The position numbers were made by a program, and so were the translations under genes. A stretch of DNA of 64,000 nucleotides from a bacterium BMS3Abin14 (GTDB taxonomy: Bacteria > BMS3Abin14). Under the pieces are notes generated by a model. That model worked only from the letters and a program-made list of their open reading frames with translations, ran no database searches and was not told the DNA's origin. Each line of letters starts with the position of its first letter. Within the stretch, counting starts at the first letter, position 1. The stretch lies in assembly GCA_002897695.1 (NCBI GenBank), contig BDTG01000041.1:24948-88947 (forward strand), read 5' to 3'. Positions 1 through 64,000 of the stretch are shown here, piece after piece.

Positions 1-1
1 C

Positions 2-1246
2 GCCCTGCACCATACACGCCGATTCGTCTTCATCGACGACGGCGACATAGGGACATTGACCTCCACGTCCCTTGACCTGTACACCGATCAGGGCCGGAAG
101 GCGGACCCCGATCCCATCACCATTACCTGGGACCCCATCATGGCCGAAAAAGGGGGGTACAGACATTTCATGCTGAAGGAGATCAACGAGCAGCCTCAGG
201 CTATTGCCGATACCATCAGAGGACGTTTTTTCGACGATGGGGATGGACCCCAGCTGGACGATCTGGACCTTTCTGAAACCTTCATCAAGGGAATCGACAG
301 GTGCGTAATACTGGCCTGTGGGACATCATGGCACGCCGGTCTGGTGGGTCAGTTCCTCATCGAGAAGCTGGCCGGAATCCCCACCAAGGTGGATTACGGC
401 TCCGAGTTCCGCTATCGTGATCCAATTGTCGGGGAAAACACGCTGGCCATTGCTATTACACAATCGGGGGAAACTGCCGATACCCTGGCCGCCACTCGCG
501 AGTGCCGTGACAAGGGCGCTACGATCCTCTCCATCTGCAACGTGGTAGGAAGCATGATCACGAGGGAATCCGACGGAGTTATCTACACCCATGCCGGGCC
601 TGAGATCGGGGTGGCATCCACCAAGGCTTTTACAACCCAACTGGCCTGTCTCGTCCTGCTCGCCACGTACCTGGGCAGACGCAGAAAGGTAATGGATCGG
701 GAACAGTCACAGCTAATAATGGATCAACTCGCGGCACTTCCCGGACAGATGGAACAGATCCTCGATCAGGTGAAAAAGATTGAAGACATTGCAGAGAAAT
801 TCTACAGGTATTCCAATTTCCTGTACCTGGGAAGGGGCCTTCACTACCCCATAGCCCTGGAAGGAGCTCTGAAGCTCAAGGAGATCAGCTACATTCACGC
901 TGAGGGATATCCCGCGGGAGAGATGAAACACGGCCCAATTGCCCTTATTGACGAGAACATGCCGGTGGTTTTTCTGGCTCCCAGGGACAGCGTCTACGAG
1001 AAGATCCTCGGCAACCTCGAGGAGGTCAAGGCCAGGGGCGGGATCGTCATCGCGGTTGCCGACCATGATGATAAGGCCCTGCTGGACACGGCGGATCATC
1101 TCATCACCCTTCCCCGCACAAATCCCATCCTGACCCCGATCCTGTCAACCGTGCCACTGCAGCTTTTCGCCTACCATGTCGCAGTCCTCAGGGGAACGGA
1201 CGTGGACCAGCCCAGAAACCTCGCAAAGAGCGTAACCGTGGAGTAG
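2..1246 (+). CDS. glmS: Glucosamine-fructose-6-phosphate aminotransferase, C-terminal part (5' end outside window)
   Basis: Makes glucosamine-6-phosphate from fructose-6-phosphate and glutamine, the entry step to UDP-GlcNAc for peptidoglycan and LPS. The frame is open from base 2 with no start, so the gene begins left of the window. The 414 visible residues hold the end of the glutaminase domain and both SIS sugar-isomerase domains. Landmarks are CGTSWHAG near residue 104, ITQSGETADT, GVASTKAFTTQ, the AEGYPAGEMKHGP loop near residue 300, and the family-typical end LAKSVTVE. A TTG at 56 is in frame but would cut the conserved region, so it is not the start. Identification is secure. Confidence 0.96.
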   Translation, partial: ALHHTRRFVFIDDGDIGTLTSTSLDLYTDQGRKADPDPITITWDPIMAEKGGYRHFMLKEINEQPQAIADTIRGRFFDDGDGPQLDDLDLSETFIKGIDRCVILACGTSWHAGLVGQFLIEKLAGIPTKVDYGSEFRYRDPIVGENTLAIAITQSGETADTLAATRECRDKGATILSICNVVGSMITRESDGVIYTHAGPEIGVASTKAFTTQLACLVLLATYLGRRRKVMDREQSQLIMDQLAALPGQMEQILDQVKKIEDIAEKFYRYSNFLYLGRGLHYPIALEGALKLKEISYIHAEGYPAGEMKHGPIALIDENMPVVFLAPRDSVYEKILGNLEEVKARGGIVIAVADHDDKALLDTADHLITLPRTNPILTPILSTVPLQLFAYHVAVLRGTDVDQPRNLAKSVTVE

Positions 1247-1319
1247 CGTCGGAACTTCACCATGCGCAACTTTACTGGAAGGGACATTATGACATCCTGC
1301 AACAGGGCGATTTTCAGAT

Positions 1320-3569
<2,250 letters not shown>

Positions 3570-3636
3570 AAAGCCTGTCCAGATCTGTTTCAGACTCGGG
3601 AAAACATCCCTTCGAAGCTTTCATGCCGGCGGCAGC

Positions 3637-5052
3637 CTACGGGGCGGACGGGTTAAAGATCTCCATGGACGTGTCACCGGGGTTTCCCCCGATGATGAGA
3701 ACCCTCCCGTCGGAAAGAAGTGTGGCGGTATGACCACTCCGCGGTATCCTCATCATCCATGGCACCTCCCGGGAGGTGTGGGTAACCGGGTCGAAGATCT
3801 CTGCGGATCTGGCAATATCAACGGTTACTCCTCCACCAGTGATAAGAATTTTCCCATCTAGTAATTCGGTTGCAGTATGAAATATCCTAGGTTTTTTTAA
3901 AACGCCCAAAAATGAATTGCTTATATTCTTACTTAGGTCAAAGATTTCCACGTCTTGCAACTTTCCAGAATTTCCAATTCCGCCTGCGATAAATATCCTA
4001 CCATCCGAAAGTTTTGTTACTGAAAAATCTTTTTTTGGCTGACTCAAGTTTATCAAGCCTTTATCAACTTCTAATTGCAAATCGAATGTTTCAACCTCAT
4101 CGGTATAATTAATGGCGATCATGCCACCTAAACATGCCAAATTATCCACCGAGGCCGAACATTGAACATCTTTCTTCTCATTCATAATGCCCATATCGGG
4201 AGCAATTCCCTCGCTAAGTAGATTTATGTCTATTTTTGTTGTGTTTATTATCCAATTTGAATTTTCGTCATACCCACCAAGCAAATAGATCTGCTGGCCA
4301 TAGATGGCGGGGAAAAATTCCGTCCGGGTGTTGTAGAGAAAGTGAGGCGCGCATTGTTCATTCGCAACATCAATGGCTTCGTATTCGTTATCCAGCGTGC
4401 CAGTCCCTCCCAAAAACACAAAAACCCGGCCGGAAATAGGGTCATAAAGGGCCTTCTGCCGGGTTCTGTAATCGTTGAGTGAACACCCGAATGCGGCGGT
4501 GGTCGTCCCCTGGTTCGAATAGATAACCCTCTCGATGCTTTTTGTGCCGAGGGAGCCGCCCAGGACAAGGACTTCATCGTTGCCTATAGCCACGGCCGAG
4601 TGGTACATCCTCGGCCAGGTGAGTGATCCGGCGTAATCGAACCCTCCGGATATGCTCAACTGCACGTCATGACTGCTTGTCGCACCGGCCGGGATGGATA
4701 CGGCCTGCTGTGTCTTCTCCATGATGACCACTCCGCCGGTAATGGCCTGTACCGTGAGGTCGCATCCACCTTTAAGGTCCAGTGTGCCCAGGCTCAGGCT
4801 GCTGTCACTGCCCGGTGAGTCCCAGAACGGCGGGGAAGCTTCCCCGCAATCAACAATGGCCCGGATGGTGTCTATGTAGGCAGTGCCGGCGGAGGCGTCA
4901 AGCATCGAAATATTCAATAAATTTTCCCAGTTTTGAGGAAATCTGACATGCAAGGATAACTTCCCGGTCGGGTCCTCCCCACCACACCCCGATGCGGCAA
5001 TGAGTATTGCTGCCGCCGCGAACCCAAGCAGCGGCCGAAGGAAAATCTTCAC
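3637..5052 (-). CDS. Kelch-repeat lipoprotein
   Basis: The predicted product is a 471-residue secreted lipoprotein of unknown partner. I chose a GTG start at 5052 because GGAGGT lies 6 nt upstream and the GTG overlaps the preceding gene's TGA as GTGA. This gives a short hydrophobic leader ending in the lipobox AASGC near residue 22. At least six kelch-like blades follow, each with a double Gly after a beta strand: VLVLGGS, VFVFLGGTG, IYLLGGY, IFIAGGIG, ILITGGG, VLIIGGN. They would form a beta propeller for protein or glycan binding. About 3850-4265 is visibly AT-rich compared with both flanks. Last gene of a coupled operon; function not assigned. Confidence 0.8.
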   Translation of the reverse strand: MKIFLRPLLGFAAAAILIAASGCGGEDPTGKLSLHVRFPQNWENLLNISMLDASAGTAYIDTIRAIVDCGEASPPFWDSPGSDSSLSLGTLDLKGGCDLTVQAITGGVVIMEKTQQAVSIPAGATSSHDVQLSISGGFDYAGSLTWPRMYHSAVAIGNDEVLVLGGSLGTKSIERVIYSNQGTTTAAFGCSLNDYRTRQKALYDPISGRVFVFLGGTGTLDNEYEAIDVANEQCAPHFLYNTRTEFFPAIYGQQIYLLGGYDENSNWIINTTKIDINLLSEGIAPDMGIMNEKKDVQCSASVDNLACLGGMIAINYTDEVETFDLQLEVDKGLINLSQPKKDFSVTKLSDGRIFIAGGIGNSGKLQDVEIFDLSKNISNSFLGVLKKPRIFHTATELLDGKILITGGGVTVDIARSAEIFDPVTHTSREVPWMMRIPRSGHTATLLSDGRVLIIGGNPGDTSMEIFNPSAP

Positions 5053-6338
5053 CAGGTTACCTCCACCTGGGTTCCGCCCCCGCCGCTGCCCGCAGAACCG
5101 GCTACCACAGCCAGCAGGACAGCTCCACCCAAAAGGAGATACCACCTGATGTGGCCGGGCGCCACGGACTCCTCCGATAGCTCTTCACCCAGGCCTCCGG
5201 CTTCAGGTACGTTGAGAAAATAGCCGGGGTTGGCGGTTATCTCGCTGTCGTTGTCCCATTCCAATGGTTCGAGCATGGAAAGCAACCTGCCCGGCTCGGC
5301 TGGAGGCTGTTTGCCCCGGATCGTGAGGATCCCCTGGGAGACCGGAGCGCCCTCGCTGTCAATCAGGGTCACCTTTAATTCATCCTCGTCTATCCATCCG
5401 AGAACTACATAGTCAACTCCAAGTTTCAGCGCCAGATGAGCGAGTGATCTGTTATCGCCCGACATCACACGGTCAGCGAAGAATTTTTCCGGTGGAGCGG
5501 TGGGCCCTGCGGGTGAAAGGTGGAACCTGACCTTCATCGTCTGCCACTTTTCGAGGATAATCCTCTGCCGATCCGCCTCGTATCCTGGCCTTTGTATCTC
5601 TATGAAGTGCGGGCCGGGGGCAAAATCCAGACCCTGTATGGGTGCATTACCCATTTCCCGGCCGTCAATGATAACCAGAGAGGCCGGGGGGTCTCCCTCG
5701 ATGGAAATCGTCGAGCGTGGGCCTGAAATAACACGCCCGCGGGCTATTTCAAATCGTTGGATAATTTCGGGGGAATACCGATCCCGGGTTAATTTGGCAT
5801 CGGGCCTGATAGCGGCGGCGGCGATAAAGGCATCGTCAAAATGATCGTCTCCCAACGCCCTTTTATCCATTCCCTCCAGAAGCAGGCTTTTAAAGAGAGC
5901 GTCTGCCTGAAGGGCCGAGTCGGGAAGGGCAGAGATGATGGTGGTGACTTTTCCCAGCAGGTTCAGTGAACCGTTAAAATCAAAACGGTAATAGGCTGCC
6001 CAGGCATCGTCCAGAACTTCCCGAGCCCTGCCCCTCAGGCCGAGGGCGGCCGCCCGAGTGGACTCCTCAAGGGCGCTCGTTTCTTCCAGCCAGTCCAGGA
6101 GGATCTTCTCCGTGGCATTCTCATCCTTCACCAGGAGCAAGGGATCCGCGTTCACCTTGTCCAATTCCCCTGTCCATACTGTCTGGATATCGGCAGGAAG
6201 GGGGGCCGGGGGGCCGATGATTGCGATGGTGGAAACTCCGCCGGCTGCGAGCAGGGGGGAGGCCTGAACCAGCAGAAAAACAGGCACGAGCGCCATAGCG
6301 ACTATTTTAGTGAATAACCGGAGGTCCCTCATCCCCAT
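5049..6338 (-). CDS. Secreted PEGA-domain protein with C-terminal membrane helix
   Basis: A protein of about 429 residues with a signal peptide (LFTKIVAMALVPVFLLVQA) and a helical, tetratricopeptide-like central part. A PEGA domain spans roughly residues 210-280 (GDPPASLVIIDGREMGNAPI, GPHFIEIQRPGYE). A hydrophobic helix precedes the Gly-rich C-terminus (WYLLLGGAVLLAVVAG). PEGA domains are surface-associated beta modules of uncertain role. The ATG at 6338 has GAGGG 5 nt upstream; a GTG at 6344 or ATG at 6332 are alternatives. It overlaps the upstream peptidase by about 32 bp and the downstream kelch gene by 4 bp, so translation is probably coupled. Function unknown. Confidence 0.75.
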   Translation of the reverse strand: MGMRDLRLFTKIVAMALVPVFLLVQASPLLAAGGVSTIAIIGPPAPLPADIQTVWTGELDKVNADPLLLVKDENATEKILLDWLEETSALEESTRAAALGLRGRAREVLDDAWAAYYRFDFNGSLNLLGKVTTIISALPDSALQADALFKSLLLEGMDKRALGDDHFDDAFIAAAAIRPDAKLTRDRYSPEIIQRFEIARGRVISGPRSTISIEGDPPASLVIIDGREMGNAPIQGLDFAPGPHFIEIQRPGYEADRQRIILEKWQTMKVRFHLSPAGPTAPPEKFFADRVMSGDNRSLAHLALKLGVDYVVLGWIDEDELKVTLIDSEGAPVSQGILTIRGKQPPAEPGRLLSMLEPLEWDNDSEITANPGYFLNVPEAGGLGEELSEESVAPGHIRWYLLLGGAVLLAVVAGSAGSGGGGTQVEVTW

Positions 6339-7302
6339 TCTCACCCTCTGAAAACTCCGCTTGATTCCTGTCGTATTCCTCGTCGTCCCAGCGACTGAGA
6401 GTTCTGTAATCCCTGACTCTCCTGCCCACGTAGGAATAGAGAAACAACAGGGTTATCAGTCCCCATACCGAGGCCGTACTGGTAATGACCGGCACCCACA
6501 TCGACTTGACTCTGGCGTACTGCTTAAAACCGTTCAGCAATCCGACAAAGGATATGTCATACGCGCCGTTGACTGCCTGGGCCATATTGCCCTTCTCCAG
6601 AAACGAGGTGACAAGCCTGGCCACAGCGTTATTCCCGTATCTTCGCATGAGGTATTGAACAAAAAGGTAGCTTTGAGCATAAGCGACCTCGGCGCGCGAG
6701 GGGTCCTCCGGAAAGTTGACGCTTATGGCCTCAAACGGGATTGTGCTCCCGGTCACCTCAGCCCAGGAAAGGTGAAGGAGACGGGGGATCCCCATTTCTC
6801 CCGAAATGAAGGTCGCAACACCCTCGGAAAGCCACCTCGGAAACCGGACATCCCATCGGTTTTCCGCCTCACCCATGACGAGATGCACAATCTCGTGTTC
6901 AAGCAGTGACCAGTACTGCGTCCCCGATTCCCCGAGTGCGCCGGGAGTCATTAAAATAACTACCCCATAGCGAGGATAGGTAAGGGCCCCCGCCCATTCG
7001 GGAGCCGAGGAAGCAGCCGGTTGGAGCGAAACAAACTCTTCCTTGCTGCCTGCGATAAATATTTTATACGGCCCCCCCACCGGAAGCCCAAGCAAGTTCG
7101 AAACCTCATTCAGAAACTGGGAGGCTTTCATCAGGACATCCTCAGCCAGATCACTCGATTGGCCGCGATATTTGACCTCAATGGTGGGACCTGACAATAC
7201 TTTCCAGGTTTCGTCATGCGGGGGTTCAGCGGGAACAGCCTGCGCGTTCAGCAGAAAAACGGCCGCAAGTACCACAAGAATGAGCGGAGTGCGAATTTTC
7301 AA
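6307..7302 (-). CDS. Peptidase MA-like (gluzincin) secreted metalloprotease
   Basis: A predicted zinc metallopeptidase of 331 residues. It has a signal peptide (RTPLILVVLAAVFLLNAQA), a catalytic HEIVH within LLEHEIVHLVMGE, and a downstream WLSEGVATFISGE whose Glu is the expected third zinc ligand. A membrane helix near the C-terminus (VWGLITLLFLYSYVG) precedes an acidic cytoplasmic tail. This is the peptidase MA-like family. The TTG start overlaps the yggU stop as TTGA, implying coupled translation; no strong ribosome site is seen. The active site probably faces the periplasm, and the PEGA and kelch proteins downstream are candidate partners or substrates (inference). Confidence 0.8.
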   Translation of the reverse strand: MKIRTPLILVVLAAVFLLNAQAVPAEPPHDETWKVLSGPTIEVKYRGQSSDLAEDVLMKASQFLNEVSNLLGLPVGGPYKIFIAGSKEEFVSLQPAASSAPEWAGALTYPRYGVVILMTPGALGESGTQYWSLLEHEIVHLVMGEAENRWDVRFPRWLSEGVATFISGEMGIPRLLHLSWAEVTGSTIPFEAISVNFPEDPSRAEVAYAQSYLFVQYLMRRYGNNAVARLVTSFLEKGNMAQAVNGAYDISFVGLLNGFKQYARVKSMWVPVITSTASVWGLITLLFLYSYVGRRVRDYRTLSRWDDEEYDRNQAEFSEGENGDEGPPVIH

Positions 7303-7592
7303 TGGAGTTTCTCGACGACATCGTCCGCGGCCAATCCGTTCACCTCAAGGACCTTGTTTCGTGATTTTTCACCCGATACGATTCTAACCCTGCCTCTTGC
7401 GATTTTAAGCGTTCTTGATACCAGTTTTACCAGAGATGCATTCGCCGCGCCCTCAACCGGGGGCGAGGTCAATCTCACAACGAGAATGCCGTCCTCCCAT
7501 CCTTCAATGGCCTCCCGGGAGGATCTTGGCTTCACTCGAACGTGGATCCGGGCAGTGACCGGACCGTTTTCTTTTGCAGGTCGCCGACTCAT
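7299..7592 (-). CDS. yggU: DUF167/YggU family protein
   Basis: A small protein of about 97 residues, normal for DUF167. Its conserved core reads HVRVKPRSSREAI, then LVVRLTSPPVEGAANASLVK, then VRIVSGEKSRNK. The biochemical role is not established. The ATG at 7592 is preferred to a TTG two codons earlier. Orthologues often sit beside yggT, proC and yggS, and all of those are within 3 kb here. It is the first gene of the coupled run into the peptidase, PEGA and kelch genes. Confidence 0.9.
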   Translation of the reverse strand: MSRRPAKENGPVTARIHVRVKPRSSREAIEGWEDGILVVRLTSPPVEGAANASLVKLVSRTLKIARGRVRIVSGEKSRNKVLEVNGLAADDVVEKLH

Positions 7593-7686
7593 GGACAAGC
7601 TTGATACTAATGGGGGGGCATCATAGATTGCAACAGGTTTCTGGCAGAAAGGCTTCCGACCAGGCCCGATCCAGATGATTTAAAAT

Positions 7687-8190
7687 CTATTCCTTGCTGA
7701 CAAGATACTTGACGTTCTTCGCGTTGGCCATCTCCTCCTCAATGGCCTCAGAGGAGATCTCCAGGATCTTCAGGTGACTCTCGGCGGCGGACTTGATCTG
7801 AACCTCGAATTGGGCCCTCAGGCGTCGGATCTCCATGATCTGATCGCTGATTACCGCAAGTTTCCTGTGAGCATCATCGATGGTTCTCTCCGCCTTGAGT
7901 TCGGCCTCGGAAATGATCAGTTCGGCCTCTTTTCTTGCGGCCATCTTCATATCCCCAGTGACCTTCTGGGCAGTTATCATGGTCTCTTTGAGAGTCTGCT
8001 CTCTCTGGCGAAGCTCGTCCAGCTGGTTTGTCAATCTGGCAAGTTTTTCCTTCAGTTTGCCGTTCTCACGAATGAGTTCCTCAAATTCAGCCGCCACCAT
8101 TTCAAGAAAATTGTCGACCTCGCGGGTCTCGTATCCCCTCATCTTTACACGGAACTGTTGGCTTTGTATGTCCAGCGGTGAAAGACGCAT
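7687..8190 (-). CDS. divIVA: DivIVA-domain cell-division/polarity protein
   Basis: A 167-residue coiled-coil protein. The N-terminal DivIVA lipid-binding motif is present (SPLDIQSQQFRVKMRGYET, then REVDNFLEMVAAEFEEL), followed by long heptad-rich helices to the end. DivIVA proteins oligomerise at curved membrane and place division or growth machinery. The start has AGGGGA 6 nt upstream. A 91-bp perfect inverted-repeat element lies immediately upstream of that ribosome site and must be in the leader RNA if transcription starts before it. The yggT-divIVA neighbourhood matches the ylmG-divIVA arrangement of Gram-positive genomes, where it adjoins dcw; here dcw is 28 kb away. Confidence 0.92.
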   Translation of the reverse strand: MRLSPLDIQSQQFRVKMRGYETREVDNFLEMVAAEFEELIRENGKLKEKLARLTNQLDELRQREQTLKETMITAQKVTGDMKMAARKEAELIISEAELKAERTIDDAHRKLAVISDQIMEIRRLRAQFEVQIKSAAESHLKILEISSEAIEEEMANAKNVKYLVSKE

Positions 8191-8209
8191 TTGTTTTCCC
8201 CTTTTCCTG

Positions 8210-8300
8210 GGGGACGTAGTTAAGTTGTTAAGTTATATATCATTTTTGTCGTTTAATGCCAGGTGACCACCCAGTAACTTAACAACTTAACTACGTCCCC
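8210..8300. repeat. 91-bp element with perfect 26-bp terminal inverted repeats
   Basis: Bases 8210-8235 and 8275-8300 are exact reverse complements, each starting GGGGACGTAGTTAAG outermost, with a 39-nt loop. Inside each arm TTAAGTTG/TTAAGTTA is a tandem octamer. The element fills the yggT-divIVA gap and ends 10 nt from the divIVA ribosome site. There is no U-run after either arm, so it does not look like an intrinsic terminator. A small non-autonomous mobile element or a folded leader RNA are both possible. Confidence 0.85.
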
Positions 8301-8306
8301 TATTCA

Positions 8307-8606
8307 TCATTTCAGCGACATGGCAATCCCGAAAAGGGATTGAACAAGAAATGTCTGCAGGAAGATGATCACGAAAATGGCGATGATGGGCGAGATATCC
8401 ATCATTCCAAAACTGAACGGGATGATTTTTCGAATATATCCCAGAACCGGTTCGGTTATCCGGACAAGAAATTGATAGATGGGATTATATGGATCAGGAG
8501 AAAACCATGTGGCAACGGCTCGGATGATAATTATCCACATGTACAGGTTCAGGGCAATGCCAAGAATCCTGGCCAGGGCCATGATAAAGTTGCTCAGAAC
8601 GAACAT
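8307..8606 (-). CDS. yggT: YggT family membrane protein
   Basis: A 99-residue integral membrane protein with two hydrophobic segments (ALNLYMWIIIIRAVATW and ISPIIAIFVIIFLQTFLV). Between them is the family motif region NPIYQFLVRITEPVLGYIRK. Family members (YlmG in Gram-positives and plastids) are linked to division, nucleoid or osmotic functions, but no enzyme activity is known. It lies upstream of divIVA on the same strand, separated by the inverted-repeat element, and diverges from proC. Length and motif fit exactly. Confidence 0.92.
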   Translation of the reverse strand: MFVLSNFIMALARILGIALNLYMWIIIIRAVATWFSPDPYNPIYQFLVRITEPVLGYIRKIIPFSFGMMDISPIIAIFVIIFLQTFLVQSLFGIAMSLK

Positions 8607-8936
8607 AGGCCTTCGTATACCTCCGATTATACATTAAGAACTTGTCTTAACCATATAAGTTATGTGCAATATTGTCAAACTGTCATATGCCTGATCCGTG
8701 GACGGCGAACGGATGTTTGACCAATCTCGTCCACAACTGTATCATGTTTTTTCAGGCGAGGTACACAGGGTAAGATCAAAAGTTCTGCAGGGTAATAGTT
8801 TAAACCATTTTTCTCTCGCCCGCGAGAAAACGCCTTTGAACTTCCGGAATGCGTCGCATATTGTCGGCTTCCGACTTCGCCTTCCAGGCCACGACGGACA
8901 AGGCGTGGGGACAAACACACCGAAAGGCGGTGGGGA
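8607..8936. other. Divergent intergenic region yggT / proC
   Basis: 330 bp with no convincing gene; it should hold both divergent promoters. Visible structure includes an inverted repeat GTGGACG (8698-8704) / CGTCCAC (8728-8734) and a palindrome around 8808-8830 (TTTTCTCTCGCCCGCGAGAAAA). I could not assign an operator or promoter with confidence. Confidence 0.5.
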
Positions 8937-9755
8937 TTGAAATACAGGAAGACTATCGGGTTTGTCGGCGGAGGAAACATGGCGGAAGCCCTGGCCGGGG
9001 GAATAACAGGAGCCGGTATCGTCCCGCCTGAAGATATCCTCATCTCCGAACCTGTCAAGGAACGTCGCTCTTCCCTCCAGCGAAGGTTTGGATTTTCGGT
9101 TACCTCCCATAATGGGGCTCCTGCAGCCGAGTGCGGCACGGTCTTTCTCTCCGTTAAACCACAAATTCTTCCAGCCGTTCTCGATGAAATCGGCCCGATT
9201 CCCGGACCCGATCAGGTTATCATCTCCATTGCCGCCGGAGTCCCTCTCTCCGTCCTGAAGGCTGCCTTCCCGGCTACCCCTGTCATACGCGCCATGCCCA
9301 ACACTCCCGCTCTCACCGGGAACGGGGCAACGGTTATTGCCCCTGGAGGAAAGGTCAAAGAGGGCATGATCGCCTGGGCATGCAGACTTTTTGAGGCCGT
9401 GGGCATATGCCTCGTTCTGCCGGAAAACATGATGGACGCTGTTACAGGCCTGTCGGGAAGCGGACCGGCATACATATTCCGCATGGCCGAGGCGCTTACC
9501 GAAGCAGGAACAAGCCTGGGACTACCGCCCGGGGACGCGTCCAGGCTTGTCACTCAGACAATACTCGGCGCCGCCATGATGATGACGGAAACAAAGATGG
9601 AGCCGGCGGCCCTGCGCGAAAGGGTGACATCTCCCGGAGGAACAACCCAGGCCGGCCTGAAGGCCATGGCCGAAGCGGGTTTCGAGGATGCAGTCAAAAA
9701 GGGTGTCCTGGCGGCTGCCGAAAGATCGAAGGCGTTAGGAAAGGGCAGCGTCTAG
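8937..9755 (+). CDS. proC: Pyrroline-5-carboxylate reductase
   Basis: Last step of proline synthesis: NAD(P)H reduction of pyrroline-5-carboxylate, cytoplasmic. The 272 residues show the Rossmann motif FVGGGNMAEAL at the N-terminus, AMPNTPALTGNG near the middle, and the signature block LSGSGPAYIFRMAEAL with SPGGTTQAGLKAM. The TTG start at 8937 is needed because the first in-frame ATG (8980) falls inside the glycine-rich loop; a GGTGGGGA run sits directly upstream. The stop overlaps the convergent yggS stop by 4 bp (9752-9755). Confidence 0.95.
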   Translation: MKYRKTIGFVGGGNMAEALAGGITGAGIVPPEDILISEPVKERRSSLQRRFGFSVTSHNGAPAAECGTVFLSVKPQILPAVLDEIGPIPGPDQVIISIAAGVPLSVLKAAFPATPVIRAMPNTPALTGNGATVIAPGGKVKEGMIAWACRLFEAVGICLVLPENMMDAVTGLSGSGPAYIFRMAEALTEAGTSLGLPPGDASRLVTQTILGAAMMMTETKMEPAALRERVTSPGGTTQAGLKAMAEAGFEDAVKKGVLAAAERSKALGKGSV

Positions 9756-10444
9756 TAGCCCCGGCGACCAAAAATAGCCGTCCCCACCCTGACGATGGTC
9801 GCGCCTTCCTCAACGGCGACCTCGTAGTCCCCACTCATCCCCATGGAAAGCTCTCTGATGCTCCCGGGAGGAAAACCGCGAGTTCCAAGATCATCCCTCA
9901 GCTTTTTCAGCTCCCCGAAATGTTCCCTGGAGTCCTCCGGGTCGGAAGAAAACGGCGGGATCGTCATCAACCCACAGGGTTTAACACCCTCCTCTTCCAG
10001 AAGGACAGAAAGGATGTCGGGAACGTCCAGGGGCCTGCAGCCGAACTTCGCCTCCTCACCCGACACGCTGACCTGAACCAGCGTCCGACAAACCACGGAG
10101 GCCTCCCGGTAGCGTCTGGCCACCTCTCTGGCCAGCCCGACCGAATCGATGGAGTGGATCCATTTGAAGAGAGGAGGACAGTTTCTGACCTTGTTTTTCT
10201 GAAGGTGACCGACCATGTGCCACACCAGATCCCCGGACAATTGAGGAATTTTCCCCTTCGCGTCCTGAATACGGTTCTCCCCGAAATCCACCTGCCCTGC
10301 GGATGCGGCCGCTGCGATACGGTCCATCGGCATCGTCTTGCTGATAGCCAGCAGAAGGACGTCTTCAGGAAGCCTGCCGGAGCGTTCGCACGCGCTATAA
10401 ATCTTTTTCCGAACATTTCCCAGATTTTCGGCTATTCTATCCAT
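9752..10444 (-). CDS. yggS: YggS/PLPBP family pyridoxal phosphate homeostasis protein
   Basis: A 230-residue, PLP-binding TIM-barrel protein that buffers free PLP and amino/keto acid pools; it has no catalytic turnover known. Key features are LLLAISKTMP with the PLP-lysine near residue 36, DFGENRIQDAK, WHMVGHLQKNK, and LSMGMSGDYEVAVEEGAT with VRVGTAIFG at the end. It is convergent with proC rather than co-directional as in many bacteria, but the yggS-proC-yggT-yggU set is still clustered. Confidence 0.94.
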   Translation of the reverse strand: MDRIAENLGNVRKKIYSACERSGRLPEDVLLLAISKTMPMDRIAAAASAGQVDFGENRIQDAKGKIPQLSGDLVWHMVGHLQKNKVRNCPPLFKWIHSIDSVGLAREVARRYREASVVCRTLVQVSVSGEEAKFGCRPLDVPDILSVLLEEEGVKPCGLMTIPPFSSDPEDSREHFGELKKLRDDLGTRGFPPGSIRELSMGMSGDYEVAVEEGATIVRVGTAIFGRRGY

Positions 10445-10513
10445 GGTGTACTTATATCAGCAGATGGACAATAAATCACCGATCTTGGCAGGGTCGTAAA
10501 AAATCGTTAATAG

Positions 10514-10828
<315 letters not shown>

Positions 10829-10831
<3 letters not shown>

Positions 10832-10858
10832 AAAAGGGCCACACAGATGTGCGGCCCT
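10829..10858 (-). terminator. Intrinsic terminator after the tRNA-Val/tRNA-Asp unit
   Basis: On the minus strand a stem AGGGCC-x-CAC closes with GTG-x-GGCCCT (10835-10858) and is followed by a run of six T and then ATTTT. It starts only 6 nt past the CCA of tRNA-Asp, so it most likely ends the tRNA transcript. The U-run overlaps the ferredoxin stop codon from the other strand. Confidence 0.85.
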
Positions 10859-10864
10859 AAATTC

Positions 10865-10941
<77 letters not shown>

Positions 10942-10989
10942 AGTTTTTCAACCTTACCCCGCACTGCATCAAGCGCGGATTTGTCCATT

Positions 10990-11065
10990 TGGTGGGCGGT
11001 ACAAGGCTCGAACTTGTGACCCCCGGCTTGTAAGGCCGATGCTCTCCCAACTGAGCTAACCGCCC
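10990..11065 (-). tRNA. tRNA-Val (anticodon TAC)
   Basis: A 76-nt cloverleaf: acceptor GGGCGGT pairs with ACCGCCC, D arm GCTCAGTTGGGAGAGC, anticodon loop CTTACAA on a TCGGC/GCCGG stem, and T arm AGTTCGAGCCT. CCA is encoded. The tRNA-Asp gene follows after 48 bp. Confidence 0.96.
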
Positions 11066-11171
11066 ACGGGAAGCCTACTTATAATCGTCTTGCCCGTCAT
11101 TGTCAATCCGGCAAAACCGCTTCAAACCCTTTTGCCCGGCGGGGATGCTATCAGCATAACTCCCCCGGAAC

Positions 11172-13595
11172 CTAGTGAGCCAGCATCGGGCCTGCCTGGT
11201 CCTGCAAACCTTCAGGGCCCCGTCCCCGCAAGGGCGCGATGGGCATCTCCTCAGTGCAGGGCAGAAGGGCAAGCTTGAGCACCTCGTCTACACTTTCCAC
11301 ATCATGTATGCTCAATCCCTTGAGAATCTCAGCAGGGACCTCAGTTAAATCTATCCGGTTCTCTTTGGGAATGATTACATCCGTTACACCGCCCCTATTG
11401 GCTGCGAGGAGTTTCTCTTTCAACCCGCCGATCTTCAGCACACGCCCGCGCAACGTGATTTCACCGGTCATGGCCAGGTTGTGCCTGACAGGTCTTCCCG
11501 TAAGGGCCGAGGCAAGGGATGTGGCGAGGGTGATCCCGGCGGAAGGACCGTCTTTGGGGATAGCCCCCTCCGGGACGTGGACGTGGATGTCCACCTTCTG
11601 GTAAAAGTCCCGGGGGATATCAAGTTCGCTGCCTTTGGAGCGAACATAACTGAGAGCAGCCCTGGCGGACTCCTGCATGACCTCCCCTAGCTTTCCCGTT
11701 AACGTGAGGTTTCCCTTGCCCTCCATGACGGTGACCTCGATCTGAAGCAGTTCGCCTCCGACCTCGGTCCAGGCCAGGCCGGTAGTCAGCCCGACCCTAT
11801 CCTTCTCCTCAATGAGACCATGATCATACTTGGGCACGCCCAGATATTTTTTCACCACATTGCTGTTTAAACTTATGCGTTTCGCCTGTTCTTTCCCCGC
11901 CTTGACAATGTCCCGCGCCACCTTGCGGAATACGGAAGCAATCTCCCGTTCAAGATTTCGGACACCGCTTTCCATCGTATAGTTCCGGATGATCGTTAAA
12001 AGACCGGCGTCCGTAAATCGTGCGTATTTCTCGGAAAGACCGTTTGCCTTAAGCTGTTTTTTTACCAGGAACTGTTTGGCGATGTTGAGTTTCTCCGGCT
12101 CCGTATAGCCCGCGATGCGGATAATCTCCATGCGGTCCCTGAGCGGGGCCGGAACAGGATCGAGGGCGTTTGCCGTGGTGATGAACATTACATGTGAAAG
12201 GTCGTAATCAACCTCGAGGTAGTGATCGGAAAAAGCGTTGTTCTGCTCCGGGTCCAGGACCTCCAGGAGAGCTGATGATGGATCCCCGCGGAAATCCATG
12301 CTCATTTTATCCACTTCATCGAGAAGGAACAGCGGGTTAACCGTCCCGGCGCGCTTCATGGACTGGACAATTCGGCCGGGGAGCGCTCCGATATAAGTCC
12401 TCCGGTGTCCCCGGATCTCTGCCTCATCCCTGACTCCACCGAGGGACAAACGGACAAAATTCCGGCCCATGGCGCGGGCGATGGACTTGGCCAGAGATGT
12501 CTTGCCAACTCCCGGAGGGCCCACGAAGCAGAGAATGGGCCCTTTCAGCTTGCCCACCAGCTGGTGAACAGCCAGATATTCCAGAATTCGCTCCTTTACC
12601 TTGTGCAGACCGTAATGATCCTCGTTTAGAATGCGCTCGGCCTCGGTAATATCCAGTTTGTCATCGGTCTTTGCCTTCCAAGGTATGGAGATCAGCCAGT
12701 CAATATAGTTGCGAACAACGGTGGCTTCGGCCGCCATTGGCGCCATCATCTTCAAACGGCGAAGTTCTTTAAGCGCCTTCTCATTGACCGATTCAGGCAT
12801 CTCGGCGGCCTTGATCTTCTCCTCAAGTTCCTGAACCTCGGCCTTGGCCTCGTCCTTTTCGCCCAGTTCCTTCTGGATGGCCCTCATCTGTTCGTTGAGA
12901 TAATATTCCTTCTGGGTCCTTTCCATCTGGCGCTTGACCCGGCCTCGTATCTTCCTTTCGATCTGGAGAATTTCGATCTCCGACTCCATTATCTGAAGTA
13001 TGCTTTCCAGGCGGTGCGGCACCTCGATGGTTTCAAGAAGGTCCTGTTTGTCCTCCAGTTTGACAAGGAGATGAGCGGCGATTGTATCGGCAAACTTCCC
13101 CGGGTCCTCAATCATATTGACGGTGGAAAGGACCTCCTGCGGAACCTTCTTGTTGAGCTTCGCGTACCGCTCAAACCGGTCGACAATACTTCTCATCAGA
13201 GCCTCGATCTCAGGGACCATGGGACAGAAATATTCCAGTTCCTCGAACTCGGAAGAAAAGTAATCCACCGTCTCCCTGAAATCGGTAAGACGGCATCTCT
13301 TCTGCCCTTCTACAAGGACCTTGACCGTCCCATCGGGCAGCTTGAGCATCTGAAGAATGGACGAAAGGGTCCCCACCTCGTGGATCTCGTCCGGCGCCGG
13401 CTCATCTATCTTTGGATCCTTCTGAGCCGACAGCAGGATGTTTTTATCCGCCTCCATCGCCACCTCCAGGGCACGGATAGATTTATCCCTGCCCACGAAA
13501 AGAGGGACGATCATGTGGGGAAATACAACTATGTCTCTAAGCGGCAAAACGGGCAGCGCCTTGTCGATAAAAACTTTTTGTGTTTTGTCAGCCAT
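11172..13595 (-). CDS. lon: ATP-dependent protease Lon
   Basis: Cytoplasmic AAA+ serine protease that degrades misfolded and regulatory proteins. The ATG at 13595 gives 807 residues, normal for Lon. GGAGTG lies 10 nt upstream; longer readings add a non-conserved leader. Domains in order: N-terminal LON substrate domain ([19 protein letters not shown]), coiled coil, AAA+ with Walker [14 protein letters not shown], and the S16 protease domain with catalytic Ser in [10 protein letters not shown] (about 683) and Lys in [12 protein letters not shown] (about 726). It is the last gene of tig-clpP-clpX-lon. Confidence 0.97.
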
Positions 13596-13685
13596 TTGCG
13601 AATCACACTCCATTCTATTTACACAGTTACCCCCAGCCTTAAAGGATGGTCCCCTCGAACAAGGGGACATCGGGCCGGGGGGAAT

Positions 13686-14954
13686 TTATGATACCTTTTT
13701 TTCCTCTTCCTCCTCGCCGGGACCCGAGTCGTAAAGAAGTATGGGATCCATGCTGGAAAGAACGACATCCTCGTTGACAATACACTCACGAACGTTAGGC
13801 TGCGAGGGAAGATCGTACATGATATTGAGCATCCGGTCCTCCAGAATGGCACGCAGGCCTCTGGCCCCGGATTTCCGGTCAATGGCCTCTTTCGCAACCG
13901 CGGAAAGAGCCCCTGCTGTAAATTTCAACGCTGTATTCTCAAATCCAAAGAATTTCTGGTATTGCTTGACCAGCGCGTTTTTCGGTTCAGTGAGTATGCT
14001 GACCAAGGCATCTTCATCCAGGTCGTGAAGGGTGGCCACAACCGGGATCCTGCCGACAAACTCCGGGATCATGCCGAAACGAATTAAATCCTCCGGCCGC
14101 ATTTGAGTGAGGATTTGACCAATATTTTTTTCTGTCCTGGTCTTGACCTCAGCCCCGAAACCAAGGCCCTTTTTCCCTATCCTCTGCTCGATCACCGACT
14201 CCAGCCCGACAAATGCTCCACCGCAGATGAAAAGAATATTCTCGGTATCGACCGCGATAAACTCCTGCTGAGGATGCTTACGTCCACCCTGGGGAGGCAC
14301 GTTTGCCAAAGTACCCTCAATAATTTTAAGGAGGGCCTGCTGAACTCCCTCGCCGGAAACATCCCTGGTAATGGATGGGTTGTCGCTCTTCCTTGCGACC
14401 TTGTCGATTTCATCAATGTAAACGATCCCCTTCTCCGCACGGCTCACGTCGTAATCGGCATTCTGCAGAAGCCTGAGGATAATATTTTCAACATCCTCGC
14501 CGACGTACCCCGCTTCAGTCAGTGTCGTCGCGTCAACGATGGCAAATGGAACGTTAAGAATCCTTGCCAGGGTCTGCGCAAGGAGGGTTTTCCCTGTTCC
14601 GGTCGGACCTATAAGAAAAATATTGCTTTTCTGAAGCTCAACATCATCACTGCTGGCTTCGATGCGTTTGTAATGATTATATACCGCCACGGAGAGCATC
14701 TTTTTGGCCCTTTTCTGACCTATCACATACTCGTCCAGAGCTTTTTTTATCTGTTCGGGCTTCAGCAGATCTTTTGAGATCCTTTCGCTTTCCTCGCGTT
14801 CCCACTCCTCCTCGATAATGTCGGTACACAGATCCACGCACTCGTTGCAAATATAGACCGTAGGGCCGGCGATCAGTTTACGGACCTCATCCTGTGTCTT
14901 ACCGCAGAAGGAACAGCGCAGTATCGAACTGTTCGTGCCCGTTTTTTCACTCAT
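13686..14954 (-). CDS. clpX: ClpX unfoldase subunit of ClpXP
   Basis: AAA+ unfoldase that feeds substrates into ClpP. The 422 residues include the N-terminal C4 zinc finger (CSFCGKTQ at residue 14, CNECVDLC), Walker [13 protein letters not shown], Walker [13 protein letters not shown], the [10 protein letters not shown] pore-loop region and [12 protein letters not shown] sensor 2. An acidic/basic tail (EEEEEKK) ends the protein. It lies 27 bp after clpP, with a 90-bp gap before lon. Confidence 0.97.
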
Positions 14955-14981
14955 GGTTTCTCCTTCGTGGCTTTAGACGCA

Positions 14982-15572
14982 CTATTCGGCAAGCCGTTGG
15001 GAAATCACTCTGTCAACCAGTCCATACTGTACAGCCTGTTCTCCTGACATGAAAAAATCACGGTCTGTATCCGCTTCAATAGTCTCAAGGGGCTGTCCGG
15101 TACTCTCGGCGAGAATACCGTTCAGCTCACCCTTGATGCGCAATATTTCCTTCGCATGTATGTCTATATCCGATGCCTGTCCCGAAAAACCGCCCATGGG
15201 CTGGTGGATCATAATCCTCGCGTGGGGCAGAGACAACCGCTTCCCCCTGGTGCCGGCAGAAAGGATAAGAGCGCCCATGCTCGCTGCCTGTCCGATGCAG
15301 ATCGTCTCAATCTCCGGTCTAATGTAACGCAGGGTATCGTAGATGGCAAGACCGGCCGACACGGACCCTCCGGGACTGTTGATATAGATGTGTATATCCT
15401 TGTCGGGCGCGTCAGCCTCCAGGAAGAGCAGCTGCGCGATGATCAGGTTTGAAACATTGTCATCGATGGTGGTGCCCAGGAAGATTATCCGATCTTTCAG
15501 GAGACGCGAATAGATATCGTAGGCCCTCTCTCCCCGGCCCGTTTGTTCGATTACCATCGGGATAAGGTTCAT
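14982..15572 (-). CDS. clpP: ATP-dependent Clp protease proteolytic subunit
   Basis: Barrel-forming serine peptidase of ClpXP. The ATG at 15572 has a perfect AGGAGG 9 nt upstream and gives the canonical start [19 protein letters not shown]; the product is 196 residues. The catalytic Ser lies in [11 protein letters not shown], His in [11 protein letters not shown], and the Asp follows in the [13 protein letters not shown] region. An earlier in-frame codon would overlap tig and is rejected. One base separates it from the tig stop. Confidence 0.97.
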
Positions 15573-15573
15573 G

Positions 15574-16890
15574 TCAATTATCCTCCTGCCCGTTTTCATC
15601 CTTTACCTCGACCTCTGTGATGGAGGCGTTTTCCAGGATGTGGTTAAAGACCTTGTCACGCAGGATACCGAAGGTGATCTCATTAATGGTGCCGTCGGAT
15701 GAATACTCCTCCCTGAGATCCTCGTAACGTTTACCCGCCTGGGCCGCAGCACGTCTGATTATGGCGTCAACCTCCGCGTCCCTGGTCTCGAACTTTTCCC
15801 TGTCTGCAATTTCGCTGACGATATACATGAGACGGCCGTGTTCTGTGGCCGTTTTTTTGAGTTCATCCTCGTTGACCAGGATAAGTTCCTTGATCTTCTC
15901 GCCGGGAACACCCGCCCGAGTCAGTTTTTCACCGTAATCCTGGACGAGGAACCTCAACTCCTTGTCCACCAGAGAGGGGGGTACCTCAAACACGTTGGTA
16001 TCAACCAGGTTGCGCGTCAGGTTTGAGCGCAGACCGCGCTCGGAATCGGCCTCCCTGGCTTTTTCCATGTCCTCGCGAACGGCCTTCTTCAATTCATCGA
16101 CCGTTTTGTACTCACCCACGGTGGAGGCAAATTCGTCGTCAAGATCGGGGATGTCCAGCATCTCGATCGTCTTTATGTTTACCGAAAAGTGAATTGTATG
16201 TCCTGCCAGGTCCCTGTTGGCAAAATCGTCGGAGAAGGGAAGGTCGAACTCTTTTACCTCGCCTGCCTTCATGCCAACGATCTGCTCTTCAAAACCGGGC
16301 ACCAGTTCAGTTTTGCCTATCCGGATACCGTAGTCCTTGACGTCCATCCCCTCTACGGGCTCACCCTCTTTTGTCCCGGAGAAATCAACCCTGGCCAGGT
16401 CTCCGCTGCGAAGCGCCCTGTCCTCTTCAACCGGGACGGCCTCGGCCCGTTGTTCCCTGAAAGAATCCAGAAAACCGGTTACATCCTCATCCTTGACCCG
16501 GGATATGGGTTTCTCCAGTTCAAGTCCCCTGTAATCAACAAGTTCGAAGGATGGGGACAGTTCAACTATGGCCTCGAACCCCAGGGGATTGTCGTCATCG
16601 CTCTTAACGTCGGTAAGATATGGACTGCCGAAAGGGATCAGATTATTTTCATCCAGCGCCTTTCGGGTAGCGACGGATACCAATGATTTTATGGCGTCAT
16701 CCTTCGCCTCGGCGCCATAGATTTTACGAACCATCTCAAGGGGTGCCTTGCCCTTGCGAAACCCCTTCAGCGTGGCTCCGGCCCTGATATGGAGGAGGGC
16801 CTTGTCGATCTCCTCCTTAACCGTATCCCATGGTATCTCTACACTCAGTTTTCTCTCCACATCGCTTGTTTTCTCAATGTTGATCTTCAT
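15574..16890 (-). CDS. tig: Trigger factor
   Basis: Ribosome-bound chaperone and peptidyl-prolyl isomerase, here 438 residues. The ATG at 16890 has GAGAGGAG upstream. The N-terminal ribosome-binding domain has the signature [14 protein letters not shown]. The central FKBP domain starts near residue 150 ([11 protein letters not shown]) and a helical C-terminal chaperone domain follows. First gene of tig-clpP-clpX-lon, so the operon promoter should lie in 16891-16941, between it and the upstream tRNA-Leu. Confidence 0.96.
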
Positions 16891-16941
16891 GAAAAAATTT
16901 GCTCCTCTCAAAAATACGGTAAATAAAATTAGTCTCCGGCG

Positions 16942-17026
16942 TGGTGCGAGAAGGGGGACTCGAACCCCCACACCGTAAGGTACTGGGTCCTAAACCCAGC
17001 GCGTCTGCCGGTTCCGCCATTCTCGC
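16942..17026 (-). tRNA. tRNA-Leu (anticodon TAG)
   Basis: An 85-nt class II tRNA with a long variable arm (TACCTTACGGT). The acceptor GCGAGAA pairs with TTCTCGC, the anticodon arm is CTGGG-TTTAGGA-CCCAG, the T arm contains GGTTCGAGTCC, and CCA is encoded. It lies just upstream of tig on the same strand. Confidence 0.96.
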
Positions 17027-17037
17027 AGTTAACCAGT

Positions 17038-17058
17038 GTCCAAGGTCCAACGTCCAAT
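17038..17058. repeat. Heptamer array, three GTCCAAN units
   Basis: GTCCAAG, GTCCAAC and GTCCAAT follow one another directly. The reverse complement is NTTGGAC, the same unit as the array at 33943-33969 and close to the CTGGACT array at 32030-32070. Confidence 0.7.
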
Positions 17059-17103
17059 ATTGTCGCCGTTTCGGCGGCTGGATAAAAATGGTTTCTAACA
17101 GGA

Positions 17104-17932
17104 TTACAAGTTTTTTGGAAGAGGGTTCGTGTCTTTCCGCCCTGCATGGAGGGGGGGCCTTTCCCCCGCGAAGTGGCAGGCCGCCATATGTCCCGTCGCC
17201 AATTCACGAAGATCGGGCTGGGTACATCACCGCAACGCGATTGCTGATATGCTCCACTACGCTCAGATCATGGGAAATAAAGAGGTAGGTCAGGCCAAAC
17301 TCCTCCTGTAGGTCCTGAAGGAGATTTATCACCTGGGCCTGGATGGAAACATCCAGGGCGGACACGGCCTCGTCACAGACGATGAGGCTCGGGTTAAGGG
17401 CCAGCGCCCTGGCAATTCCTATGCGCTGCCTCTGCCCTCCCGAGAACTGGTGAGGATACCTTCTCATATGTTCTTTCTTCAATCCGACGTATTCGAGAAG
17501 TTCCTGAACCCTGGCGTTACGTTCAGACCGGGTCGACATTCCGTGCACCAGGAGAGGCTCTCCGACAATGTGGGACACGTTCTTCCGGGGGTTTAGGGAT
17601 GAAAATGGATCCTGAAAAATGATCTGTACTTCCTTGCGCAACGCTCGCATACGGGCCTTGTCAAAAGCGAGGATATTCTCTCCCCTGTAGAGCACCTCGC
17701 CGGCGGTTGGATCGAGAAGCCTCAGGAGAAGAAAGCCCAGAGTGGATTTTCCGCATCCCGATTCTCCCACCAGTCCCATGGTCTGCCTCTCGGGGATTGT
17801 GAGGCTGACCCCGTCCACAGCCTTCACGGATGCAACCTCACGAAGCAGGGCGCCTCCTTTTACAGGAAAATACTTCACCAGATCCCTGATCTCCACCAGA
17901 GGGATCTCTCTGCCTCCTGGATCTTCAGCCAT
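17104..17932 (-). pseudogene. oppF: Peptide ABC transporter ATPase OppF/DppF, internal deletion and frameshift
   Basis: The first 240 or so codons are well preserved: Walker [13 protein letters not shown]-loop [13 protein letters not shown], signature [15 protein letters not shown], Walker B and H-loop [13 protein letters not shown]. The frame then reads [10 protein letters not shown] and stops at 17204. In the +1 frame the sequence just after VAVMY reads [20 protein letters not shown] and stops at 17106-17104. That matches the usual C-terminal tail of Opp/Dpp ATPases. The 60-70 residues normally between these blocks are gone, so an internal deletion with a frameshift lies near 17217-17224. 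The start at 17932 overlaps oppD by 8 bp. Nucleotide-binding residues remain, but the solute-specificity tail is lost. Confidence 0.85.
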
Positions 17933-18745
17933 ATTTATGACAGCTAACGGTGTGCCCTGGTGCAACCTCGACCTCCGGGGCCTTTTCATGGAGACATTCG
18001 TCCATGGCATCCGGACAGCGTTCACAATAGTTGCAGCCGTCCGGCAGGGAGAAAAGCGAACAGACCGTACCGCCGATGGTGGTAAGCCTCCTGCTTTTCC
18101 GAGAATTCAGTACGGGCATGGAGTTTAACAGCCCGACGGTATATGGATGTCGCGGATCATGAAAAAGATCCTCCACCCTGGCCATCTCCACCACCCTGCC
18201 GCAGTACAGCACCACGACCCTCTGTGCCATCTCGGCAATAACCCCCAGGTCGTGGGTAATAAACAGGATTGAAGCGTTGGTTTCCTCCTTGAGCCTGTTC
18301 ATCAGGTCAAGGATCTGAGCCTGGATGGTCACATCAAGAGCTGTGGTCGGCTCGTCGGCTATCATCAACCTCAGATTGCAGGCGAGGGCCATGGCAATCA
18401 TCACCCGCTGCCGCATTCCACCACTCATCTGGTGGGGGTGGTCGTCGATGCGATCTTCGGGAGCCGGTATACCCACGAGACGAAACGCCTCTATAACCTT
18501 CTCCCTTGTCTGCTTCCGCGAAAGTCTATGGTGGTGCTGTATGACCTCGGCGACCTGATTACCCACGGTGTATACCGGGTTCAACGATGTCATCGGCTCC
18601 TGAAAGATTATGGAAATCCGGTTTCCGCGGATTTTTCTCATGCGCGATTCAGGCGCCTTTAACAGGTCCTCTCCCTCAAAGAGGATCTCACCGCCGGCGA
18701 TCCTTCCGGGAGGGGATGGGATCAGCCCCATAATGGCGGCGGCCG
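17925..18745 (-). pseudogene. oppD: Peptide ABC transporter ATPase OppD/DppD lacking its N-terminus and Walker A
   Basis: Recognisable OppD begins abruptly at [18 protein letters not shown] and then runs to a normal C-terminus ([12 protein letters not shown]). Q-loop [11 protein letters not shown], signature [15 protein letters not shown], Walker [13 protein letters not shown] and the Cys-rich [14 protein letters not shown] tail are intact. The first 50-60 residues, including the ATP-binding GESGCGKS loop, are missing. The codons before AIMGLI are out-of-frame remains of oppC. The protein cannot bind ATP normally, so this is a pseudogene although a 287-codon frame is open. Confidence 0.88.
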
Positions 18746-19174
18746 TCACCCAACAGGTTGAAGCCCAGAACCCCCAGGAATATGGCAATGCCGGGTAAAG
18801 CCATTACCCACCAGGCCCGGAGGATCAGGGAACGCCCCGAACAGAACAGCGATCCCTACACTGACGACTCCGACCATGAGGGAAACCCTGGCCCCGAATA
18901 TAATTCTGGACAGGATGTCCCTGCCCAGGTCATCCGTCCCCAGCAGGTTTTCGGAACTCCCTCCCTGTTGCCATATCGGAGGCTTCAGCTGATCGTAAAG
19001 GGAATTTTCAATGGGATCGTGGGGACTGAGAACCGGGGCAAACAGGGCGGCAAGGACAAACAGGGTGATCAACACCAGACCGAGCACACCGGTCCTGTTC
19101 TTCAGCAGCTTTTCAAGCTGGTCGAAAAACGGGTGTCTGTTTTCCGGATCCGTAAATCTCGTGATCAAGCCCAT
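18736..19174 (-). pseudogene. oppC: Peptide ABC transporter permease OppC/DppC, internal deletion
   Basis: The N-terminal part is normal: TM1 GVLGLVLITLFVLAALFAPV, then LLGTDDLGRDILSRIIFGAR and VSLMVGVVSVGIAVLFG. After about 18838 the frame breaks. In another frame the gene's far C-terminus follows at once ([26 protein letters not shown]), and then oppD begins. About 140 residues with most membrane helices and the EAA loop are missing, as are the last residues of oppC. Two deletion points (about 18830-18840 and 18736-18745) therefore flank a short C-terminal island. Confidence 0.87.
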
Positions 19175-19204
19175 AACGATTATAAACTTCCTTTTCTAAC
19201 CATC

Positions 19205-19367
19205 ATCTGTTGATGGACTCGCAAAAAGTCCATTCGTGGCTTTTTGCTCAACGGAAAGCGGAAAATGTCATTTTCACTTTCCTTACAAATCAACGACTTG
19301 CGCTGCAAGTCATCGATTTGGGCGCCCTTAAACGGGCGCGTTGATGACTTTTTGCGAAGTCATCAAC
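19205..19367. repeat. Dispersed structured repeat, copy A (oppB-oppC gap)
   Basis: This full-length-looking copy contains GCAAAAAGTCCATT, GGCTTTTTGCTCAACGGAAA and TTTTCACTTTCCT, shared with copy B at 53851-54039. It ends in two hairpins: GCGCCC/GGGCGC (19322-19339) and GTTGATGACTT/AAGTCATCAAC (19340-19367). The last hairpin overlaps the oppB stop codon. Confidence 0.8.
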
Positions 19368-19714
19368 TGTTGCTGATTCGCGGGTTGATGACAGCGTACA
19401 GAATGTCAACGATGAGATTGACCATCACGAAGGTGGCGGCCACGATCATGGTGCCCCCCTGGATAACCATGTAGTCCCTCTTGACGACCCCCTCGAACAG
19501 CCACTTCCCTACCCCCCCGCCAGGCGAAGACGGTCTCGGTCAGTATCGCCCCACCCAAAAGGATGCCGAATTGAAGACCGATTACTGTTATCACCGGGAT
19601 GAGACCGTTACGGAGGGCGTGTTTGAACACGACCCTGGTTCGGCTCAATCCCTTGGCCTTGGCCGTTCTGATATAGTCCTGGCGCAGGACCTCCAGCATG
19701 GAGGATCGAGTCAT
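19363..19714 (-). pseudogene. oppB: Peptide ABC transporter permease OppB/DppB, C-terminal remnant with frameshift
   Basis: Only the last third of oppB remains. It starts at [20 protein letters not shown] (the EAA-loop region), continues through [19 protein letters not shown] and LTETVFAW, and then loses frame in a run of seven G (19512-19518 on the complement). Removing one G restores [20 protein letters not shown] and an ending NPRISNS then TGA. The N-terminal two thirds are replaced by a transposase remnant. The single-base frameshift could be a sequencing or assembly error; the truncation cannot be explained that way so easily. Confidence 0.87.
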
Positions 19715-19715
19715 C

Positions 19716-20890
19716 TGCCTGAAGCGGCGTTTGCCCTGGCCGAACTTGCCTTCAATTGGAATCCGGTCAAGTTCATCCTGGCGCTGTTGGAGTTTTCTGT
19801 CCAGCATGTCTTGCGTGTTCTCGGGGGTGTTCTCGGGGGTTTTCTTCGGAGGACGCCCCAATGGTGGCCCGGACATCCTGATACTCCCCTGTTTCTTGCA
19901 GTATCTACGGTTGTCACGTGTTCGATAAATAGCATCGCAATGCACCGATTCCGGATAGCAGCCAAAGCGTTGTTTGTAAGTCTCGATCTGTTCAATCAGA
20001 TCACCGGACTCGTTAAAAGGATTCCAGTCAAGACGATCCAGGAACACGAAACCATTAACCAGACTGGCTGACAGTTTGGCACCGAATTCCGTCGGCGCGG
20101 ACGCTTTGCCGCGAACAATCGGACGGACATGTGGTTGGCTGATGCTGACAATCCGACCGCTGATCCGATGGCAGCAATTCTCATACATCCACTGTTGTTG
20201 GCGATAAAGTTCGTGGATCACCAGCAAGCTCTTGTATTGACGACGGTCAAGCAGGGTGAGTGACGTCTGTTCGGCAAGTTGTGCAATGGTGTTGAGATTG
20301 CGCCTGAGAAAGCGCAACTGTTGCCCCAGAACCTTACGGATCTGCCGCGCTGAATGCTTGCGGCTTTTGCTGTACTTCAAAAACAGACGACGAGCTTTTT
20401 GTCGATAGGTGCGCGGCTTCTGTTTGCCCGGCACGGACAAGGGCTTCGTTGACCTGGTTGAGTTGCTCCAGGCTGAAGCGATGGCGAAAATACACGAACA
20501 TTGGCGAGTCGAACGGTGCTTCATCGCGGAATTCGTGGAACCCGAGAAAGTATTGCAGATACGGGTTCTCACGAATCTGCTCCACCGCTTCTTCATCACT
20601 AACACCAAGGCGCTCTTTGATGATCAGGGCACCGAGAGCAACACGGGCAGGCTTGGCCGGAGCACCTTGACCGCTTTGAGAAAACTGTTTTTCGTAGAAC
20701 GCCTCGGCGGTATCCCAAGGGACCATACGCGCCAGGATAACCCAGCGGTTATCGCTTCTGAGCTTGCCACCGAAAGGAAGGTAGAAGTCTTCAAAAGCCA
20801 ATTGATTATCGGGTGTTGTTCGATACATTTGTGACCGCCATGTGCAAGGGTTTTAAGGCTAACCAACTATTTTTCTTGCACATATTAGCA
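19716..20890 (-). mobile_element. IS5/IS1182-like insertion sequence remnant
   Basis: The element consists of a transposase truncated at its C-terminus and some upstream sequence. The downstream IS end is absent: transposase codons run straight into oppB. Upstream of the transposase start a 9-bp inverted repeat (ATGTGCAAG at 20840-20848, CTTGCACAT at 20875-20883) could belong to the IS terminus. Without the second end I cannot define terminal repeats or a target duplication. Confidence 0.75.
19722..20828 (-). pseudogene. IS5/IS1182-family transposase, frameshifted and truncated
   Basis: The N-terminal frame begins YRTTPDNQLAFEDFYLPFGG, the DUF772-type start, and includes [20 protein letters not shown] and [13 protein letters not shown]. 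At about 20430 the reading changes by +1. The second frame carries [20 protein letters not shown] and the DDE core region ([20 protein letters not shown], then [20 protein letters not shown]). It ends at [11 protein letters not shown], about 90 residues short of a full transposase. An oppB segment follows without a stop. The frameshift plus the missing end make it inactive. Confidence 0.85.
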
Positions 20891-20944
20891 TGCAAACGCG
20901 GGGTTTGTCTAGTGTTTTCAGTAGGTTACGTATTTTTCAGCAAG

Positions 20945-21325
20945 CCCTACGTATGCCGGATCATTAAGGCGGACCCTACATTGCGTGCCACAAAAGTGAT
21001 CATCGTTACCGGAGACGACAGCGCTGCGACCCGGGAGCTTTATAAGGGATTGGGATGTGGCGCTGTTCTTAATAAACCCTTTACCAAAAGCGATATCAAT
21101 TCAACTGTGGGAAAAGTCCTCGGTGTCGGCACCAGACAGATTCACAGGGTCAACACTGTAATACCATGTCTCGTACGAATTGGGCCGGGAGGATATGACT
21201 GTCGAATCCTGAACATATCCGCTTCGGGAATGTATATTGAAATTGATTTTTTGCCTGAGCCGGGCCGGAATTTTGAAGTCGAGTTCATTGTTGACTATAT
21301 TGAAAATATCTCGCCTGACAGTTGA
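20945..21325 (+). pseudogene. Response-regulator receiver / PilZ protein fragment
   Basis: The fragment starts in the middle of a receiver domain: YVCRIIKADPTLRATKVIIV, TGDDSAATRELYKGLG, then the conserved Lys region AVLNKPFTKSDINS. A partial PilZ domain follows (RVNTVIPCLVRIG, YDCRILNISASGMYIEID). The phospho-acceptor half of the receiver is missing because IS sequence abuts it on the left. The end ISPDS looks short for PilZ. The intact gene would have been a c-di-GMP-binding or PilZ-output regulator. It marks the other edge of the deletion carrying the IS. Confidence 0.78.
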
Positions 21326-21715
21326 TGGACTTTGGGTTGGCAATTGTGGCATAAATGCAACCCCTTGCGTGTCGAGTGTTGCAAAATCAACACATGGCTG
21401 TTGTTATCCATCGCCGGCGAATTTGCCAGATTTCCGAATAGTTCATGTCCTCCACTCAGGTCATGGACAGATCGCGACGGCCTGGAAGAAGGACCATCCT
21501 CAGGAAATTCATGATTTTATCTTTATTTTACATCCAGTTATAATCATCATCACTCTTGTGCCGGCCCCATAATTTGCCCCCGGCCCTGTCCATACCGAAG
21601 GCTTGCCCGCAGGTTTTGAAGCCACAGCTGCGCTCGGCATGTTTATTGCTTCGCCTCACGTGTTGTCACGGATGAAACCACGTAACCGGCGGCCCAATAA
21701 AAGAGGAGATAAACG
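21326..21715. other. Intergenic region without recognisable gene
   Basis: About 390 bp between the receiver-PilZ remnant and a small frame with a good ribosome site. Short open frames exist but none shows domain motifs or a ribosome site. It may contain eroded 3' sequence of the PilZ gene. The last 18 bases hold AAGAGGAG for the next gene. Confidence 0.5.
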
Positions 21716-21964
21716 ATGATCAACCTGAAAAATAACCTGCTCAAAATGGGACGGACGATTTTTCACCAGCGCGACTCTCTCGGCCCCGTCAGCGGCATGT
21801 CATACTCCATGGGGCCAGGTTCCGATGATCCCGGCCCCAGCCCCACCCTGTTCTTCTATTGGCACGAGCCCATTATGGCGCCCAAGACAGAAATCCCCGT
21901 GAGGGATACCCGAGGCCCCCGGAGCTGGTTCGAAAAGTTAGGCCTCGCCCGGCAATCGGCCTGA
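21716..21964 (+). CDS. Small hypothetical protein
   Basis: An 82-codon frame with a strong ribosome site (AAGAGGAG, 7 nt before ATG), which is the main reason to accept it. The product starts INLKNNLLKMGRTIF, is rich in Gly, Pro and Ser in the middle, and ends RSWFEKLGLARQS. I recognise no family, signal peptide or membrane helix. It is convergent with btuC, 2 bp away. It could be a truncated remnant like its left-hand neighbours. Confidence 0.45.
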   Translation: MINLKNNLLKMGRTIFHQRDSLGPVSGMSYSMGPGSDDPGPSPTLFFYWHEPIMAPKTEIPVRDTRGPRSWFEKLGLARQSA

Positions 21965-21966
21965 TC

Positions 21967-22974
21967 CTACAGCCCTTCATTGTCCATCCCCTCCCCCCGG
22001 ACCAGCAGCCACACGAAAAACGGCCCCCCGAGGAGGGCTGTGATCACCCCGACCGGAATCTCGGCCGGGGCGATGATGGTCCGGGCGAACGTATCGCATA
22101 TTGTCAGGAAGGCGCCGCCGAAAAGAAGGGTGGCAGGGGCGAGGTAACGGTGATCCTGCCCTATGATCAGTCTGCAGATATGCGGTGACATCATCCCCAC
22201 AAACCCGATGGGGCCGCATACCGAAACTACCCCTCCCACCATCAGAGAGGCGGCAAAGAAGATTCCCCGGCGGACGGATTTGACATTAACCCCCCGGCTG
22301 GTCGCCATCTCCTCGCCTGTGGTCATCAGGTTCAGTTCGTTGGTCAGGTAAAGGATAATGAGGGCTCCCACTACCACGAACGGCAGCATGTCCAGGACGG
22401 ACCGGAATCCTACCACCTCCAGACCTCCCATGAGCCACCGGATAATATGAAAAGTCTGGGTAAAATCGCTGATGTACTGGATGAACAGGTTAACGCTGGA
22501 GAAGAAGAAGCTTATAGCCACACCGGCCAGCAGCATGGTTCCGGTGGAAAAACCGGATCGAAGGCGGGTCAGGCCATACACTAAAAGGACTGAAAGCATT
22601 GCTCCCATAAAGGCCGAAACGGAGATGCCCGGGATTCCCAGCAGGGCGGCCGGCAGTCCGAAACGGATATAGGCGGCCGCGCCGAGGGCGGCTCCGGATG
22701 ACACGCCCAGGGTAAAGGGGGTCGCGAGGGGGTTTCTGAAAAGCGCCTGAAAGGACATGCCGCTTACCGCCAAGCCGACTCCCCCCAGAAAGGCGACAAA
22801 CACCCTGGGTACGCGCAGCCTCCAGAATATCTCGCTCTCCCGGCTCCAGGAAGCGGGGTGTATGACCGCATCCAGCGGAATGGTCCGCATCCCTATCAGC
22901 GGCCCGATGATGAGCGCCGACACGGCCAGAAATGCCAAAATAATCAGGATAGCGGGTCGGCGGCCGAAGGTCAT
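21967..22974 (-). CDS. btuC: FecCD-type ABC permease, probably cobalamin importer BtuC
   Basis: A 335-residue inner-membrane permease of the vitamin B12/iron-siderophore class with about nine to ten hydrophobic segments. Family blocks include RLRVPRVFVAFLGGVGLAVS, FRNPLATPFTLGVSSGAALG, and GPIGFVGMMSPHICRLIIG with DHRYLAPATLLFGG, which contacts the ATPase. Its ATG overlaps the ATPase stop as ATGA. The substrate is taken as cobalamin because the operon starts with a cobalamin riboswitch and a BtuB-like receptor; from sequence alone a siderophore is possible. Confidence 0.88.
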   Translation of the reverse strand: MTFGRRPAILIILAFLAVSALIIGPLIGMRTIPLDAVIHPASWSRESEIFWRLRVPRVFVAFLGGVGLAVSGMSFQALFRNPLATPFTLGVSSGAALGAAAYIRFGLPAALLGIPGISVSAFMGAMLSVLLVYGLTRLRSGFSTGTMLLAGVAISFFFSSVNLFIQYISDFTQTFHIIRWLMGGLEVVGFRSVLDMLPFVVVGALIILYLTNELNLMTTGEEMATSRGVNVKSVRRGIFFAASLMVGGVVSVCGPIGFVGMMSPHICRLIIGQDHRYLAPATLLFGGAFLTICDTFARTIIAPAEIPVGVITALLGGPFFVWLLVRGEGMDNEGL

Positions 22975-23774
22975 TGCCGCATGACCTCATCCGGCAGAAC
23001 GATCATCCGACCCGACTGAGGGTGTGGGTAGAGGAAAAACCTCCTGTCGTAGATCGCCTCCAGGATGCTGTTGTCCATGAGGCCGGCCGGCTGCCCCGTA
23101 AACCGCACGGACCCCTCCTTCAGGGCAACGACCCGGTCGCCGTTTAGCACCGCGTCGTTGATGTCGTGCGTAACCGCGACTACGGTAATACCCTCCTCCC
23201 GGTTCAGCCTTGTCAGAATTCCCAGGACATCTTCTCCGTGCTTCGGATCGAGAAACGTCGTGGGCTCGTCGAGCAGAAGCACTTTCGCCCCCTGGGCTAA
23301 TGCCGCCGCGATGAGCACTCTCTGGCGTTCCCCTCCACTGAGAGTCCCCATGGCCCGGCGGTAAAACCTTTCAGTGCCTGTGATCTCCATGGCCCTTTTG
23401 ACCACCTCGTGGTCCCCGGGACTCACCGCCGAGAAGGGACTCAGGTGAGGATAGCGCCCCATGAGGACGAACTCACCCGCTGAAAATGGAAGCGTACGGA
23501 TATCAGCCTGCGGCACATAGCTGAGCAGGGTTGCCAGTTCTTTCTGGGAATATTCCTCCAACGGCCTGCCCGAAATTCTTATTTCCCCCCGGCCGCCGAT
23601 GTTGATCCGGTCCACACACTTCAGCAGCGTCGTCTTGCCCGCCCCATTGGGACCGATAACGCAGAGATACTCCCCCTCATATACGCACATGGAGACTTCA
23701 TGGAGGATAACCGTCCCGCCTATGCTGTAGGAGTAGTCGGCAATCTCTATTATCCTGCGCCCGCTTATTGTCAT
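22971..23774 (-). CDS. btuD: ABC transporter ATPase, probably BtuD
   Basis: A 267-residue ATPase of the BtuD/FepC class. Motifs: Walker A GPNGAGKTTLL, Q-loop LSYVPQAD, signature LSGGERQRVLIAAAL, Walker B KVLLLDEPTTFLD, and H-loop VVAVTHDIND. It overlaps btuF (ATGA at 23774) and btuC (ATGA at 22974), so all three importer subunits are coupled and probably made in equal amounts. Confidence 0.9.
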   Translation of the reverse strand: MTISGRRIIEIADYSYSIGGTVILHEVSMCVYEGEYLCVIGPNGAGKTTLLKCVDRINIGGRGEIRISGRPLEEYSQKELATLLSYVPQADIRTLPFSAGEFVLMGRYPHLSPFSAVSPGDHEVVKRAMEITGTERFYRRAMGTLSGGERQRVLIAAALAQGAKVLLLDEPTTFLDPKHGEDVLGILTRLNREEGITVVAVTHDINDAVLNGDRVVALKEGSVRFTGQPAGLMDNSILEAIYDRRFFLYPHPQSGRMIVLPDEVMRQ

Positions 23775-24715
23775 TCCCAGTGCGCCTCAGGGTGTATCAC
23801 TTCCGCCATCCTCTCCAGGAGAAGAATAAACCGGGGTCCCGGCACCACCACGTAATCCTGGTTGAGTACGTAGACCCGGCCTTTGCTCACCGCGGTAAGC
23901 CCGGGGATGGAACGCCACTTCTCCAACATCTTTTCGTCAGTCTGTGGGTCCGTCACGTCGGGAACCATCTCGATGATCACCTGGGGATTGAGCCTGGCGA
24001 CTCCCTCGGCGGAGAGGGCCGGGAACTTCAGGGTGTCCTTTGCATATGCGTTTATCCCCCCGGCCATGGAGATGAGCTCATCGTAAAATCCGTCCCGTCC
24101 CGAGATATAGACCGCTCCGGCCGCTCCGGTCTGAAGACTCCTTCCCACCGCCACCATGACCGTGGGTTTATTGAGGTCCTTTGTCATGGCCTTTACACGC
24201 TCGATCCTCTTTTCCGTTTCCATCAGGATCTTATCGGCTGTCTTCTTCGTCCCGGTCTTTTCACCAATGAGCCGTATTGATTCCATGATCCCATCAACGC
24301 TGCTGTGGTCCACCGTCAGGGTTTCGATCCCGAGCCGCTTCAGATATTCACGTGGTTTATCGTGCTCCTTCATCAGGACAACCAGGTCCGGTGCGGCGGT
24401 GATGATCGCCTCATAATTGATGTCGAAGTATCCCCCGATCTTGGGCTTTTCCAGCGCCTCCGGCGGATAGTCGCAGTACCGTGTAACCCCGACGACCCTG
24501 TCACCCAGGCCAAGCGAGAAAAGCACCTCTGTGATGCTGGGGGCCAGAGATATGATGCGCTCGTAATGCAGAGGTTGATGGGGCGGCGGGGCGGCGGGGC
24601 GATCCAGACGGACGATGGTTGGATTCTGAGGCTCACCTTGGCCGAAACCATACAGGAGGAAGCCCCCGGCGGCCAGAAGGGCAATAGCTGTGATGAGGAT
24701 CAGGAGGCGCCGCAT
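23771..24715 (-). CDS. btuF: Periplasmic substrate-binding protein, probably BtuF
   Basis: A 314-residue class III binding protein. The start at 24715 has GGGGA 6 nt upstream; an ATG five codons earlier is possible. A hydrophobic leader (LLILITAIALLAAGGFLLYG) without a clear lipobox serves as signal or anchor. The mature part starts YERIISLAPSITEVLFSLGL and continues VVGVTRYCDYPPEAL and KIGGYFDINYEAI, the BtuF/FepB signature. Coupled to btuD and btuC. Cobalamin as ligand follows from operon context. Confidence 0.88.
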   Translation of the reverse strand: MRRLLILITAIALLAAGGFLLYGFGQGEPQNPTIVRLDRPAAPPPHQPLHYERIISLAPSITEVLFSLGLGDRVVGVTRYCDYPPEALEKPKIGGYFDINYEAIITAAPDLVVLMKEHDKPREYLKRLGIETLTVDHSSVDGIMESIRLIGEKTGTKKTADKILMETEKRIERVKAMTKDLNKPTVMVAVGRSLQTGAAGAVYISGRDGFYDELISMAGGINAYAKDTLKFPALSAEGVARLNPQVIIEMVPDVTDPQTDEKMLEKWRSIPGLTAVSKGRVYVLNQDYVVVPGPRFILLLERMAEVIHPEAHWE

Positions 24716-24716
24716 G

Positions 24717-25535
24717 TTAATTCCCCGCATCCGTCATTTGGAAAGAATAGGCGATCTTTCTCGTGGATGATACGGAAAAACCTGCTGCACTCGCAGGTGA
24801 AAAACGTGCCTTTTGAAGGGCCTTGACCGCCGCCCGGTCAAGCATGGAAAATCCGCTTGACCGGAACACCGAGACGCCGCCCAACCCTCCGTCCCTTCCT
24901 ATCCTCACCGAGAGGATGACCTTTCCCTCCTGACCCCGTCTTCTGCACCAGGCGGGGTATATGGGCTCGGGCAGATCGGTTGCCTCTGCCCTGATGAAAT
25001 CAAAACCCGGATCATTGCCGGAGATACCACCCGGAAGGCCCTCCCTGGGGGGGACGGCCCCATAGGCAAGCATGGGCTGCTGCGGTCCCGTTCGGCCTGT
25101 TTGAAATGCATGGTCTCGATCAGGGGCGCCGGAACTGCCGGGGGGTGCGGGCGGGGGCGCGTCCTTTCCGGCTGTTGTTTCCCGCTCCGCTTCGTGAGGT
25201 GAGCCGGGCGGAGGAGGCGCTGGGGTTTTCATCTCGGCAGCCGCGATCCGCTCCCTGACTACCCCGGGTTTTTGGACCGGCGGCATGGCCTCCGATTTCG
25301 GAACCGTTTTTTCAGTTTTGGACACCGGTGATACCGGGGAAACCGAGCGAACCCGGCCGGCGGCGGGAGCCACGGATTCACTGTGTCCAAATGATACTAT
25401 ATCCACGACTATCGGACCGGCAGCCGCGTCGGGAGGGGCGATCCCGTTTCCTGACCCGGACTGTCCCAGTACCAGGGCGATCAAGGCCGCATGAATCCCC
25501 AACGAAAGGGACAGGGGCCTGAAAAGGTCCATCAT
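24717..25535 (-). CDS. tonB: TonB energy-transducing protein
   Basis: A 272-residue envelope protein. An N-terminal membrane anchor (SLSLGIHAALIALVLG) is followed by a long Pro-rich periplasmic linker, roughly residues 60-170. The C-terminal TonB domain has YPAWCRRRGQEGKVILSVRI and a final AAVKALQKARFSPA block. It energises the BtuB-like receptor encoded just before it (ATGA overlap at 25535). No exbB or exbD is nearby, so those partners must lie elsewhere. Confidence 0.9.
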   Translation of the reverse strand: MMDLFRPLSLSLGIHAALIALVLGQSGSGNGIAPPDAAAGPIVVDIVSFGHSESVAPAAGRVRSVSPVSPVSKTEKTVPKSEAMPPVQKPGVVRERIAAAEMKTPAPPPPGSPHEAERETTAGKDAPPPAPPGSSGAPDRDHAFQTGRTGPQQPMLAYGAVPPREGLPGGISGNDPGFDFIRAEATDLPEPIYPAWCRRRGQEGKVILSVRIGRDGGLGGVSVFRSSGFSMLDRAAVKALQKARFSPASAAGFSVSSTRKIAYSFQMTDAGN

Positions 25536-27394
25536 AAATCCGCTCTGAACCCGAGGTATCCCGATATTCCGGGCGTACCGTAGCCTAGAACTGTCTGGTA
25601 ATCCTCATCAAGGAGATTTTCGACCCTGCCGGTGATTTCGAACCCATGGGCAACACTAAATGCGCCCGACAGATTGACAAGGGTATATCCGTCCAGCGTT
25701 ACCCTGACAGGTGTATAGGTTGGTGGAGGGAAATCGAGGTCGGCGTTATCACCGACATAGAGAATATCCAGCCCGACGTGGCTCCCCGTTGACGGGCTGT
25801 AGTCCGCGGTAAACCCTATGCTGTCCCGGGGAACACGGAGCAGTTTCTCTCCGGTTGCCTCATCCTCTGACCGCGTATATGTGTAGTTGAGGCTCAGTTC
25901 GACCGAATCCGTCAGGAACAGTCTGCTGATGAATTCCAGACCGCTGGTATTGGCCCCGAGGGTGTTCTGGTAGGTCATGGTGCCGAAATCGAAGTCGATG
26001 AGGTTGTCGAACCTGTTGTCAAAATATGTCAGTCCAAGAGAAGCCCTGCCGCCCATAAGATCCTGGTCTGCCCCGACATCCCAACTGCCACTTTCCTCCG
26101 GCTGAAGTCCTGGATCTCCGTAGATGGAGAAAAGCTGGTAGAGGGACGGGGCCTTGAACCCTGTACCGTAGGTCGCCCGAAATCTGGTTCCCGACTCATG
26201 CAGCAGATACGCGGCGGTGAGGCGGTAGGTCGCCTGTGTTCCAAAGTCGCTATGGTCGTCGATCCTGGCCCCCACCGTGGTGATGAACCTTCCGCCCATG
26301 TCGTTTTGCTCCAGAAAGTAGATGCCTGTCGTGCGTGCCTTCTTCTCGGCAAAGGTATCCGTCTTCCCTCTTTCCTTCCCGGATTCCGCCCCCACTGTCA
26401 GGGTAACGACGGGGCTGAGATACAGGTTGTTCTGCCAATCCAGCTTGACCAGGCCGCTGTCGAATTCGCTCCTGTTGGGAGGATTGATATCGTTGCGGCT
26501 GTTGTCCGTATAGGAGATGCCCACGATCTGCTCCCAGGCGCCTCCTGCCAGGGAGATGGTCCCTTGCCCTCGCATAATGAGTTCCTTCGTACCCGAAACG
26601 TGGTCCGGGTCATCCCCAAAGGCGCCCCCGAAATTGTCCAGATCGGCCTTCGCATCGGAATATCGAAATATGAGATCCAGTGCGAGACTGTCGGAAGGTT
26701 CAATGCCAACCTTGCCCGACCAGGTAGTATTAGTATATCCGTCCTTCTCCGTGTTGCCGTCCCTCTCGTCGGCAGCCGATATGCCGTCGGTGTCGAAATG
26801 CGAGAGGGAAAGGGAGTAGTTGCTTCGGCCGGTCCCCCCGCTGGCCTCTACAGCTCCCCGGATCGTCCCGAAGGAGCCAGTCTCACCTGTCAGCACTACA
26901 TGGGGTTTTCCCCTGCCCCTCCGGGTGATGATGTTTATGACCCCGCCAATGGCGTCCGAACCGTAAAGAGGGCTTTGCGGACCGCGCAGAACCTCGATCC
27001 TCTCGATGTTGTCCGTTGTCAAATTGGCGAAGTTGAAGATTCGCCCGGTGGAGATGGGATCGTTGACCTCCACACCGTCAATAAGGACCAATGTGTGTCC
27101 TGATTTTGCTCCCCTGATGAAAACCGTGGCCGTCTGTCCCGGGCCGCCGTTGACGTTGATTTTTATTCCCGGCACCCCTTCAAGGGCCTCCAGGACGGTT
27201 CTGGCCCCTTTTCGCTGGATATCCTCGGCGGTGATTACCGTGATCGAACTTGCGACCTCCTCGATGGGGGTCTCAATACGGGTGGCTGTTACCACGACCT
27301 CCTGAACGTCCTCTTCTCCGGCCCCTGCCCAAAGGTAAGCTGGACTGGAAAGCACCATGACCAATACACCCGTGATCAGCGCAGTTTTGCCCAT
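25532..27394 (-). CDS. btuB: TonB-dependent outer-membrane receptor, BtuB-like
   Basis: A 620-residue outer-membrane beta barrel. The ATG at 27394 has AGGAG 8 nt upstream; a longer reading adds nine non-signal residues. Signal peptide GKTALITGVLVMVLSSPAYL, then a TonB box (QEVVVTAT), the plug domain (ASSITVITAEDIQRKGA, NIERIEVLRGPQSPLYG, SDAIGGVINIITRRG), and barrel strands to the terminal GYLGFRADL. The size and the plug resemble BtuB. The cobalamin riboswitch upstream supports B12 as substrate. Confidence 0.92.
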   Translation of the reverse strand: MGKTALITGVLVMVLSSPAYLWAGAGEEDVQEVVVTATRIETPIEEVASSITVITAEDIQRKGARTVLEALEGVPGIKINVNGGPGQTATVFIRGAKSGHTLVLIDGVEVNDPISTGRIFNFANLTTDNIERIEVLRGPQSPLYGSDAIGGVINIITRRGRGKPHVVLTGETGSFGTIRGAVEASGGTGRSNYSLSLSHFDTDGISAADERDGNTEKDGYTNTTWSGKVGIEPSDSLALDLIFRYSDAKADLDNFGGAFGDDPDHVSGTKELIMRGQGTISLAGGAWEQIVGISYTDNSRNDINPPNRSEFDSGLVKLDWQNNLYLSPVVTLTVGAESGKERGKTDTFAEKKARTTGIYFLEQNDMGGRFITTVGARIDDHSDFGTQATYRLTAAYLLHESGTRFRATYGTGFKAPSLYQLFSIYGDPGLQPEESGSWDVGADQDLMGGRASLGLTYFDNRFDNLIDFDFGTMTYQNTLGANTSGLEFISRLFLTDSVELSLNYTYTRSEDEATGEKLLRVPRDSIGFTADYSPSTGSHVGLDILYVGDNADLDFPPPTYTPVRVTLDGYTLVNLSGAFSVAHGFEITGRVENLLDEDYQTVLGYGTPGISGYLGFRADL

Positions 27395-27442
27395 TTCATC
27401 ACTCCTCGCCCGGCCATGCAATGTAAAAACTTCCCGGAGACG

Positions 27443-27477
27443 AAAAAATCCCGGACCTCTTTATCGAGATCCGGGAT
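27443..27477 (-). terminator. Intrinsic terminator between riboswitch and btuB
   Basis: On the minus strand ATCCCGGA-TCTC pairs with GAGG-TCCGGGAT around a GATAAA loop, followed by six T. It lies between the cobalamin aptamer and the btuB start. That is the position expected of the expression platform of a transcription-terminating riboswitch. Confidence 0.88.
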
Positions 27478-27540
27478 GCCGTTTTTCATCCGTCTTTGAC
27501 AGCGGTCAGACCCTGGCCGCGAGGGTTCCGTTCGCTCTGT

Positions 27541-27718
27541 CCAACAGGCAGGTCTTCTGGCTTCCGGATTACCCTACTCGCCGCGCCTTCCCGCCCTTCG
27601 ACAAGCGCAGGACTAACCCTGGACTTCCTTTGAGCAGTGACTAATTGCGGCTTTCGTCCCCGGTTACAGCGGCGGGTCCGCGACGGATTCTCACCGTCTT
27701 CCCTTGGCCTGTTAAATC
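27541..27718 (-). promoter_or_regulatory. Cobalamin (B12) riboswitch aptamer
   Basis: The minus strand carries the conserved cobalamin elements in order: AACAGGCCAAGGGAA, GGTGAGAATCCG, CGCTGTAACCGGGGACGAAA, the B12-box-like AGTCACTGCTC, and finally GAAGCCAGAAGACCTGCCTG. AACAGG and CCTGTT at the two ends form P1. The terminator follows 64 nt later. Bound adenosylcobalamin would be expected to stop transcription of btuB-tonB-btuFDC. Confidence 0.95.
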
Positions 27719-27857
27719 AACAGTAGGGCACGATCGTCGGGATGTCAAGAATGGCGAGGCCTCAACGCATGGATCTTTATCTAACAGGGATGAAGGGGAT
27801 AGAGGGGATAAACCTGCCATAAAACCCTATTTTGCCTTGTTTGCAGTGAGGTACGCA

Positions 27858-28580
27858 TTATTGCGAAGATCTCTTTTTGTGCGCTTCCCGGAGGAACAGC
27901 CCCAGGTCAGGCCTGTCCGTGAAGATCCCTGCTACACGATCATCCGCAACCAGCATTTTGATGACGTTACTGTTGTTGGCCGTCCAGACGTAGACCGGCA
28001 TGTGGAGCCGGCGAGCGGTTCGCAGAAACCCGTATTTCAGGAGCCTCCGGTCCACGGCGAGAAAATCCACCCCGGTGTTGTGGACCCTTTCGTCGGGAAA
28101 GAGCGACCGGGGAAGCCCCCTTAAGGGCCTGGTCCCCAGCACCAGGCCAGTGGCGACAACGGGAAAGCTTTTCTTTACAGCCCTCACGGCAGAATCTATT
28201 GAGGAGGAGAAGATCACGTTTTCAGGCCTGAAATGTTCCATGGCCGTTTCCACCACATCATCTTCGTATCCGCTTTCTTTCAGTTCGATGTTGAGCCGTA
28301 TTTTGCCCCCCAGATATTGTACTGTCTCCTTGAGGGTGGGGATGGCATATCCATCAGCATCAGCCGCCCCGAAGACCTCCTCCGCAGCCAGATTTCTGAG
28401 CAGCTTACCCTTGAACTTGTTGTCATGGTAGATGATAAGGACGCCATCGGCGGTTCTGTGGACGTCCAGTTCAATCATGTCCGCCTGCATCTCAATGGCG
28501 ACCCTGAAGGCATCGATGGTGTTTTCGTGGGCGTAGGCAGAAGCGCCCCTGTGGGCAATAATCAGCGGCTTTTTCACCAT
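27858..28580 (-). CDS. Glycerophosphodiester phosphodiesterase
   Basis: A 240-residue TIM-barrel enzyme that splits glycerophosphodiesters to glycerol-3-phosphate and an alcohol. The catalytic start HRGASAYAHENTIDAF and the metal-binding ELDVHRTADGVLIIYHD are present, with IRLNIELKE further on. GGAG lies 5 nt before ATG. There is no signal peptide, so it is a cytoplasmic UgpQ-like form. An MFS carrier gene ends 35 bp upstream on the same strand; the pair could be one transcript, but a shared substrate is only a guess. Confidence 0.92.
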   Translation of the reverse strand: MVKKPLIIAHRGASAYAHENTIDAFRVAIEMQADMIELDVHRTADGVLIIYHDNKFKGKLLRNLAAEEVFGAADADGYAIPTLKETVQYLGGKIRLNIELKESGYEDDVVETAMEHFRPENVIFSSSIDSAVRAVKKSFPVVATGLVLGTRPLRGLPRSLFPDERVHNTGVDFLAVDRRLLKYGFLRTARRLHMPVYVWTANNSNVIKMLVADDRVAGIFTDRPDLGLFLREAHKKRSSQ

Positions 28581-28614
28581 GGATCTCCGGTTATTCGCAG
28601 GATTATCCGATTCC

Positions 28615-29808
28615 TCAATATCTTACAGCTATCACACCGCCGATGGTGACGGCAAGGGCCAAAGCAGCCCCGGCGTAAAAGGGCCCCGGGATGCCCCACC
28701 ATGTGTAGGCAATCCCCATAACCATGGGGCCGGCAGTCTGACCCATCCTGAGCACCATACCGTTAACCGACATGAGAACCCCCCGATGTTCGATGGGAGC
28801 AAAACCGGCCATGAGGGACATTATGGCCGGTATGTTCATCCCGTGGCCAAAGCCGAAGATCACGGCCGGAAGTACGTAAAGGGGCACGGAGGGCATGGCC
28901 GGGATGAGAAGGAGGGCCGCTCCATAGAACAGAAAAGCTGCCTTGATCAGGTTTTTCTCGCCGAATTTCGCGGACAGCCTTCCCATCTGTGTCGAGGTCA
29001 GGGCGGTACTCACCGACATGGCCGACATGAGCAGCCCGATGGTCATGGTTGAGGCTCCGAATCGGCCATCCACCAGAAGGGGGAAAAACGTCAGCAGGGA
29101 ACCGTAAAGGATGATAAAGGTGGCGATGCTCACCAGAAAAACTCCCAGGACCCCCCTGTTTTTCAGAACTTCCCATGCTCCCTTCAGGTAGTCGGAAAGT
29201 TTCTGGTGACCTTCAGGCTCAGGATTTTCAAGATGGAAAAGGGCCGCATATGCTACCGGCAGCGCAAGGATGGGCAGGAAAAAAGGGTAGTTCCACCCAA
29301 AAAGAGCCATGGCGCCCCCAATGGCCGGGTAGCTCGCGGTACCCACCGAAAGAACGCTGGAGTTGTAGCCCATGGCCATGGCCCTCTCCTTGCCGGAGAA
29401 CAGGTCCCCGATGATGGTCCCGGTGAGGGAGGAGAGGGCGGCAGCCCCAACCCCCTGAAAGAACCTCAGGAACAGCAGGGCCTTGAAGCTTCCGGCAAAT
29501 CCGCACCCGCTGCCGGCCAGGCCGAAAAGGAGAAGGGAAGGTATGAGGATCTTTTTTCTTCCGTAACGGTCCGAAAGGACGCCGAGGAACGGAGCCAGGA
29601 TCATGCCCGGGAAGGTAAAGATGGTGATGAGAAGCCCCACCTGATGCGGTTTGATTCCCAGATCCTGGATGATCCGTGGAAATGCGGGGGTGATGCTTGC
29701 CACGCTCAGGACCGCCATGAGAGTCACGCAGTAGATAATGCGGAGGTTCCGGTCGAGCCAGAGTCTGCCCTTCCACGCGCGGGCAGCCGCGTCCGGTCCG
29801 GAGTTCAA
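28615..29808 (-). CDS. Major facilitator superfamily transporter
   Basis: A 397-residue, 12-helix inner-membrane carrier. The loop 2-3 signature is clear (GVLSDRYGRKKILIP), and a weaker repeat is seen as GRLSAKFGEKNLIK in the second half. The start is TTG at 29808 with GAAGGT 6 nt upstream; no in-frame ATG gives a full helix 1. The family resembles drug or metabolite exporters, but the substrate cannot be read from the sequence. Confidence 0.87.
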   Translation of the reverse strand: MNSGPDAAARAWKGRLWLDRNLRIIYCVTLMAVLSVASITPAFPRIIQDLGIKPHQVGLLITIFTFPGMILAPFLGVLSDRYGRKKILIPSLLLFGLAGSGCGFAGSFKALLFLRFFQGVGAAALSSLTGTIIGDLFSGKERAMAMGYNSSVLSVGTASYPAIGGAMALFGWNYPFFLPILALPVAYAALFHLENPEPEGHQKLSDYLKGAWEVLKNRGVLGVFLVSIATFIILYGSLLTFFPLLVDGRFGASTMTIGLLMSAMSVSTALTSTQMGRLSAKFGEKNLIKAAFLFYGAALLLIPAMPSVPLYVLPAVIFGFGHGMNIPAIMSLMAGFAPIEHRGVLMSVNGMVLRMGQTAGPMVMGIAYTWWGIPGPFYAGAALALAVTIGGVIAVRY

Positions 29809-29827
29809 CCGAAACCTTCATTGTTTG

Positions 29828-29880
29828 ATAGGGTCGTAAAAAGTCCAGTCATGATTTTTTTTGCAAAGCCGTCAATTTTC
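29828..29880. repeat. Dispersed structured repeat, short copy F
   Basis: GGGTCGTAAAAAGTCCAGTCATGA followed by TTTTTTTTGCAAAGCCGTCA. It has both hallmark ends of the repeat family but no middle. It lies in the 390-bp divergent gap between the MFS gene and glnB. The rest of that gap holds only the sigma-54 promoter and no gene. Confidence 0.65.
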
Positions 29881-30125
29881 TCCACGAGATGGTCTCATTG
29901 CCGCAAGTTTACTTCAACGCGGGGGCATATACCAGATACAACCGGCCTGCCGGGAAAAGAGTGTATTGCCTGAAATACAGGCAGCACACTCAGGTTCAAT
30001 GCCATATTTTCGTCCAATGGAGTTACCGCAGAATGCCCCTTATTCCCTTTGCCGTTGTACCGAATAAATAGCCATCTATTTGGAAAATAAAGAAATTCAG
30101 ATTGGCAAACCCCCTTTGGAAAAAA

Positions 30126-30140
30126 TGGCACGGGCCTTGC
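30126..30140 (+). promoter_or_regulatory. Sigma-54 promoter of glnB-amtB
   Basis: TGGCACGGGCCTTGC matches the -24/-12 consensus TGGCACG-N4-TTGC exactly. Transcription would start near 30152, about 50 nt before glnB. This predicts nitrogen control by an NtrC-type activator; I could not identify the enhancer site with confidence. Confidence 0.9.
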
Positions 30141-30197
30141 CCCTATGTGGGCGGCCCTGACGACGGGACCCAACAACCAATTGGGAGGGAGACTTAA

Positions 30198-30539
<342 letters not shown>

Positions 30540-30658
30540 AACGGTCATTGACGCTTGGACGCGGCAAAAAAATCCGCGGTGCATGCAGACCTTACTCAAA
30601 TGCAGGGCCGCGGCTAGTGAACCGGAGTGAGAAATCATTTAATACGGAGGGTTCAAAA

Positions 30659-31957
30659 ATGATCAAGTCACTTATATCGGTATTTCTCAGACACAGAATT
30701 TTATTAATGACCATTGCGATCACGGCTATGCCGGCCGTTGCCCACGCGGACACCCTTGACAGCGGGGACACCGCCTGGATGATCACCGCTACCGCACTGG
30801 TACTTTTCATGACCATTCCAGGGCTGGCCCTTTTTTACGGCGGTCTGGTCCGGACCAGGAACATCCTTTCCGTCCTCATGCAATGCTTTTCCATCACCGC
30901 CCTCATAACCATCCTGTGGGTGGTGGCAGGTTACTCCCTCAGTTTCGGCACGGGAAACGCTTTTTTCGGAGACTTTTCCATGGTTTTCCTTAAGGGGATA
31001 GGACCGGATTCCATGTCTGGAACCATCCCCAAAATCCTGTTCGTCATGTTCCAGCTCACCTTCGCAATTATCACCCCGGCTCTCATTATCGGCGCTTTCG
31101 CCGAGCGGATGAAGTTCTCAGCCATGCTCCTTTTCACCGGAGCATGGATGTTGCTCATCTACAGCCCGATCTGCCACTGGGTTTGGGGAGGCGGCTGGCT
31201 CGGCAGCATGGGAGCCCTGGACTTCGCCGGGGGCACCGTGGTCCACATCAATGCCGGGGTCGCCGGCCTGGTTGCAGCCCTCGTCCTCGGCAAACGTAAG
31301 GGATACCCCAAGGCCCCCATGATGCCCCACAGCCTCACCCTGTCGGTGGTGGGAGCCGGCATGCTGTGGGTGGGATGGTTCGGCTTTAACGCCGGGTCAG
31401 AACTCGCCGCCGACGGCACCGCCGGCATGGCCCTTGCCGTGACCCAGATTGCCGCTGCGGCAGCCACCCTCGCCTGGATGTTCGCCGAGTGGATCAAGCA
31501 CGGCAAGCCCAGCGTCCTGGGAGCCATCACGGGCGCCGTGGCCGGCCTCGTGGCCATCACCCCGGCCTCCGGTTTCGTAGGTCCCATGGGGGCCATCGCC
31601 ATCGGCCTGGCATCCGGAGTCATCTGCTTCATCGCAGCCACCACCCTGAAACGGGCATTGGGCTACGACGATTCCCTGGACGCCTTCGGTGTCCATGGCG
31701 TTGGCGGTACTGTGGGAGCCATCCTTACGGGTGTTTTCGCTTCTCCGGCCCTTGGCGGCTTCGCCAAGATATCCGGGATCGGCGGGCAGCTTTGGATCCA
31801 GTTCATAAGTGTCGCCGCCACCATCGGATACAGCGCCGTTGGCTCCTTCGTTATCCTGAAGGCGGTGGACCTGCTGGTGGGGCTGAGAGTGACCGAGGAG
31901 GAGGAAGTAACGGGGCTCGACATCACGCAGCACAACGAGAAAGGCTACGACTACTGA
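30659..31957 (+). CDS. amtB: Ammonium transporter Amt
   Basis: A 432-residue trimeric channel. The ATG at 30659 has GGAGGG 7 nt upstream. A cleavable leader (ITAMPAVAHA) is followed by 11 membrane helices. Conserved blocks are MTIPGLALFYGGLVRTRNIL, AFAERMKFSAM, WVWGGGW with AGGTVVHINAGVAGLVAAL, and FGVHGVGGTVGAILTGVF with the second pore His. The C-terminal cytoplasmic tail (GLDITQHNEKGYDY) is the P-II docking segment. Ends in a strong terminator. Confidence 0.96.
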   Translation: MIKSLISVFLRHRILLMTIAITAMPAVAHADTLDSGDTAWMITATALVLFMTIPGLALFYGGLVRTRNILSVLMQCFSITALITILWVVAGYSLSFGTGNAFFGDFSMVFLKGIGPDSMSGTIPKILFVMFQLTFAIITPALIIGAFAERMKFSAMLLFTGAWMLLIYSPICHWVWGGGWLGSMGALDFAGGTVVHINAGVAGLVAALVLGKRKGYPKAPMMPHSLTLSVVGAGMLWVGWFGFNAGSELAADGTAGMALAVTQIAAAAATLAWMFAEWIKHGKPSVLGAITGAVAGLVAITPASGFVGPMGAIAIGLASGVICFIAATTLKRALGYDDSLDAFGVHGVGGTVGAILTGVFASPALGGFAKISGIGGQLWIQFISVAATIGYSAVGSFVILKAVDLLVGLRVTEEEEVTGLDITQHNEKGYDY

Positions 31958-31981
31958 TCTTTTCAGTTCCAGGTTCCGGGT

Positions 31982-32020
31982 AAAGGAAGCCCGGCGGGGA
32001 TTGCCCGCCGGGCTTCCTTT
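31982..32020. terminator. Strong terminator after amtB
   Basis: A perfect 17-bp stem (AAAGGAAGCCCGGCGGG at 31982-31998 with its complement at 32004-32020) encloses a 5-nt loop. The A/T ends give a T-run on either strand, so it can also act for convergent transcription from bfr. Confidence 0.9.
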
Positions 32021-32029
32021 AGTGTTTCT

Positions 32030-32070
32030 CTGGACTCTGGACTGTATTGTCTCCCTCTGGACTCTGGACT
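32030..32070. repeat. Heptamer array, CTGGACT units
   Basis: Two CTGGACT units at 32030-32043 and two more at 32057-32070, separated by 13 nt. They lie between the amtB terminator and the bfr stop. Related to the TTGGACN arrays at 17038 and 33943. Confidence 0.65.
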
Positions 32071-32075
32071 CGGTT

Positions 32076-32516
32076 TTACAGGTCTCCCAGCCACCCCTCG
32101 AAGATGTCCAGATGTCCCTCCTCGTCCTCGAGGATCTGCTCGAACAGCTTCCTGGTCACCACGTCGTCCTCTTCAGCGGCCAGTTGGATGATTTTATGAT
32201 ACAGGGCGACAGCCCCCTCTTCGGCCTTGGCATCCAGGGTGATCATCTCCTTGATGTCACCACCCACCGCAATGGGGTCCGGTTTGGTAGTGGGGGTGCC
32301 CCCCAGGTAGTTGAGGCGTTCGGCGATGAATTCGGCGTGGGTCATCTCATTCATGGCGATGATCCTGAGCTGGTCCTTGACGGAAAAACCCTTGATCCCG
32401 ATCCACTGAATGTGCTGCCACATGTATTGAGTGACGACCTGCAGTTCCCTGGAGATGGCCTTGTTGAGCAGATCGAGAAGTTCCTTGGAAGCCTTTTTTC
32501 TGTGTTTGGCGGACAT
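32076..32516 (-). CDS. bfr: Bacterioferritin-like ferritin
   Basis: A 146-residue four-helix ferritin. Ferroxidase ligands are visible: Glu in ISRELQVVTQYMW, ExxH in MNEMTHAEFIAERL, and the C-terminal pair in LEDEEGHLDIFEGWL. A methionine lies at the position expected near the haem pocket (YMWQH), but haem binding cannot be confirmed. AGGAGG precedes ATG by 6 nt. Likely role: iron storage and oxidation, protecting against Fenton chemistry. Single gene with its own promoter region upstream. Confidence 0.9.
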   Translation of the reverse strand: MSAKHRKKASKELLDLLNKAISRELQVVTQYMWQHIQWIGIKGFSVKDQLRIIAMNEMTHAEFIAERLNYLGGTPTTKPDPIAVGGDIKEMITLDAKAEEGAVALYHKIIQLAAEEDDVVTRKLFEQILEDEEGHLDIFEGWLGDL

Positions 32517-32762
32517 TCTTTTCCTCCTGTCTGGTTTTGTTTCTGCAACCCCGGTGCAAATGGCCGGGGTTTTCGTAATGGTTTCACTTTAACGCAATTT
32601 TGCGGTGAAGCAAAGTAATGGCTCACCGCGACAAGACACGTTGTTTTACCACAGTGCAGCCGCTTGCAGACTGCACCACAGGGTTTTAAACAGGATCATC
32701 CTGGAAATACGTACTCACTACGCATAAAAGCTGGATTTAACAGGGATGAAGGTCGCTCTTTT

Positions 32763-32790
32763 CCCCCTCACCTCGGTCCTCTCCCCCCAG
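32763..32790. repeat. 28-nt dispersed repeat, copy 1
   Basis: CCCCCTCACCTCGGTCCTCT continues to CCCCCCAG. The reverse complement of 63427-63454 is identical except for one base, in an intergenic region 31 kb away. Confidence 0.75.
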
Positions 32791-32887
32791 CCTCCTTCGC
32801 ACAAAGCTTCGGCGGGCCAAGGGGGAGAGGAAGAATATCCTGTGATAAATCGACGCGACAGGCGCAATGACATGCGTTGCTCCGCAC

Positions 32888-32929
32888 GAGATTGCCGCGC
32901 CGCGGTTTCACTCAGGCTCGCAATGACAG
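32888..32929. repeat. GAGATTGCC...CGCAATGAC repeat, copy 1
   Basis: GAGATTGCCGCGC begins the unit and GCTCGCAATGACAG ends it, with a short variable middle. The outer ATTGC and GCAAT are complementary. Copy 2 is at 33882-33920. Confidence 0.7.
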
Positions 32930-33055
32930 AAAATAACAAGGTATCCATAAACCGGATGAACCCTATTTTAAAACCCTACCTGCCCTGAGCAAGCGCAGCG
33001 CTTCGAAGGGTGGTGTGACCTGCATGTGGTCACGCTGTGGTGAGTTAGCTTTCGA

Positions 33056-33892
33056 TCAATCGATCACGAAACGGTCGATGATACCGGCTTTGTCGTCGAT
33101 GACGGCTACCCGAAGCTGTCCGTCACGGCGGTAAAGTACACAGAAATGATACGCCTTGACGAACACCCTGTTGAGTGGACTCTCAGCATGGCAGGAATAC
33201 AGGGGGGCGCCGCCGCCTCCGGTGACGACATACGGAATTCCGCCAACCTCGAACCTCTGATAGTTGTGATCGTGGCCGCTGAAAACCGCGCCCACACCGT
33301 AGGTCCTGAAAAGGGGGACGAGAATCCGGCGGAGTTTTTCCCCGCTCCTGCGGTGGGACCCGATGTTGTACGGTGGGTGGTGAAACACCGCGATGATCGT
33401 TCCCCCGCTTCCTGAACTTCCCTCAAGATCCCCGATCAGCCACCTGTGCTGGTCTGAACCCGGGGACAGGTCCACATTGGTATCCAGGACGATGAAGTGA
33501 ATCCCGTCGACATCGACGGAATACCACCCCTTATTGTCGGGCAGGCCGAACCGGTCGAAGAAAAGGGGGGACTCTTTCTCGTGGTTTCCCAAGGCGGGGT
33601 AGAAGGCCGTAGTGCTTCTGAGTCCGGACGTTATATCGCTAAAGACCTTCCACTCATCCTCGCGGTTCCCGTTCGCCACCAGATCGCCCGTGTGGAAGAC
33701 GGCAGCCGGTTTGACGTGGGTTATCCCCTGGACCAGGTCCCGATGGGTCGAGTGGCCGCTCCGGGTATCGCCGTAGATGACGATGCCGCCATTCAGATAG
33801 TCCGGCAGAGCGTTCCATTTTGTCCCTGCACCGGCTGACGACAGGAGCGGAAACAGCAGAAAAAAGACTGACAGTACACATGAGATTGCCAC
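33056..33892 (-). CDS. Secreted calcineurin-like metallophosphatase
   Basis: A 278-residue predicted dinuclear metallophosphoesterase. All five motifs are present: GDTRSG, GDLVANG, GNHE, FHHPPYN and SGHDHNYQR. The GTG at 33892 is the best start; it gives a signal peptide (AISCVLSVFFLLFPLLSSAG) with GGAAG just upstream. An ATG at 33964 would begin inside a heptamer array and add residues encoded by repeat DNA. The substrate is unknown; purple-acid-phosphatase-like secreted enzymes are the nearest relatives. Not obviously in an operon. Confidence 0.88.
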   Translation of the reverse strand: MAISCVLSVFFLLFPLLSSAGAGTKWNALPDYLNGGIVIYGDTRSGHSTHRDLVQGITHVKPAAVFHTGDLVANGNREDEWKVFSDITSGLRSTTAFYPALGNHEKESPLFFDRFGLPDNKGWYSVDVDGIHFIVLDTNVDLSPGSDQHRWLIGDLEGSSGSGGTIIAVFHHPPYNIGSHRRSGEKLRRILVPLFRTYGVGAVFSGHDHNYQRFEVGGIPYVVTGGGGAPLYSCHAESPLNRVFVKAYHFCVLYRRDGQLRVAVIDDKAGIIDRFVID

Positions 33893-33920
33893 GCTTCTTC
33901 CAGCCGCTCGCAATGACGGG
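33882..33920. repeat. GAGATTGCC...CGCAATGAC repeat, copy 2
   Basis: GAGATTGCCACGC opens and GCTCGCAATGACGGG closes the unit. It overlaps the start codon and first codons of the metallophosphatase gene, so the repeat supplies part of its signal-peptide coding sequence. Confidence 0.7.
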
Positions 33921-33942
33921 ATTGGAGTCTGTTTTTCACACG

Positions 33943-33969
33943 TTGGACATTGGACATTGGACATTGGAC
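33943..33969. repeat. Heptamer array, TTGGACA x 3.9
   Basis: TTGGACA occurs three times and a further TTGGAC follows without interruption. It lies in the maf-metallophosphatase gap. Confidence 0.85.
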
Positions 33970-33993
33970 TATCCTGCCCCCAGATCGGGCAGC

Positions 33994-34608
33994 CTACAGC
34001 CTGATGCCGTAGGACCTCAGAAGCAGCACGGTTTCCATGAGCGGAAGGCCGATGACATTGGTATAGGACCCCACTATCCCCTCGATGAAGATGGCCCCCC
34101 TTCCCTGGATCGCGTAGGCTCCGGCTTTATCCCGATATTCCCCGGAATCGAGGTACCAGTTTATTTCCCACTCCTCGAGCAGTTTCATCCTCACCCGGGT
34201 TTCGACGGTAACCACCCGTTTTTTATCCTTGTTGATCCAGACGGCGGCAATGGCCGAGAGGACAGTATGTTCCTTCCCGGCAAGCCTTCTGAGCATGGCC
34301 TTCGCGTCCCTCTTGTCCCTGGGCTTGCCGAGTACCTTGCGACCGTTGAGAATGACCACCGTATCGCATCCCAGAACGATATCGTCAGGGTAATCCGCAG
34401 CTACGCCTTGCGCTTTCTCCATGGCCAGGCGCTCCACGTGTTCCCGGGGTGTCTCCTTGGGCAGGAGTTTCTCATTCACCTGAGGAAACGCCACCTCAAA
34501 CTTCAGCCCCGTAAGCGCGAGCAGTTCCTTCCGGCGGGGTGATGCTGATGCGAGGACGATCTTCTTGCGGCGTGACCACCATCTCTTGGCAATTCTCATT
34601 GGGTCCAT
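33994..34608 (-). CDS. maf: Maf-like nucleoside triphosphate pyrophosphatase
   Basis: A 204-residue house-cleaning enzyme that hydrolyses non-canonical nucleotides; overexpression in other bacteria affects septation. Motifs: VLASASPRRKELLALTGL near residue 18, DDIVLGCDTVVILNGRKVLG, KPRDKRDAKAMLRRLAGKEH, and GKAGAYAIQGRGAIFIEGI-like DKAGAYAIQGRG with SYTNVIGLPL at the end. The ATG at 34608 has no strong ribosome site; one three codons later is possible. It follows the radical SAM gene and ftsZ on the same strand. Confidence 0.93.
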   Translation of the reverse strand: MDPMRIAKRWWSRRKKIVLASASPRRKELLALTGLKFEVAFPQVNEKLLPKETPREHVERLAMEKAQGVAADYPDDIVLGCDTVVILNGRKVLGKPRDKRDAKAMLRRLAGKEHTVLSAIAAVWINKDKKRVVTVETRVRMKLLEEWEINWYLDSGEYRDKAGAYAIQGRGAIFIEGIVGSYTNVIGLPLMETVLLLRSYGIRL

Positions 34609-34698
34609 TGTCTCATCATCTTTGGCAGGGTCGTCAAAAGTTCTGTTAAGGATATAGTTTCAAAACGTGTGTGTCTTTTATTACCACACGGCGCCCAA

Positions 34699-36282
34699 TT
34701 AAACCACTTTTCCGGATCGGCCGCCAAAGAGCGTCCATGGAAGTTTACCGTTCCTTCTGTCAAAGAGGATACGGTCTGCATCCGGAAAGATCCGCTGGAG
34801 TTTTCGCAGGGAGATACCCCCTGCGGGGAGCGCCCCCAGCGCTTTTCCAAGATTCCTGTCCCCAAGGGATATCAGGGCGTCCAGATAGGCTCCCCTCATG
34901 GAACCTGCCTGGAACCTGACCCCTCCCATGCGTCCTATTTTCTCCCTCAAGGATTTCAGCCTTCTCGACAGCACATCCTCGGCCGCCATGGGCTCCCTTT
35001 CCAGTGGAGTGTGGGGTTTGGGAACGAAAGGATTAACGCTTACAGTTATGTTCCCGACCTTTCCTCTTTTGCGTCCAGCCCCCACCACCTTGTCCCTGAT
35101 GCGGCCTACCAGGTCGGAGATGGCCGCCATATCATCGTCCTCTTCACCGGGCAGCCCTACCATGAAGTACACCTTCACACCCGGAACCCGCGCCCGCTGA
35201 AGGAGGTTTACGGCTTCCATGATCGCATCGTCCGAGAACCCTTTTCCAACTGTCTTTCTGAGGGCAGATGTCCCGGCTTCGGGAGCGAGTGAAACGGTTC
35301 GGTGCCCACTTGCCGCGAGCATTTCCGCCAGTTCAGGGGTCATACGTTCCAGCCTGACCGATGAGGGGGAAAACCTTCCCCCCAGATCAAGGATCATCCT
35401 TCCCGCATCGAGAAGCTCAGGATGGTACGATACCGCGGTCCCCACCAGCCCTATCTTCCTCCTGTATTTCAGGCCGGTCCGTACCTCCTTCTCCATCCTT
35501 TCCAACCCCAGAAAGCGCACCGGGCCGCATATATGGGAAGCCGCGCAGAAGCTGCATTTTGCGCCGCATCCCCTGGAGATCTCCAGGGGATACATGGAAC
35601 CGAATTCAGTGCCCCGTGCCACCACGGCGGGCCTGGCGGGTTTCACATCCAGGGAGGATACCATGGATCGCTCAATCCATGGGGACATCGACCCGAGGGG
35701 TCTGGGAATCAGGTAGCGGGAACCTTTTACTTCGCCGGCGCTGTACATGGAGGGGACATAAGCGCCGGGCAGGCCGGCAGCCAACTCCAGGATACGATCT
35801 CTGCTTCCGGAAGGCCCAGCCGAGAGAAGAATGTCGGGGAGGGTCTCGAAAACAGGTTCAGAATCGCCGATAATAATCAGATCGAAAAACTGGGCGACCG
35901 GTTCAGGGTTGATGGTCAGGGCAGCCCCGCCGCCCAGCACAAAGGGCCCGGCCGCCTCTGGTGCGAACGGGGCAACTCCTCCCGCTTCCAGCATCCGGGG
36001 GAGGTGAACAAGATCCGGCTGAAAGGAAACGGAGAATGCCACGACATCGAACTCGGACAGGGAACGGCTGCCATCGGGGAAATAGAGCCCGCTTCCCTCC
36101 CAGAAAACCCTTCGTACGTCAAAACCTGGAACATCAAGAAACCCTCTCAAGACCGCCTGGTAGCCGAGGTTTGACATGCCCACCCAATAGCTGTTGGGAT
36201 AAGCGACCGCCACCCTCAATGAGCCTCCCCTGGCAGGCCGGGGGGAAACCCAGGCCTCATCCAGCGGGCTCCGGGCGTTCAT
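34699..36282 (-). CDS. Radical SAM protein with N-terminal B12-binding-like domain
   Basis: A 527-residue protein. Residues 20-180 look like the Rossmann-type cobalamin-binding half found before many radical SAM domains (VAVAYPNSYWVGMSNLGYQA, GGGAALTINPEPVAQFFDLI), though the DxHxxG motif is not evident. The radical SAM cluster motif is CGAKCSFCAA (Cx3Cx2C) near residue 240, followed by KIGLVGTAVSYHPELL and KVYFMVGLPGEE. It resembles the COG1032/TIGR03960 group. The reaction is unknown. It begins 6 bp after ftsZ and is probably co-transcribed with dcw. Confidence 0.85.
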   Translation of the reverse strand: MNARSPLDEAWVSPRPARGGSLRVAVAYPNSYWVGMSNLGYQAVLRGFLDVPGFDVRRVFWEGSGLYFPDGSRSLSEFDVVAFSVSFQPDLVHLPRMLEAGGVAPFAPEAAGPFVLGGGAALTINPEPVAQFFDLIIIGDSEPVFETLPDILLSAGPSGSRDRILELAAGLPGAYVPSMYSAGEVKGSRYLIPRPLGSMSPWIERSMVSSLDVKPARPAVVARGTEFGSMYPLEISRGCGAKCSFCAASHICGPVRFLGLERMEKEVRTGLKYRRKIGLVGTAVSYHPELLDAGRMILDLGGRFSPSSVRLERMTPELAEMLAASGHRTVSLAPEAGTSALRKTVGKGFSDDAIMEAVNLLQRARVPGVKVYFMVGLPGEEDDDMAAISDLVGRIRDKVVGAGRKRGKVGNITVSVNPFVPKPHTPLEREPMAAEDVLSRRLKSLREKIGRMGGVRFQAGSMRGAYLDALISLGDRNLGKALGALPAGGISLRKLQRIFPDADRILFDRRNGKLPWTLFGGRSGKVV

Positions 36283-36288
36283 CTACCC

Positions 36289-37440
36289 TTAATCCGCCTG
36301 GCGCCTTAAAAACGCGGGGACCTCAAATTCTTCCTCATCAATGGCCGACATTGCCGGGCGTCTGGTCTTTTCCGAAGGGGCTTCGGCCTCCTTGTTTCTG
36401 ATAAAAGTCGGTAATTCAGTATCCTGTGAACCTGCGCCTCCCCAGGAAGACACCCTGGAGTCAAGGCCTTGCCTCGTTTGTTCCTGCCCGAAACCGGTCG
36501 CAATAACGGTCACCATGAGATTCTCATCCATGGAATCATCCTCGACCCATCCAAAAATAATCTCGGCATCCTCGTGAACAGCGCTTCGGACAATGGCCGA
36601 TGCGTTCTGGATCTCCTGCATGCCGATGCCCTTGTTTGCGGTGATATTGATGAGGACCCCTCTGGAACCATCGATACTGTTGTCCTCCAGGAGCGGGCTG
36701 GAAATAGCCGTCTGTGCGGCCTCGGACGCTCGGTCATCACCCTGGGCAATCCCGGTGCCCATGAGAGCTCGTCCCTTCCCTTCCATGATCCTTTTCACAT
36801 CAGCGAAATCGAGGTTGATGATTCCAGGCTTTGTGATGAGATCGGATATACCCTTAACCGCACAGTGAAGAACATCGTCCACAACCTTGAAAGCGTCCGT
36901 TGCGAGGGCGCCATGTTTGATCACCGAAAAAATGCGATCATTGGGAATTACGATCAGGGTGTCAACACTTTTACGCAGCTCTTCCAGCCCGTTTTCCGCG
37001 TTTTTCATCCGCACGCGGCCTTCGAACTCGAAGGGCTTGGTTACAACCCCGACGGTGAGTATGCCGGCATCTTTTGCTATTCCCGCGACCACGGGAGCAG
37101 CTCCAGTGCCCGTTCCACCCCCCATGCCGGCGGTGATGAACACCATATCCACGCCCTGGATCGACTCGGAAATTTGATCCTTGCTCTCCTGCGCCGAACG
37201 CAGGCCAATCTCAGGATCCGCGCCGGCGCCGAGACCGTGTGTCACCTCTTCCCCCAACTGGATTTTAGTGGGTGCATCGGATCTTTTTAACGCCTGCGCA
37301 TCTGTATTGGCGGCGATGAAATCAACATTTTTCAACATTGACTTGATCATATTGTTAATGGCATTGCCGCCGCCCCCCCCGACTCCGATGACCTTGATCC
37401 GGGCCTGAAGGTCCTTGCTCTCCTCTACGAACTGAAACAT
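36289..37440 (-). CDS. ftsZ: Cell-division GTPase FtsZ
   Basis: The tubulin-like Z-ring GTPase, 383 residues. GTP loop [15 protein letters not shown], the N-terminal [15 protein letters not shown], and the T7 loop [11 protein letters not shown] are intact. A variable linker ends in the conserved tail [14 protein letters not shown] that binds FtsA. GGGAGGTG lies 5 nt before ATG. Last classical gene of the dcw cluster; a repeat copy separates it from ftsA. Confidence 0.98.
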
Positions 37441-37490
37441 ATGTCACCTCCCTGGTATTAGGACAGTGTTCCCCGCACTATTTTTGATAG

Positions 37491-37559
37491 AGCCGTTAAA
37501 AGTCCACCTGTCTGCATGCAAGCACAGGCAGGTTCGCGACTTTTTGCAAAGTCATCACG
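37491..37559. repeat. Dispersed structured repeat, copy D (ftsA-ftsZ gap)
   Basis: TTAAAAGTCCACCTGTCTGC, then a near-palindromic middle (GCATGCAAGCACAGGCAGG), then GACTTTTTGCAAAGTCATCA. The middle is nearly the same as in copy B at 53851. It begins directly after the ftsA stop in the direction of transcription and fills most of the ftsA-ftsZ gap. Confidence 0.8.
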
Positions 37560-37560
37560 T

Positions 37561-38793
37561 TTAGATAAAATCCTTCAGCCAATCCCTCATCTTTGCCAGT
37601 ATCTTGTCAAAAATCCTCGATTCATTTGTGCCAAAGACCCCCTCCCCGCCGTGGGTTGCCCCGTACTTGATCAGCCCGACTCCGGTAGCGTACATGGGAC
37701 TTTTAACCACATCCACCAGGCCGCCGACATCTCGAGGATATCCAACCCGGACAGGCATATTAAAGACCTGTTCCGCCAACTCGGCCATGCCGCTCATGAT
37801 TACCGTTCCACCGGTCAGGACGATGCCGGAAGCTATGCGGTCATTGTGTCCCGATTTGAGTATTTCCCGGTTTATGAGTTCGAAGAACTCTTCCGCTCTC
37901 GGTTCGATAATTTCCGACAGGAACCTCCTTGAAACCTTCCTCGGCTTATGGCCGCCAACGCCCATTACCTCTATTTCCTCATCCTCGCCGACCATTTCGG
38001 TGAGAGCGCAGCCGTACTCCTTCTTAATTCTCTCCGCTTCAGTCGCCGGGCTCCTGAGACCATAGGCGACATCGTTGGTCAGGTTAATGCCTCCCAGAGC
38101 GAGAACGGCGGTCTGTCTTATGCTGCCGGCGCCAAATATTGCCAGATCAGTGGTCCCGCCCCCGATATCAACCAGCGCAACCCCAAGTTCTTTCTCCTCA
38201 TCAGTGAGAACTGCGCTTGCGGCGGCAAGAGGTTCGAGGACAATATCCAGGACGTCCAGACCCGCACGATTGCTGCTTTTGATAATGTTCTGTGCGGACG
38301 TTACGGCGCCCGTTACTATATGGACCTTGGCCTCAAGGCGCACACCTGACATGCCCAGGGGATCGACGATACCGTCCTGGTCGTCCACAATGAACTCCTG
38401 GGTCAGGGTGTGGATAATCTCCCGATCCAGCGGCATGGCAACCGCCTGGGCCGCGTCGATGACCCTTTCAATGTCTTTTTTGGTAACCTCCCTGGTCTTG
38501 ACCGCAACCACCCCGTGGCTGTTGAACCCCTTGATATGGCCGCCGGCAATCCCGACATAAGCTCCCTGGATCGGCACCCCGGCCATGAGTTCGGCCTCCT
38601 CGACAGCCTTTTTGATGGAATCCACGGTGGCGTCGATGTTGATCACCACCCCTTTTCGGAGGCCTTTGGACGGGGTGGTGCCGATCCCTATGATCTCGCA
38701 CCATCCTTTCTCGTCTACGGCAGTGACTACGATACATATTTTCGTAGTCCCTACATCCAACCCTACAACGATACGCTCCCTACCCTTGGCCAT
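37561..38793 (-). CDS. ftsA: Cell-division protein FtsA
   Basis: Actin-like protein, 410 residues, that anchors FtsZ filaments to the membrane. Phosphate 1 motif GLDVGTTKICIVV, the 1C SHS2 region with TREVTKKDIERVIDAAQA, phosphate 2 LVDIGGGTTDLAIF and the adenosine motif GIVLTGGTVIMSGMAELA are present. The C-terminal amphipathic helix ILAKMRDWLKDFI is the membrane anchor. Overlaps ftsQ by 14 bp. Confidence 0.97.
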   Translation of the reverse strand: MAKGRERIVVGLDVGTTKICIVVTAVDEKGWCEIIGIGTTPSKGLRKGVVINIDATVDSIKKAVEEAELMAGVPIQGAYVGIAGGHIKGFNSHGVVAVKTREVTKKDIERVIDAAQAVAMPLDREIIHTLTQEFIVDDQDGIVDPLGMSGVRLEAKVHIVTGAVTSAQNIIKSSNRAGLDVLDIVLEPLAAASAVLTDEEKELGVALVDIGGGTTDLAIFGAGSIRQTAVLALGGINLTNDVAYGLRSPATEAERIKKEYGCALTEMVGEDEEIEVMGVGGHKPRKVSRRFLSEIIEPRAEEFFELINREILKSGHNDRIASGIVLTGGTVIMSGMAELAEQVFNMPVRVGYPRDVGGLVDVVKSPMYATGVGLIKYGATHGGEGVFGTNESRIFDKILAKMRDWLKDFI

Positions 38794-39664
38794 GGCGAAC
38801 TCCTCTCAAACCCGAGTCGGCTGATTTTCCGTTAACCCGGCCGACTCTTCCGGGCACCTTTATTATCCTTCCATCGAAACGCAGATCATATCCGGCCGCT
38901 CCGGCATCGAAATGCTTCGACGCCATGAGTCTTGCCAGACGATCCAGCTCGTCCCTGGATCCATCGGGCGACATGATCAGAGTGGTCCCGGTTTTCACCA
39001 GGGCTACCAGGACAGTCCGCTCATTTTTCACCCTTATCTCCGATATGGCATCAGCCCCAAAGAGTCCGGAAGCCTCCAGGCCTTTCAGAACCTTCAGTGC
39101 GCCCACCGCATCGGCCAACCGTTCGCCTGGGCTCCAATCCCCTGACAGGCCCGTTATCAGGGGCAGTGCCCCCGGATACCTGCCGGACATGCTCAGCACG
39201 ATGCCCTCCATGTCCACCACGGGATACCCCCGGCCCATGACCACCGCCGCGGGACGGCGTTCCTCTATGTTGATCTCCATGGTATCCGGAAGCTGTCTTA
39301 CTACAACAGCGCTTTCGACCCGGGGCAGCTTTTTCACCCTTTCAAGGACATCGCCGAGGTCCACCCTTAAAAGCGGCGCCCCCTCCCGAATCCCGGAGGC
39401 CATGACAATTCTCCTCCTGGTGACATCCCTGGATCCTGTGACGATGATCCTCTTCACCGAAAGGGCAGGCATGTCGATAAGGGCATTGCCTCCCAGCCAG
39501 GCCCCGTAGATCAACGACACCATGGCCAGTCCCGCAATCACCCCTCTTAACACCCACCAGCTTTTTGCTGCCGTCTCGCGCGAGGGACGCAACGCAATCC
39601 GTTTTTTCACCGCGCTTTTTCTCCTGACGGTCTTCCTGGAAATGGGTTTATTCCTGCGTCCCAC
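38780..39664 (-). CDS. ftsQ: Cell-division protein FtsQ
   Basis: A 294-residue bitopic division protein that recruits FtsL/FtsB partners. It has a basic cytoplasmic N-terminus, one membrane helix (GVIAGLAMVSLIYGAWLGG), and a periplasmic POTRA domain (ALSVKRIIVTGSRDVTRRRI) followed by the FtsQ beta domain. GTG start, 2 bp after the ddl stop. The N-terminal and C-terminal tails are rich in Arg and Lys. Confidence 0.92.
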   Translation of the reverse strand: MGRRNKPISRKTVRRKSAVKKRIALRPSRETAAKSWWVLRGVIAGLAMVSLIYGAWLGGNALIDMPALSVKRIIVTGSRDVTRRRIVMASGIREGAPLLRVDLGDVLERVKKLPRVESAVVVRQLPDTMEINIEERRPAAVVMGRGYPVVDMEGIVLSMSGRYPGALPLITGLSGDWSPGERLADAVGALKVLKGLEASGLFGADAISEIRVKNERTVLVALVKTGTTLIMSPDGSRDELDRLARLMASKHFDAGAAGYDLRFDGRIIKVPGRVGRVNGKSADSGLRGVRHGQG

Positions 39665-39666
39665 GG

Positions 39667-40569
39667 CTACTTGCTCCCCTCTCCCGCGGTTTTCAGCATC
39701 TCCAGGACCAGGGATTGAAAATCGATACCCATTCCCTGAGCCGATTTGGGGAGGAGGCTTGTGGGTGTCATTCCCGGGATGGTGTTCACCTCAAGGACCT
39801 TGAAATTTCCGTCCTGGCCTCTCAGGTCAACCCTGACCGCCCCGCTGCACCTTAACGCGTGAGAGGTCTCAAGGCCCGTGCTGCGAACAAGCTCCGTCAT
39901 TTCCGGGTCAAGGGGCGCCGGCACCCTGTACTCATCAGCGCCGGTAACATATTTTGTCTCATAGTCATAAAACCCGTTCGCCGTGACGATCTGGACCACT
40001 GCCAGCGGCTTCCCGTTAAGGATACCGACGGTATATTCCTCCCCGGGCACGAAGGACTCGATCAGCACATACGGATCATGCCGGGCGGCATCCCTGATCG
40101 CCTTCTTGAGAGTTCCCTTTTCCCGGACGATGGAGATGCCGATGGTAGAACCCTCACGGCTTGGTTTCACCACGACAGGAAAAGGCATGTTGATCTCATG
40201 ATCATAATCCCCAGGCCCCATGGAAACGTACGGGGCAGTGGGGATTCCGCAGGCATCGAGTATCCTCTTGGTCTGGATCTTGTCCATGGCGAGCGCTGAA
40301 GCGAGGACCCCGCTGCCCGTGTAGGGTATATCCATGAGTTCCAGAGCCCCCTGGATTGTCCCGTCCTCACCGCCTCTTCCGTGGAGAGCGATAAAGGCCA
40401 CATCGACCTTTTTCCTTAACATCTCCGAACGCCAATCCCCGGCGGTATCAACTGTAACCGCATCGACATCTCTTTCCAGAAGGGCCGAACAGATGGAGTT
40501 TCCGGTGACAAGAGAAACATCCCTCTCGGCGGATCGCCCCCCCATCAGAACCCCCACTTCAGTAGACAA
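39667..40569 (-). CDS. ddl: D-alanine-D-alanine ligase
   Basis: Makes the D-Ala-D-Ala dipeptide for the peptidoglycan stem, 300 residues, ATP-grasp fold. Visible blocks: LMGGRSAERDVSLVTG at the N-terminus, ALHGRGGEDGTIQGALELM, VVKPSREGSTIGISIV, and FKVLEVNTIPGMTPTSLLPK near the end. The TTG start has GGAGGAGGTG upstream. Overlaps murB by 11 bp. Confidence 0.96.
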   Translation of the reverse strand: MSTEVGVLMGGRSAERDVSLVTGNSICSALLERDVDAVTVDTAGDWRSEMLRKKVDVAFIALHGRGGEDGTIQGALELMDIPYTGSGVLASALAMDKIQTKRILDACGIPTAPYVSMGPGDYDHEINMPFPVVVKPSREGSTIGISIVREKGTLKKAIRDAARHDPYVLIESFVPGEEYTVGILNGKPLAVVQIVTANGFYDYETKYVTGADEYRVPAPLDPEMTELVRSTGLETSHALRCSGAVRVDLRGQDGNFKVLEVNTIPGMTPTSLLPKSAQGMGIDFQSLVLEMLKTAGEGSK

Positions 40570-41458
40570 TCTTCACCTCCTCCTTCAGGCCAACCTCAAA
40601 CTTCTCCAGGACAGCGGCCTTCACCATCCCGGCAAGCGCCTCAAAATCACCCGCCGTAGCACCGCCAATGTTGACGAGGAAGTTGGCGTGGACATCCGAG
40701 ACCTGTGCGCCCCCGACTGTCAGGCCTTTCAGGCCTGCCGCCTCTATGAGCCTTCCCGCGTTGTCTCCCTCAGGGTTCACGAACCAGCAGCCTGCGCTTG
40801 GAAGCCCCAGCGGTTGGCCGGCCTTTTTCCGTGCCAGCATCTCCCCGATTCTTCTGTCCACAGCCTCGGGGCTGTCCAGGGAAAACCCGATCCTTACCCT
40901 GGTTATGACGGCGTCTGCAGGGAGCGCCAACCGCCGGTACCTGAAGTCCAGGTCCTTTCTCTCAATCCAGGAGGTTATGCCCTCGGCCACGACCTGGATC
41001 GCCATTACAGGTCCCGCCATTTCCCCGCCGCCTGCCCCGGCGTTCATCCTCACCGCCCCCCCGATGGTTCCCGGGATTCCGGCTGCGAATTCAAACCCCG
41101 TCAGCCCCATTCGGGCGGTTTTCGCTACTATCCCGGCTGTCCCGGCGGCTGCGCCGGCCTCCATGGTCGTTTCGTTAATTTCCTCCACATCGGCAAATCC
41201 TCTGCCCAATCGGATCACGCATCCACCAAAGCCCGACTCCGGAAAAAAAACGTTGGTGCCGCTGCCCAGTATCATCCAGCTGATGTCCCTCCCCTCGAAA
41301 GCATCAAACAGGGTCCGGAGATCCTGAAGGGTCTCAGGTATGGCCACAAGATCGGCCTTTCCACCTACTTTCAGGGAACAGTAGCGAGACATTGGTTCTT
41401 CGCTGTGGACGGGCCCGGAAAAACCCTCCGCCCGCAATAGTTCCGCCAGGTTTTTCAC
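40559..41458 (-). CDS. murB: UDP-N-acetylenolpyruvoylglucosamine reductase
   Basis: FAD-dependent reductase giving UDP-MurNAc, 299 residues. FAD motifs ILGSGTNVFFPESGFGG and GFEFAAGIPGTIGGAVRMNA are clear. The proton-donor loop reads PSAGCWFVNPEG, with Cys in place of the Ser of the E. coli enzyme (a known variant) and Val instead of the common Lys/Arg. The compact form fits type II MurB. Starts with ATGA overlap on murC. Confidence 0.96.
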   Translation of the reverse strand: MKNLAELLRAEGFSGPVHSEEPMSRYCSLKVGGKADLVAIPETLQDLRTLFDAFEGRDISWMILGSGTNVFFPESGFGGCVIRLGRGFADVEEINETTMEAGAAAGTAGIVAKTARMGLTGFEFAAGIPGTIGGAVRMNAGAGGGEMAGPVMAIQVVAEGITSWIERKDLDFRYRRLALPADAVITRVRIGFSLDSPEAVDRRIGEMLARKKAGQPLGLPSAGCWFVNPEGDNAGRLIEAAGLKGLTVGGAQVSDVHANFLVNIGGATAGDFEALAGMVKAAVLEKFEVGLKEEVKIVY

Positions 41459-42837
41459 TCCTGGTCCTCCAGCCTGCTGAGCACCTCTTCCCCGGCCCGC
41501 CAGACATCACCGGCGCCCAGGGTAAGGAGAAGCTCCCCTTTCCGGATCTCCTCGAGAACGCGGTCAACGGCCTCCGCCCTGGTTCCGACATATTTAACGT
41601 AGCGGTGACCATGCCCGACCATCATTGCTGCTACTTTTTCACCGGTAAGCCCCTCTATGACGGTCTCCCCGGCGGCATAAATGTCGCAAACCAGAACCCT
41701 GTCGGCGTTATGAAACGCCGTCCCGAAATCCCCCAGAAGATCCTGCGTCCTGGAATACCTGTGCGGCTGGAAGAGAACCACGATGGGGCCCTCCCATCCC
41801 TCGCGAGCCGCCTTCAATGTGGCCTTGATCTCGGTGGGATGGTGGCCGTAATCGTCGTAGACGGCGATGCCGGCTGCCATCCCCTTGAACTGGAACCGTC
41901 GCTGAACACCCGTAAAGGAGCCCAGCGCCCGGGAAATCGTATGGAAAGGAATATCCAGCTCAAGCCCCACCGCGATTGCCGCCAGGGAGTTGTAGACATT
42001 GTGCGCTCCCGGCACACGGAGGGTAACGGCGCCAAGGGGCGCCCCATCCAGTTCGGCGGAAAATGATGATTCGAAACCCGAATGGACCACGTCCCTGGCC
42101 ATCACGTTCGCCTGGGTGGTCAGACCGTACGTCAGATACGGCCTGTCTATCCCCAGAAGGAGGCCGGCCACTTCAGGATCGTCCAGGCACAGGATTGCCC
42201 TGCCGTAAAAGGGAACCTTGAGCAGGAATTGCCGGAAAGCATCCCTCAGATCATCCATGGTCCCATAGTGATCCATGTGCTCCCTGTCGATATTGGTCAC
42301 AACCGCGATAGTCGGTGTCAATTGGAGAAAGGAGCCGTCGGACTCGTCAGCCTCTGCTACGAGATAGTCCCCTGTCCCGAGCAGGGCATTTATCCCGAGA
42401 CTGTTGAGCTTCCCGCCTATGACAACAGTGGGATCGAGATTCGCTTCCGCCATTACCGCAGCCACCATGGATGTTGTTGAAGTCTTCCCGTGAGAGCCGG
42501 CTACGGCGATTCCGTATTTCATGCGCATGAGTTCATTCAGCATGGCTGCCCTTGCCACGACGGGGATGCCTGCCTCCCTGGCAGCTACCACTTCCGGGTT
42601 ATCCTCGCGTATTGCCGAGGATATGATCACCACGTCAGGGGTCCCGATATTTTCGGCGCTGTGCCCTTTCAGGACCCTGGCGCCAAGTTCCGTAAGCCTT
42701 TCCGTTGTTTCGCCGGCAGCCAGATCTGATCCCGAGACCACGTATCCGAGGTTAAGCAGCACCTCGGCGATTCCCGACATACCGATACCGCCGATCCCTA
42801 CGAAGTGAAGATTTCGTGTCTTGCGAAGCTTGACCAA
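41455..42837 (-). CDS. murC: UDP-N-acetylmuramate-L-alanine ligase
   Basis: Adds L-Ala to UDP-MurNAc, 460 residues. N-terminal Rossmann motif HFVGIGGIGMSGIAEVLLNL, ATP loop GSHGKTSTTSMVAAV, central EADESDGSFLQL, and YDDYGHHPTEIKATL are all diagnostic. TTG start at 42837 with AGGAGAG about 9 nt upstream; 12 bp after murG. Confidence 0.97.
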   Translation of the reverse strand: MVKLRKTRNLHFVGIGGIGMSGIAEVLLNLGYVVSGSDLAAGETTERLTELGARVLKGHSAENIGTPDVVIISSAIREDNPEVVAAREAGIPVVARAAMLNELMRMKYGIAVAGSHGKTSTTSMVAAVMAEANLDPTVVIGGKLNSLGINALLGTGDYLVAEADESDGSFLQLTPTIAVVTNIDREHMDHYGTMDDLRDAFRQFLLKVPFYGRAILCLDDPEVAGLLLGIDRPYLTYGLTTQANVMARDVVHSGFESSFSAELDGAPLGAVTLRVPGAHNVYNSLAAIAVGLELDIPFHTISRALGSFTGVQRRFQFKGMAAGIAVYDDYGHHPTEIKATLKAAREGWEGPIVVLFQPHRYSRTQDLLGDFGTAFHNADRVLVCDIYAAGETVIEGLTGEKVAAMMVGHGHRYVKYVGTRAEAVDRVLEEIRKGELLLTLGAGDVWRAGEEVLSRLEDQE

Positions 42838-42849
42838 ACCACTGCTCTC

Positions 42850-43965
42850 CTATTGTCCTGCTGCTTGATTCCCCTGTCTTAAACCCGCCAAACGGTGCAT
42901 CTCCTCGCCGGCGATTCTGTGCGCCGCGTCCGATGTGCCCGCCCTTCTGCAGGCGGCCGCCATCTTTTCAAGGAGAGGCGGCGAATTTAGCAGGTGTTTA
43001 ATCTCGCCCTGCAGCAAGGCCGGGTTTGCCTCGGCGGCCTCTATGGTTACCGCTCCTCCGAATTCCTCAAGCCACCTGCTGTTCGCCCGCTGGTGCTGCT
43101 CCGCAGCATGAGGATAGGGGATGAGAATTGCCGGAAGTCCGGCGGCGGCAAGTTCGGACACCGCCATGGCCCCGGCTCGCGACAGGCACAGATCAGCCCT
43201 GGCATAGTAATCCCCCATGTCCTGAATGAAGGGAATTACCTCCACCTCGACCCCTTCCATCTCATAATGGTCCTTCACCCTCTTTCCGTGGATCGTTCCG
43301 GTTTGATGTATCACCTCCATGGAGCTGTTGCCCCTCAGCAAGTCCGGAACCGCTTCCATGGCGAGGTCGTTGAGCTGCGCCGCTCCCTGGCTGCCTCCCA
43401 GGATCAGCAGACAGGTTCTCCGTTCTCCGGCAGCAGCTTTGCCGGTTTCACCTGACACAAGGGCCTGGCGCCGAATGGGGTTGCCCGTGATGACCGTCTT
43501 TCCCATGGGAAACAACGGCTTTATCGTCGGAAATCCCAGGTAGATCCTCTGGGCGAAGCGCGAAAGAAAAAGGTTTGCCCTTCCCGGAATTACGTTCTGC
43601 TCCAGGATGCACCTGGGCACTCCCCTGAGTGAAGCGGCGATCACCCCCGGGACCGAGGCATATCCTCCCACTCCCACCACGAGGTCGGGGGATAATCGGC
43701 CGAGTAACCGGTACGCTTTCAGGACAGCTCTCATCAATCCCACCGACCTTGCAAATCCTCTCATTGCCCCCATATTCATGATGCCCGCGATGGGAAGCGT
43801 TACCAGTTCATATCCCAACCGCGGGATCACCTTCGTCTCCAGCCCCCTGTCGGCTCCCATAAATACGATTTCCGTCCCGCTCTCAATCTCACGAAAGGCA
43901 TCCGCGAGGGCTACACCCGGAAAGAGATGTCCGCCCGTCCCGCCACCCGCGACAATCACTTTCAT
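42850..43965 (-). CDS. murG: Undecaprenyl-PP-MurNAc-pentapeptide GlcNAc transferase
   Basis: Glycosyltransferase that converts lipid I to lipid II on the inner face of the membrane, 371 residues. N-terminal AGGGTGGHLFPGVALADAF, the CILEQNVIPGRANLFLSRFA acceptor region, GGSQGAAQLNDLAM, and the donor loop RAGAMAVSELAAAGLPAILI are present. ATGA overlap with ftsW. Confidence 0.97.
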   Translation of the reverse strand: MKVIVAGGGTGGHLFPGVALADAFREIESGTEIVFMGADRGLETKVIPRLGYELVTLPIAGIMNMGAMRGFARSVGLMRAVLKAYRLLGRLSPDLVVGVGGYASVPGVIAASLRGVPRCILEQNVIPGRANLFLSRFAQRIYLGFPTIKPLFPMGKTVITGNPIRRQALVSGETGKAAAGERRTCLLILGGSQGAAQLNDLAMEAVPDLLRGNSSMEVIHQTGTIHGKRVKDHYEMEGVEVEVIPFIQDMGDYYARADLCLSRAGAMAVSELAAAGLPAILIPYPHAAEQHQRANSRWLEEFGGAVTIEAAEANPALLQGEIKHLLNSPPLLEKMAAACRRAGTSDAAHRIAGEEMHRLAGLRQGNQAAGQ

Positions 43966-45056
43966 GCCGCGCTTTCCGTGGAGGCCACATTGAGCACGAC
44001 TCCAATGGCAATGGCGGAAGCCAGGAGGGAAGATCCGCCATAGCTCATGAATGGAAGCGGCAATCCCTTCGTGGGCAGGAGCCCGACCACGACCATGCAG
44101 TTGATAAGCGCCTGCAAACCGATCATCAGCGTCATGCCGGCAGCGAGAAGTGAACCGAAGTTGTCGGGGGCATTCCGGGCTATCTTCATCCCTCTGGCCA
44201 CCAGCACCGCGAACAGGGCAAGAACGATAGCCACACCCACGAACCCCAGTTCCTCTCCCACAACGGCCAGGATAAAATCAGTATGTGATTCCGGCAGGAA
44301 AAGGAGTTTGCTTTTTCCACCCCCAAGGCCGGTTCCCAGGACTCCCCCATCCCCGAAAGCAAGGAAGGACTGGACCAGTTGAAAACCGGAACCTTCATAT
44401 TCCTTCCATGGGTTGAGAAACGCCTGGATCCTCTGGATTCTGAAACCCTTGTCCATAACCAGGAAAACGACTACGGGGATAGAGGCACAACCGAGCCCAA
44501 CAAGTCTTCCAAAGGGGACCCCTCCCACAAAAAGGATGGCGAATCCCAGTATCCCCAGGAAGATGGCAGTGCCCAGGTCCGGCTCGAGCACAACGAGCCC
44601 CAGAATGAGGGCGAGGATGAGGATAGGCTTCATCAGTATTGTCCCATCCCTACGCACATCATCCCCGCGTCCCCCAAGATATCTTGCCAGGTAGATGACA
44701 ACGACCAATTTCGCGAACTCGGCGATCTGAATGGAGAAGGGGCCAAGTTTGAGCCACCGCGTAGCGTTATTTGCGGTGTGGCCAAGGGGGCTCAGAACCA
44801 CCCCCAGGAGCCCCACGGTGAGTATAAGGAGAGGAGCAGCGCCCGTGATCCAAATCTTATAAGGTATCAACGAGACGATGACCATGGTCAGCAGCGCCAT
44901 GATGCTGAAGAAAAGCTGCCTCTTGAAGAAAAATGCACTATCCCCCATGTCTCTGCCCGCCCTGACTGCACTGGCGCTGTACACCATGACCGTACCGAGG
45001 ATCATCAGGGCAAGGACCGCTATTACGATGACCGGATCAATTCTGAAACTTTTCAT
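43962..45056 (-). CDS. ftsW: SEDS-family lipid II polymerase FtsW
   Basis: A 364-residue ten-helix membrane protein; septal glycosyltransferase that works with FtsI. The signature near the C-terminus is GLLPTKGLPLPFMSYGGSSL. Other SEDS blocks are EFAKLVVVIYLARYL with the downstream VVLEPDLGTAIFLGILG, and VVGEELGFVGVAIVLALF. GGAGC precedes ATG. ATGA overlap with murD. Confidence 0.96.
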   Translation of the reverse strand: MKSFRIDPVIVIAVLALMILGTVMVYSASAVRAGRDMGDSAFFFKRQLFFSIMALLTMVIVSLIPYKIWITGAAPLLILTVGLLGVVLSPLGHTANNATRWLKLGPFSIQIAEFAKLVVVIYLARYLGGRGDDVRRDGTILMKPILILALILGLVVLEPDLGTAIFLGILGFAILFVGGVPFGRLVGLGCASIPVVVFLVMDKGFRIQRIQAFLNPWKEYEGSGFQLVQSFLAFGDGGVLGTGLGGGKSKLLFLPESHTDFILAVVGEELGFVGVAIVLALFAVLVARGMKIARNAPDNFGSLLAAGMTLMIGLQALINCMVVVGLLPTKGLPLPFMSYGGSSLLASAIAIGVVLNVASTESAA

Positions 45057-46462
45057 TCTGCTCCACCGATGTACCGCCCAACCAGCTTTTTGAATATCTT
45101 GCCGCGCTCTTCAAAACTGTTGAACATATCAAAGCTGGAAGAAGCCGGAGAAAAAAGGATCTCATTACCGGGCCTGGCCCAGTCAATGGCCTCTTTTACC
45201 GCCTCGTTGAGGTTCCCGGCCATGAAAATTGGGGCCGTATCCTCAAGAGCATCCCTCATCCTTTCACCCGATTCACCGATAAGGATCAATCGGCTGACTT
45301 TCCGCGAGATCGGCCCCCTCAGGGGGTCGAAAGAAGTGCCCTTGTCCTTCCCACCCATGATCAGAATGACGTCGGAATGCAGCCCTTCCAGAGATCGCAT
45401 CGTAGCCCCGACATTGGTCCCTTTTGAATCGTTGTAAATGGGGACCCCCCGGAAAAAGGCAACAGGCTCCATCCTGTGCTCCAGACCGGGGAAAGTTTCC
45501 ATGGCACGGGCCATGCTGGAAGGCTGAATACCCATTTTCCACCCGGCCGCCACCGCCGCAAGGCAGTTCTCCAGATTGTGCTTTCCGACAAGACGAATTT
45601 CGCCGGAATGGATGACCCTTATCTCTTTTTCTCCGTCCCGAATGACGATCCAGCCAGAAGTAAAAACAACACCCTGCTTCAGGTTTTTCTTCCTGCTGAA
45701 GGGAAACAGGCGTGGACGAATGTTCTGGGCCATCCGCATGACAGCCGGATCATCGGCATTGACCACTGCCCAGTCCTCCTCTTCCATGTTCCTGAAGATG
45801 TTGGCCTTGGCCTCAATATAGTCTCCCTCACCGGCGTAGCGATCGAGGTGATCAGGGGAGATGTTGAGAAGAACACCGACTGCAGGATGGAACCTCTCTA
45901 CCGTTTCAAGCTGAAAGCTCGAAACCTCCACGATAAACCAGGAGATACCTCCTTCCCTGAGGATCATCTCCGTAACGGGTGTCCCAAGGTTTCCGCCCAC
46001 CGCGGAAGGGATCTTTCCAACCCTGGCAAACTCACCGAGGAGGGTGGTTGTCGTTGATTTGCCGTTGGTACCCGTAATTGCCACCCATGGCGACCTGGAC
46101 AGCCTGTAGGCCAACTCCATCTCCCCTATTACCGTCGCGCCGCATTTAACGGCACGCCGCACAAACTCCGAATCCATCGGTACTCCCGGGCTCAGGACAA
46201 CAAGCCCGTGCCCTTCCGCAAGATCCAATGGATGTCCTCCCCACCGTATATCTATTCCCGGGTGAAGTTTTCCGGGCATGTCGGTAAAATCCTCTCTGTC
46301 CATCAATTCGCTGACCACTACCCGGCAGCCCACGTCTGCCAGCAACTCGGCTGCCGAACGACCGGAACGCCCGAAACCCACCACGAGAACAGGCTTATCC
46401 CCCTCAAGGAACTTTCCAATGGGGTCCTCTGGATCCCTTAATTTTGCCCTCGTTTTTCGCAT
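45053..46462 (-). CDS. murD: UDP-MurNAc-L-Ala:D-Glu ligase
   Basis: Adds D-Glu to the stem, 469 residues. N-terminal VLVVGFGRSGRSAAELLADV, ATP loop ITGTNGKSTTTTLLGEF, EVSSFQLETVERFHP, and NDSKGTNVGATMRSLEGL followed by IMGGKDKGTSF identify it. The start is 5 bp after the mraY stop with a weak ribosome site. A basic N-terminal extension of about 20 residues precedes the fold. Confidence 0.96.
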   Translation of the reverse strand: MRKTRAKLRDPEDPIGKFLEGDKPVLVVGFGRSGRSAAELLADVGCRVVVSELMDREDFTDMPGKLHPGIDIRWGGHPLDLAEGHGLVVLSPGVPMDSEFVRRAVKCGATVIGEMELAYRLSRSPWVAITGTNGKSTTTTLLGEFARVGKIPSAVGGNLGTPVTEMILREGGISWFIVEVSSFQLETVERFHPAVGVLLNISPDHLDRYAGEGDYIEAKANIFRNMEEEDWAVVNADDPAVMRMAQNIRPRLFPFSRKKNLKQGVVFTSGWIVIRDGEKEIRVIHSGEIRLVGKHNLENCLAAVAAGWKMGIQPSSMARAMETFPGLEHRMEPVAFFRGVPIYNDSKGTNVGATMRSLEGLHSDVILIMGGKDKGTSFDPLRGPISRKVSRLILIGESGERMRDALEDTAPIFMAGNLNEAVKEAIDWARPGNEILFSPASSSFDMFNSFEERGKIFKKLVGRYIGGAE

Positions 46463-46467
46463 CCGGC

Positions 46468-47559
46468 CTACCTGATCTTCAGGGTGCTGAGTGCGACCAG
46501 CACCAGGATTATTGAAATGATCCAGAACCTGACGATGATCTTTGGCTCAGGCCAGCCTTTTTTCTCGAAATGGTGATGCAGAGGCGCCATCAGGAATACC
46601 CTTTTCCCGAAGAGGCGGAAGGAGACAACCTGGATAATTACGCTCAGGGCCTCCACGACGAAAAGGCCGCCTGCCAGGATCAGAAGAAGTTCCTGCTTGG
46701 AAATTACCGCCAGCAGGCCGAGCGCCCCCCCAAGGGAGAGGGATCCGATATCCCCCATGAATATCTGTGCCGGATAGGTGTTGAACCACAGGAACCCGAG
46801 GCTCGCCCCTACCATGGCGCCACAGAAGATTGTCAGCTCTCCGGCTTCGGGGACGAAAACAATCTGAAGGTATTGAGCGAATTTTGAGTGGCCGGAAAGA
46901 TAGATGAACAGGGCGAAGGCCGCGGAGGCGAAGAGGATCGGTCCGATGGCCAGGCCGTCAAGGCCATCCGTAAGGTTGACAGCGTTGGAGGAGCCGATTA
47001 TGACCAGCATGACGAAGGGAATATAGGTCCACGACATGTAGATGAGGGCCTCTTTAAAGAATGGAACCTGAAGGTACGGGCCCCACTGGCCGGAAGGATA
47101 CAGGTACAGGTAGACCGCGGCCGACAGGCCGATGATGACCTGCGCTCCGAACTTCGTCCTGATGGTCAGTCCCTTCCCCCTGACGCCGTATAGTTTCATC
47201 ATGTCGTCAACCAGGCCAAGAATGCCGAAGCTGGAAAAGATGATCAGCACGACCCACACCATCCGATTCCCCAGGTCAGCCCAAAGGAGAGTTGAGATCA
47301 CGATTGCCAGAAAAATCAGCAACCCTCCCATGGTCGGGACCCCGGCCTTGAGGAGGTGCCCCTCCGGCAGGTATTCTCTGACGTAGTTGCCGGGCTGTGC
47401 CGTTTTTAACCTGCCGATAATCCACGGCCCGAGGATGAAACTGATTATCAGGGCGGTAAGGATGGCAAGGGCAGTCCGGAAAGTAATGTACCTGAAGACA
47501 TTAAATCCCGTATGAACGGTCCTCATGGACATGAAAAGTTTGAAGAGCAACTCAGTCAC
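46468..47559 (-). CDS. mraY: Phospho-MurNAc-pentapeptide transferase
   Basis: Makes lipid I from UDP-MurNAc-pentapeptide and undecaprenyl phosphate, 363 residues, ten membrane helices. Motifs: FNVFRYITFRTALA, AGVPTMGGLLI, LGLVDDMMKL, SNAVNLTDGLDGLAIGP and APLHHHFEKKGWPEPKIIVR. GTG start overlapping murF by 8 bp. Confidence 0.98.
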   Translation of the reverse strand: MTELLFKLFMSMRTVHTGFNVFRYITFRTALAILTALIISFILGPWIIGRLKTAQPGNYVREYLPEGHLLKAGVPTMGGLLIFLAIVISTLLWADLGNRMVWVVLIIFSSFGILGLVDDMMKLYGVRGKGLTIRTKFGAQVIIGLSAAVYLYLYPSGQWGPYLQVPFFKEALIYMSWTYIPFVMLVIIGSSNAVNLTDGLDGLAIGPILFASAAFALFIYLSGHSKFAQYLQIVFVPEAGELTIFCGAMVGASLGFLWFNTYPAQIFMGDIGSLSLGGALGLLAVISKQELLLILAGGLFVVEALSVIIQVVSFRLFGKRVFLMAPLHHHFEKKGWPEPKIIVRFWIISIILVLVALSTLKIR

Positions 47560-48964
47560 CCCCCTCGGCAGGAACTGGGGCCGGGTTCAGAAATTTTTCC
47601 ATAACTCTTTCAATCCTGGCGGCCCGGGACGCCTTGAAGAGCACCCACACCCCCGGCGTCAGGAGCCCGGCAAGCGCATCAACTGCGGCGGCGTCCCCTG
47701 AGCATTTAAAGATATTTTTTCTCGGCATCCCCGATTCAGTTGCGCCTTTACAGATCAATTCAGCCGCCGGGCCTACCGCCACCAGATAGTCGACTTCAAG
47801 CTCTCCCACTCGTCGGCCCACGAGAACGTGCCCCTGTTCGAAGTACTCCCCCAATTCCTTCATCTCGCCGAGCACGGCGACGGTGACACCCTCGCTTCTC
47901 AATGCCGCGAGATTCTCAAGGGATGTCCCTACGGACAGGGGGTTGGCATTGTAGGAATCGTCTATGAAGTTGATCCCCGGTCGGGGGTTGAGGATCCCGC
48001 CTCTTCCGTTCTGGGGTTGCCAGGAATCAAGACCACTCGTCATGTCTTCGAGGGATATACCCAGAGGCAGTGTTACGGCGGCGGCGGCCAGGGCATTCTC
48101 CACAAAATGCCTGCCGAAGCCCCTGATGTGCACGCGCGCCCTTCCCAGGGGGGTCTCCATTAAAAAACTGGTCATGATCCCCAATGAGATCTCCGATGCC
48201 GTCACCTCGCCGGTATCCAGCCCATAGGTGACGACTCTGCAGTTCGCCCGATCACGCAATTCCTCATACCATTGGCTGTCCCCGTTCAGGGCGCACCACC
48301 CGCTGGAAGGCAATGCATCGAGAACTGCGGCCTTCTCGCGCACAAGGGACATGGGATCCCCAAACCCCTCCAGGTGGGCCCAGCCAAGCCTGGTAATGAC
48401 CGCCGCCTCCGGCTGAAGGATGGACGTCAGCATGGCGATCTCCCCGGGGGCATTGGAACCAAGCTCAAGGACCGCACACCGGTGATAATCGGCGAGCCCC
48501 AGGAGAGAAAAGGGAAGCCCGATATGGTTATTGAGATTACCTGCATTTTTCAGACATGGCCCCATGGTGGAAAGGATGCATGCCGTCATCTCCTTGATAG
48601 TTGTCTTTCCGACACTCCCCACAACCGCGAGAGCGGGGATGGGGTGGCGCTCTCTCCAGAACGAAGCCAGTGACTGCAGCGCCCGGATCGTATTTTTCAC
48701 AACGATGAGCGGTATGGGTGGTATCTTTGACGCCACCGGTGGGAGATCACCATCCACCACTGCGAGCGCTGCACCTGCTTTCCATGCATCCCGAAGGAAA
48801 TCATGGCCGTCATGAACTTCACCCCTGATCGCTAAAAACACCTGGCCGGAGGTAACAGTCCGGCTGTCGATGGATATACCCGTAAAAAGCTGATGTCCCG
48901 CGGCGCTGGTTATGAGAGTCCCTCCTGTACCGGCCAGAACGTCTTTCAGGCTGAACCGTATCAC
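47552..48964 (-). CDS. murF: UDP-MurNAc-tripeptide:D-Ala-D-Ala ligase
   Basis: Attaches D-Ala-D-Ala to the stem peptide, 470 residues. SIDSRTVTSGQVFLAIRGE and HDGHDFLRDA in the substrate domain, ATP loop GSVGKTTIKEMTACIL, NLNNHIGLPFSLLGL, and DDSYNANPLSVGTSLENLAA are characteristic. The GTG start overlaps the murE stop as GTGA. Confidence 0.97.
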   Translation of the reverse strand: MIRFSLKDVLAGTGGTLITSAAGHQLFTGISIDSRTVTSGQVFLAIRGEVHDGHDFLRDAWKAGAALAVVDGDLPPVASKIPPIPLIVVKNTIRALQSLASFWRERHPIPALAVVGSVGKTTIKEMTACILSTMGPCLKNAGNLNNHIGLPFSLLGLADYHRCAVLELGSNAPGEIAMLTSILQPEAAVITRLGWAHLEGFGDPMSLVREKAAVLDALPSSGWCALNGDSQWYEELRDRANCRVVTYGLDTGEVTASEISLGIMTSFLMETPLGRARVHIRGFGRHFVENALAAAAVTLPLGISLEDMTSGLDSWQPQNGRGGILNPRPGINFIDDSYNANPLSVGTSLENLAALRSEGVTVAVLGEMKELGEYFEQGHVLVGRRVGELEVDYLVAVGPAAELICKGATESGMPRKNIFKCSGDAAAVDALAGLLTPGVWVLFKASRAARIERVMEKFLNPAPVPAEGGD

Positions 48965-50427
48965 CTCGCCGCCTCCATGACAGCGGCGATGGCGGCTGCG
49001 ACCTCATCCACATCCGAGAACGGCAGGACCTGATCTCCCGTGGTCTGATAATTTTCATGCCCCTTCCCGGCCACCACCAGGATATCATCCGGCCCGGCCA
49101 TGCGGGATGCCAGTTTTATTGCCTCGCGGCGATCGGCAACACGGCGGACATTCGCCCTGCAGTGGGCCATCCCCGCCACAATTTCGTCGATAATGGAGTC
49201 CGGGTCTTCACTACGAGGATTATCGGAGGTAACGATAACCTGGTCGGCAAGTTTCCCGGCGATGCCCCCCATGATGGAGCGTTTGGACCTGTCCCGGTCG
49301 CCGCCGCAGCCGAAAACGACAATTGCTTTGCCCCTTGTGATCATTCGGACGTTTTCAAGGAGATTTTTCAGTGCGTCAGGGGTATGAGCGTAATCCACTA
49401 TGGCCGCATAGGGCTGTCCTTTGTCGACTCTTTCAAAACGTCCCGGGACCATGGTGACATCCTGAATACCCTCTGAAATCTTTCCGGCGTCCACACCCAG
49501 AAGCCCGCATACAGCCACCGCAACCATGATATTATAGACGTTAAAATGCCCGGGCAGGGTCGTGTTCACGGGTATCGTGCCCCAGGGGGTTTCCAGGACG
49601 AACCGGCTGCCCCAGCTCCATCCGTCAATCTCGCCCCTGATCCGCACATCTCCGGCTTTCATCCCGACGGTGAGAATCGGGCCATCCGCCTCTCTGTATA
49701 ACCTGGCCCCATAACCGTCATCGATGTTCACCACGCCGCTGACTGTTGAAGGATCTGTAAAGAGGCGTGCTTTCACCTGGAAGTAATCCTCCATGTCGGA
49801 ATGAAAATCGAGATGGTCCTGCGTCAGGTTGGTGAATGCGGCCACCTCCATGCGCAATCCATCCACGCGGTGAAGGACCATCGCATGGGAAGATACCTCC
49901 AGAATGCATGCCTTGCACCCTGATGAGACCATGCTCGCCAGATATGCATTTAAATCAGGGGACTCAGGGGTCGTTCTTGACGCGCTCAACACCTCGCTGC
50001 CGATGAGATATTGCACTGTGCCGATAAGGCCCGGCCTGAATGCCGACGAATTCAGAATTCCGTGAATTATGTAGGCTGTTGTAGTTTTTCCGTTCGTGCC
50101 TGTTATTCCCACCAGCTTCAGGGCGGCTGATGGATCGTGATAGATGTTTCTTGAGGCCAGGGCCATGGCGGCCCGAACATCATCCGCCAGGACGAACGTC
50201 GTCCCCTGGACCGGGGATACATGATGGCCGGTTAAAAATACTTCGGCTCCCTTCTCCATGGCATCCCCGATAAAGGTGGCTCCATCGAATCTTTCCCCGG
50301 TAACGGCTGCAAAAAGGTCTCCAGGACGAACACGCCTTGAATCGCAACGGATCCCCGTCACATCAACCTCCCCCGCGCCAACGATTCTGACCCCGGGCAC
50401 ACCGTCCATGACATCGCGAATTTTCAA
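48961..50427 (-). CDS. murE: UDP-MurNAc-L-Ala-D-Glu:meso-DAP ligase
   Basis: Adds the third stem residue, 488 residues. ATP loop GTNGKTTTAYIIHGIL, substrate loop ASRTTPESPDLNAYL, LEVSSHAMVLHRVDGL. The residue-specificity motif DNPRSEDPDSII is the DNPR form, which selects meso-diaminopimelate rather than lysine, so the wall is A1-gamma type. The TTG start has GAGG about 9 nt upstream. A repeat copy lies between it and ftsI. Confidence 0.97.
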   Translation of the reverse strand: MKIRDVMDGVPGVRIVGAGEVDVTGIRCDSRRVRPGDLFAAVTGERFDGATFIGDAMEKGAEVFLTGHHVSPVQGTTFVLADDVRAAMALASRNIYHDPSAALKLVGITGTNGKTTTAYIIHGILNSSAFRPGLIGTVQYLIGSEVLSASRTTPESPDLNAYLASMVSSGCKACILEVSSHAMVLHRVDGLRMEVAAFTNLTQDHLDFHSDMEDYFQVKARLFTDPSTVSGVVNIDDGYGARLYREADGPILTVGMKAGDVRIRGEIDGWSWGSRFVLETPWGTIPVNTTLPGHFNVYNIMVAVAVCGLLGVDAGKISEGIQDVTMVPGRFERVDKGQPYAAIVDYAHTPDALKNLLENVRMITRGKAIVVFGCGGDRDRSKRSIMGGIAGKLADQVIVTSDNPRSEDPDSIIDEIVAGMAHCRANVRRVADRREAIKLASRMAGPDDILVVAGKGHENYQTTGDQVLPFSDVDEVAAAIAAVMEAAR

Positions 50428-50440
50428 TTTCCGGCAACCT

Positions 50441-50500
50441 CGTTAAAAGTCGTCTCTCGCCGCGCATCTCCTGCGTGGCGGACTTTTTGCACATTCATCA
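50441..50500. repeat. Dispersed structured repeat, copy E (ftsI-murE gap)
   Basis: CGTTAAAAGTC opens and GACTTTTTGCACATTCATCA closes the unit, around a divergent hairpin middle (CGCCGCGCATCTCCTGCGTGGCG). Its end contains the ftsI stop codon. Confidence 0.7.
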
Positions 50501-52480
50501 CGTCTTGATCCTCGGCATGAGAGAAAGCCTGATTTTCTGTCCCACATTTTCCCCTGGCGCAGGGTCCTGGCGAATCACTACCCCGGTACCGGAAACATCA
50601 ATACCCGAGTTCAGGCCGGAAAGTACCTGGAGGGCCTCTCTTAAAGTCAGGCCCTGGAGATCCGGCATGGCAGGGGAACCGGAAGCGTCTACTTCATGAT
50701 CCGCCCGGGCAAGTTTCGTTCCCTCGGGAATCGGGGGATATTTTCTGTCTTTTTCGGGAACAGCGGGTTCAACCTTGAGATACTCCAACGTTTTTCCAAC
50801 TATTCTGGCCCAGATGGGCGCGGCAACCACACCACCGTATATATCGGTTTGAGGTTCGTCGACCACAACGATCACGGTTATGACCGGCTTATCAGCGGGG
50901 GCAAACCCCACGAACGAGGCCACATAGGCGTCTTCGGAATACCGGCCTTCCCTGGAGGAAAACTTCTGCGCCGTGCCCGTCTTTCCCGCGACCTTGTAAC
51001 CTGGTATGGCAGCCCGGACACCCGACCCGCCTAGCCTGACCACAGACTCCATCATCCCGGTCATCTTCTTTGCGGTAGACTCGCTGATCACCTGACGAAT
51101 TATTTCAGGCCGGTTCTTCAGGACAGACTGTCCCGATGAATTGACAATATTTTCAACCAGAAACGGACGGAGGAGACGTCCCCCGGTTGCGATAACGTTG
51201 ATGGCGTTTACCATCTGCAACGGGGTCACGGCGATCCCCTGACCGAAGGATGCGTTTGCGGTATCAACCTGCCGCCATGTGGCAGCATCCCTCATCACAC
51301 CCTTTCTTTCTCCGGGCAACAGAAGCCCGACACGACTTTTAAAACCGAAACGAACCGCATAATCGGCAAGTCGAGTCCTGCCAAGCTTAAGGCCGATTTT
51401 ACTTGCCCCTATATTGCTGGATTTCTGGACGATACCCTTCAGGGTCAACCATCCGTGTGGAACATGGTCCTTGATAAAGATATTCCCAATCTCGAATTTT
51501 CCATTTTCACAGAAGAGGATATCCATATCATCAAAGACCTTTTCCTCCAAAGCCGCGGAAACTGTGATGATCTTGAAAGTGGAACCGGGTTCGTACGTGA
51601 AATTAATTGCGCGATTCCGGTAATTAGCTGAAGAAAATCTTTGAAATTCATTGGGGTTAAAGCCCGGAAAGCTCGCCATGGCCAGAATTTTACCGGTCGC
51701 TGACTCGATAACGATTGCCGCGGCCCCCTTGGCGGATGCTCCGGCGGCTCCGGCGTTGAGGGCCTCCTCTGTGAAGTACTGTATGGTTCGATCCAGGGTG
51801 AGATGAACGGTTGACCCCATCGTGGGTTTCAGGTTCCAGGAGTCGTCAGGTGAATATATCCGTCCCATGGCATCCCTTTTAAGAACCCTGACTCCCCCAG
51901 CTCCTTTAAGCTGGTCATCCAGCGAGTCCTCAAGTCCTTCCAGCCCGCGGTCCGTGCCGACAAAGCCCAGAACAGGCCCTGCGAGATCAAGGCTCGGATA
52001 GTACCGCCTTGACTCCTTCTGAATCCCCATCCCGGGAAGGTCCAGCGCCCGCACTTTTTCAGCCTTCTCAGGAGAGATTTTCCGCACCAGCCACACAAAT
52101 CCCGATCCGGTTTTCATCCTGGCAAGAAGATGGCCGCCGTCCACATCTACCGCCTTTCCAAGCAGTTGAGCTTCTAATCCCTTGTCGGTGATATCTCCAC
52201 GAAAGGCGTATACGGATGACACGGGAACACTGACTGCCAGGCGCTGCCCATTCCGGTCGAGGATGGCCCCACGGCGTGGGTTTATGCTGACCGTCATTCG
52301 GTTCTGACGGATGGCGCGTTCGCGAAGGACTTCCCCGTGAAGGATCTGAAGGTAGAAGGCCTTGAGCATGGGGAGCAGCAGAAGCAGCGGTATCAGGATT
52401 CCCAGAAACCTGATGCGGCCGCGCACCCCGTCTGTCCAGGAACTGCCCCGGTCGCCCCGTTTTCTCATTGGATCATCCAT
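50498..52480 (-). CDS. ftsI: Septal peptidoglycan transpeptidase FtsI (PBP3) with PASTA domain
   Basis: Class B penicillin-binding protein of about 660 residues. Membrane helix FLGILIPLLLLLPMLKAFYL, dimerisation domain with RGAILDRNGQRLAVS, and a transpeptidase domain with STFK (YEPGSTFKIITVSAAL), SSN (KSSNIGASKIGLKLG) and KTG (VAGKTGTAQKF). A single PASTA domain ends the protein (MPDLQGLTLREALQVLS), a feature of some deltaproteobacterial and Gram-positive forms. The start is uncertain: ATG 52480 or 52468 (GGATG 6 nt upstream); an earlier one falls in repeat DNA. Confidence 0.94.
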   Translation of the reverse strand: MDDPMRKRGDRGSSWTDGVRGRIRFLGILIPLLLLLPMLKAFYLQILHGEVLRERAIRQNRMTVSINPRRGAILDRNGQRLAVSVPVSSVYAFRGDITDKGLEAQLLGKAVDVDGGHLLARMKTGSGFVWLVRKISPEKAEKVRALDLPGMGIQKESRRYYPSLDLAGPVLGFVGTDRGLEGLEDSLDDQLKGAGGVRVLKRDAMGRIYSPDDSWNLKPTMGSTVHLTLDRTIQYFTEEALNAGAAGASAKGAAAIVIESATGKILAMASFPGFNPNEFQRFSSANYRNRAINFTYEPGSTFKIITVSAALEEKVFDDMDILFCENGKFEIGNIFIKDHVPHGWLTLKGIVQKSSNIGASKIGLKLGRTRLADYAVRFGFKSRVGLLLPGERKGVMRDAATWRQVDTANASFGQGIAVTPLQMVNAINVIATGGRLLRPFLVENIVNSSGQSVLKNRPEIIRQVISESTAKKMTGMMESVVRLGGSGVRAAIPGYKVAGKTGTAQKFSSREGRYSEDAYVASFVGFAPADKPVITVIVVVDEPQTDIYGGVVAAPIWARIVGKTLEYLKVEPAVPEKDRKYPPIPEGTKLARADHEVDASGSPAMPDLQGLTLREALQVLSGLNSGIDVSGTGVVIRQDPAPGENVGQKIRLSLMPRIKT

Positions 52481-52483
52481 TTC

Positions 52484-52560
52484 GCCAGGGTCGTAAAAAA
52501 TCCACTCATGGCTTTTTCCCAACAAAAAGCGAAAAATGCCATTTTCATTTTCCTCTCAAA
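52484..52560. repeat. Dispersed structured repeat, copy C (ftsL-ftsI gap)
   Basis: CAGGGTCGTAAAAAATCCAC, then CATGGCTTTTTCCCAACAAA and TGCCATTTTCATTTTCCTCT. It matches the first half of copies A and B but is truncated where it meets ftsL. It overlaps the last codons of ftsL and the ftsI leader. Confidence 0.75.
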
Positions 52561-52883
52561 TCTTCCGGAATCATCATTACCTGTCCCGGACCAGGGTCCT
52601 TCATCCCCATGCGCTCCCGTGCAATATGCTCGATCCGTTCGGGCCTGTTTAACATGGCCCTCTCGATCTCAAGTTCCCGGTTGAGGCCGGCTTTGCGGGC
52701 CTCAGCCTTTTCCAGATCCCTTACCTGATATCCCAGGTCGATAACGTCGACACCGCGCCATGCTGTTACGAAAATACCGCCGCCGACCAGAACGGAGATC
52801 AGCAGAACAATTGTCAATTCCCTGAGCCCGGGCGCCGCGATATGCTGCTCACGCTTTGCTCTGACTCCGGCGACTGCATTCAC
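52545..52883 (-). CDS. ftsL: Cell-division protein FtsL-like
   Basis: A 112-residue bitopic protein: short cytoplasmic part, membrane helix (LTIVLLISVLVGGGIFVTAW), then a periplasmic coiled coil (DLGYQVRDLEKAEARKAGLN) ending in the FtsL-type ERIEHIARERMGMKDPGPGQ. Position between rsmH and ftsI is diagnostic for this poorly conserved gene. ATGA overlap with rsmH. Its last codons are in repeat copy C, so the C-terminus may be repeat-derived. Confidence 0.9.
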   Translation of the reverse strand: MNAVAGVRAKREQHIAAPGLRELTIVLLISVLVGGGIFVTAWRGVDVIDLGYQVRDLEKAEARKAGLNRELEIERAMLNRPERIEHIARERMGMKDPGPGQVMMIPEDLRGK

Positions 52884-53830
52884 GGGATGATCCTCTCAAA
52901 AACACGCATCTTGGCGCTCCTGCTCCTGGGGTTGGCGCGGATCTCATCCTCACCCGGCACGATGGGGCGCCTTGTCACGACCTTCCCTTCCGGCTTTTCT
53001 CCGCATACGCACAGGGGAAAATACGGGGGGCATCGGCAGGGGTTTTCCATATCCCTGAATTCCCTTTTTACAATTCTGTCCTCCAGCGAATGGAAAGAGA
53101 TGACAACCATACGTCCACCTGAGACCAGATACTCAACGGAATCGGGAATGGCGCTTGCCAGAGATCCCAATTCATCGTTAACCTCAATACGCAAAGCCTG
53201 AAAGGATCGTGTCGCGGGATGAATCCGGAAACGATCCCTTCCTCCCATGGCGGCCGCGATGATTCCAGCCAACTCCGTGGTGCTGCGGATCCGTCCCCTT
53301 TGACGGCTTCTGACTATGGCCCTGGTTATTGCGGCTGACTGCCTTTCCTCCCCATAGCGAAACAGGATTTTTTTCAGGTCCGGTGGGGAATATTCATTGA
53401 CCACTTCCTCGGCCGTGAGGGGGCCGGACGGGTCCATGCGCATATCCAGAGGACCGTCGTACTGGAAGGAAAAACCCCTTCTTCCAGTCTCGAGCTGTCT
53501 GCTCGAAACCCCAAGATCCATGATAATCCCGTCCACCATATCTACCCCAGCTTTTTTCAGCTCGACCCCTGCATTTTTGAAATCGGCCTGGTAAAGATGC
53601 ACCCTCCCTTCAAATTCCCGGAGCCTTTCCCCGGCCAACTTCAGGATTTCAGGATCTCTGTCCAGGCCGACAACCTGTGTGCCCGCGCATCGAGTCAGGA
53701 TGGCTGCGGAGTGCCCTCCTTCTCCGACCGTCCCGTCCAGATACACCCCTCCCTCCCGGATTCGAAGCTCCCTGAGGAGTTCATCCAGCAGGACCGGTAT
53801 GTGCCCTTGCCCGGCCTCGTAACCTGCCAT
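52880..53830 (-). CDS. rsmH: 16S rRNA (cytosine-1402-N4)-methyltransferase
   Basis: SAM-dependent methyltransferase (MraW), 316 residues. The ATG at 53830 has AGGGA upstream and gives the usual start before HIPVLLDELLREL; a longer reading extends into repeat DNA. Motifs: LDGTVGEGGHSAAIL for SAM, IIMDLGVSSRQLE, GRRGFSFQYDGPLDMRMD, and VISFHSLEDRIVKREF. Second gene of dcw. Confidence 0.97.
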   Translation of the reverse strand: MAGYEAGQGHIPVLLDELLRELRIREGGVYLDGTVGEGGHSAAILTRCAGTQVVGLDRDPEILKLAGERLREFEGRVHLYQADFKNAGVELKKAGVDMVDGIIMDLGVSSRQLETGRRGFSFQYDGPLDMRMDPSGPLTAEEVVNEYSPPDLKKILFRYGEERQSAAITRAIVRSRQRGRIRSTTELAGIIAAAMGGRDRFRIHPATRSFQALRIEVNDELGSLASAIPDSVEYLVSGGRMVVISFHSLEDRIVKREFRDMENPCRCPPYFPLCVCGEKPEGKVVTRRPIVPGEDEIRANPRSRSAKMRVFERIIP

Positions 53831-53850
53831 TATTCCCTGTTGGCATCCAT

Positions 53851-54039
53851 TGACATGGTCGCAAAAAGTCCACTTGTCTGCGTGCAACGCACAGGCAGGT
53901 TCATGGCTTTTTGCTCAACGGAAAGCGAAAAGTGTCCTTTTCACTTTCATCACAAATCAACAACTTGCGTTCCAGGCCATTGATTCAGGCGCCCTCATGG
54001 ATGATGGCTTTGTAAAAAGTCATCATCCATGAGGGTGCC
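53851..54039. repeat. Dispersed structured repeat, full copy B (mraZ-rsmH gap)
   Basis: This is the longest copy, 189 bp. It has GGTCGCAAAAAGTCCACTTG, a GTCTGC...GCAGG middle, TTTTTGCTCAACGGAAAGCG, TCCTTTTCACTTTCAT, and a terminal hairpin. The hairpin pairs 53988-54006 with 54021-54039 over 19 bp with one G-T. It lies between the mraZ stop and rsmH. Confidence 0.85.
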
Positions 54040-54046
54040 TGAGAGA

Positions 54047-54499
54047 TCACAGGCCAAAATCGGCCAGTTCTTCAGCTATCTGATCGAAATTTTCTACGGC
54101 TCGCTGGATCTCCTCATCCCATCGCTGCCGACTCCAGATCTCGATCTTGTGGAGCATTCCAGCCATGACGACATGCTTATCCAGCTCGGCGGCCTTCCGA
54201 AGGGTGGGAGGAACAAGGACCCTTCCCTGTTTATCCATTTCGCATTCAGTGGCTCCGGAGTAGAAGTAACGGAGAAATCCCTGGACATTGGACTTGAGCG
54301 TTGACAGCCGGCTTGCTTTGGATTCCAGAATTTCCCACCTATCGGGTGTGTAAATCACGAGGCAATATGGTAGATTGGTGATGATGAGCCGGCCGTTGTG
54401 ATTTTCTGCGATGACGTCCCTGAACCTGGCGGGAATGGCCAGACGGCCTTTATCGTCGATAGTGTGTTCAAAACGGCCACGAAACAGAATTGGGTCCAC
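54047..54499 (-). CDS. mraZ: MraZ transcriptional regulator
   Basis: A 150-residue AbrB-like DNA-binding protein, first gene of dcw, which represses its own operon in E. coli. Two copies of the fold are visible: FRGRFEHTIDDKGRLAIPAR at the N-terminus and TECEMDKQGRVLVPPTLRK near residue 85. GTG start with GAGAGGTG upstream. The matching operator is just upstream at 54511-54536. Confidence 0.96.
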   Translation of the reverse strand: MDPILFRGRFEHTIDDKGRLAIPARFRDVIAENHNGRLIITNLPYCLVIYTPDRWEILESKASRLSTLKSNVQGFLRYFYSGATECEMDKQGRVLVPPTLRKAAELDKHVVMAGMLHKIEIWSRQRWDEEIQRAVENFDQIAEELADFGL

Positions 54500-54510
54500 G
54501 TATCACCTCT

Positions 54511-54536
54511 CCCCACTTTATCCCACATTGCCCCAC
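54511..54536 (-). promoter_or_regulatory. MraZ operator (three GTGGGR repeats, 10-bp period)
   Basis: On the minus strand GTGGGG, GTGGGA and GTGGGG occur at exact 10-bp steps, 12-37 nt before the mraZ start. Direct TGGG repeats on one helical face are the known MraZ-binding signature, so autoregulation of the whole dcw operon is predicted. The promoter should overlap or lie just upstream. Confidence 0.9.
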
Positions 54537-54539
54537 ACT

Positions 54540-55023
54540 ATAGGGGTGGGTTTTCCCCTTGTCAAGAAAATGTTGTGATTTTTCTACGGGTTATAGGCGC
54601 ATGCCAGAGGTCAAAAAACACTACATATGGGGAATGTGGCGGAGGTCACCCAACATATTGAGATATGTAGCAGCCTCTGGAAGGCTGCTACACGGGGTTT
54701 CACCAGTCTTCGCCATCCACCTTCGCCAAAACTACGGTGGACAAGAGGCTTCGACGTGAGTGAATCATGCCGCCGTGCCGGCATGATATCTCTTTTCTGT
54801 CTAACATGGCACGCATGTAGCATTACAATGGGAACTTGACGGCTTTTCGTCTCAATACAGGCCTTTTTGCTCTGTTTCCGGTCATTTTCGACCAGAAGCC
54901 AGACAGTTTTTCGTCAGCAGGATGGATCAGGCTGTGATAAATTTACTCTGGACTCCAGGTTCCGGTACGCATTTTCAGGATGACCCAAAACTTCTTTTAA
55001 CAGGAAATTAAAAGGGGATCTGT
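54540..55023. other. Divergent intergenic region mraZ / permease
   Basis: 480 bp with no credible gene. It holds two clean hairpins: GTAGCAGCCT/AGGCTGCTAC (54667-54691) and ATCATGCCG/CGGCATGAT (54764-54787). Neither is followed by a T-run. The stretch TTCGCCAAAACTACGGTGGA between them looks repeat-like but has no second copy in the window that I can see. Confidence 0.6.
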
Positions 55024-55995
55024 TTGAGTCCAATTTCATCGGAACTGGTCGGGCTTGGCTCTGACTTCATCGCTGAATTTCGTTATATATGGTGGTATTT
55101 TATTTTCGGCGTGGCCCTGGAGGCTCTCGTAAGAACCTTCGGGTGGCATATCAAGCTGCGCAAAATCCTTGAACGGTTTGGTCACGGCTCAATATTTCTG
55201 GCAGCCGGAATCGGTCTTTTCAGCCCGCTTTGTGCCTGCGGGATCCTGCCGTTGACCATTTCAATGCTCATAGCTGGAGTACCGCTGGCTCCTGCAATGA
55301 CCCTTCTGGTAACCAGCCCCCTCATGAGCCCCGCGGGCTATACTCTTACCGCCTGGGAGCTTGGGAATCAGTGGGCGCTGGCCAAGCTTCTGTCCGCGGT
55401 GGCCATGGGGCTGTTTGCCGGATATGTTACCCTCTTTTTCCAGAAACGGGGAGGGTTCGACAACAAGGACCTCTTCGCAAGAGGTGTCCCAAAGGGAGAT
55501 TTTCACGATCCGGACTATCCCTGCGATGATCTTCAATGTGACTGTCGGAATCAGTTCAGTAAAAAATATATCGAGACGAGGACGAAGAACAAATTCCTCA
55601 TTTTTCTGGGGAAATTTGTTGAAGGCACATGGAAGATCGGGAAATTTACCGTTCTGGGCGTAGCGATCGAGGTTATCGCCGCCCGCTACGTACCCACGGA
55701 ATGGATCTCCCCACTCCTGACCAACGCTATCCCTTTCAGTATACCGATCCTGACCCTGGCGGTTGTTCCATTGCACGTCAACCAGATCATGGCCTCGGCT
55801 ATCTTATACGGTTTCGTCGATCTTCCGCTGGCCCACGGACCGGGTCTCGCCTTTCTGGTGGGAGCTCCGGTTACGGCCATCCCGGTTATGGGGGTTTTTC
55901 TCACCTTCTTTCGCCGCAGGGTGTTTTTCCTCTACATGGGCATCTGCATTACGGGGACAATAGGGCTCGCCTATGCGTATCAATATCTTTTCTGA
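55024..55995 (+). CDS. COG0701/DUF318 family permease
   Basis: A 323-residue membrane protein with about eight hydrophobic segments in two halves. The first half carries SPLCACGILPLTISMLIAG and TSPLMSPAGYTLTAWELG; the second repeats the pattern near VVPLHVNQIMASAILYGFVD and GAPVTAIPVMGVFLTFF. A cytoplasmic loop is Cys-rich (YPCDDLQCDCRNQ). The family includes ArsP-type organoarsenical exporters and other metal-linked permeases; substrate unknown. TTG start with GGGGAT upstream. It overlaps the beta-helix gene by 23 bp, so the two are probably made together. Confidence 0.82.
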   Translation: MSPISSELVGLGSDFIAEFRYIWWYFIFGVALEALVRTFGWHIKLRKILERFGHGSIFLAAGIGLFSPLCACGILPLTISMLIAGVPLAPAMTLLVTSPLMSPAGYTLTAWELGNQWALAKLLSAVAMGLFAGYVTLFFQKRGGFDNKDLFARGVPKGDFHDPDYPCDDLQCDCRNQFSKKYIETRTKNKFLIFLGKFVEGTWKIGKFTVLGVAIEVIAARYVPTEWISPLLTNAIPFSIPILTLAVVPLHVNQIMASAILYGFVDLPLAHGPGLAFLVGAPVTAIPVMGVFLTFFRRRVFFLYMGICITGTIGLAYAYQYLF

Positions 55996-58489
55996 GTTTG
56001 CCTTGGCCATATTCTTGCGGATAGCGGTTTTTTTTCTGCTCCTGTCCCCGGTCCGGGCATGGGCGGGCTCCACCATGCTGACGGAGGTGATCCCGCGAAA
56101 CAGGACAGTCTCGGGTGAAGTGGTCATCTCCGAAGACCTGTTTATCCCCGAGGGGGTCACGCTTACTTTCCTGCCCGGAACTACCGTCACGATCATCCCC
56201 AGGGAAGGGACAAGGACCGATTCGAAGTTTCTTACCACCCTCACTGAGATCTCAGTGCGTGGGACGCTCTCCGTACCGGAAGGCCCGGTGGTCTTTCGGC
56301 CGGAGGGGGAAATGTTCCGCGGATCCTGGGCGGGCATCATCATGCCGGCCTCGTCCTCCCGCGTTATCCTTCACGGGGTGAGGATCGCCGGAGCCAGGTA
56401 CGGCCTCCTCGCCATCGGGGGCGAGGCCGACATACGCGATTCCGGTTTCTCTCACAACGAGATCGGCATAGCCGTAACCCCTGATGCCGTCGTCACCGAG
56501 GCTTCCAACACGTTCGATTCCAACGGGACAGGAACCGCGGCATGGTTCAGTAAATCCCCCTTGAAAGGTATGAAGGACCGCTTCAGCGGCAACGATGATG
56601 ACACCCTGGCCCTGACCGCACCGGGGGGGGAAATCCTTCACAGGACCATGAAGCCGGTGATCATTCCCGCACCGCCCGGACGCAGGGAATATCTGGGTCA
56701 AGAGGCCATCACCGAGGATACAGTGTGGTCCGGGACTGTCGTCATAGATGGACAGGTAGCAGTAATGCCGGACGTGACGCTGACGATCCGGGCGGGGACC
56801 AGGGTTCTTTTCCGCTTCCGGGATACCGACCAGGACGGCATCGGTGAGAGCTGGATCATCGCCCAGGGCCGGGTGAGAGTCCTCGGCAAGGAGGACGCCT
56901 GGGTCCTTTTCGATGCCGAGGATGAGAAGGCGGGCCCAGGTGCATGGGGAAGCTTCAGCATAATCGCCTCCGATGCCCCTGACAACCTGGTCCGCTACGC
57001 CCTTTTCAGACATGGGCACAGGTCCTTTCATGTCCATTTTGCCAGGGCGAGCCTGGAGCACGTGGCCTTCGAGGACAATCTCCGCGGGGTCCAGTTCCAG
57101 GAATCGGAGGGTCTCTCCATCAACTGGGGATTATTCACCGGCAACCAGAGCGCCATGCGCTTTCGGGACTCCACCGTTGACCTGTCAAACATCGTCGTCC
57201 GGGACAACACATCGGGGATCAACTTCCTGCGTGCCAGGGTCAGGGCGCGGAATCTTCTGGTCGAGGGAAACACCCTGGAGAGTTTCCTGGCCAGGGAGTC
57301 GGACACCGACCTTTCCGGCTCGGTATTCACCCGCAACCGGCAGGGCCCCAGATTCAAGGGGGAGGGTGAGCAGGTCCGGATGTGGGACGTCGCCTCCGTC
57401 GGCAACCTCACCGAGGGGATGTCCTTCAAGAATGTGAAGGCTGACATCCTTGATTCGGATCTCTCGGATAACGGTCTGACCGGAGTGTCGGTGACCGATG
57501 CTGAAGTCAGCATCGGTTCTTCCCGTATCGCCGGCAACGGCCGCTTTGCCGTGGACAACAACGGCTCCACCCGGATTGACGCCCGCCACAACGATTGGGG
57601 AAAACCGGGTCCACCCTCCCGCGAAAGCATCTACGACGGAACGGATGAGGAGGGGATAGGGATGGTCCTGACGGATGATCCGACATCCTTCACCCTGGCT
57701 TTCCCGGGCCGGCCTCTGCCCGCCGGAACCCAGTCGGCCGATACGCTCATTACAGGGGACGTCGCCGTACCCTCCGGACGAACCGTCAAATTGGGACCCG
57801 GCGCCCGGGTTCGATTCGCCCCTATCCAGGAGGGCTCCCTTTTCGACCTGTATTCGGATCATCCCGATTTTTCATCCTCAGAGCTCCTGATCCGGGGCAA
57901 AATAGAAGCTACCGGAGGGACCGATGATCCCGTTACTTTTTCGCGCGCCGCCCCGCCGGAGTGGACAGATATCGAACCGCCGCCGTTATGGGGAGGGATC
58001 AACCTCACAGGCGGAGAGGGCGGAATTTTCAGGAACTGTGTGATCTCCGGAGCGCTGACTGGAATCCATGCCCGGGAGGCTGCTTCAGTAGCTATCGAAC
58101 AATGCATCCTGGAAGACAACGAGGTAGGAATTCGATTCTCCAGAACCCATGTCTCCATCACGGACAACATCTTCCGGCACAATGAGGCGGGCCTCCGGTT
58201 CCACGAATTCGGTGGGGTTGTTGAGAATAACTCCTTCGACTCCAACGAAACGGCCGTCTTCGTCACCAAGAACCCCCAGGGAGTCATCCTGCGAAACAAC
58301 ATCTTCAGAAACAGCGCCGATTACCATGTGAAGCTGGGGGAACACGTGTCGGATGATATCAGAATCTCCGGCGGGATCTTCGAGGTCCCGAAGGGAAAGA
58401 GGCCTGAGGATCTCATCTTCGACCGGAAGAACGAGGATTACCTCGGAAAGGTTATCCTGGAGGGGGTTTCAGTGGTCAGCGGTCGTTAG
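55973..58489 (+). CDS. Large secreted right-handed parallel beta-helix protein
   Basis: An 838-residue protein with a signal peptide (LRIAVFFLLLSPVRAWAG). Many 20-25 residue beta-helix rungs follow, of the NosD/pectate-lyase-like type: recurring N-x-x-G-I/V-x-F patterns such as FSHNEIGIAV, EDNLRGVQFQE, LEDNEVGIRFS, RHNEAGLRFHE. Three blocks repeat a longer module that opens with a strand and a PEGVTLTFLPGT- or PDVTLTIRAGT- or GRTVKLGPGA-type turn (near residues 60, 265 and 600). No catalytic triad is apparent. Coupled to the permease; a periplasmic or surface partner role is plausible. Its stop overlaps nth by 14 bp. Confidence 0.82.
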   Translation: MRINIFSEFALAIFLRIAVFFLLLSPVRAWAGSTMLTEVIPRNRTVSGEVVISEDLFIPEGVTLTFLPGTTVTIIPREGTRTDSKFLTTLTEISVRGTLSVPEGPVVFRPEGEMFRGSWAGIIMPASSSRVILHGVRIAGARYGLLAIGGEADIRDSGFSHNEIGIAVTPDAVVTEASNTFDSNGTGTAAWFSKSPLKGMKDRFSGNDDDTLALTAPGGEILHRTMKPVIIPAPPGRREYLGQEAITEDTVWSGTVVIDGQVAVMPDVTLTIRAGTRVLFRFRDTDQDGIGESWIIAQGRVRVLGKEDAWVLFDAEDEKAGPGAWGSFSIIASDAPDNLVRYALFRHGHRSFHVHFARASLEHVAFEDNLRGVQFQESEGLSINWGLFTGNQSAMRFRDSTVDLSNIVVRDNTSGINFLRARVRARNLLVEGNTLESFLARESDTDLSGSVFTRNRQGPRFKGEGEQVRMWDVASVGNLTEGMSFKNVKADILDSDLSDNGLTGVSVTDAEVSIGSSRIAGNGRFAVDNNGSTRIDARHNDWGKPGPPSRESIYDGTDEEGIGMVLTDDPTSFTLAFPGRPLPAGTQSADTLITGDVAVPSGRTVKLGPGARVRFAPIQEGSLFDLYSDHPDFSSSELLIRGKIEATGGTDDPVTFSRAAPPEWTDIEPPPLWGGINLTGGEGGIFRNCVISGALTGIHAREAASVAIEQCILEDNEVGIRFSRTHVSITDNIFRHNEAGLRFHEFGGVVENNSFDSNETAVFVTKNPQGVILRNNIFRNSADYHVKLGEHVSDDIRISGGIFEVPKGKRPEDLIFDRKNEDYLGKVILEGVSVVSGR

Positions 58490-59132
58490 CCGATACCCCT
58501 GTTTTGCGGCAGAATTCTTCCACCGGGCAATCGCCGCACACCGCCTTCCTCGCCGTGCACTTGTCCCTTCCCAGATAGATAAGTTCGCTGGAAAACGGGA
58601 GCCACCGGTCCTCGGGAAGCAGTGCGTTCAGGTCCCTTTCGATCCTCTCCGGGTTCCTGCTGTCCGTCAACCCCATCCGGAAGGAAACACGCTTGACGTG
58701 AGTATCCACCACGATCCCCGGCACTCCATCGGCAATGCCCAGAACCAGGTTGGCGGTCTTCCGCCCCACACCCGGAAGCCGGACCATCTCCTCTAACGAT
58801 GACGGCACTTTTCCGCCATGCTCCCTGACCAGGGCCTCACAGCATCCCTTGATGGACCTGGCTTTCTGCCGGAAGAATCCAGTGGAGTGAATCGCATCTT
58901 CGAGTTCGGCGAGACCAGCCGCGGCGAAGGCGGGCGCGTCAGGATACTTTTTAAACAGTCCGGGGGTGACCTTGTTGACCCGGTCGTCGGTACACTGGGC
59001 CGAAAGGATGGTAGCAACCAGCAGCTGGACGGTGTTCTCGAAGTTAAGGGCAGTACCGTTCGGGTAAAGGCCGGACAGAATCAGGTCGATCCTGGATGTC
59101 CGTTTTTTCTTATCCCGGATGGTCTCCTTCAT
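58476..59132 (-). CDS. nth: Endonuclease III
   Basis: Base-excision-repair DNA glycosylase/AP lyase for oxidised pyrimidines, 218 residues. Helix-hairpin-helix LPGVGRKTANLVLG with the catalytic Lys, VDTHVKRVSFRMGL with the catalytic Asp, and the [4Fe-4S] motif C-x6-C-x2-C-x5-C (CTARKAVCGDCPVEEFC). The ATG at 59132 overlaps the polX stop as ATGA; a longer reading adds 90 residues that are out-of-frame polX sequence. Confidence 0.96.
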   Translation of the reverse strand: MKETIRDKKKRTSRIDLILSGLYPNGTALNFENTVQLLVATILSAQCTDDRVNKVTPGLFKKYPDAPAFAAAGLAELEDAIHSTGFFRQKARSIKGCCEALVREHGGKVPSSLEEMVRLPGVGRKTANLVLGIADGVPGIVVDTHVKRVSFRMGLTDSRNPERIERDLNALLPEDRWLPFSSELIYLGRDKCTARKAVCGDCPVEEFCRKTGVSANDR

Positions 59133-60859
59133 GGTCTGCTCAACCTTTTTCTTCTTTCTGCGAACCAGGATTTCAACTCCTCCGCTGCCATGCAGTTCAG
59201 GACATCCTCCTTTTCCATCCACCCCTTCCTGGCCGCGCCCACCCCGGTGAGGGTGTAAAGGAGGTCCTCCGTCCCATGGGCATCCGGGCAGATGGCGATC
59301 CTGATGCCCAGGGCCTTCGCCCGGGGCATGAGACGCCAGTCCAGGTCGAGCCGGTAGGGGTGGGCGTTGAGCTCGATGGCCTTGCCGTTTGCCGCCGCGC
59401 ACTCAAGAACCCTTTCCATATCCACCGGGTAGGGCTCCCGGGTGAGGAGAAGCCTGCCCGTGGGGTGTCCCAGGATATCCAGATACGGATTCTCCAGTGC
59501 CCGGCAGATGCGCTCCGTCATCCGGTCCTCCGGCATAGTGAAGCCCGAATGCACGGAGCCCATGACGAAGTCGAAAGAAGCCAGGATGTCATCGGGGTAA
59601 TCCAGGGAACCATCAGGCAGAATATCCGATTCGATCCCCTTGAGGACGGTAAATCCCTCGAGCCCGGCGTTGATCCTGTCGATGCTTTCCCACTCCTCCC
59701 TAACCCGGTCCCGGTCGAGTCCCCTGGCGTACCGGGCCGATTGTGAGTGTTCAGTGATTCCCAGGTAGGAAAGCCCGAGTTTCCTTGCCGAGTCGATCAT
59801 TTCTTCCATGGTTGCCGAACCGTCGCTGGCGACAGTGTGGACATGGAGGGCGCCCTGAATGTCCTCGGGTTCGACCAGCCTGGGGAGTTCACCCTTTTCC
59901 GCCGCCTCGATCTCCCCCATGGCCTCCCTGAGTTCCGGGGGGATATAAGTGAGCCCAAGCCTTTCGTAGATCTCGGCCTCATCCCCGCACAGGATATTCC
60001 TTTCTCCCTTGAACAGGCCGTACTCGCTGGACTTGAGCCCCATGGAAACAGCCCGTCCCCTGAGGGCGATATTGTGCTCCTTGCTGCCGGTGAAGTGCTG
60101 GAGGGCGTAGGGAAAGGAGTGGTCAGGAACCACCCGAAGGTCAAGGTTCACCCCTGAGCCGAGACGGGCCGCAAGCTTGGTGTCCCCCCGGGCGGTGACC
60201 TCATCCACAAGTGGATGGGAGGCTACGGCGTCCATGAGCCCTTCGGCATCCCCGGAGGCCAGCAGGTCCATGTCCTTGACCACCTCCTTGCGCCGGCGAA
60301 GGCTCCCGGCCACGCTGACCTTGACCGCCCCCTTGGCCGAATGCAGGGCCCCAACGATAACGTCGGCCTCCCGCTGAACGTTGACCGCGAGGTATCGTCC
60401 GGCGTAGGCCGTCAATCCCACGATCCCCTTGAGGATGTTCTCCTGGGTCTTCTTTCCGAAGCCGGGTAGATCCAGGAGCCGGTTTTCCCGACAGGCGTAT
60501 TCCAGTTCGCCTACCGATCCGACCTCCAGCTTATCCATGAGGACGCGGATCTTTCTGGGGCCAAGACCGGGGATTCGGAGCATCTCCAGGACGCCGGCGG
60601 GAAAGCGCGATCGCAGCTCGGCGAGAAATGGGGGTCTTTCGGACGCGAGGAGTTCCCCGATGTGTTCCGCAATATTTTTTCCGATGCCCTTGACGCTCAA
60701 GATGGAGCCGTCCTCCACCGCTTCGGCCAGGTCGACAGACAGGCCCAGGACGGTCCTGGATGCGTTCCGATAGGCCCGTACCCGGAACGGATTGTCCCCG
60801 CCAAGCTCCATGAGGGTGGCGGCCTCGTCCAGGGCATTCGAGACGGCGCGTTTATCCAT
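59129..60859 (-). CDS. polX: DNA polymerase X family protein with PHP domain
   Basis: Repair polymerase, about 576 residues. The N-terminal helix-hairpin-helix region has DNPFRVRAYRNASRTV and IPGLGPRKIRVLMDKL. The nucleotidyltransferase site is AGSLRRRKEVVKDMDLL with the metal-binding DMD. A C-terminal PHP phosphoesterase domain starts GALHVHTVASDGSATMEEMI and includes GITEHSQSARYA, giving 3'-5' exonuclease activity in bacterial PolX. Coupled to nth, so the pair forms a small base-excision-repair unit. Diverges from znuA over 42 bp. Confidence 0.94.
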   Translation of the reverse strand: MDKRAVSNALDEAATLMELGGDNPFRVRAYRNASRTVLGLSVDLAEAVEDGSILSVKGIGKNIAEHIGELLASERPPFLAELRSRFPAGVLEMLRIPGLGPRKIRVLMDKLEVGSVGELEYACRENRLLDLPGFGKKTQENILKGIVGLTAYAGRYLAVNVQREADVIVGALHSAKGAVKVSVAGSLRRRKEVVKDMDLLASGDAEGLMDAVASHPLVDEVTARGDTKLAARLGSGVNLDLRVVPDHSFPYALQHFTGSKEHNIALRGRAVSMGLKSSEYGLFKGERNILCGDEAEIYERLGLTYIPPELREAMGEIEAAEKGELPRLVEPEDIQGALHVHTVASDGSATMEEMIDSARKLGLSYLGITEHSQSARYARGLDRDRVREEWESIDRINAGLEGFTVLKGIESDILPDGSLDYPDDILASFDFVMGSVHSGFTMPEDRMTERICRALENPYLDILGHPTGRLLLTREPYPVDMERVLECAAANGKAIELNAHPYRLDLDWRLMPRAKALGIRIAICPDAHGTEDLLYTLTGVGAARKGWMEKEDVLNCMAAEELKSWFAERRKRLSRP

Positions 60860-60901
60860 GCGTAGAATGTAACACAAAATTCTGCTAAATTACCGTCAGC
60901 C

Positions 60902-61798
60902 ATGGAAAGACACGGAAAACAAATGGTCTCGGCGCTTATCATCCTGTCCCTCTTCATCTTGGTGCGTATGTGTTTCGCCGGACCAAAATCCGTATCTGTT
61001 GTAACCTCGATTTTCCCTTTGTACGAATTTTCCCGGGCAACGGCCGGCCCGTCGGCAGATGTCTATCTTCTTGTCCCCCCCGGGGCCGAACCCCATCTAT
61101 GGGAACCGAAGCCCAGCGACATCAAGCGGATTCGGGAGGCTGATCTTTTCGTATTCATGGGGCATGCAATGGAACCGTGGGTATCGGACATCCTGAGGTC
61201 CCTGGGCGGAGGCGGACCCATGGTCCTTGAAGCGTCCAGGGGCATCGACTCTCCGGCGGAAAACTCCGCCATGGACCCGCACCTCTGGCTGGACTTTTCC
61301 ATGTCGGCCAGGATGGTCGGGCGCATCGAGAGCGCTCTCGTCACTCTGGATCCCGCGTCCGGGGCGGTTTATCGGAAAAACGCCGCCGGATACAGGGAAG
61401 AGCTGAGAAAAATGGACGGTCTTTTCAGGACCGGACTTTCGGGATGCAGCAAGAAAACATTCGTCTTCGGGGGACATTCCGCCTTCGGATATCTCGCACG
61501 CAGATACGGGCTTAAGCAGATTCCGGTATACGGCATCAGCCCCGATGCTGAACCAAGCCCCCGCCACATCGTTCAGATTATCAAGATCGTTCGGAAGAAC
61601 CATCTGAAAGTGATGTATTTCGAGGATCTGGTGAACCCGAGGCTGGCACAGGTCATCGCCCGGGAAACGGGAGCCAGGACCATGGCCCTGTATCCCGCCG
61701 GCAACGTCACGGCGCGGCAATGGAAGGAGGGCGTCACGTTCCTGGATCTCATGAAGCTCAACCTCGCCAATCTCAAACAGGGGCTTGAATGTGAATGA
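60902..61798 (+). CDS. znuA: Zinc/manganese ABC transporter substrate-binding protein
   Basis: A 298-residue periplasmic cluster A-I binding protein. Hydrophobic leader MVSALIILSLFILVRMCFAG. Metal ligands: His in PPGAEPHLWEPKP, His in MDPHLWLDFSM, His in FGGHSAFGYLARRYGL, and an acidic residue in YFEDLVNPRLA. The His-rich loop found in many ZnuA proteins is absent. Zinc is most likely; manganese cannot be ruled out. An ATG seven codons later is an alternative start. Overlaps znuC by 8 bp. Confidence 0.92.
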   Translation: MERHGKQMVSALIILSLFILVRMCFAGPKSVSVVTSIFPLYEFSRATAGPSADVYLLVPPGAEPHLWEPKPSDIKRIREADLFVFMGHAMEPWVSDILRSLGGGGPMVLEASRGIDSPAENSAMDPHLWLDFSMSARMVGRIESALVTLDPASGAVYRKNAAGYREELRKMDGLFRTGLSGCSKKTFVFGGHSAFGYLARRYGLKQIPVYGISPDAEPSPRHIVQIIKIVRKNHLKVMYFEDLVNPRLAQVIARETGARTMALYPAGNVTARQWKEGVTFLDLMKLNLANLKQGLECE

Positions 61799-62546
61799 CA
61801 ACAACCCTCTCATATCGCTGAAAAACGTCTCCATAAGTTTCGGCGCCGATCTTATACTGGATCATGTTTCTCTGGAGGTAAATCGTGGAGATTTTCTGGC
61901 GCTCATCGGACCAAACGGCTCCGGCAAAACGACTCTCATAAAGTCCATATTGGGGCTGCTCCGGCCCGACGAGGGGACTGCCAGGATCATGGGGAAGGAG
62001 ATCAAGGATTTTAAGGAATGGGATCGCATTGGATACGTGCCTCAGCAAGCCACGGAAATGGATCCTCTCTTCCCTGCCTCGGTCCGCGAGATCGTGGCAA
62101 TGGGACTTATTCCCGGAAGGCGGTTTCCCCGCTTCTTCAAACCCGGCGACAGGAAAGCCGTGGAAAGAGCCCTGGCTCTGGTCGACATGCAGGGCTGCGG
62201 ATCGCGGCGCATCGGCGCTCTTTCCGGCGGCCAGCAGCAGAGGGTGTTCATCGCCAGGGCGCTGGTGTCAAACCCGTCCATTCTCATTCTGGATGAACCG
62301 ACTGCCGGTGTTGACGCCTCCAGCCAGACCCGCTTCTACGACATGCTGGGGAACCTGAACCGTGTGGATGGTATTACCTTGATCCTGGTGACCCACGATA
62401 TCGGGGTGATCACCCGGTACGTGCACCAGGTTGCCTGTCTGAACCAGAAACTCATCTTTCACGGCACTCACGAGGAATTCTGCAGCTCGACCCAGGCCAC
62501 CAGCCTCTTCGGCCCCGACTCGCATCTCGTTTGCCACAGGCATTAG
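61791..62546 (+). CDS. znuC: Zinc ABC transporter ATPase
   Basis: ATPase of the metal importer, about 251 residues. Walker A GPNGSGKTTLIKSIL, Q-loop GYVPQQATEMDPLFPAS, signature LSGGQQQRVFIARAL, Walker B ILILDEPTAGVD and H-loop LVTHDIGVI. I chose the GTG at 61791 because AGGGG lies 7 nt upstream; a TTG six bases earlier sits too close. Between znuA and znuB, 2 bp before the latter. Confidence 0.93.
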   Translation: MNDNNPLISLKNVSISFGADLILDHVSLEVNRGDFLALIGPNGSGKTTLIKSILGLLRPDEGTARIMGKEIKDFKEWDRIGYVPQQATEMDPLFPASVREIVAMGLIPGRRFPRFFKPGDRKAVERALALVDMQGCGSRRIGALSGGQQQRVFIARALVSNPSILILDEPTAGVDASSQTRFYDMLGNLNRVDGITLILVTHDIGVITRYVHQVACLNQKLIFHGTHEEFCSSTQATSLFGPDSHLVCHRH

Positions 62547-62548
62547 CC

Positions 62549-63358
62549 ATGGAGATCCTCGCCTTCGATTTCATGCAGCGCGCCCTCATCTCCGGGGTGC
62601 TCATCGGCCTCGCGTGTTCCATGCTGGGAGTGTTCCTGATCCTTCGGCGTGACGCGATGATCGGCCACGGGCTAGCCCATGTCACCTTCGGGGGGGTTGC
62701 CATTGGACTTTTCCTGGGCGTCTCCCCCCTGGCCGCGGCGCTGGTGGTCGCGGTTCTAAGCTCGATCTTCATCCTCCGGATCCGGGACCGTGCGGGTGTC
62801 TACGGAGACACGGCCATCGGCATCGTCTCCAGCGCGGGAATGGGCCTTGGTATCGTCATTGCCGGCCTGTCCGGAAAATTCAGCGTCCAGCTTTTCAGTT
62901 ACCTTTTCGGCAATGTCCTGGCCATCGGGGTGTGGGAGGTTCGGGTCTCGGTGATCCTGGCGGCGGCTGTCCTTTCAGCCATTATCCTCAACTACAATGA
63001 GCTCGTCTTCAATGCCTTCGACCATGAACTGGCCCGGGCGTCAGGGATCAAGGTGGACCGTCTGGATGGTCTTCTGGCGGTCCTCACAGCGGTCACCGTG
63101 GTCCTCGCCATGAAGGTGGTAGGGCTGCTGCTGGTCGCTGCCCTTATCGTCATTCCGGCTGCCACTGGGCTTCAGCTTGCCTCCCGGTTCCGCATGGCCA
63201 TTATTCTTTCGTGTGTCGCCGGGGTCGTCTCGGTCCTGGGAGGCCTCTTCTCGGCGTACTACCTCGACCTGCCGGCGTCGGGGACCATCGTCATCCTCGC
63301 CACTATTTTCTTTATTATCTCCATGGCGGCCGGGAGGGCGTTTCGGCTGAGGGGGTAG
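62549..63358 (+). CDS. znuB: Zinc ABC transporter permease
   Basis: A 269-residue permease of the ABC-3 family with about eight helices. RALISGVLIGLACSMLGVFL at the start, RRDAMIGHGLAHVTFGGVAI and MKVVGLLLVAALIVIPAATG are conserved family segments. The ATG at 62549 follows the znuC stop by 2 bp. No Zur gene or clear Zur box is visible near the operon. Confidence 0.93.
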   Translation: MEILAFDFMQRALISGVLIGLACSMLGVFLILRRDAMIGHGLAHVTFGGVAIGLFLGVSPLAAALVVAVLSSIFILRIRDRAGVYGDTAIGIVSSAGMGLGIVIAGLSGKFSVQLFSYLFGNVLAIGVWEVRVSVILAAAVLSAIILNYNELVFNAFDHELARASGIKVDRLDGLLAVLTAVTVVLAMKVVGLLLVAALIVIPAATGLQLASRFRMAIILSCVAGVVSVLGGLFSAYYLDLPASGTIVILATIFFIISMAAGRAFRLRG

Positions 63359-63696
63359 GTAAATTCAAGTTTGAGGTTTGAGAGTTTGAGGTTTCAGACG
63401 GCCCCTTTCATTACCCTTCCTCTCCACTGGGGGGAGAGGATCGAGGTGAGGGGGAAAATGTTACTTCATGTGAAACGATCCTTGAAGCTTACCCGCCGAA
63501 TCCTATGCCGAAGGGGAAAGGTTGAATTGCCCCAATGGAGGGTGCCTGACAACGTTAAGCAGCCTTTGCCGATTTCCCTCTATCCCCAATATGACTGACA
63601 CATGTTCCTCCTTGAATTTCGTGTATAATTGATAGGGAGAAGGGGAGAGGGCCTGCATTCCATTCACGGCTAGCGAGCATGATAAGGGGGAACCAG
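63359..63696. other. Repeat-bearing intergenic region
   Basis: No credible gene in 338 bp. At 63369-63394 a TTTGAGG-type heptamer repeats about three times (TTTGAGGTTTGAGAGTTTGA). The 28-nt repeat copy 2 follows at 63427-63454. The last bases (AAGGGGG) form the ribosome site of the next gene. Confidence 0.6.
63427..63454. repeat. 28-nt dispersed repeat, copy 2
   Basis: CTGGGGGGAGAGGATCGAGG and then TGAGGGGG. This is the reverse complement of 32763-32790 with one mismatch. Confidence 0.75.
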
Positions 63697-64000
63697 ATGT
63701 GCAATAAATCTGACCGTCAAACGGAAGTCTCGACACGGTGGCCGGGGAATGCCGGGATGGTGTGCGATGTTCCCTTTATGGTGGCCTTGTTTCTATTGAC
63801 ATCGGGGATACTTCTCCTCCCCAAATATCCTTTGGCGAGCCCGTTCCTTTTCCTGGCCTGCTATCTGATCTGGAAAAATTCCTCTGCACCCAGCATTCCA
63901 GACTACCAAATCCCGGAGAAAGTCCAGGCTGGCTTTATAGAGAAGGCCCGCAGGCTCGATGATCCTCACGAACATGCTGTTATTGTACACAGGATAGAGG
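63697..64000 (+). CDS. Hypothetical membrane protein, 3' end outside window
   Basis: An ATG at 63697 with AAGGGGG 6 nt upstream opens a frame of 101 codons that is still open at the window edge. After a polar N-terminus come two close hydrophobic segments (VPFMVALFLLTSGILLLP and PLASPFLFLACYLIWK) separated by a short turn. A more polar part follows (IPEKVQAGFIEKARRLDDPH). The pattern is a two-helix anchor with a cytoplasmic domain to come. I do not recognise the family from this part. Confidence 0.65.
   Translation, partial: MCNKSDRQTEVSTRWPGNAGMVCDVPFMVALFLLTSGILLLPKYPLASPFLFLACYLIWKNSSAPSIPDYQIPEKVQAGFIEKARRLDDPHEHAVIVHRIE

Follow-up and report, generated by a model that had tools for sequence, protein, structure and literature searches.

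A 64,000-nucleotide stretch of DNA from the bacterium BMS3Abin14 (hereafter the window) carries, within its opp and dcw gene clusters, several copies of a hairpin-rich repeat lying close to stop codons. A first-pass annotation regarded these as a 'REP/MITE-type' family that might tune mRNA stability or differential expression, for example of ftsA relative to ftsZ, which raises the question of what kind of element this is, how it moves and whether its host makes use of it. The family is a MITE, and no earlier description of it was found in Rfam or in open-access papers, the range covered here. It is very probably a selfish element moved by an IS1182-like transposase, any effect of its hairpins on mRNA being a by-product.

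Copies of the repeat in the window

The family is real and extends far beyond the window. Searches of the host's own genome with copies A and B returned 45 and 43 matches, respectively, and a covariance model finds around 60 in the 2.28 Mb sequence (62 matches, a few of them reverse-strand echoes), far above chance genome-wide; many further copies were also found in relatives. A lack of further copies, named at the outset as grounds for refutation, is thereby contradicted. The features identified in the window are listed in Table 1.

Table 1. Copies, remnants and an empty insertion site of the repeat in the window
Feature	Position	Strand	Evidence
Copy A, full-length 155 bp MITE, gap between broken oppB ORF and oppC	19211..19365	-	Profile E 2.8e-46; Pfam of flanking genes
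Copy B, full-length MITE, mraZ / rsmH gap	53851..54042	-	Profile E 5.4e-29 over 53851-54025
Copy C, 3' half of the element	52486..52562	-	Profile E 2.2e-11
Copy D, deletion derivative, ftsA / ftsZ gap	37485..37557	-	Sequence
Copy E, short derivative at ftsI stop codon, before murE	50432..50500	-	Sequence
Partial copy with both ends, upstream of 28615-29808	29826..29889	-	Profile E 1.9e-4; sequence
Possible remnant, right end only, weak	10486..10505	-	TIR-like TGGCAGGGTCGTAAAAAATC
Possible remnant, right end only, weak	34623..34642	-	TIR-like TGGCAGGGTCGTCAAAAGTT
Empty site, filled in sister genome G001 (L199:7661-7794)	55979..55988	.	blastn and sequence comparison

A to E all run with transcription, and the hairpins first described are confirmed, including the long stem of copy B. 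Only A and B approach full length. Copies C, D and E and the one at 29826 are shortened, the last being a weak fragment, and the other two short copies originally listed amount at most to weak, degenerate 20 bp end remnants. The placement 'at or just after' a stop codon holds for D and E, is approximate for B and A, and is not literally the case for C. Copy A, which has relatives of 89-90% identity elsewhere in the same genome, starts 40 nt past the stop of the broken oppB ORF. Copy B starts around 21 nt past the mraZ stop; its 5' stem is lengthened, extending to about position 54042, and the loop of its fifth hairpin holds a 29 bp palindromic insert. Copy C and the short gene preceding ftsI, probably ftsL, overlap at the gene's 3' end. 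D and E, each about 70 bp, are end-to-end deletion derivatives with both ends still in place: D starts 3 nt past the ftsA stop (37561-37563), while E overlaps the ftsI stop and, with TGATGA, supplies it.

Comparison with the sister species indicates what has become of these insertions. An orthologue of copy B is present there (L199:10529-10680), the site of copy C holds two full copies in tandem, and that of copy D a 134 bp copy (L200:7079-7212). Copy E is missing, with ftsI and murE abutting (L199:14212-14214). Conversely, the empty site in the window (ATATC) corresponds to an insertion in the sister genome flanked by an imperfect 4-5 bp direct repeat, ATACC/ATACA. As these two sites are each filled in one species and empty in the other, they attest to past movement only, and the copies in the window are decaying.

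Anatomy of the element and its target

The full element is 155 bp long and non-coding, with a mean column identity of 85% across the 155 aligned positions of 54 full copies. Both ends are inverted repeats of TGATNNNNTCGYAAAAAGTC, and they enclose five hairpins, which read in the sense orientation as TGATGACTT-loop-AAGTCATCA (hairpin 1), GCGCCC..GGGCGC (hairpin 2), CAAATCAATGACTTG..CAAGTCATTGATTTG (hairpin 3), GGAAAGTGAAAA..TTTTCGCTTTCC (hairpin 4) and GCAAAAAGCC..GGACTTTTTGC (hairpin 5), after which GACCCTATCA closes the element. Among 111 copies whose ends are intact, the repeat shared by the two flanks is exactly 4 bp long: the duplication is perfect in 56, against 4.1 expected from shuffled flanks, and flank identity at k = 4 is 0.71 against 0.435 ± 0.017 in shuffles (z = 16). 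With the element removed, the target is the palindrome TYA[ANNT]TRA.

A 155 bp length, TGATNNNNTCGYAAAAAGTC inverted repeats and an exact 4 bp duplication identify the element as a MITE rather than a REP. The dispersed copies are non-coding, below 600 bp, bounded by inverted repeats with a target duplication of fixed length, and share their ends with an IS element; these traits, together with the filled and empty sites, uphold one half of the original 'REP/MITE-type' label. The other half does not stand. The terminal units are palindromic and in inverted orientation, and copies are intergenic and found after stop codons, as would suit a repeat of the REP/BIME type mobilised by a RAYT (Y1 transposase), yet such repeats are 20-40 nt palindromes that leave no duplication. 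The REP-associated tyrosine transposase proposed at the outset was sought in the host's own genome, where the one clear Y1_Tnp match is a stop-ridden, decayed IS200-like pseudogene lacking the repeat's ends, and the only other is a sub-threshold fragment. With target duplications present and no working RAYT gene found there, this origin was rejected as extremely unlikely.

Among bacterial MITEs, the ERIC, Correia/NEMIS and RUP families consist of short, non-coding, high-copy elements with inverted-repeat ends and target duplications, forming hairpins in co-transcribed mRNA. The element resembles these families in those traits. However, the duplications of ERIC and Correia elements are of the TA type, whereas this element duplicates 4 bp (ANNT) and its ends match those of an IS1182-like IS; it also differs from ERIC, Correia and RUP in keeping five separate stem-loops with compensatory changes across phyla. 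Similarly, it is like REP/BIME sequences associated with RAYTs in being palindromic, intergenic and near gene 3' ends, but unlike them it is a 155 bp unit that duplicates its target, with no intact RAYT found. No Rfam family matched the element above its gathering score at the 13 loci searched. Carriage by phages or plasmids was sought and none found, and long TIR pairs with matching duplications in the examined stretches proved to enclose ordinary genes, panC for instance.

A candidate partner transposase

Searches for DDE_Tnp_1 and rve domains in ten copy-bearing genomes gave 23 loci. One of these, in genome G005 (L306:1240-2906), is a 1667 bp element with MITE-type ends on both sides, 18 bp and 86 bp from a 520 aa ORF. 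The encoded protein contains DUF772 and DDE_Tnp_1 domains and matches the IS1182 profile NF033551 with an E value of 1.6e-33; as its score of 116 bits falls below the NCBIfam equivalog cut-off of 270, the partner is called IS1182-like only. Relatives comprise a truncated copy in the host's own genome (G000:C25, L315), one in G008 and a fragment in G001, such that the IS was found in only 4 of the 11 family genomes searched, a set without G002, and whole in one. In each, the outer sequence of the IS starts at TGAY (TGATGGCTTCGCAAAAAGT-ATCA, against TGATGACTTCGCAAAAAGTCATCA in the MITE). In three genomes the IS and MITE have 20-24 bp of their ends in common, with exact conservation inward of and including TGAY, and the flanks of the IS fit ANNT, the target preference of the MITE. 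The interiors of the two do not resemble one another. None of the rve-type transposases examined had MITE ends on both sides, and an IS1182-like IS in G053 (L301) matched on one side only, having unrelated inverted repeats of its own.

These shared ends and targets suggest that the MITE, having no enzyme of its own, is probably moved by an IS1182-type transposase. A DDE transposase of this kind (DUF772 and DDE_Tnp_1) would recognise the TGATNNNNTCGYAAAAAGTC ends and cut and paste the element into TYA-ANNT-TRA palindromes, duplicating the 4 bp at their centre. The copies themselves show the ends, the target and the duplication, whereas the enzyme's part is deduced from what MITE and IS share. 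It is quite unlikely that a different transposase mobilizes the MITE, with the IS1182-like element having merely captured or copied its ends. In keeping with such a capture, the IS1182-like search gave no match in copy-rich G004, in G006 or G010, or in any of the Zetaproteobacteria and Desulfobacterales covered, and the whole IS copy lacks a matching 4 bp duplication (ACCT against ATAT). Against it stand the exact sharing of ends in three genomes, the identical flank preference, and the lack of these ends on both sides of the rve-type and other DDE_Tnp_1 loci checked.

IS1272, a member of the IS1182 family, has been reported to target inverted-repeat structures and to replace the target stem-loop without leaving a duplication (PMC5678879). 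A transposase profile match and a palindromic target preference link the partner to the IS1182 family, IS1272 included, the reported targeting of inverted repeats agreeing with the element's palindromic target. The proposed assignment would link a large group of MITEs to an IS1182-like transposase, with a 4 bp duplication where IS1272 reportedly makes none.

Distribution and copy number

Copies are present in 10 of the 11 other genomes of the host's family, the exception being the complete genome of G002, and in none of 29 more distant genomes outside it. Within this uncultured lineage, the model matched at least 150 times each in G001 and G004 and 36 times in G045, apparently one and the same genome as G008. 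When GTDB genomes were scanned for the pattern, the end hairpin turned up in Zetaproteobacteria, Mariprofundus among them, in Deltaproteobacteria including Desulfobacterales, and in the MAGs SZUA-204, SZUA-178, ZodW_Metabat.265, PFL40 and CSMAG_1715. Of these MAGs, SZUA-204, ZodW_Metabat.265, PFL40 and CSMAG_1715 seem to belong to the host's family. Zetaproteobacterial copies keep the complete 155 bp design, the structured core being nearly unchanged; three of these genomes have 50-105 model matches and M. ferrooxydans PV-1 has four. In Mariprofundus erugo P3, a carrier available in culture, the model matched 55 times. Desulfobacterales genomes are instead filled with other short elements, 127-193 bp in length, in which the same ends bound different interiors. 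The MITE has thus colonised a family of uncultured bacteria and also reached the iron-oxidising Zetaproteobacteria.

Position and orientation within operons

The anticipated bias towards gene 3' ends was borne out. With gene boundaries from a simple home-made hexamer-based finder, and genome-wide statistics resting on fetched loci and selected stretches, 32 copies sit no more than 10 nt from a stop codon (17.6 ± 2.9 expected) and 9 no more than 10 nt from a start (17.5 expected). The adjacency to stops probably arises in part because TAA and TGA fit the target TYA[ANNT]TRA and because the element carries stop codons at both ends (TGATGA and TGATAG). Together, AT-rich targets, avoidance of coding sequence and gene starts, and these terminal stop codons may be what leaves copies between genes and near stops.

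Between co-directional genes, 72 copies run with transcription and 27 against it (p = 7e-6). The ratio is 28:4 in G001 and 15:6 in G004 and is weaker in other sets, being absent from a Zetaproteobacterial sample (3:3) and one mixed MAG set (9:8). The sense:antisense ratio expected from target preference, as judged on empty intergenic regions, is 0.86:1, slightly favouring antisense, which indicates that the bias does not stem from the choice of site but comes later or separately. In a crude consensus scan, terminator-like signals occur on the antisense strand of 78 of 111 copies and on the sense strand of 52. Antisense insertions would therefore tend to cut off downstream genes, with sense copies being kept more often, and purging of such polar insertions is the simplest account of the bias and a likely one. 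The most likely reading is a selfish MITE whose sense insertions are tolerated, antisense ones being more like terminators. Of the first 75 copies, 19 lay in divergent and 2 in convergent regions, but this apparent avoidance of convergent regions was discarded, the larger set giving 25:9 (p = 0.2 against target preference).

Conservation of the hairpins and possible roles in RNA

Compensatory changes, proposed as a check on the family, occur in all five helices. Both sides have changed in 16 of the 49 pairs and in 66 cells, where shuffling gives 7.1 and 13.5, and the observed values were not reached in any of 500 shuffles; 97.8% of cells are paired, falling to 40-52% when the structure is slid along the alignment. 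When mapped onto a tree, coordinated changes from one Watson-Crick pair to another number 27 on terminal branches, where independent changes would, at a rough estimate, give about one. Mismatches on the sense strand are more often G-U than A-C (110 and 22 cells).

Such conservation could signify a structured RNA cassette of MITE origin now used by the host and kept in sense inside operons, in which the five hairpins stabilise the mRNA of the upstream cistron or adjust how the following gene is translated. The compensatory changes in all five stems, the sense bias, the closeness to stop codons, the G-U excess and the orthologous positions of B, C and D in two species all accord with this reading, which is nevertheless unlikely. 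Copies C and D of the window are deletion derivatives, the sister copies being longer, E is not common to both species, orthologous insertions can simply be inherited, and the complete genome of G002 has no copy at all. The G-U excess shrinks to 103 against 55 on the tree, and because unpaired sites likewise show an asymmetry of C>T over G>A, it was rejected as proof of selection on sense-strand RNA. A broader version, doubtful in its turn, is that the 155 nt interior is a mobile structured RNA module, spread across phyla by transposition, with hairpins selected as RNA and copies retained in sense between cistrons; if so, one family of parasites would have seeded a common post-transcriptional layout in many operons.

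Under the preferred reading of a selfish MITE, the hairpins in mRNA may block exonucleases at the ends of cistrons as a by-product, and operon expression may be altered as a side effect. No evidence was seen that the host needs the copies: D is shortened relative to its sister, E is not shared and copy numbers differ widely. The suggested role in mRNA stability or the balance of ftsA and ftsZ is not favoured on these sequence comparisons, given the decay of C and D, the absence of E from the sister species and a relative free of copies. The hundreds of hairpin insertions between cistrons constitute a natural set for studying effects on operon expression.

The five hairpins could form either in mRNA or in single-stranded DNA, and what keeps them paired could be selection acting while the element transposes or else template switching at the palindromes, either of which can generate coordinated changes; the covariation fits both causes alike. 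The 5' flank of copy B is the reverse complement of its own hairpin 2 region, unlike the flank of the sister copy, and plausibly records one such template switch.

Variation among copies of the repeat

Some copies of the 155 bp element carry, within the loop of hairpin-5, a palindromic insert of approximately 29 bp (CCTGCCTGTGCGTTGCACGCAGACAGG) that resembles a second repeat nested in the first; as well as in the window, it is present at loci L008, L022 and L024. Copy B, between mraZ and rsmH, has a lengthened 5' stem, as its flank consists of a reverse-complement copy of its own hairpin-2 region. Sequence comparison found this extension to be absent from the orthologous copy in the sister species, and the change looks like a template-switch event. 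Beyond the element end, copy C and both of the weak end remnants have approximately 16 bp of similar sequence in common, on the basis of which these three may represent related insertions or parts of another repeat.

Distribution and related elements

No copy of the element was found in the complete 2.78 Mb genome of G002, a member of the host's family; relatives of G002 carry tens to hundreds of copies. In Desulfobacterales elements sharing the ends of this MITE (L269-L288, from genomes G053, G049, G050 and G048), TGAT is followed by four variable bases, usually the same at both ends of one copy and different from copy to copy. These bases hence co-vary as an inverted repeat, possibly through end-to-end homogenisation or pairing.

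Genomic context

The oppB gene adjoining copy A looks to have been disrupted by an insertion sequence, since a frameshifted IS5-like transposase (DUF772; NF033578) is merged into its reading frame. Elsewhere, the window contains a 32 bp inverted repeat pair, 97% complementary, with 30 kb between its arms (CCCTCACCTCGGTCCTCTCCCCCCAG), a perfect 26 bp inverted repeat and a cobalamin riboswitch.

Coordinates of features in the window
Feature	Position	Strand	Comment
Palindromic insert	53875-53905		hairpin-5 loop, copy B
Palindromic insert	37510-37540		hairpin-5 loop, copy D
Element end with similar outer flank	10475-10505		end remnant
Element end with similar outer flank	34612-34642		end remnant
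Element end with similar outer flank	52472-52502		copy C
Lengthened 5' stem	54002-54042		copy B
Transposase-oppB fusion	19717-20830	-	
32 bp inverted repeat	32759-32790 and 63427-63458		
26 bp inverted repeat	8210-8300		arms at 8210/8275
Cobalamin riboswitch	27530-27727	-	upstream of TonB-dependent receptor and FecCD-type permease genes
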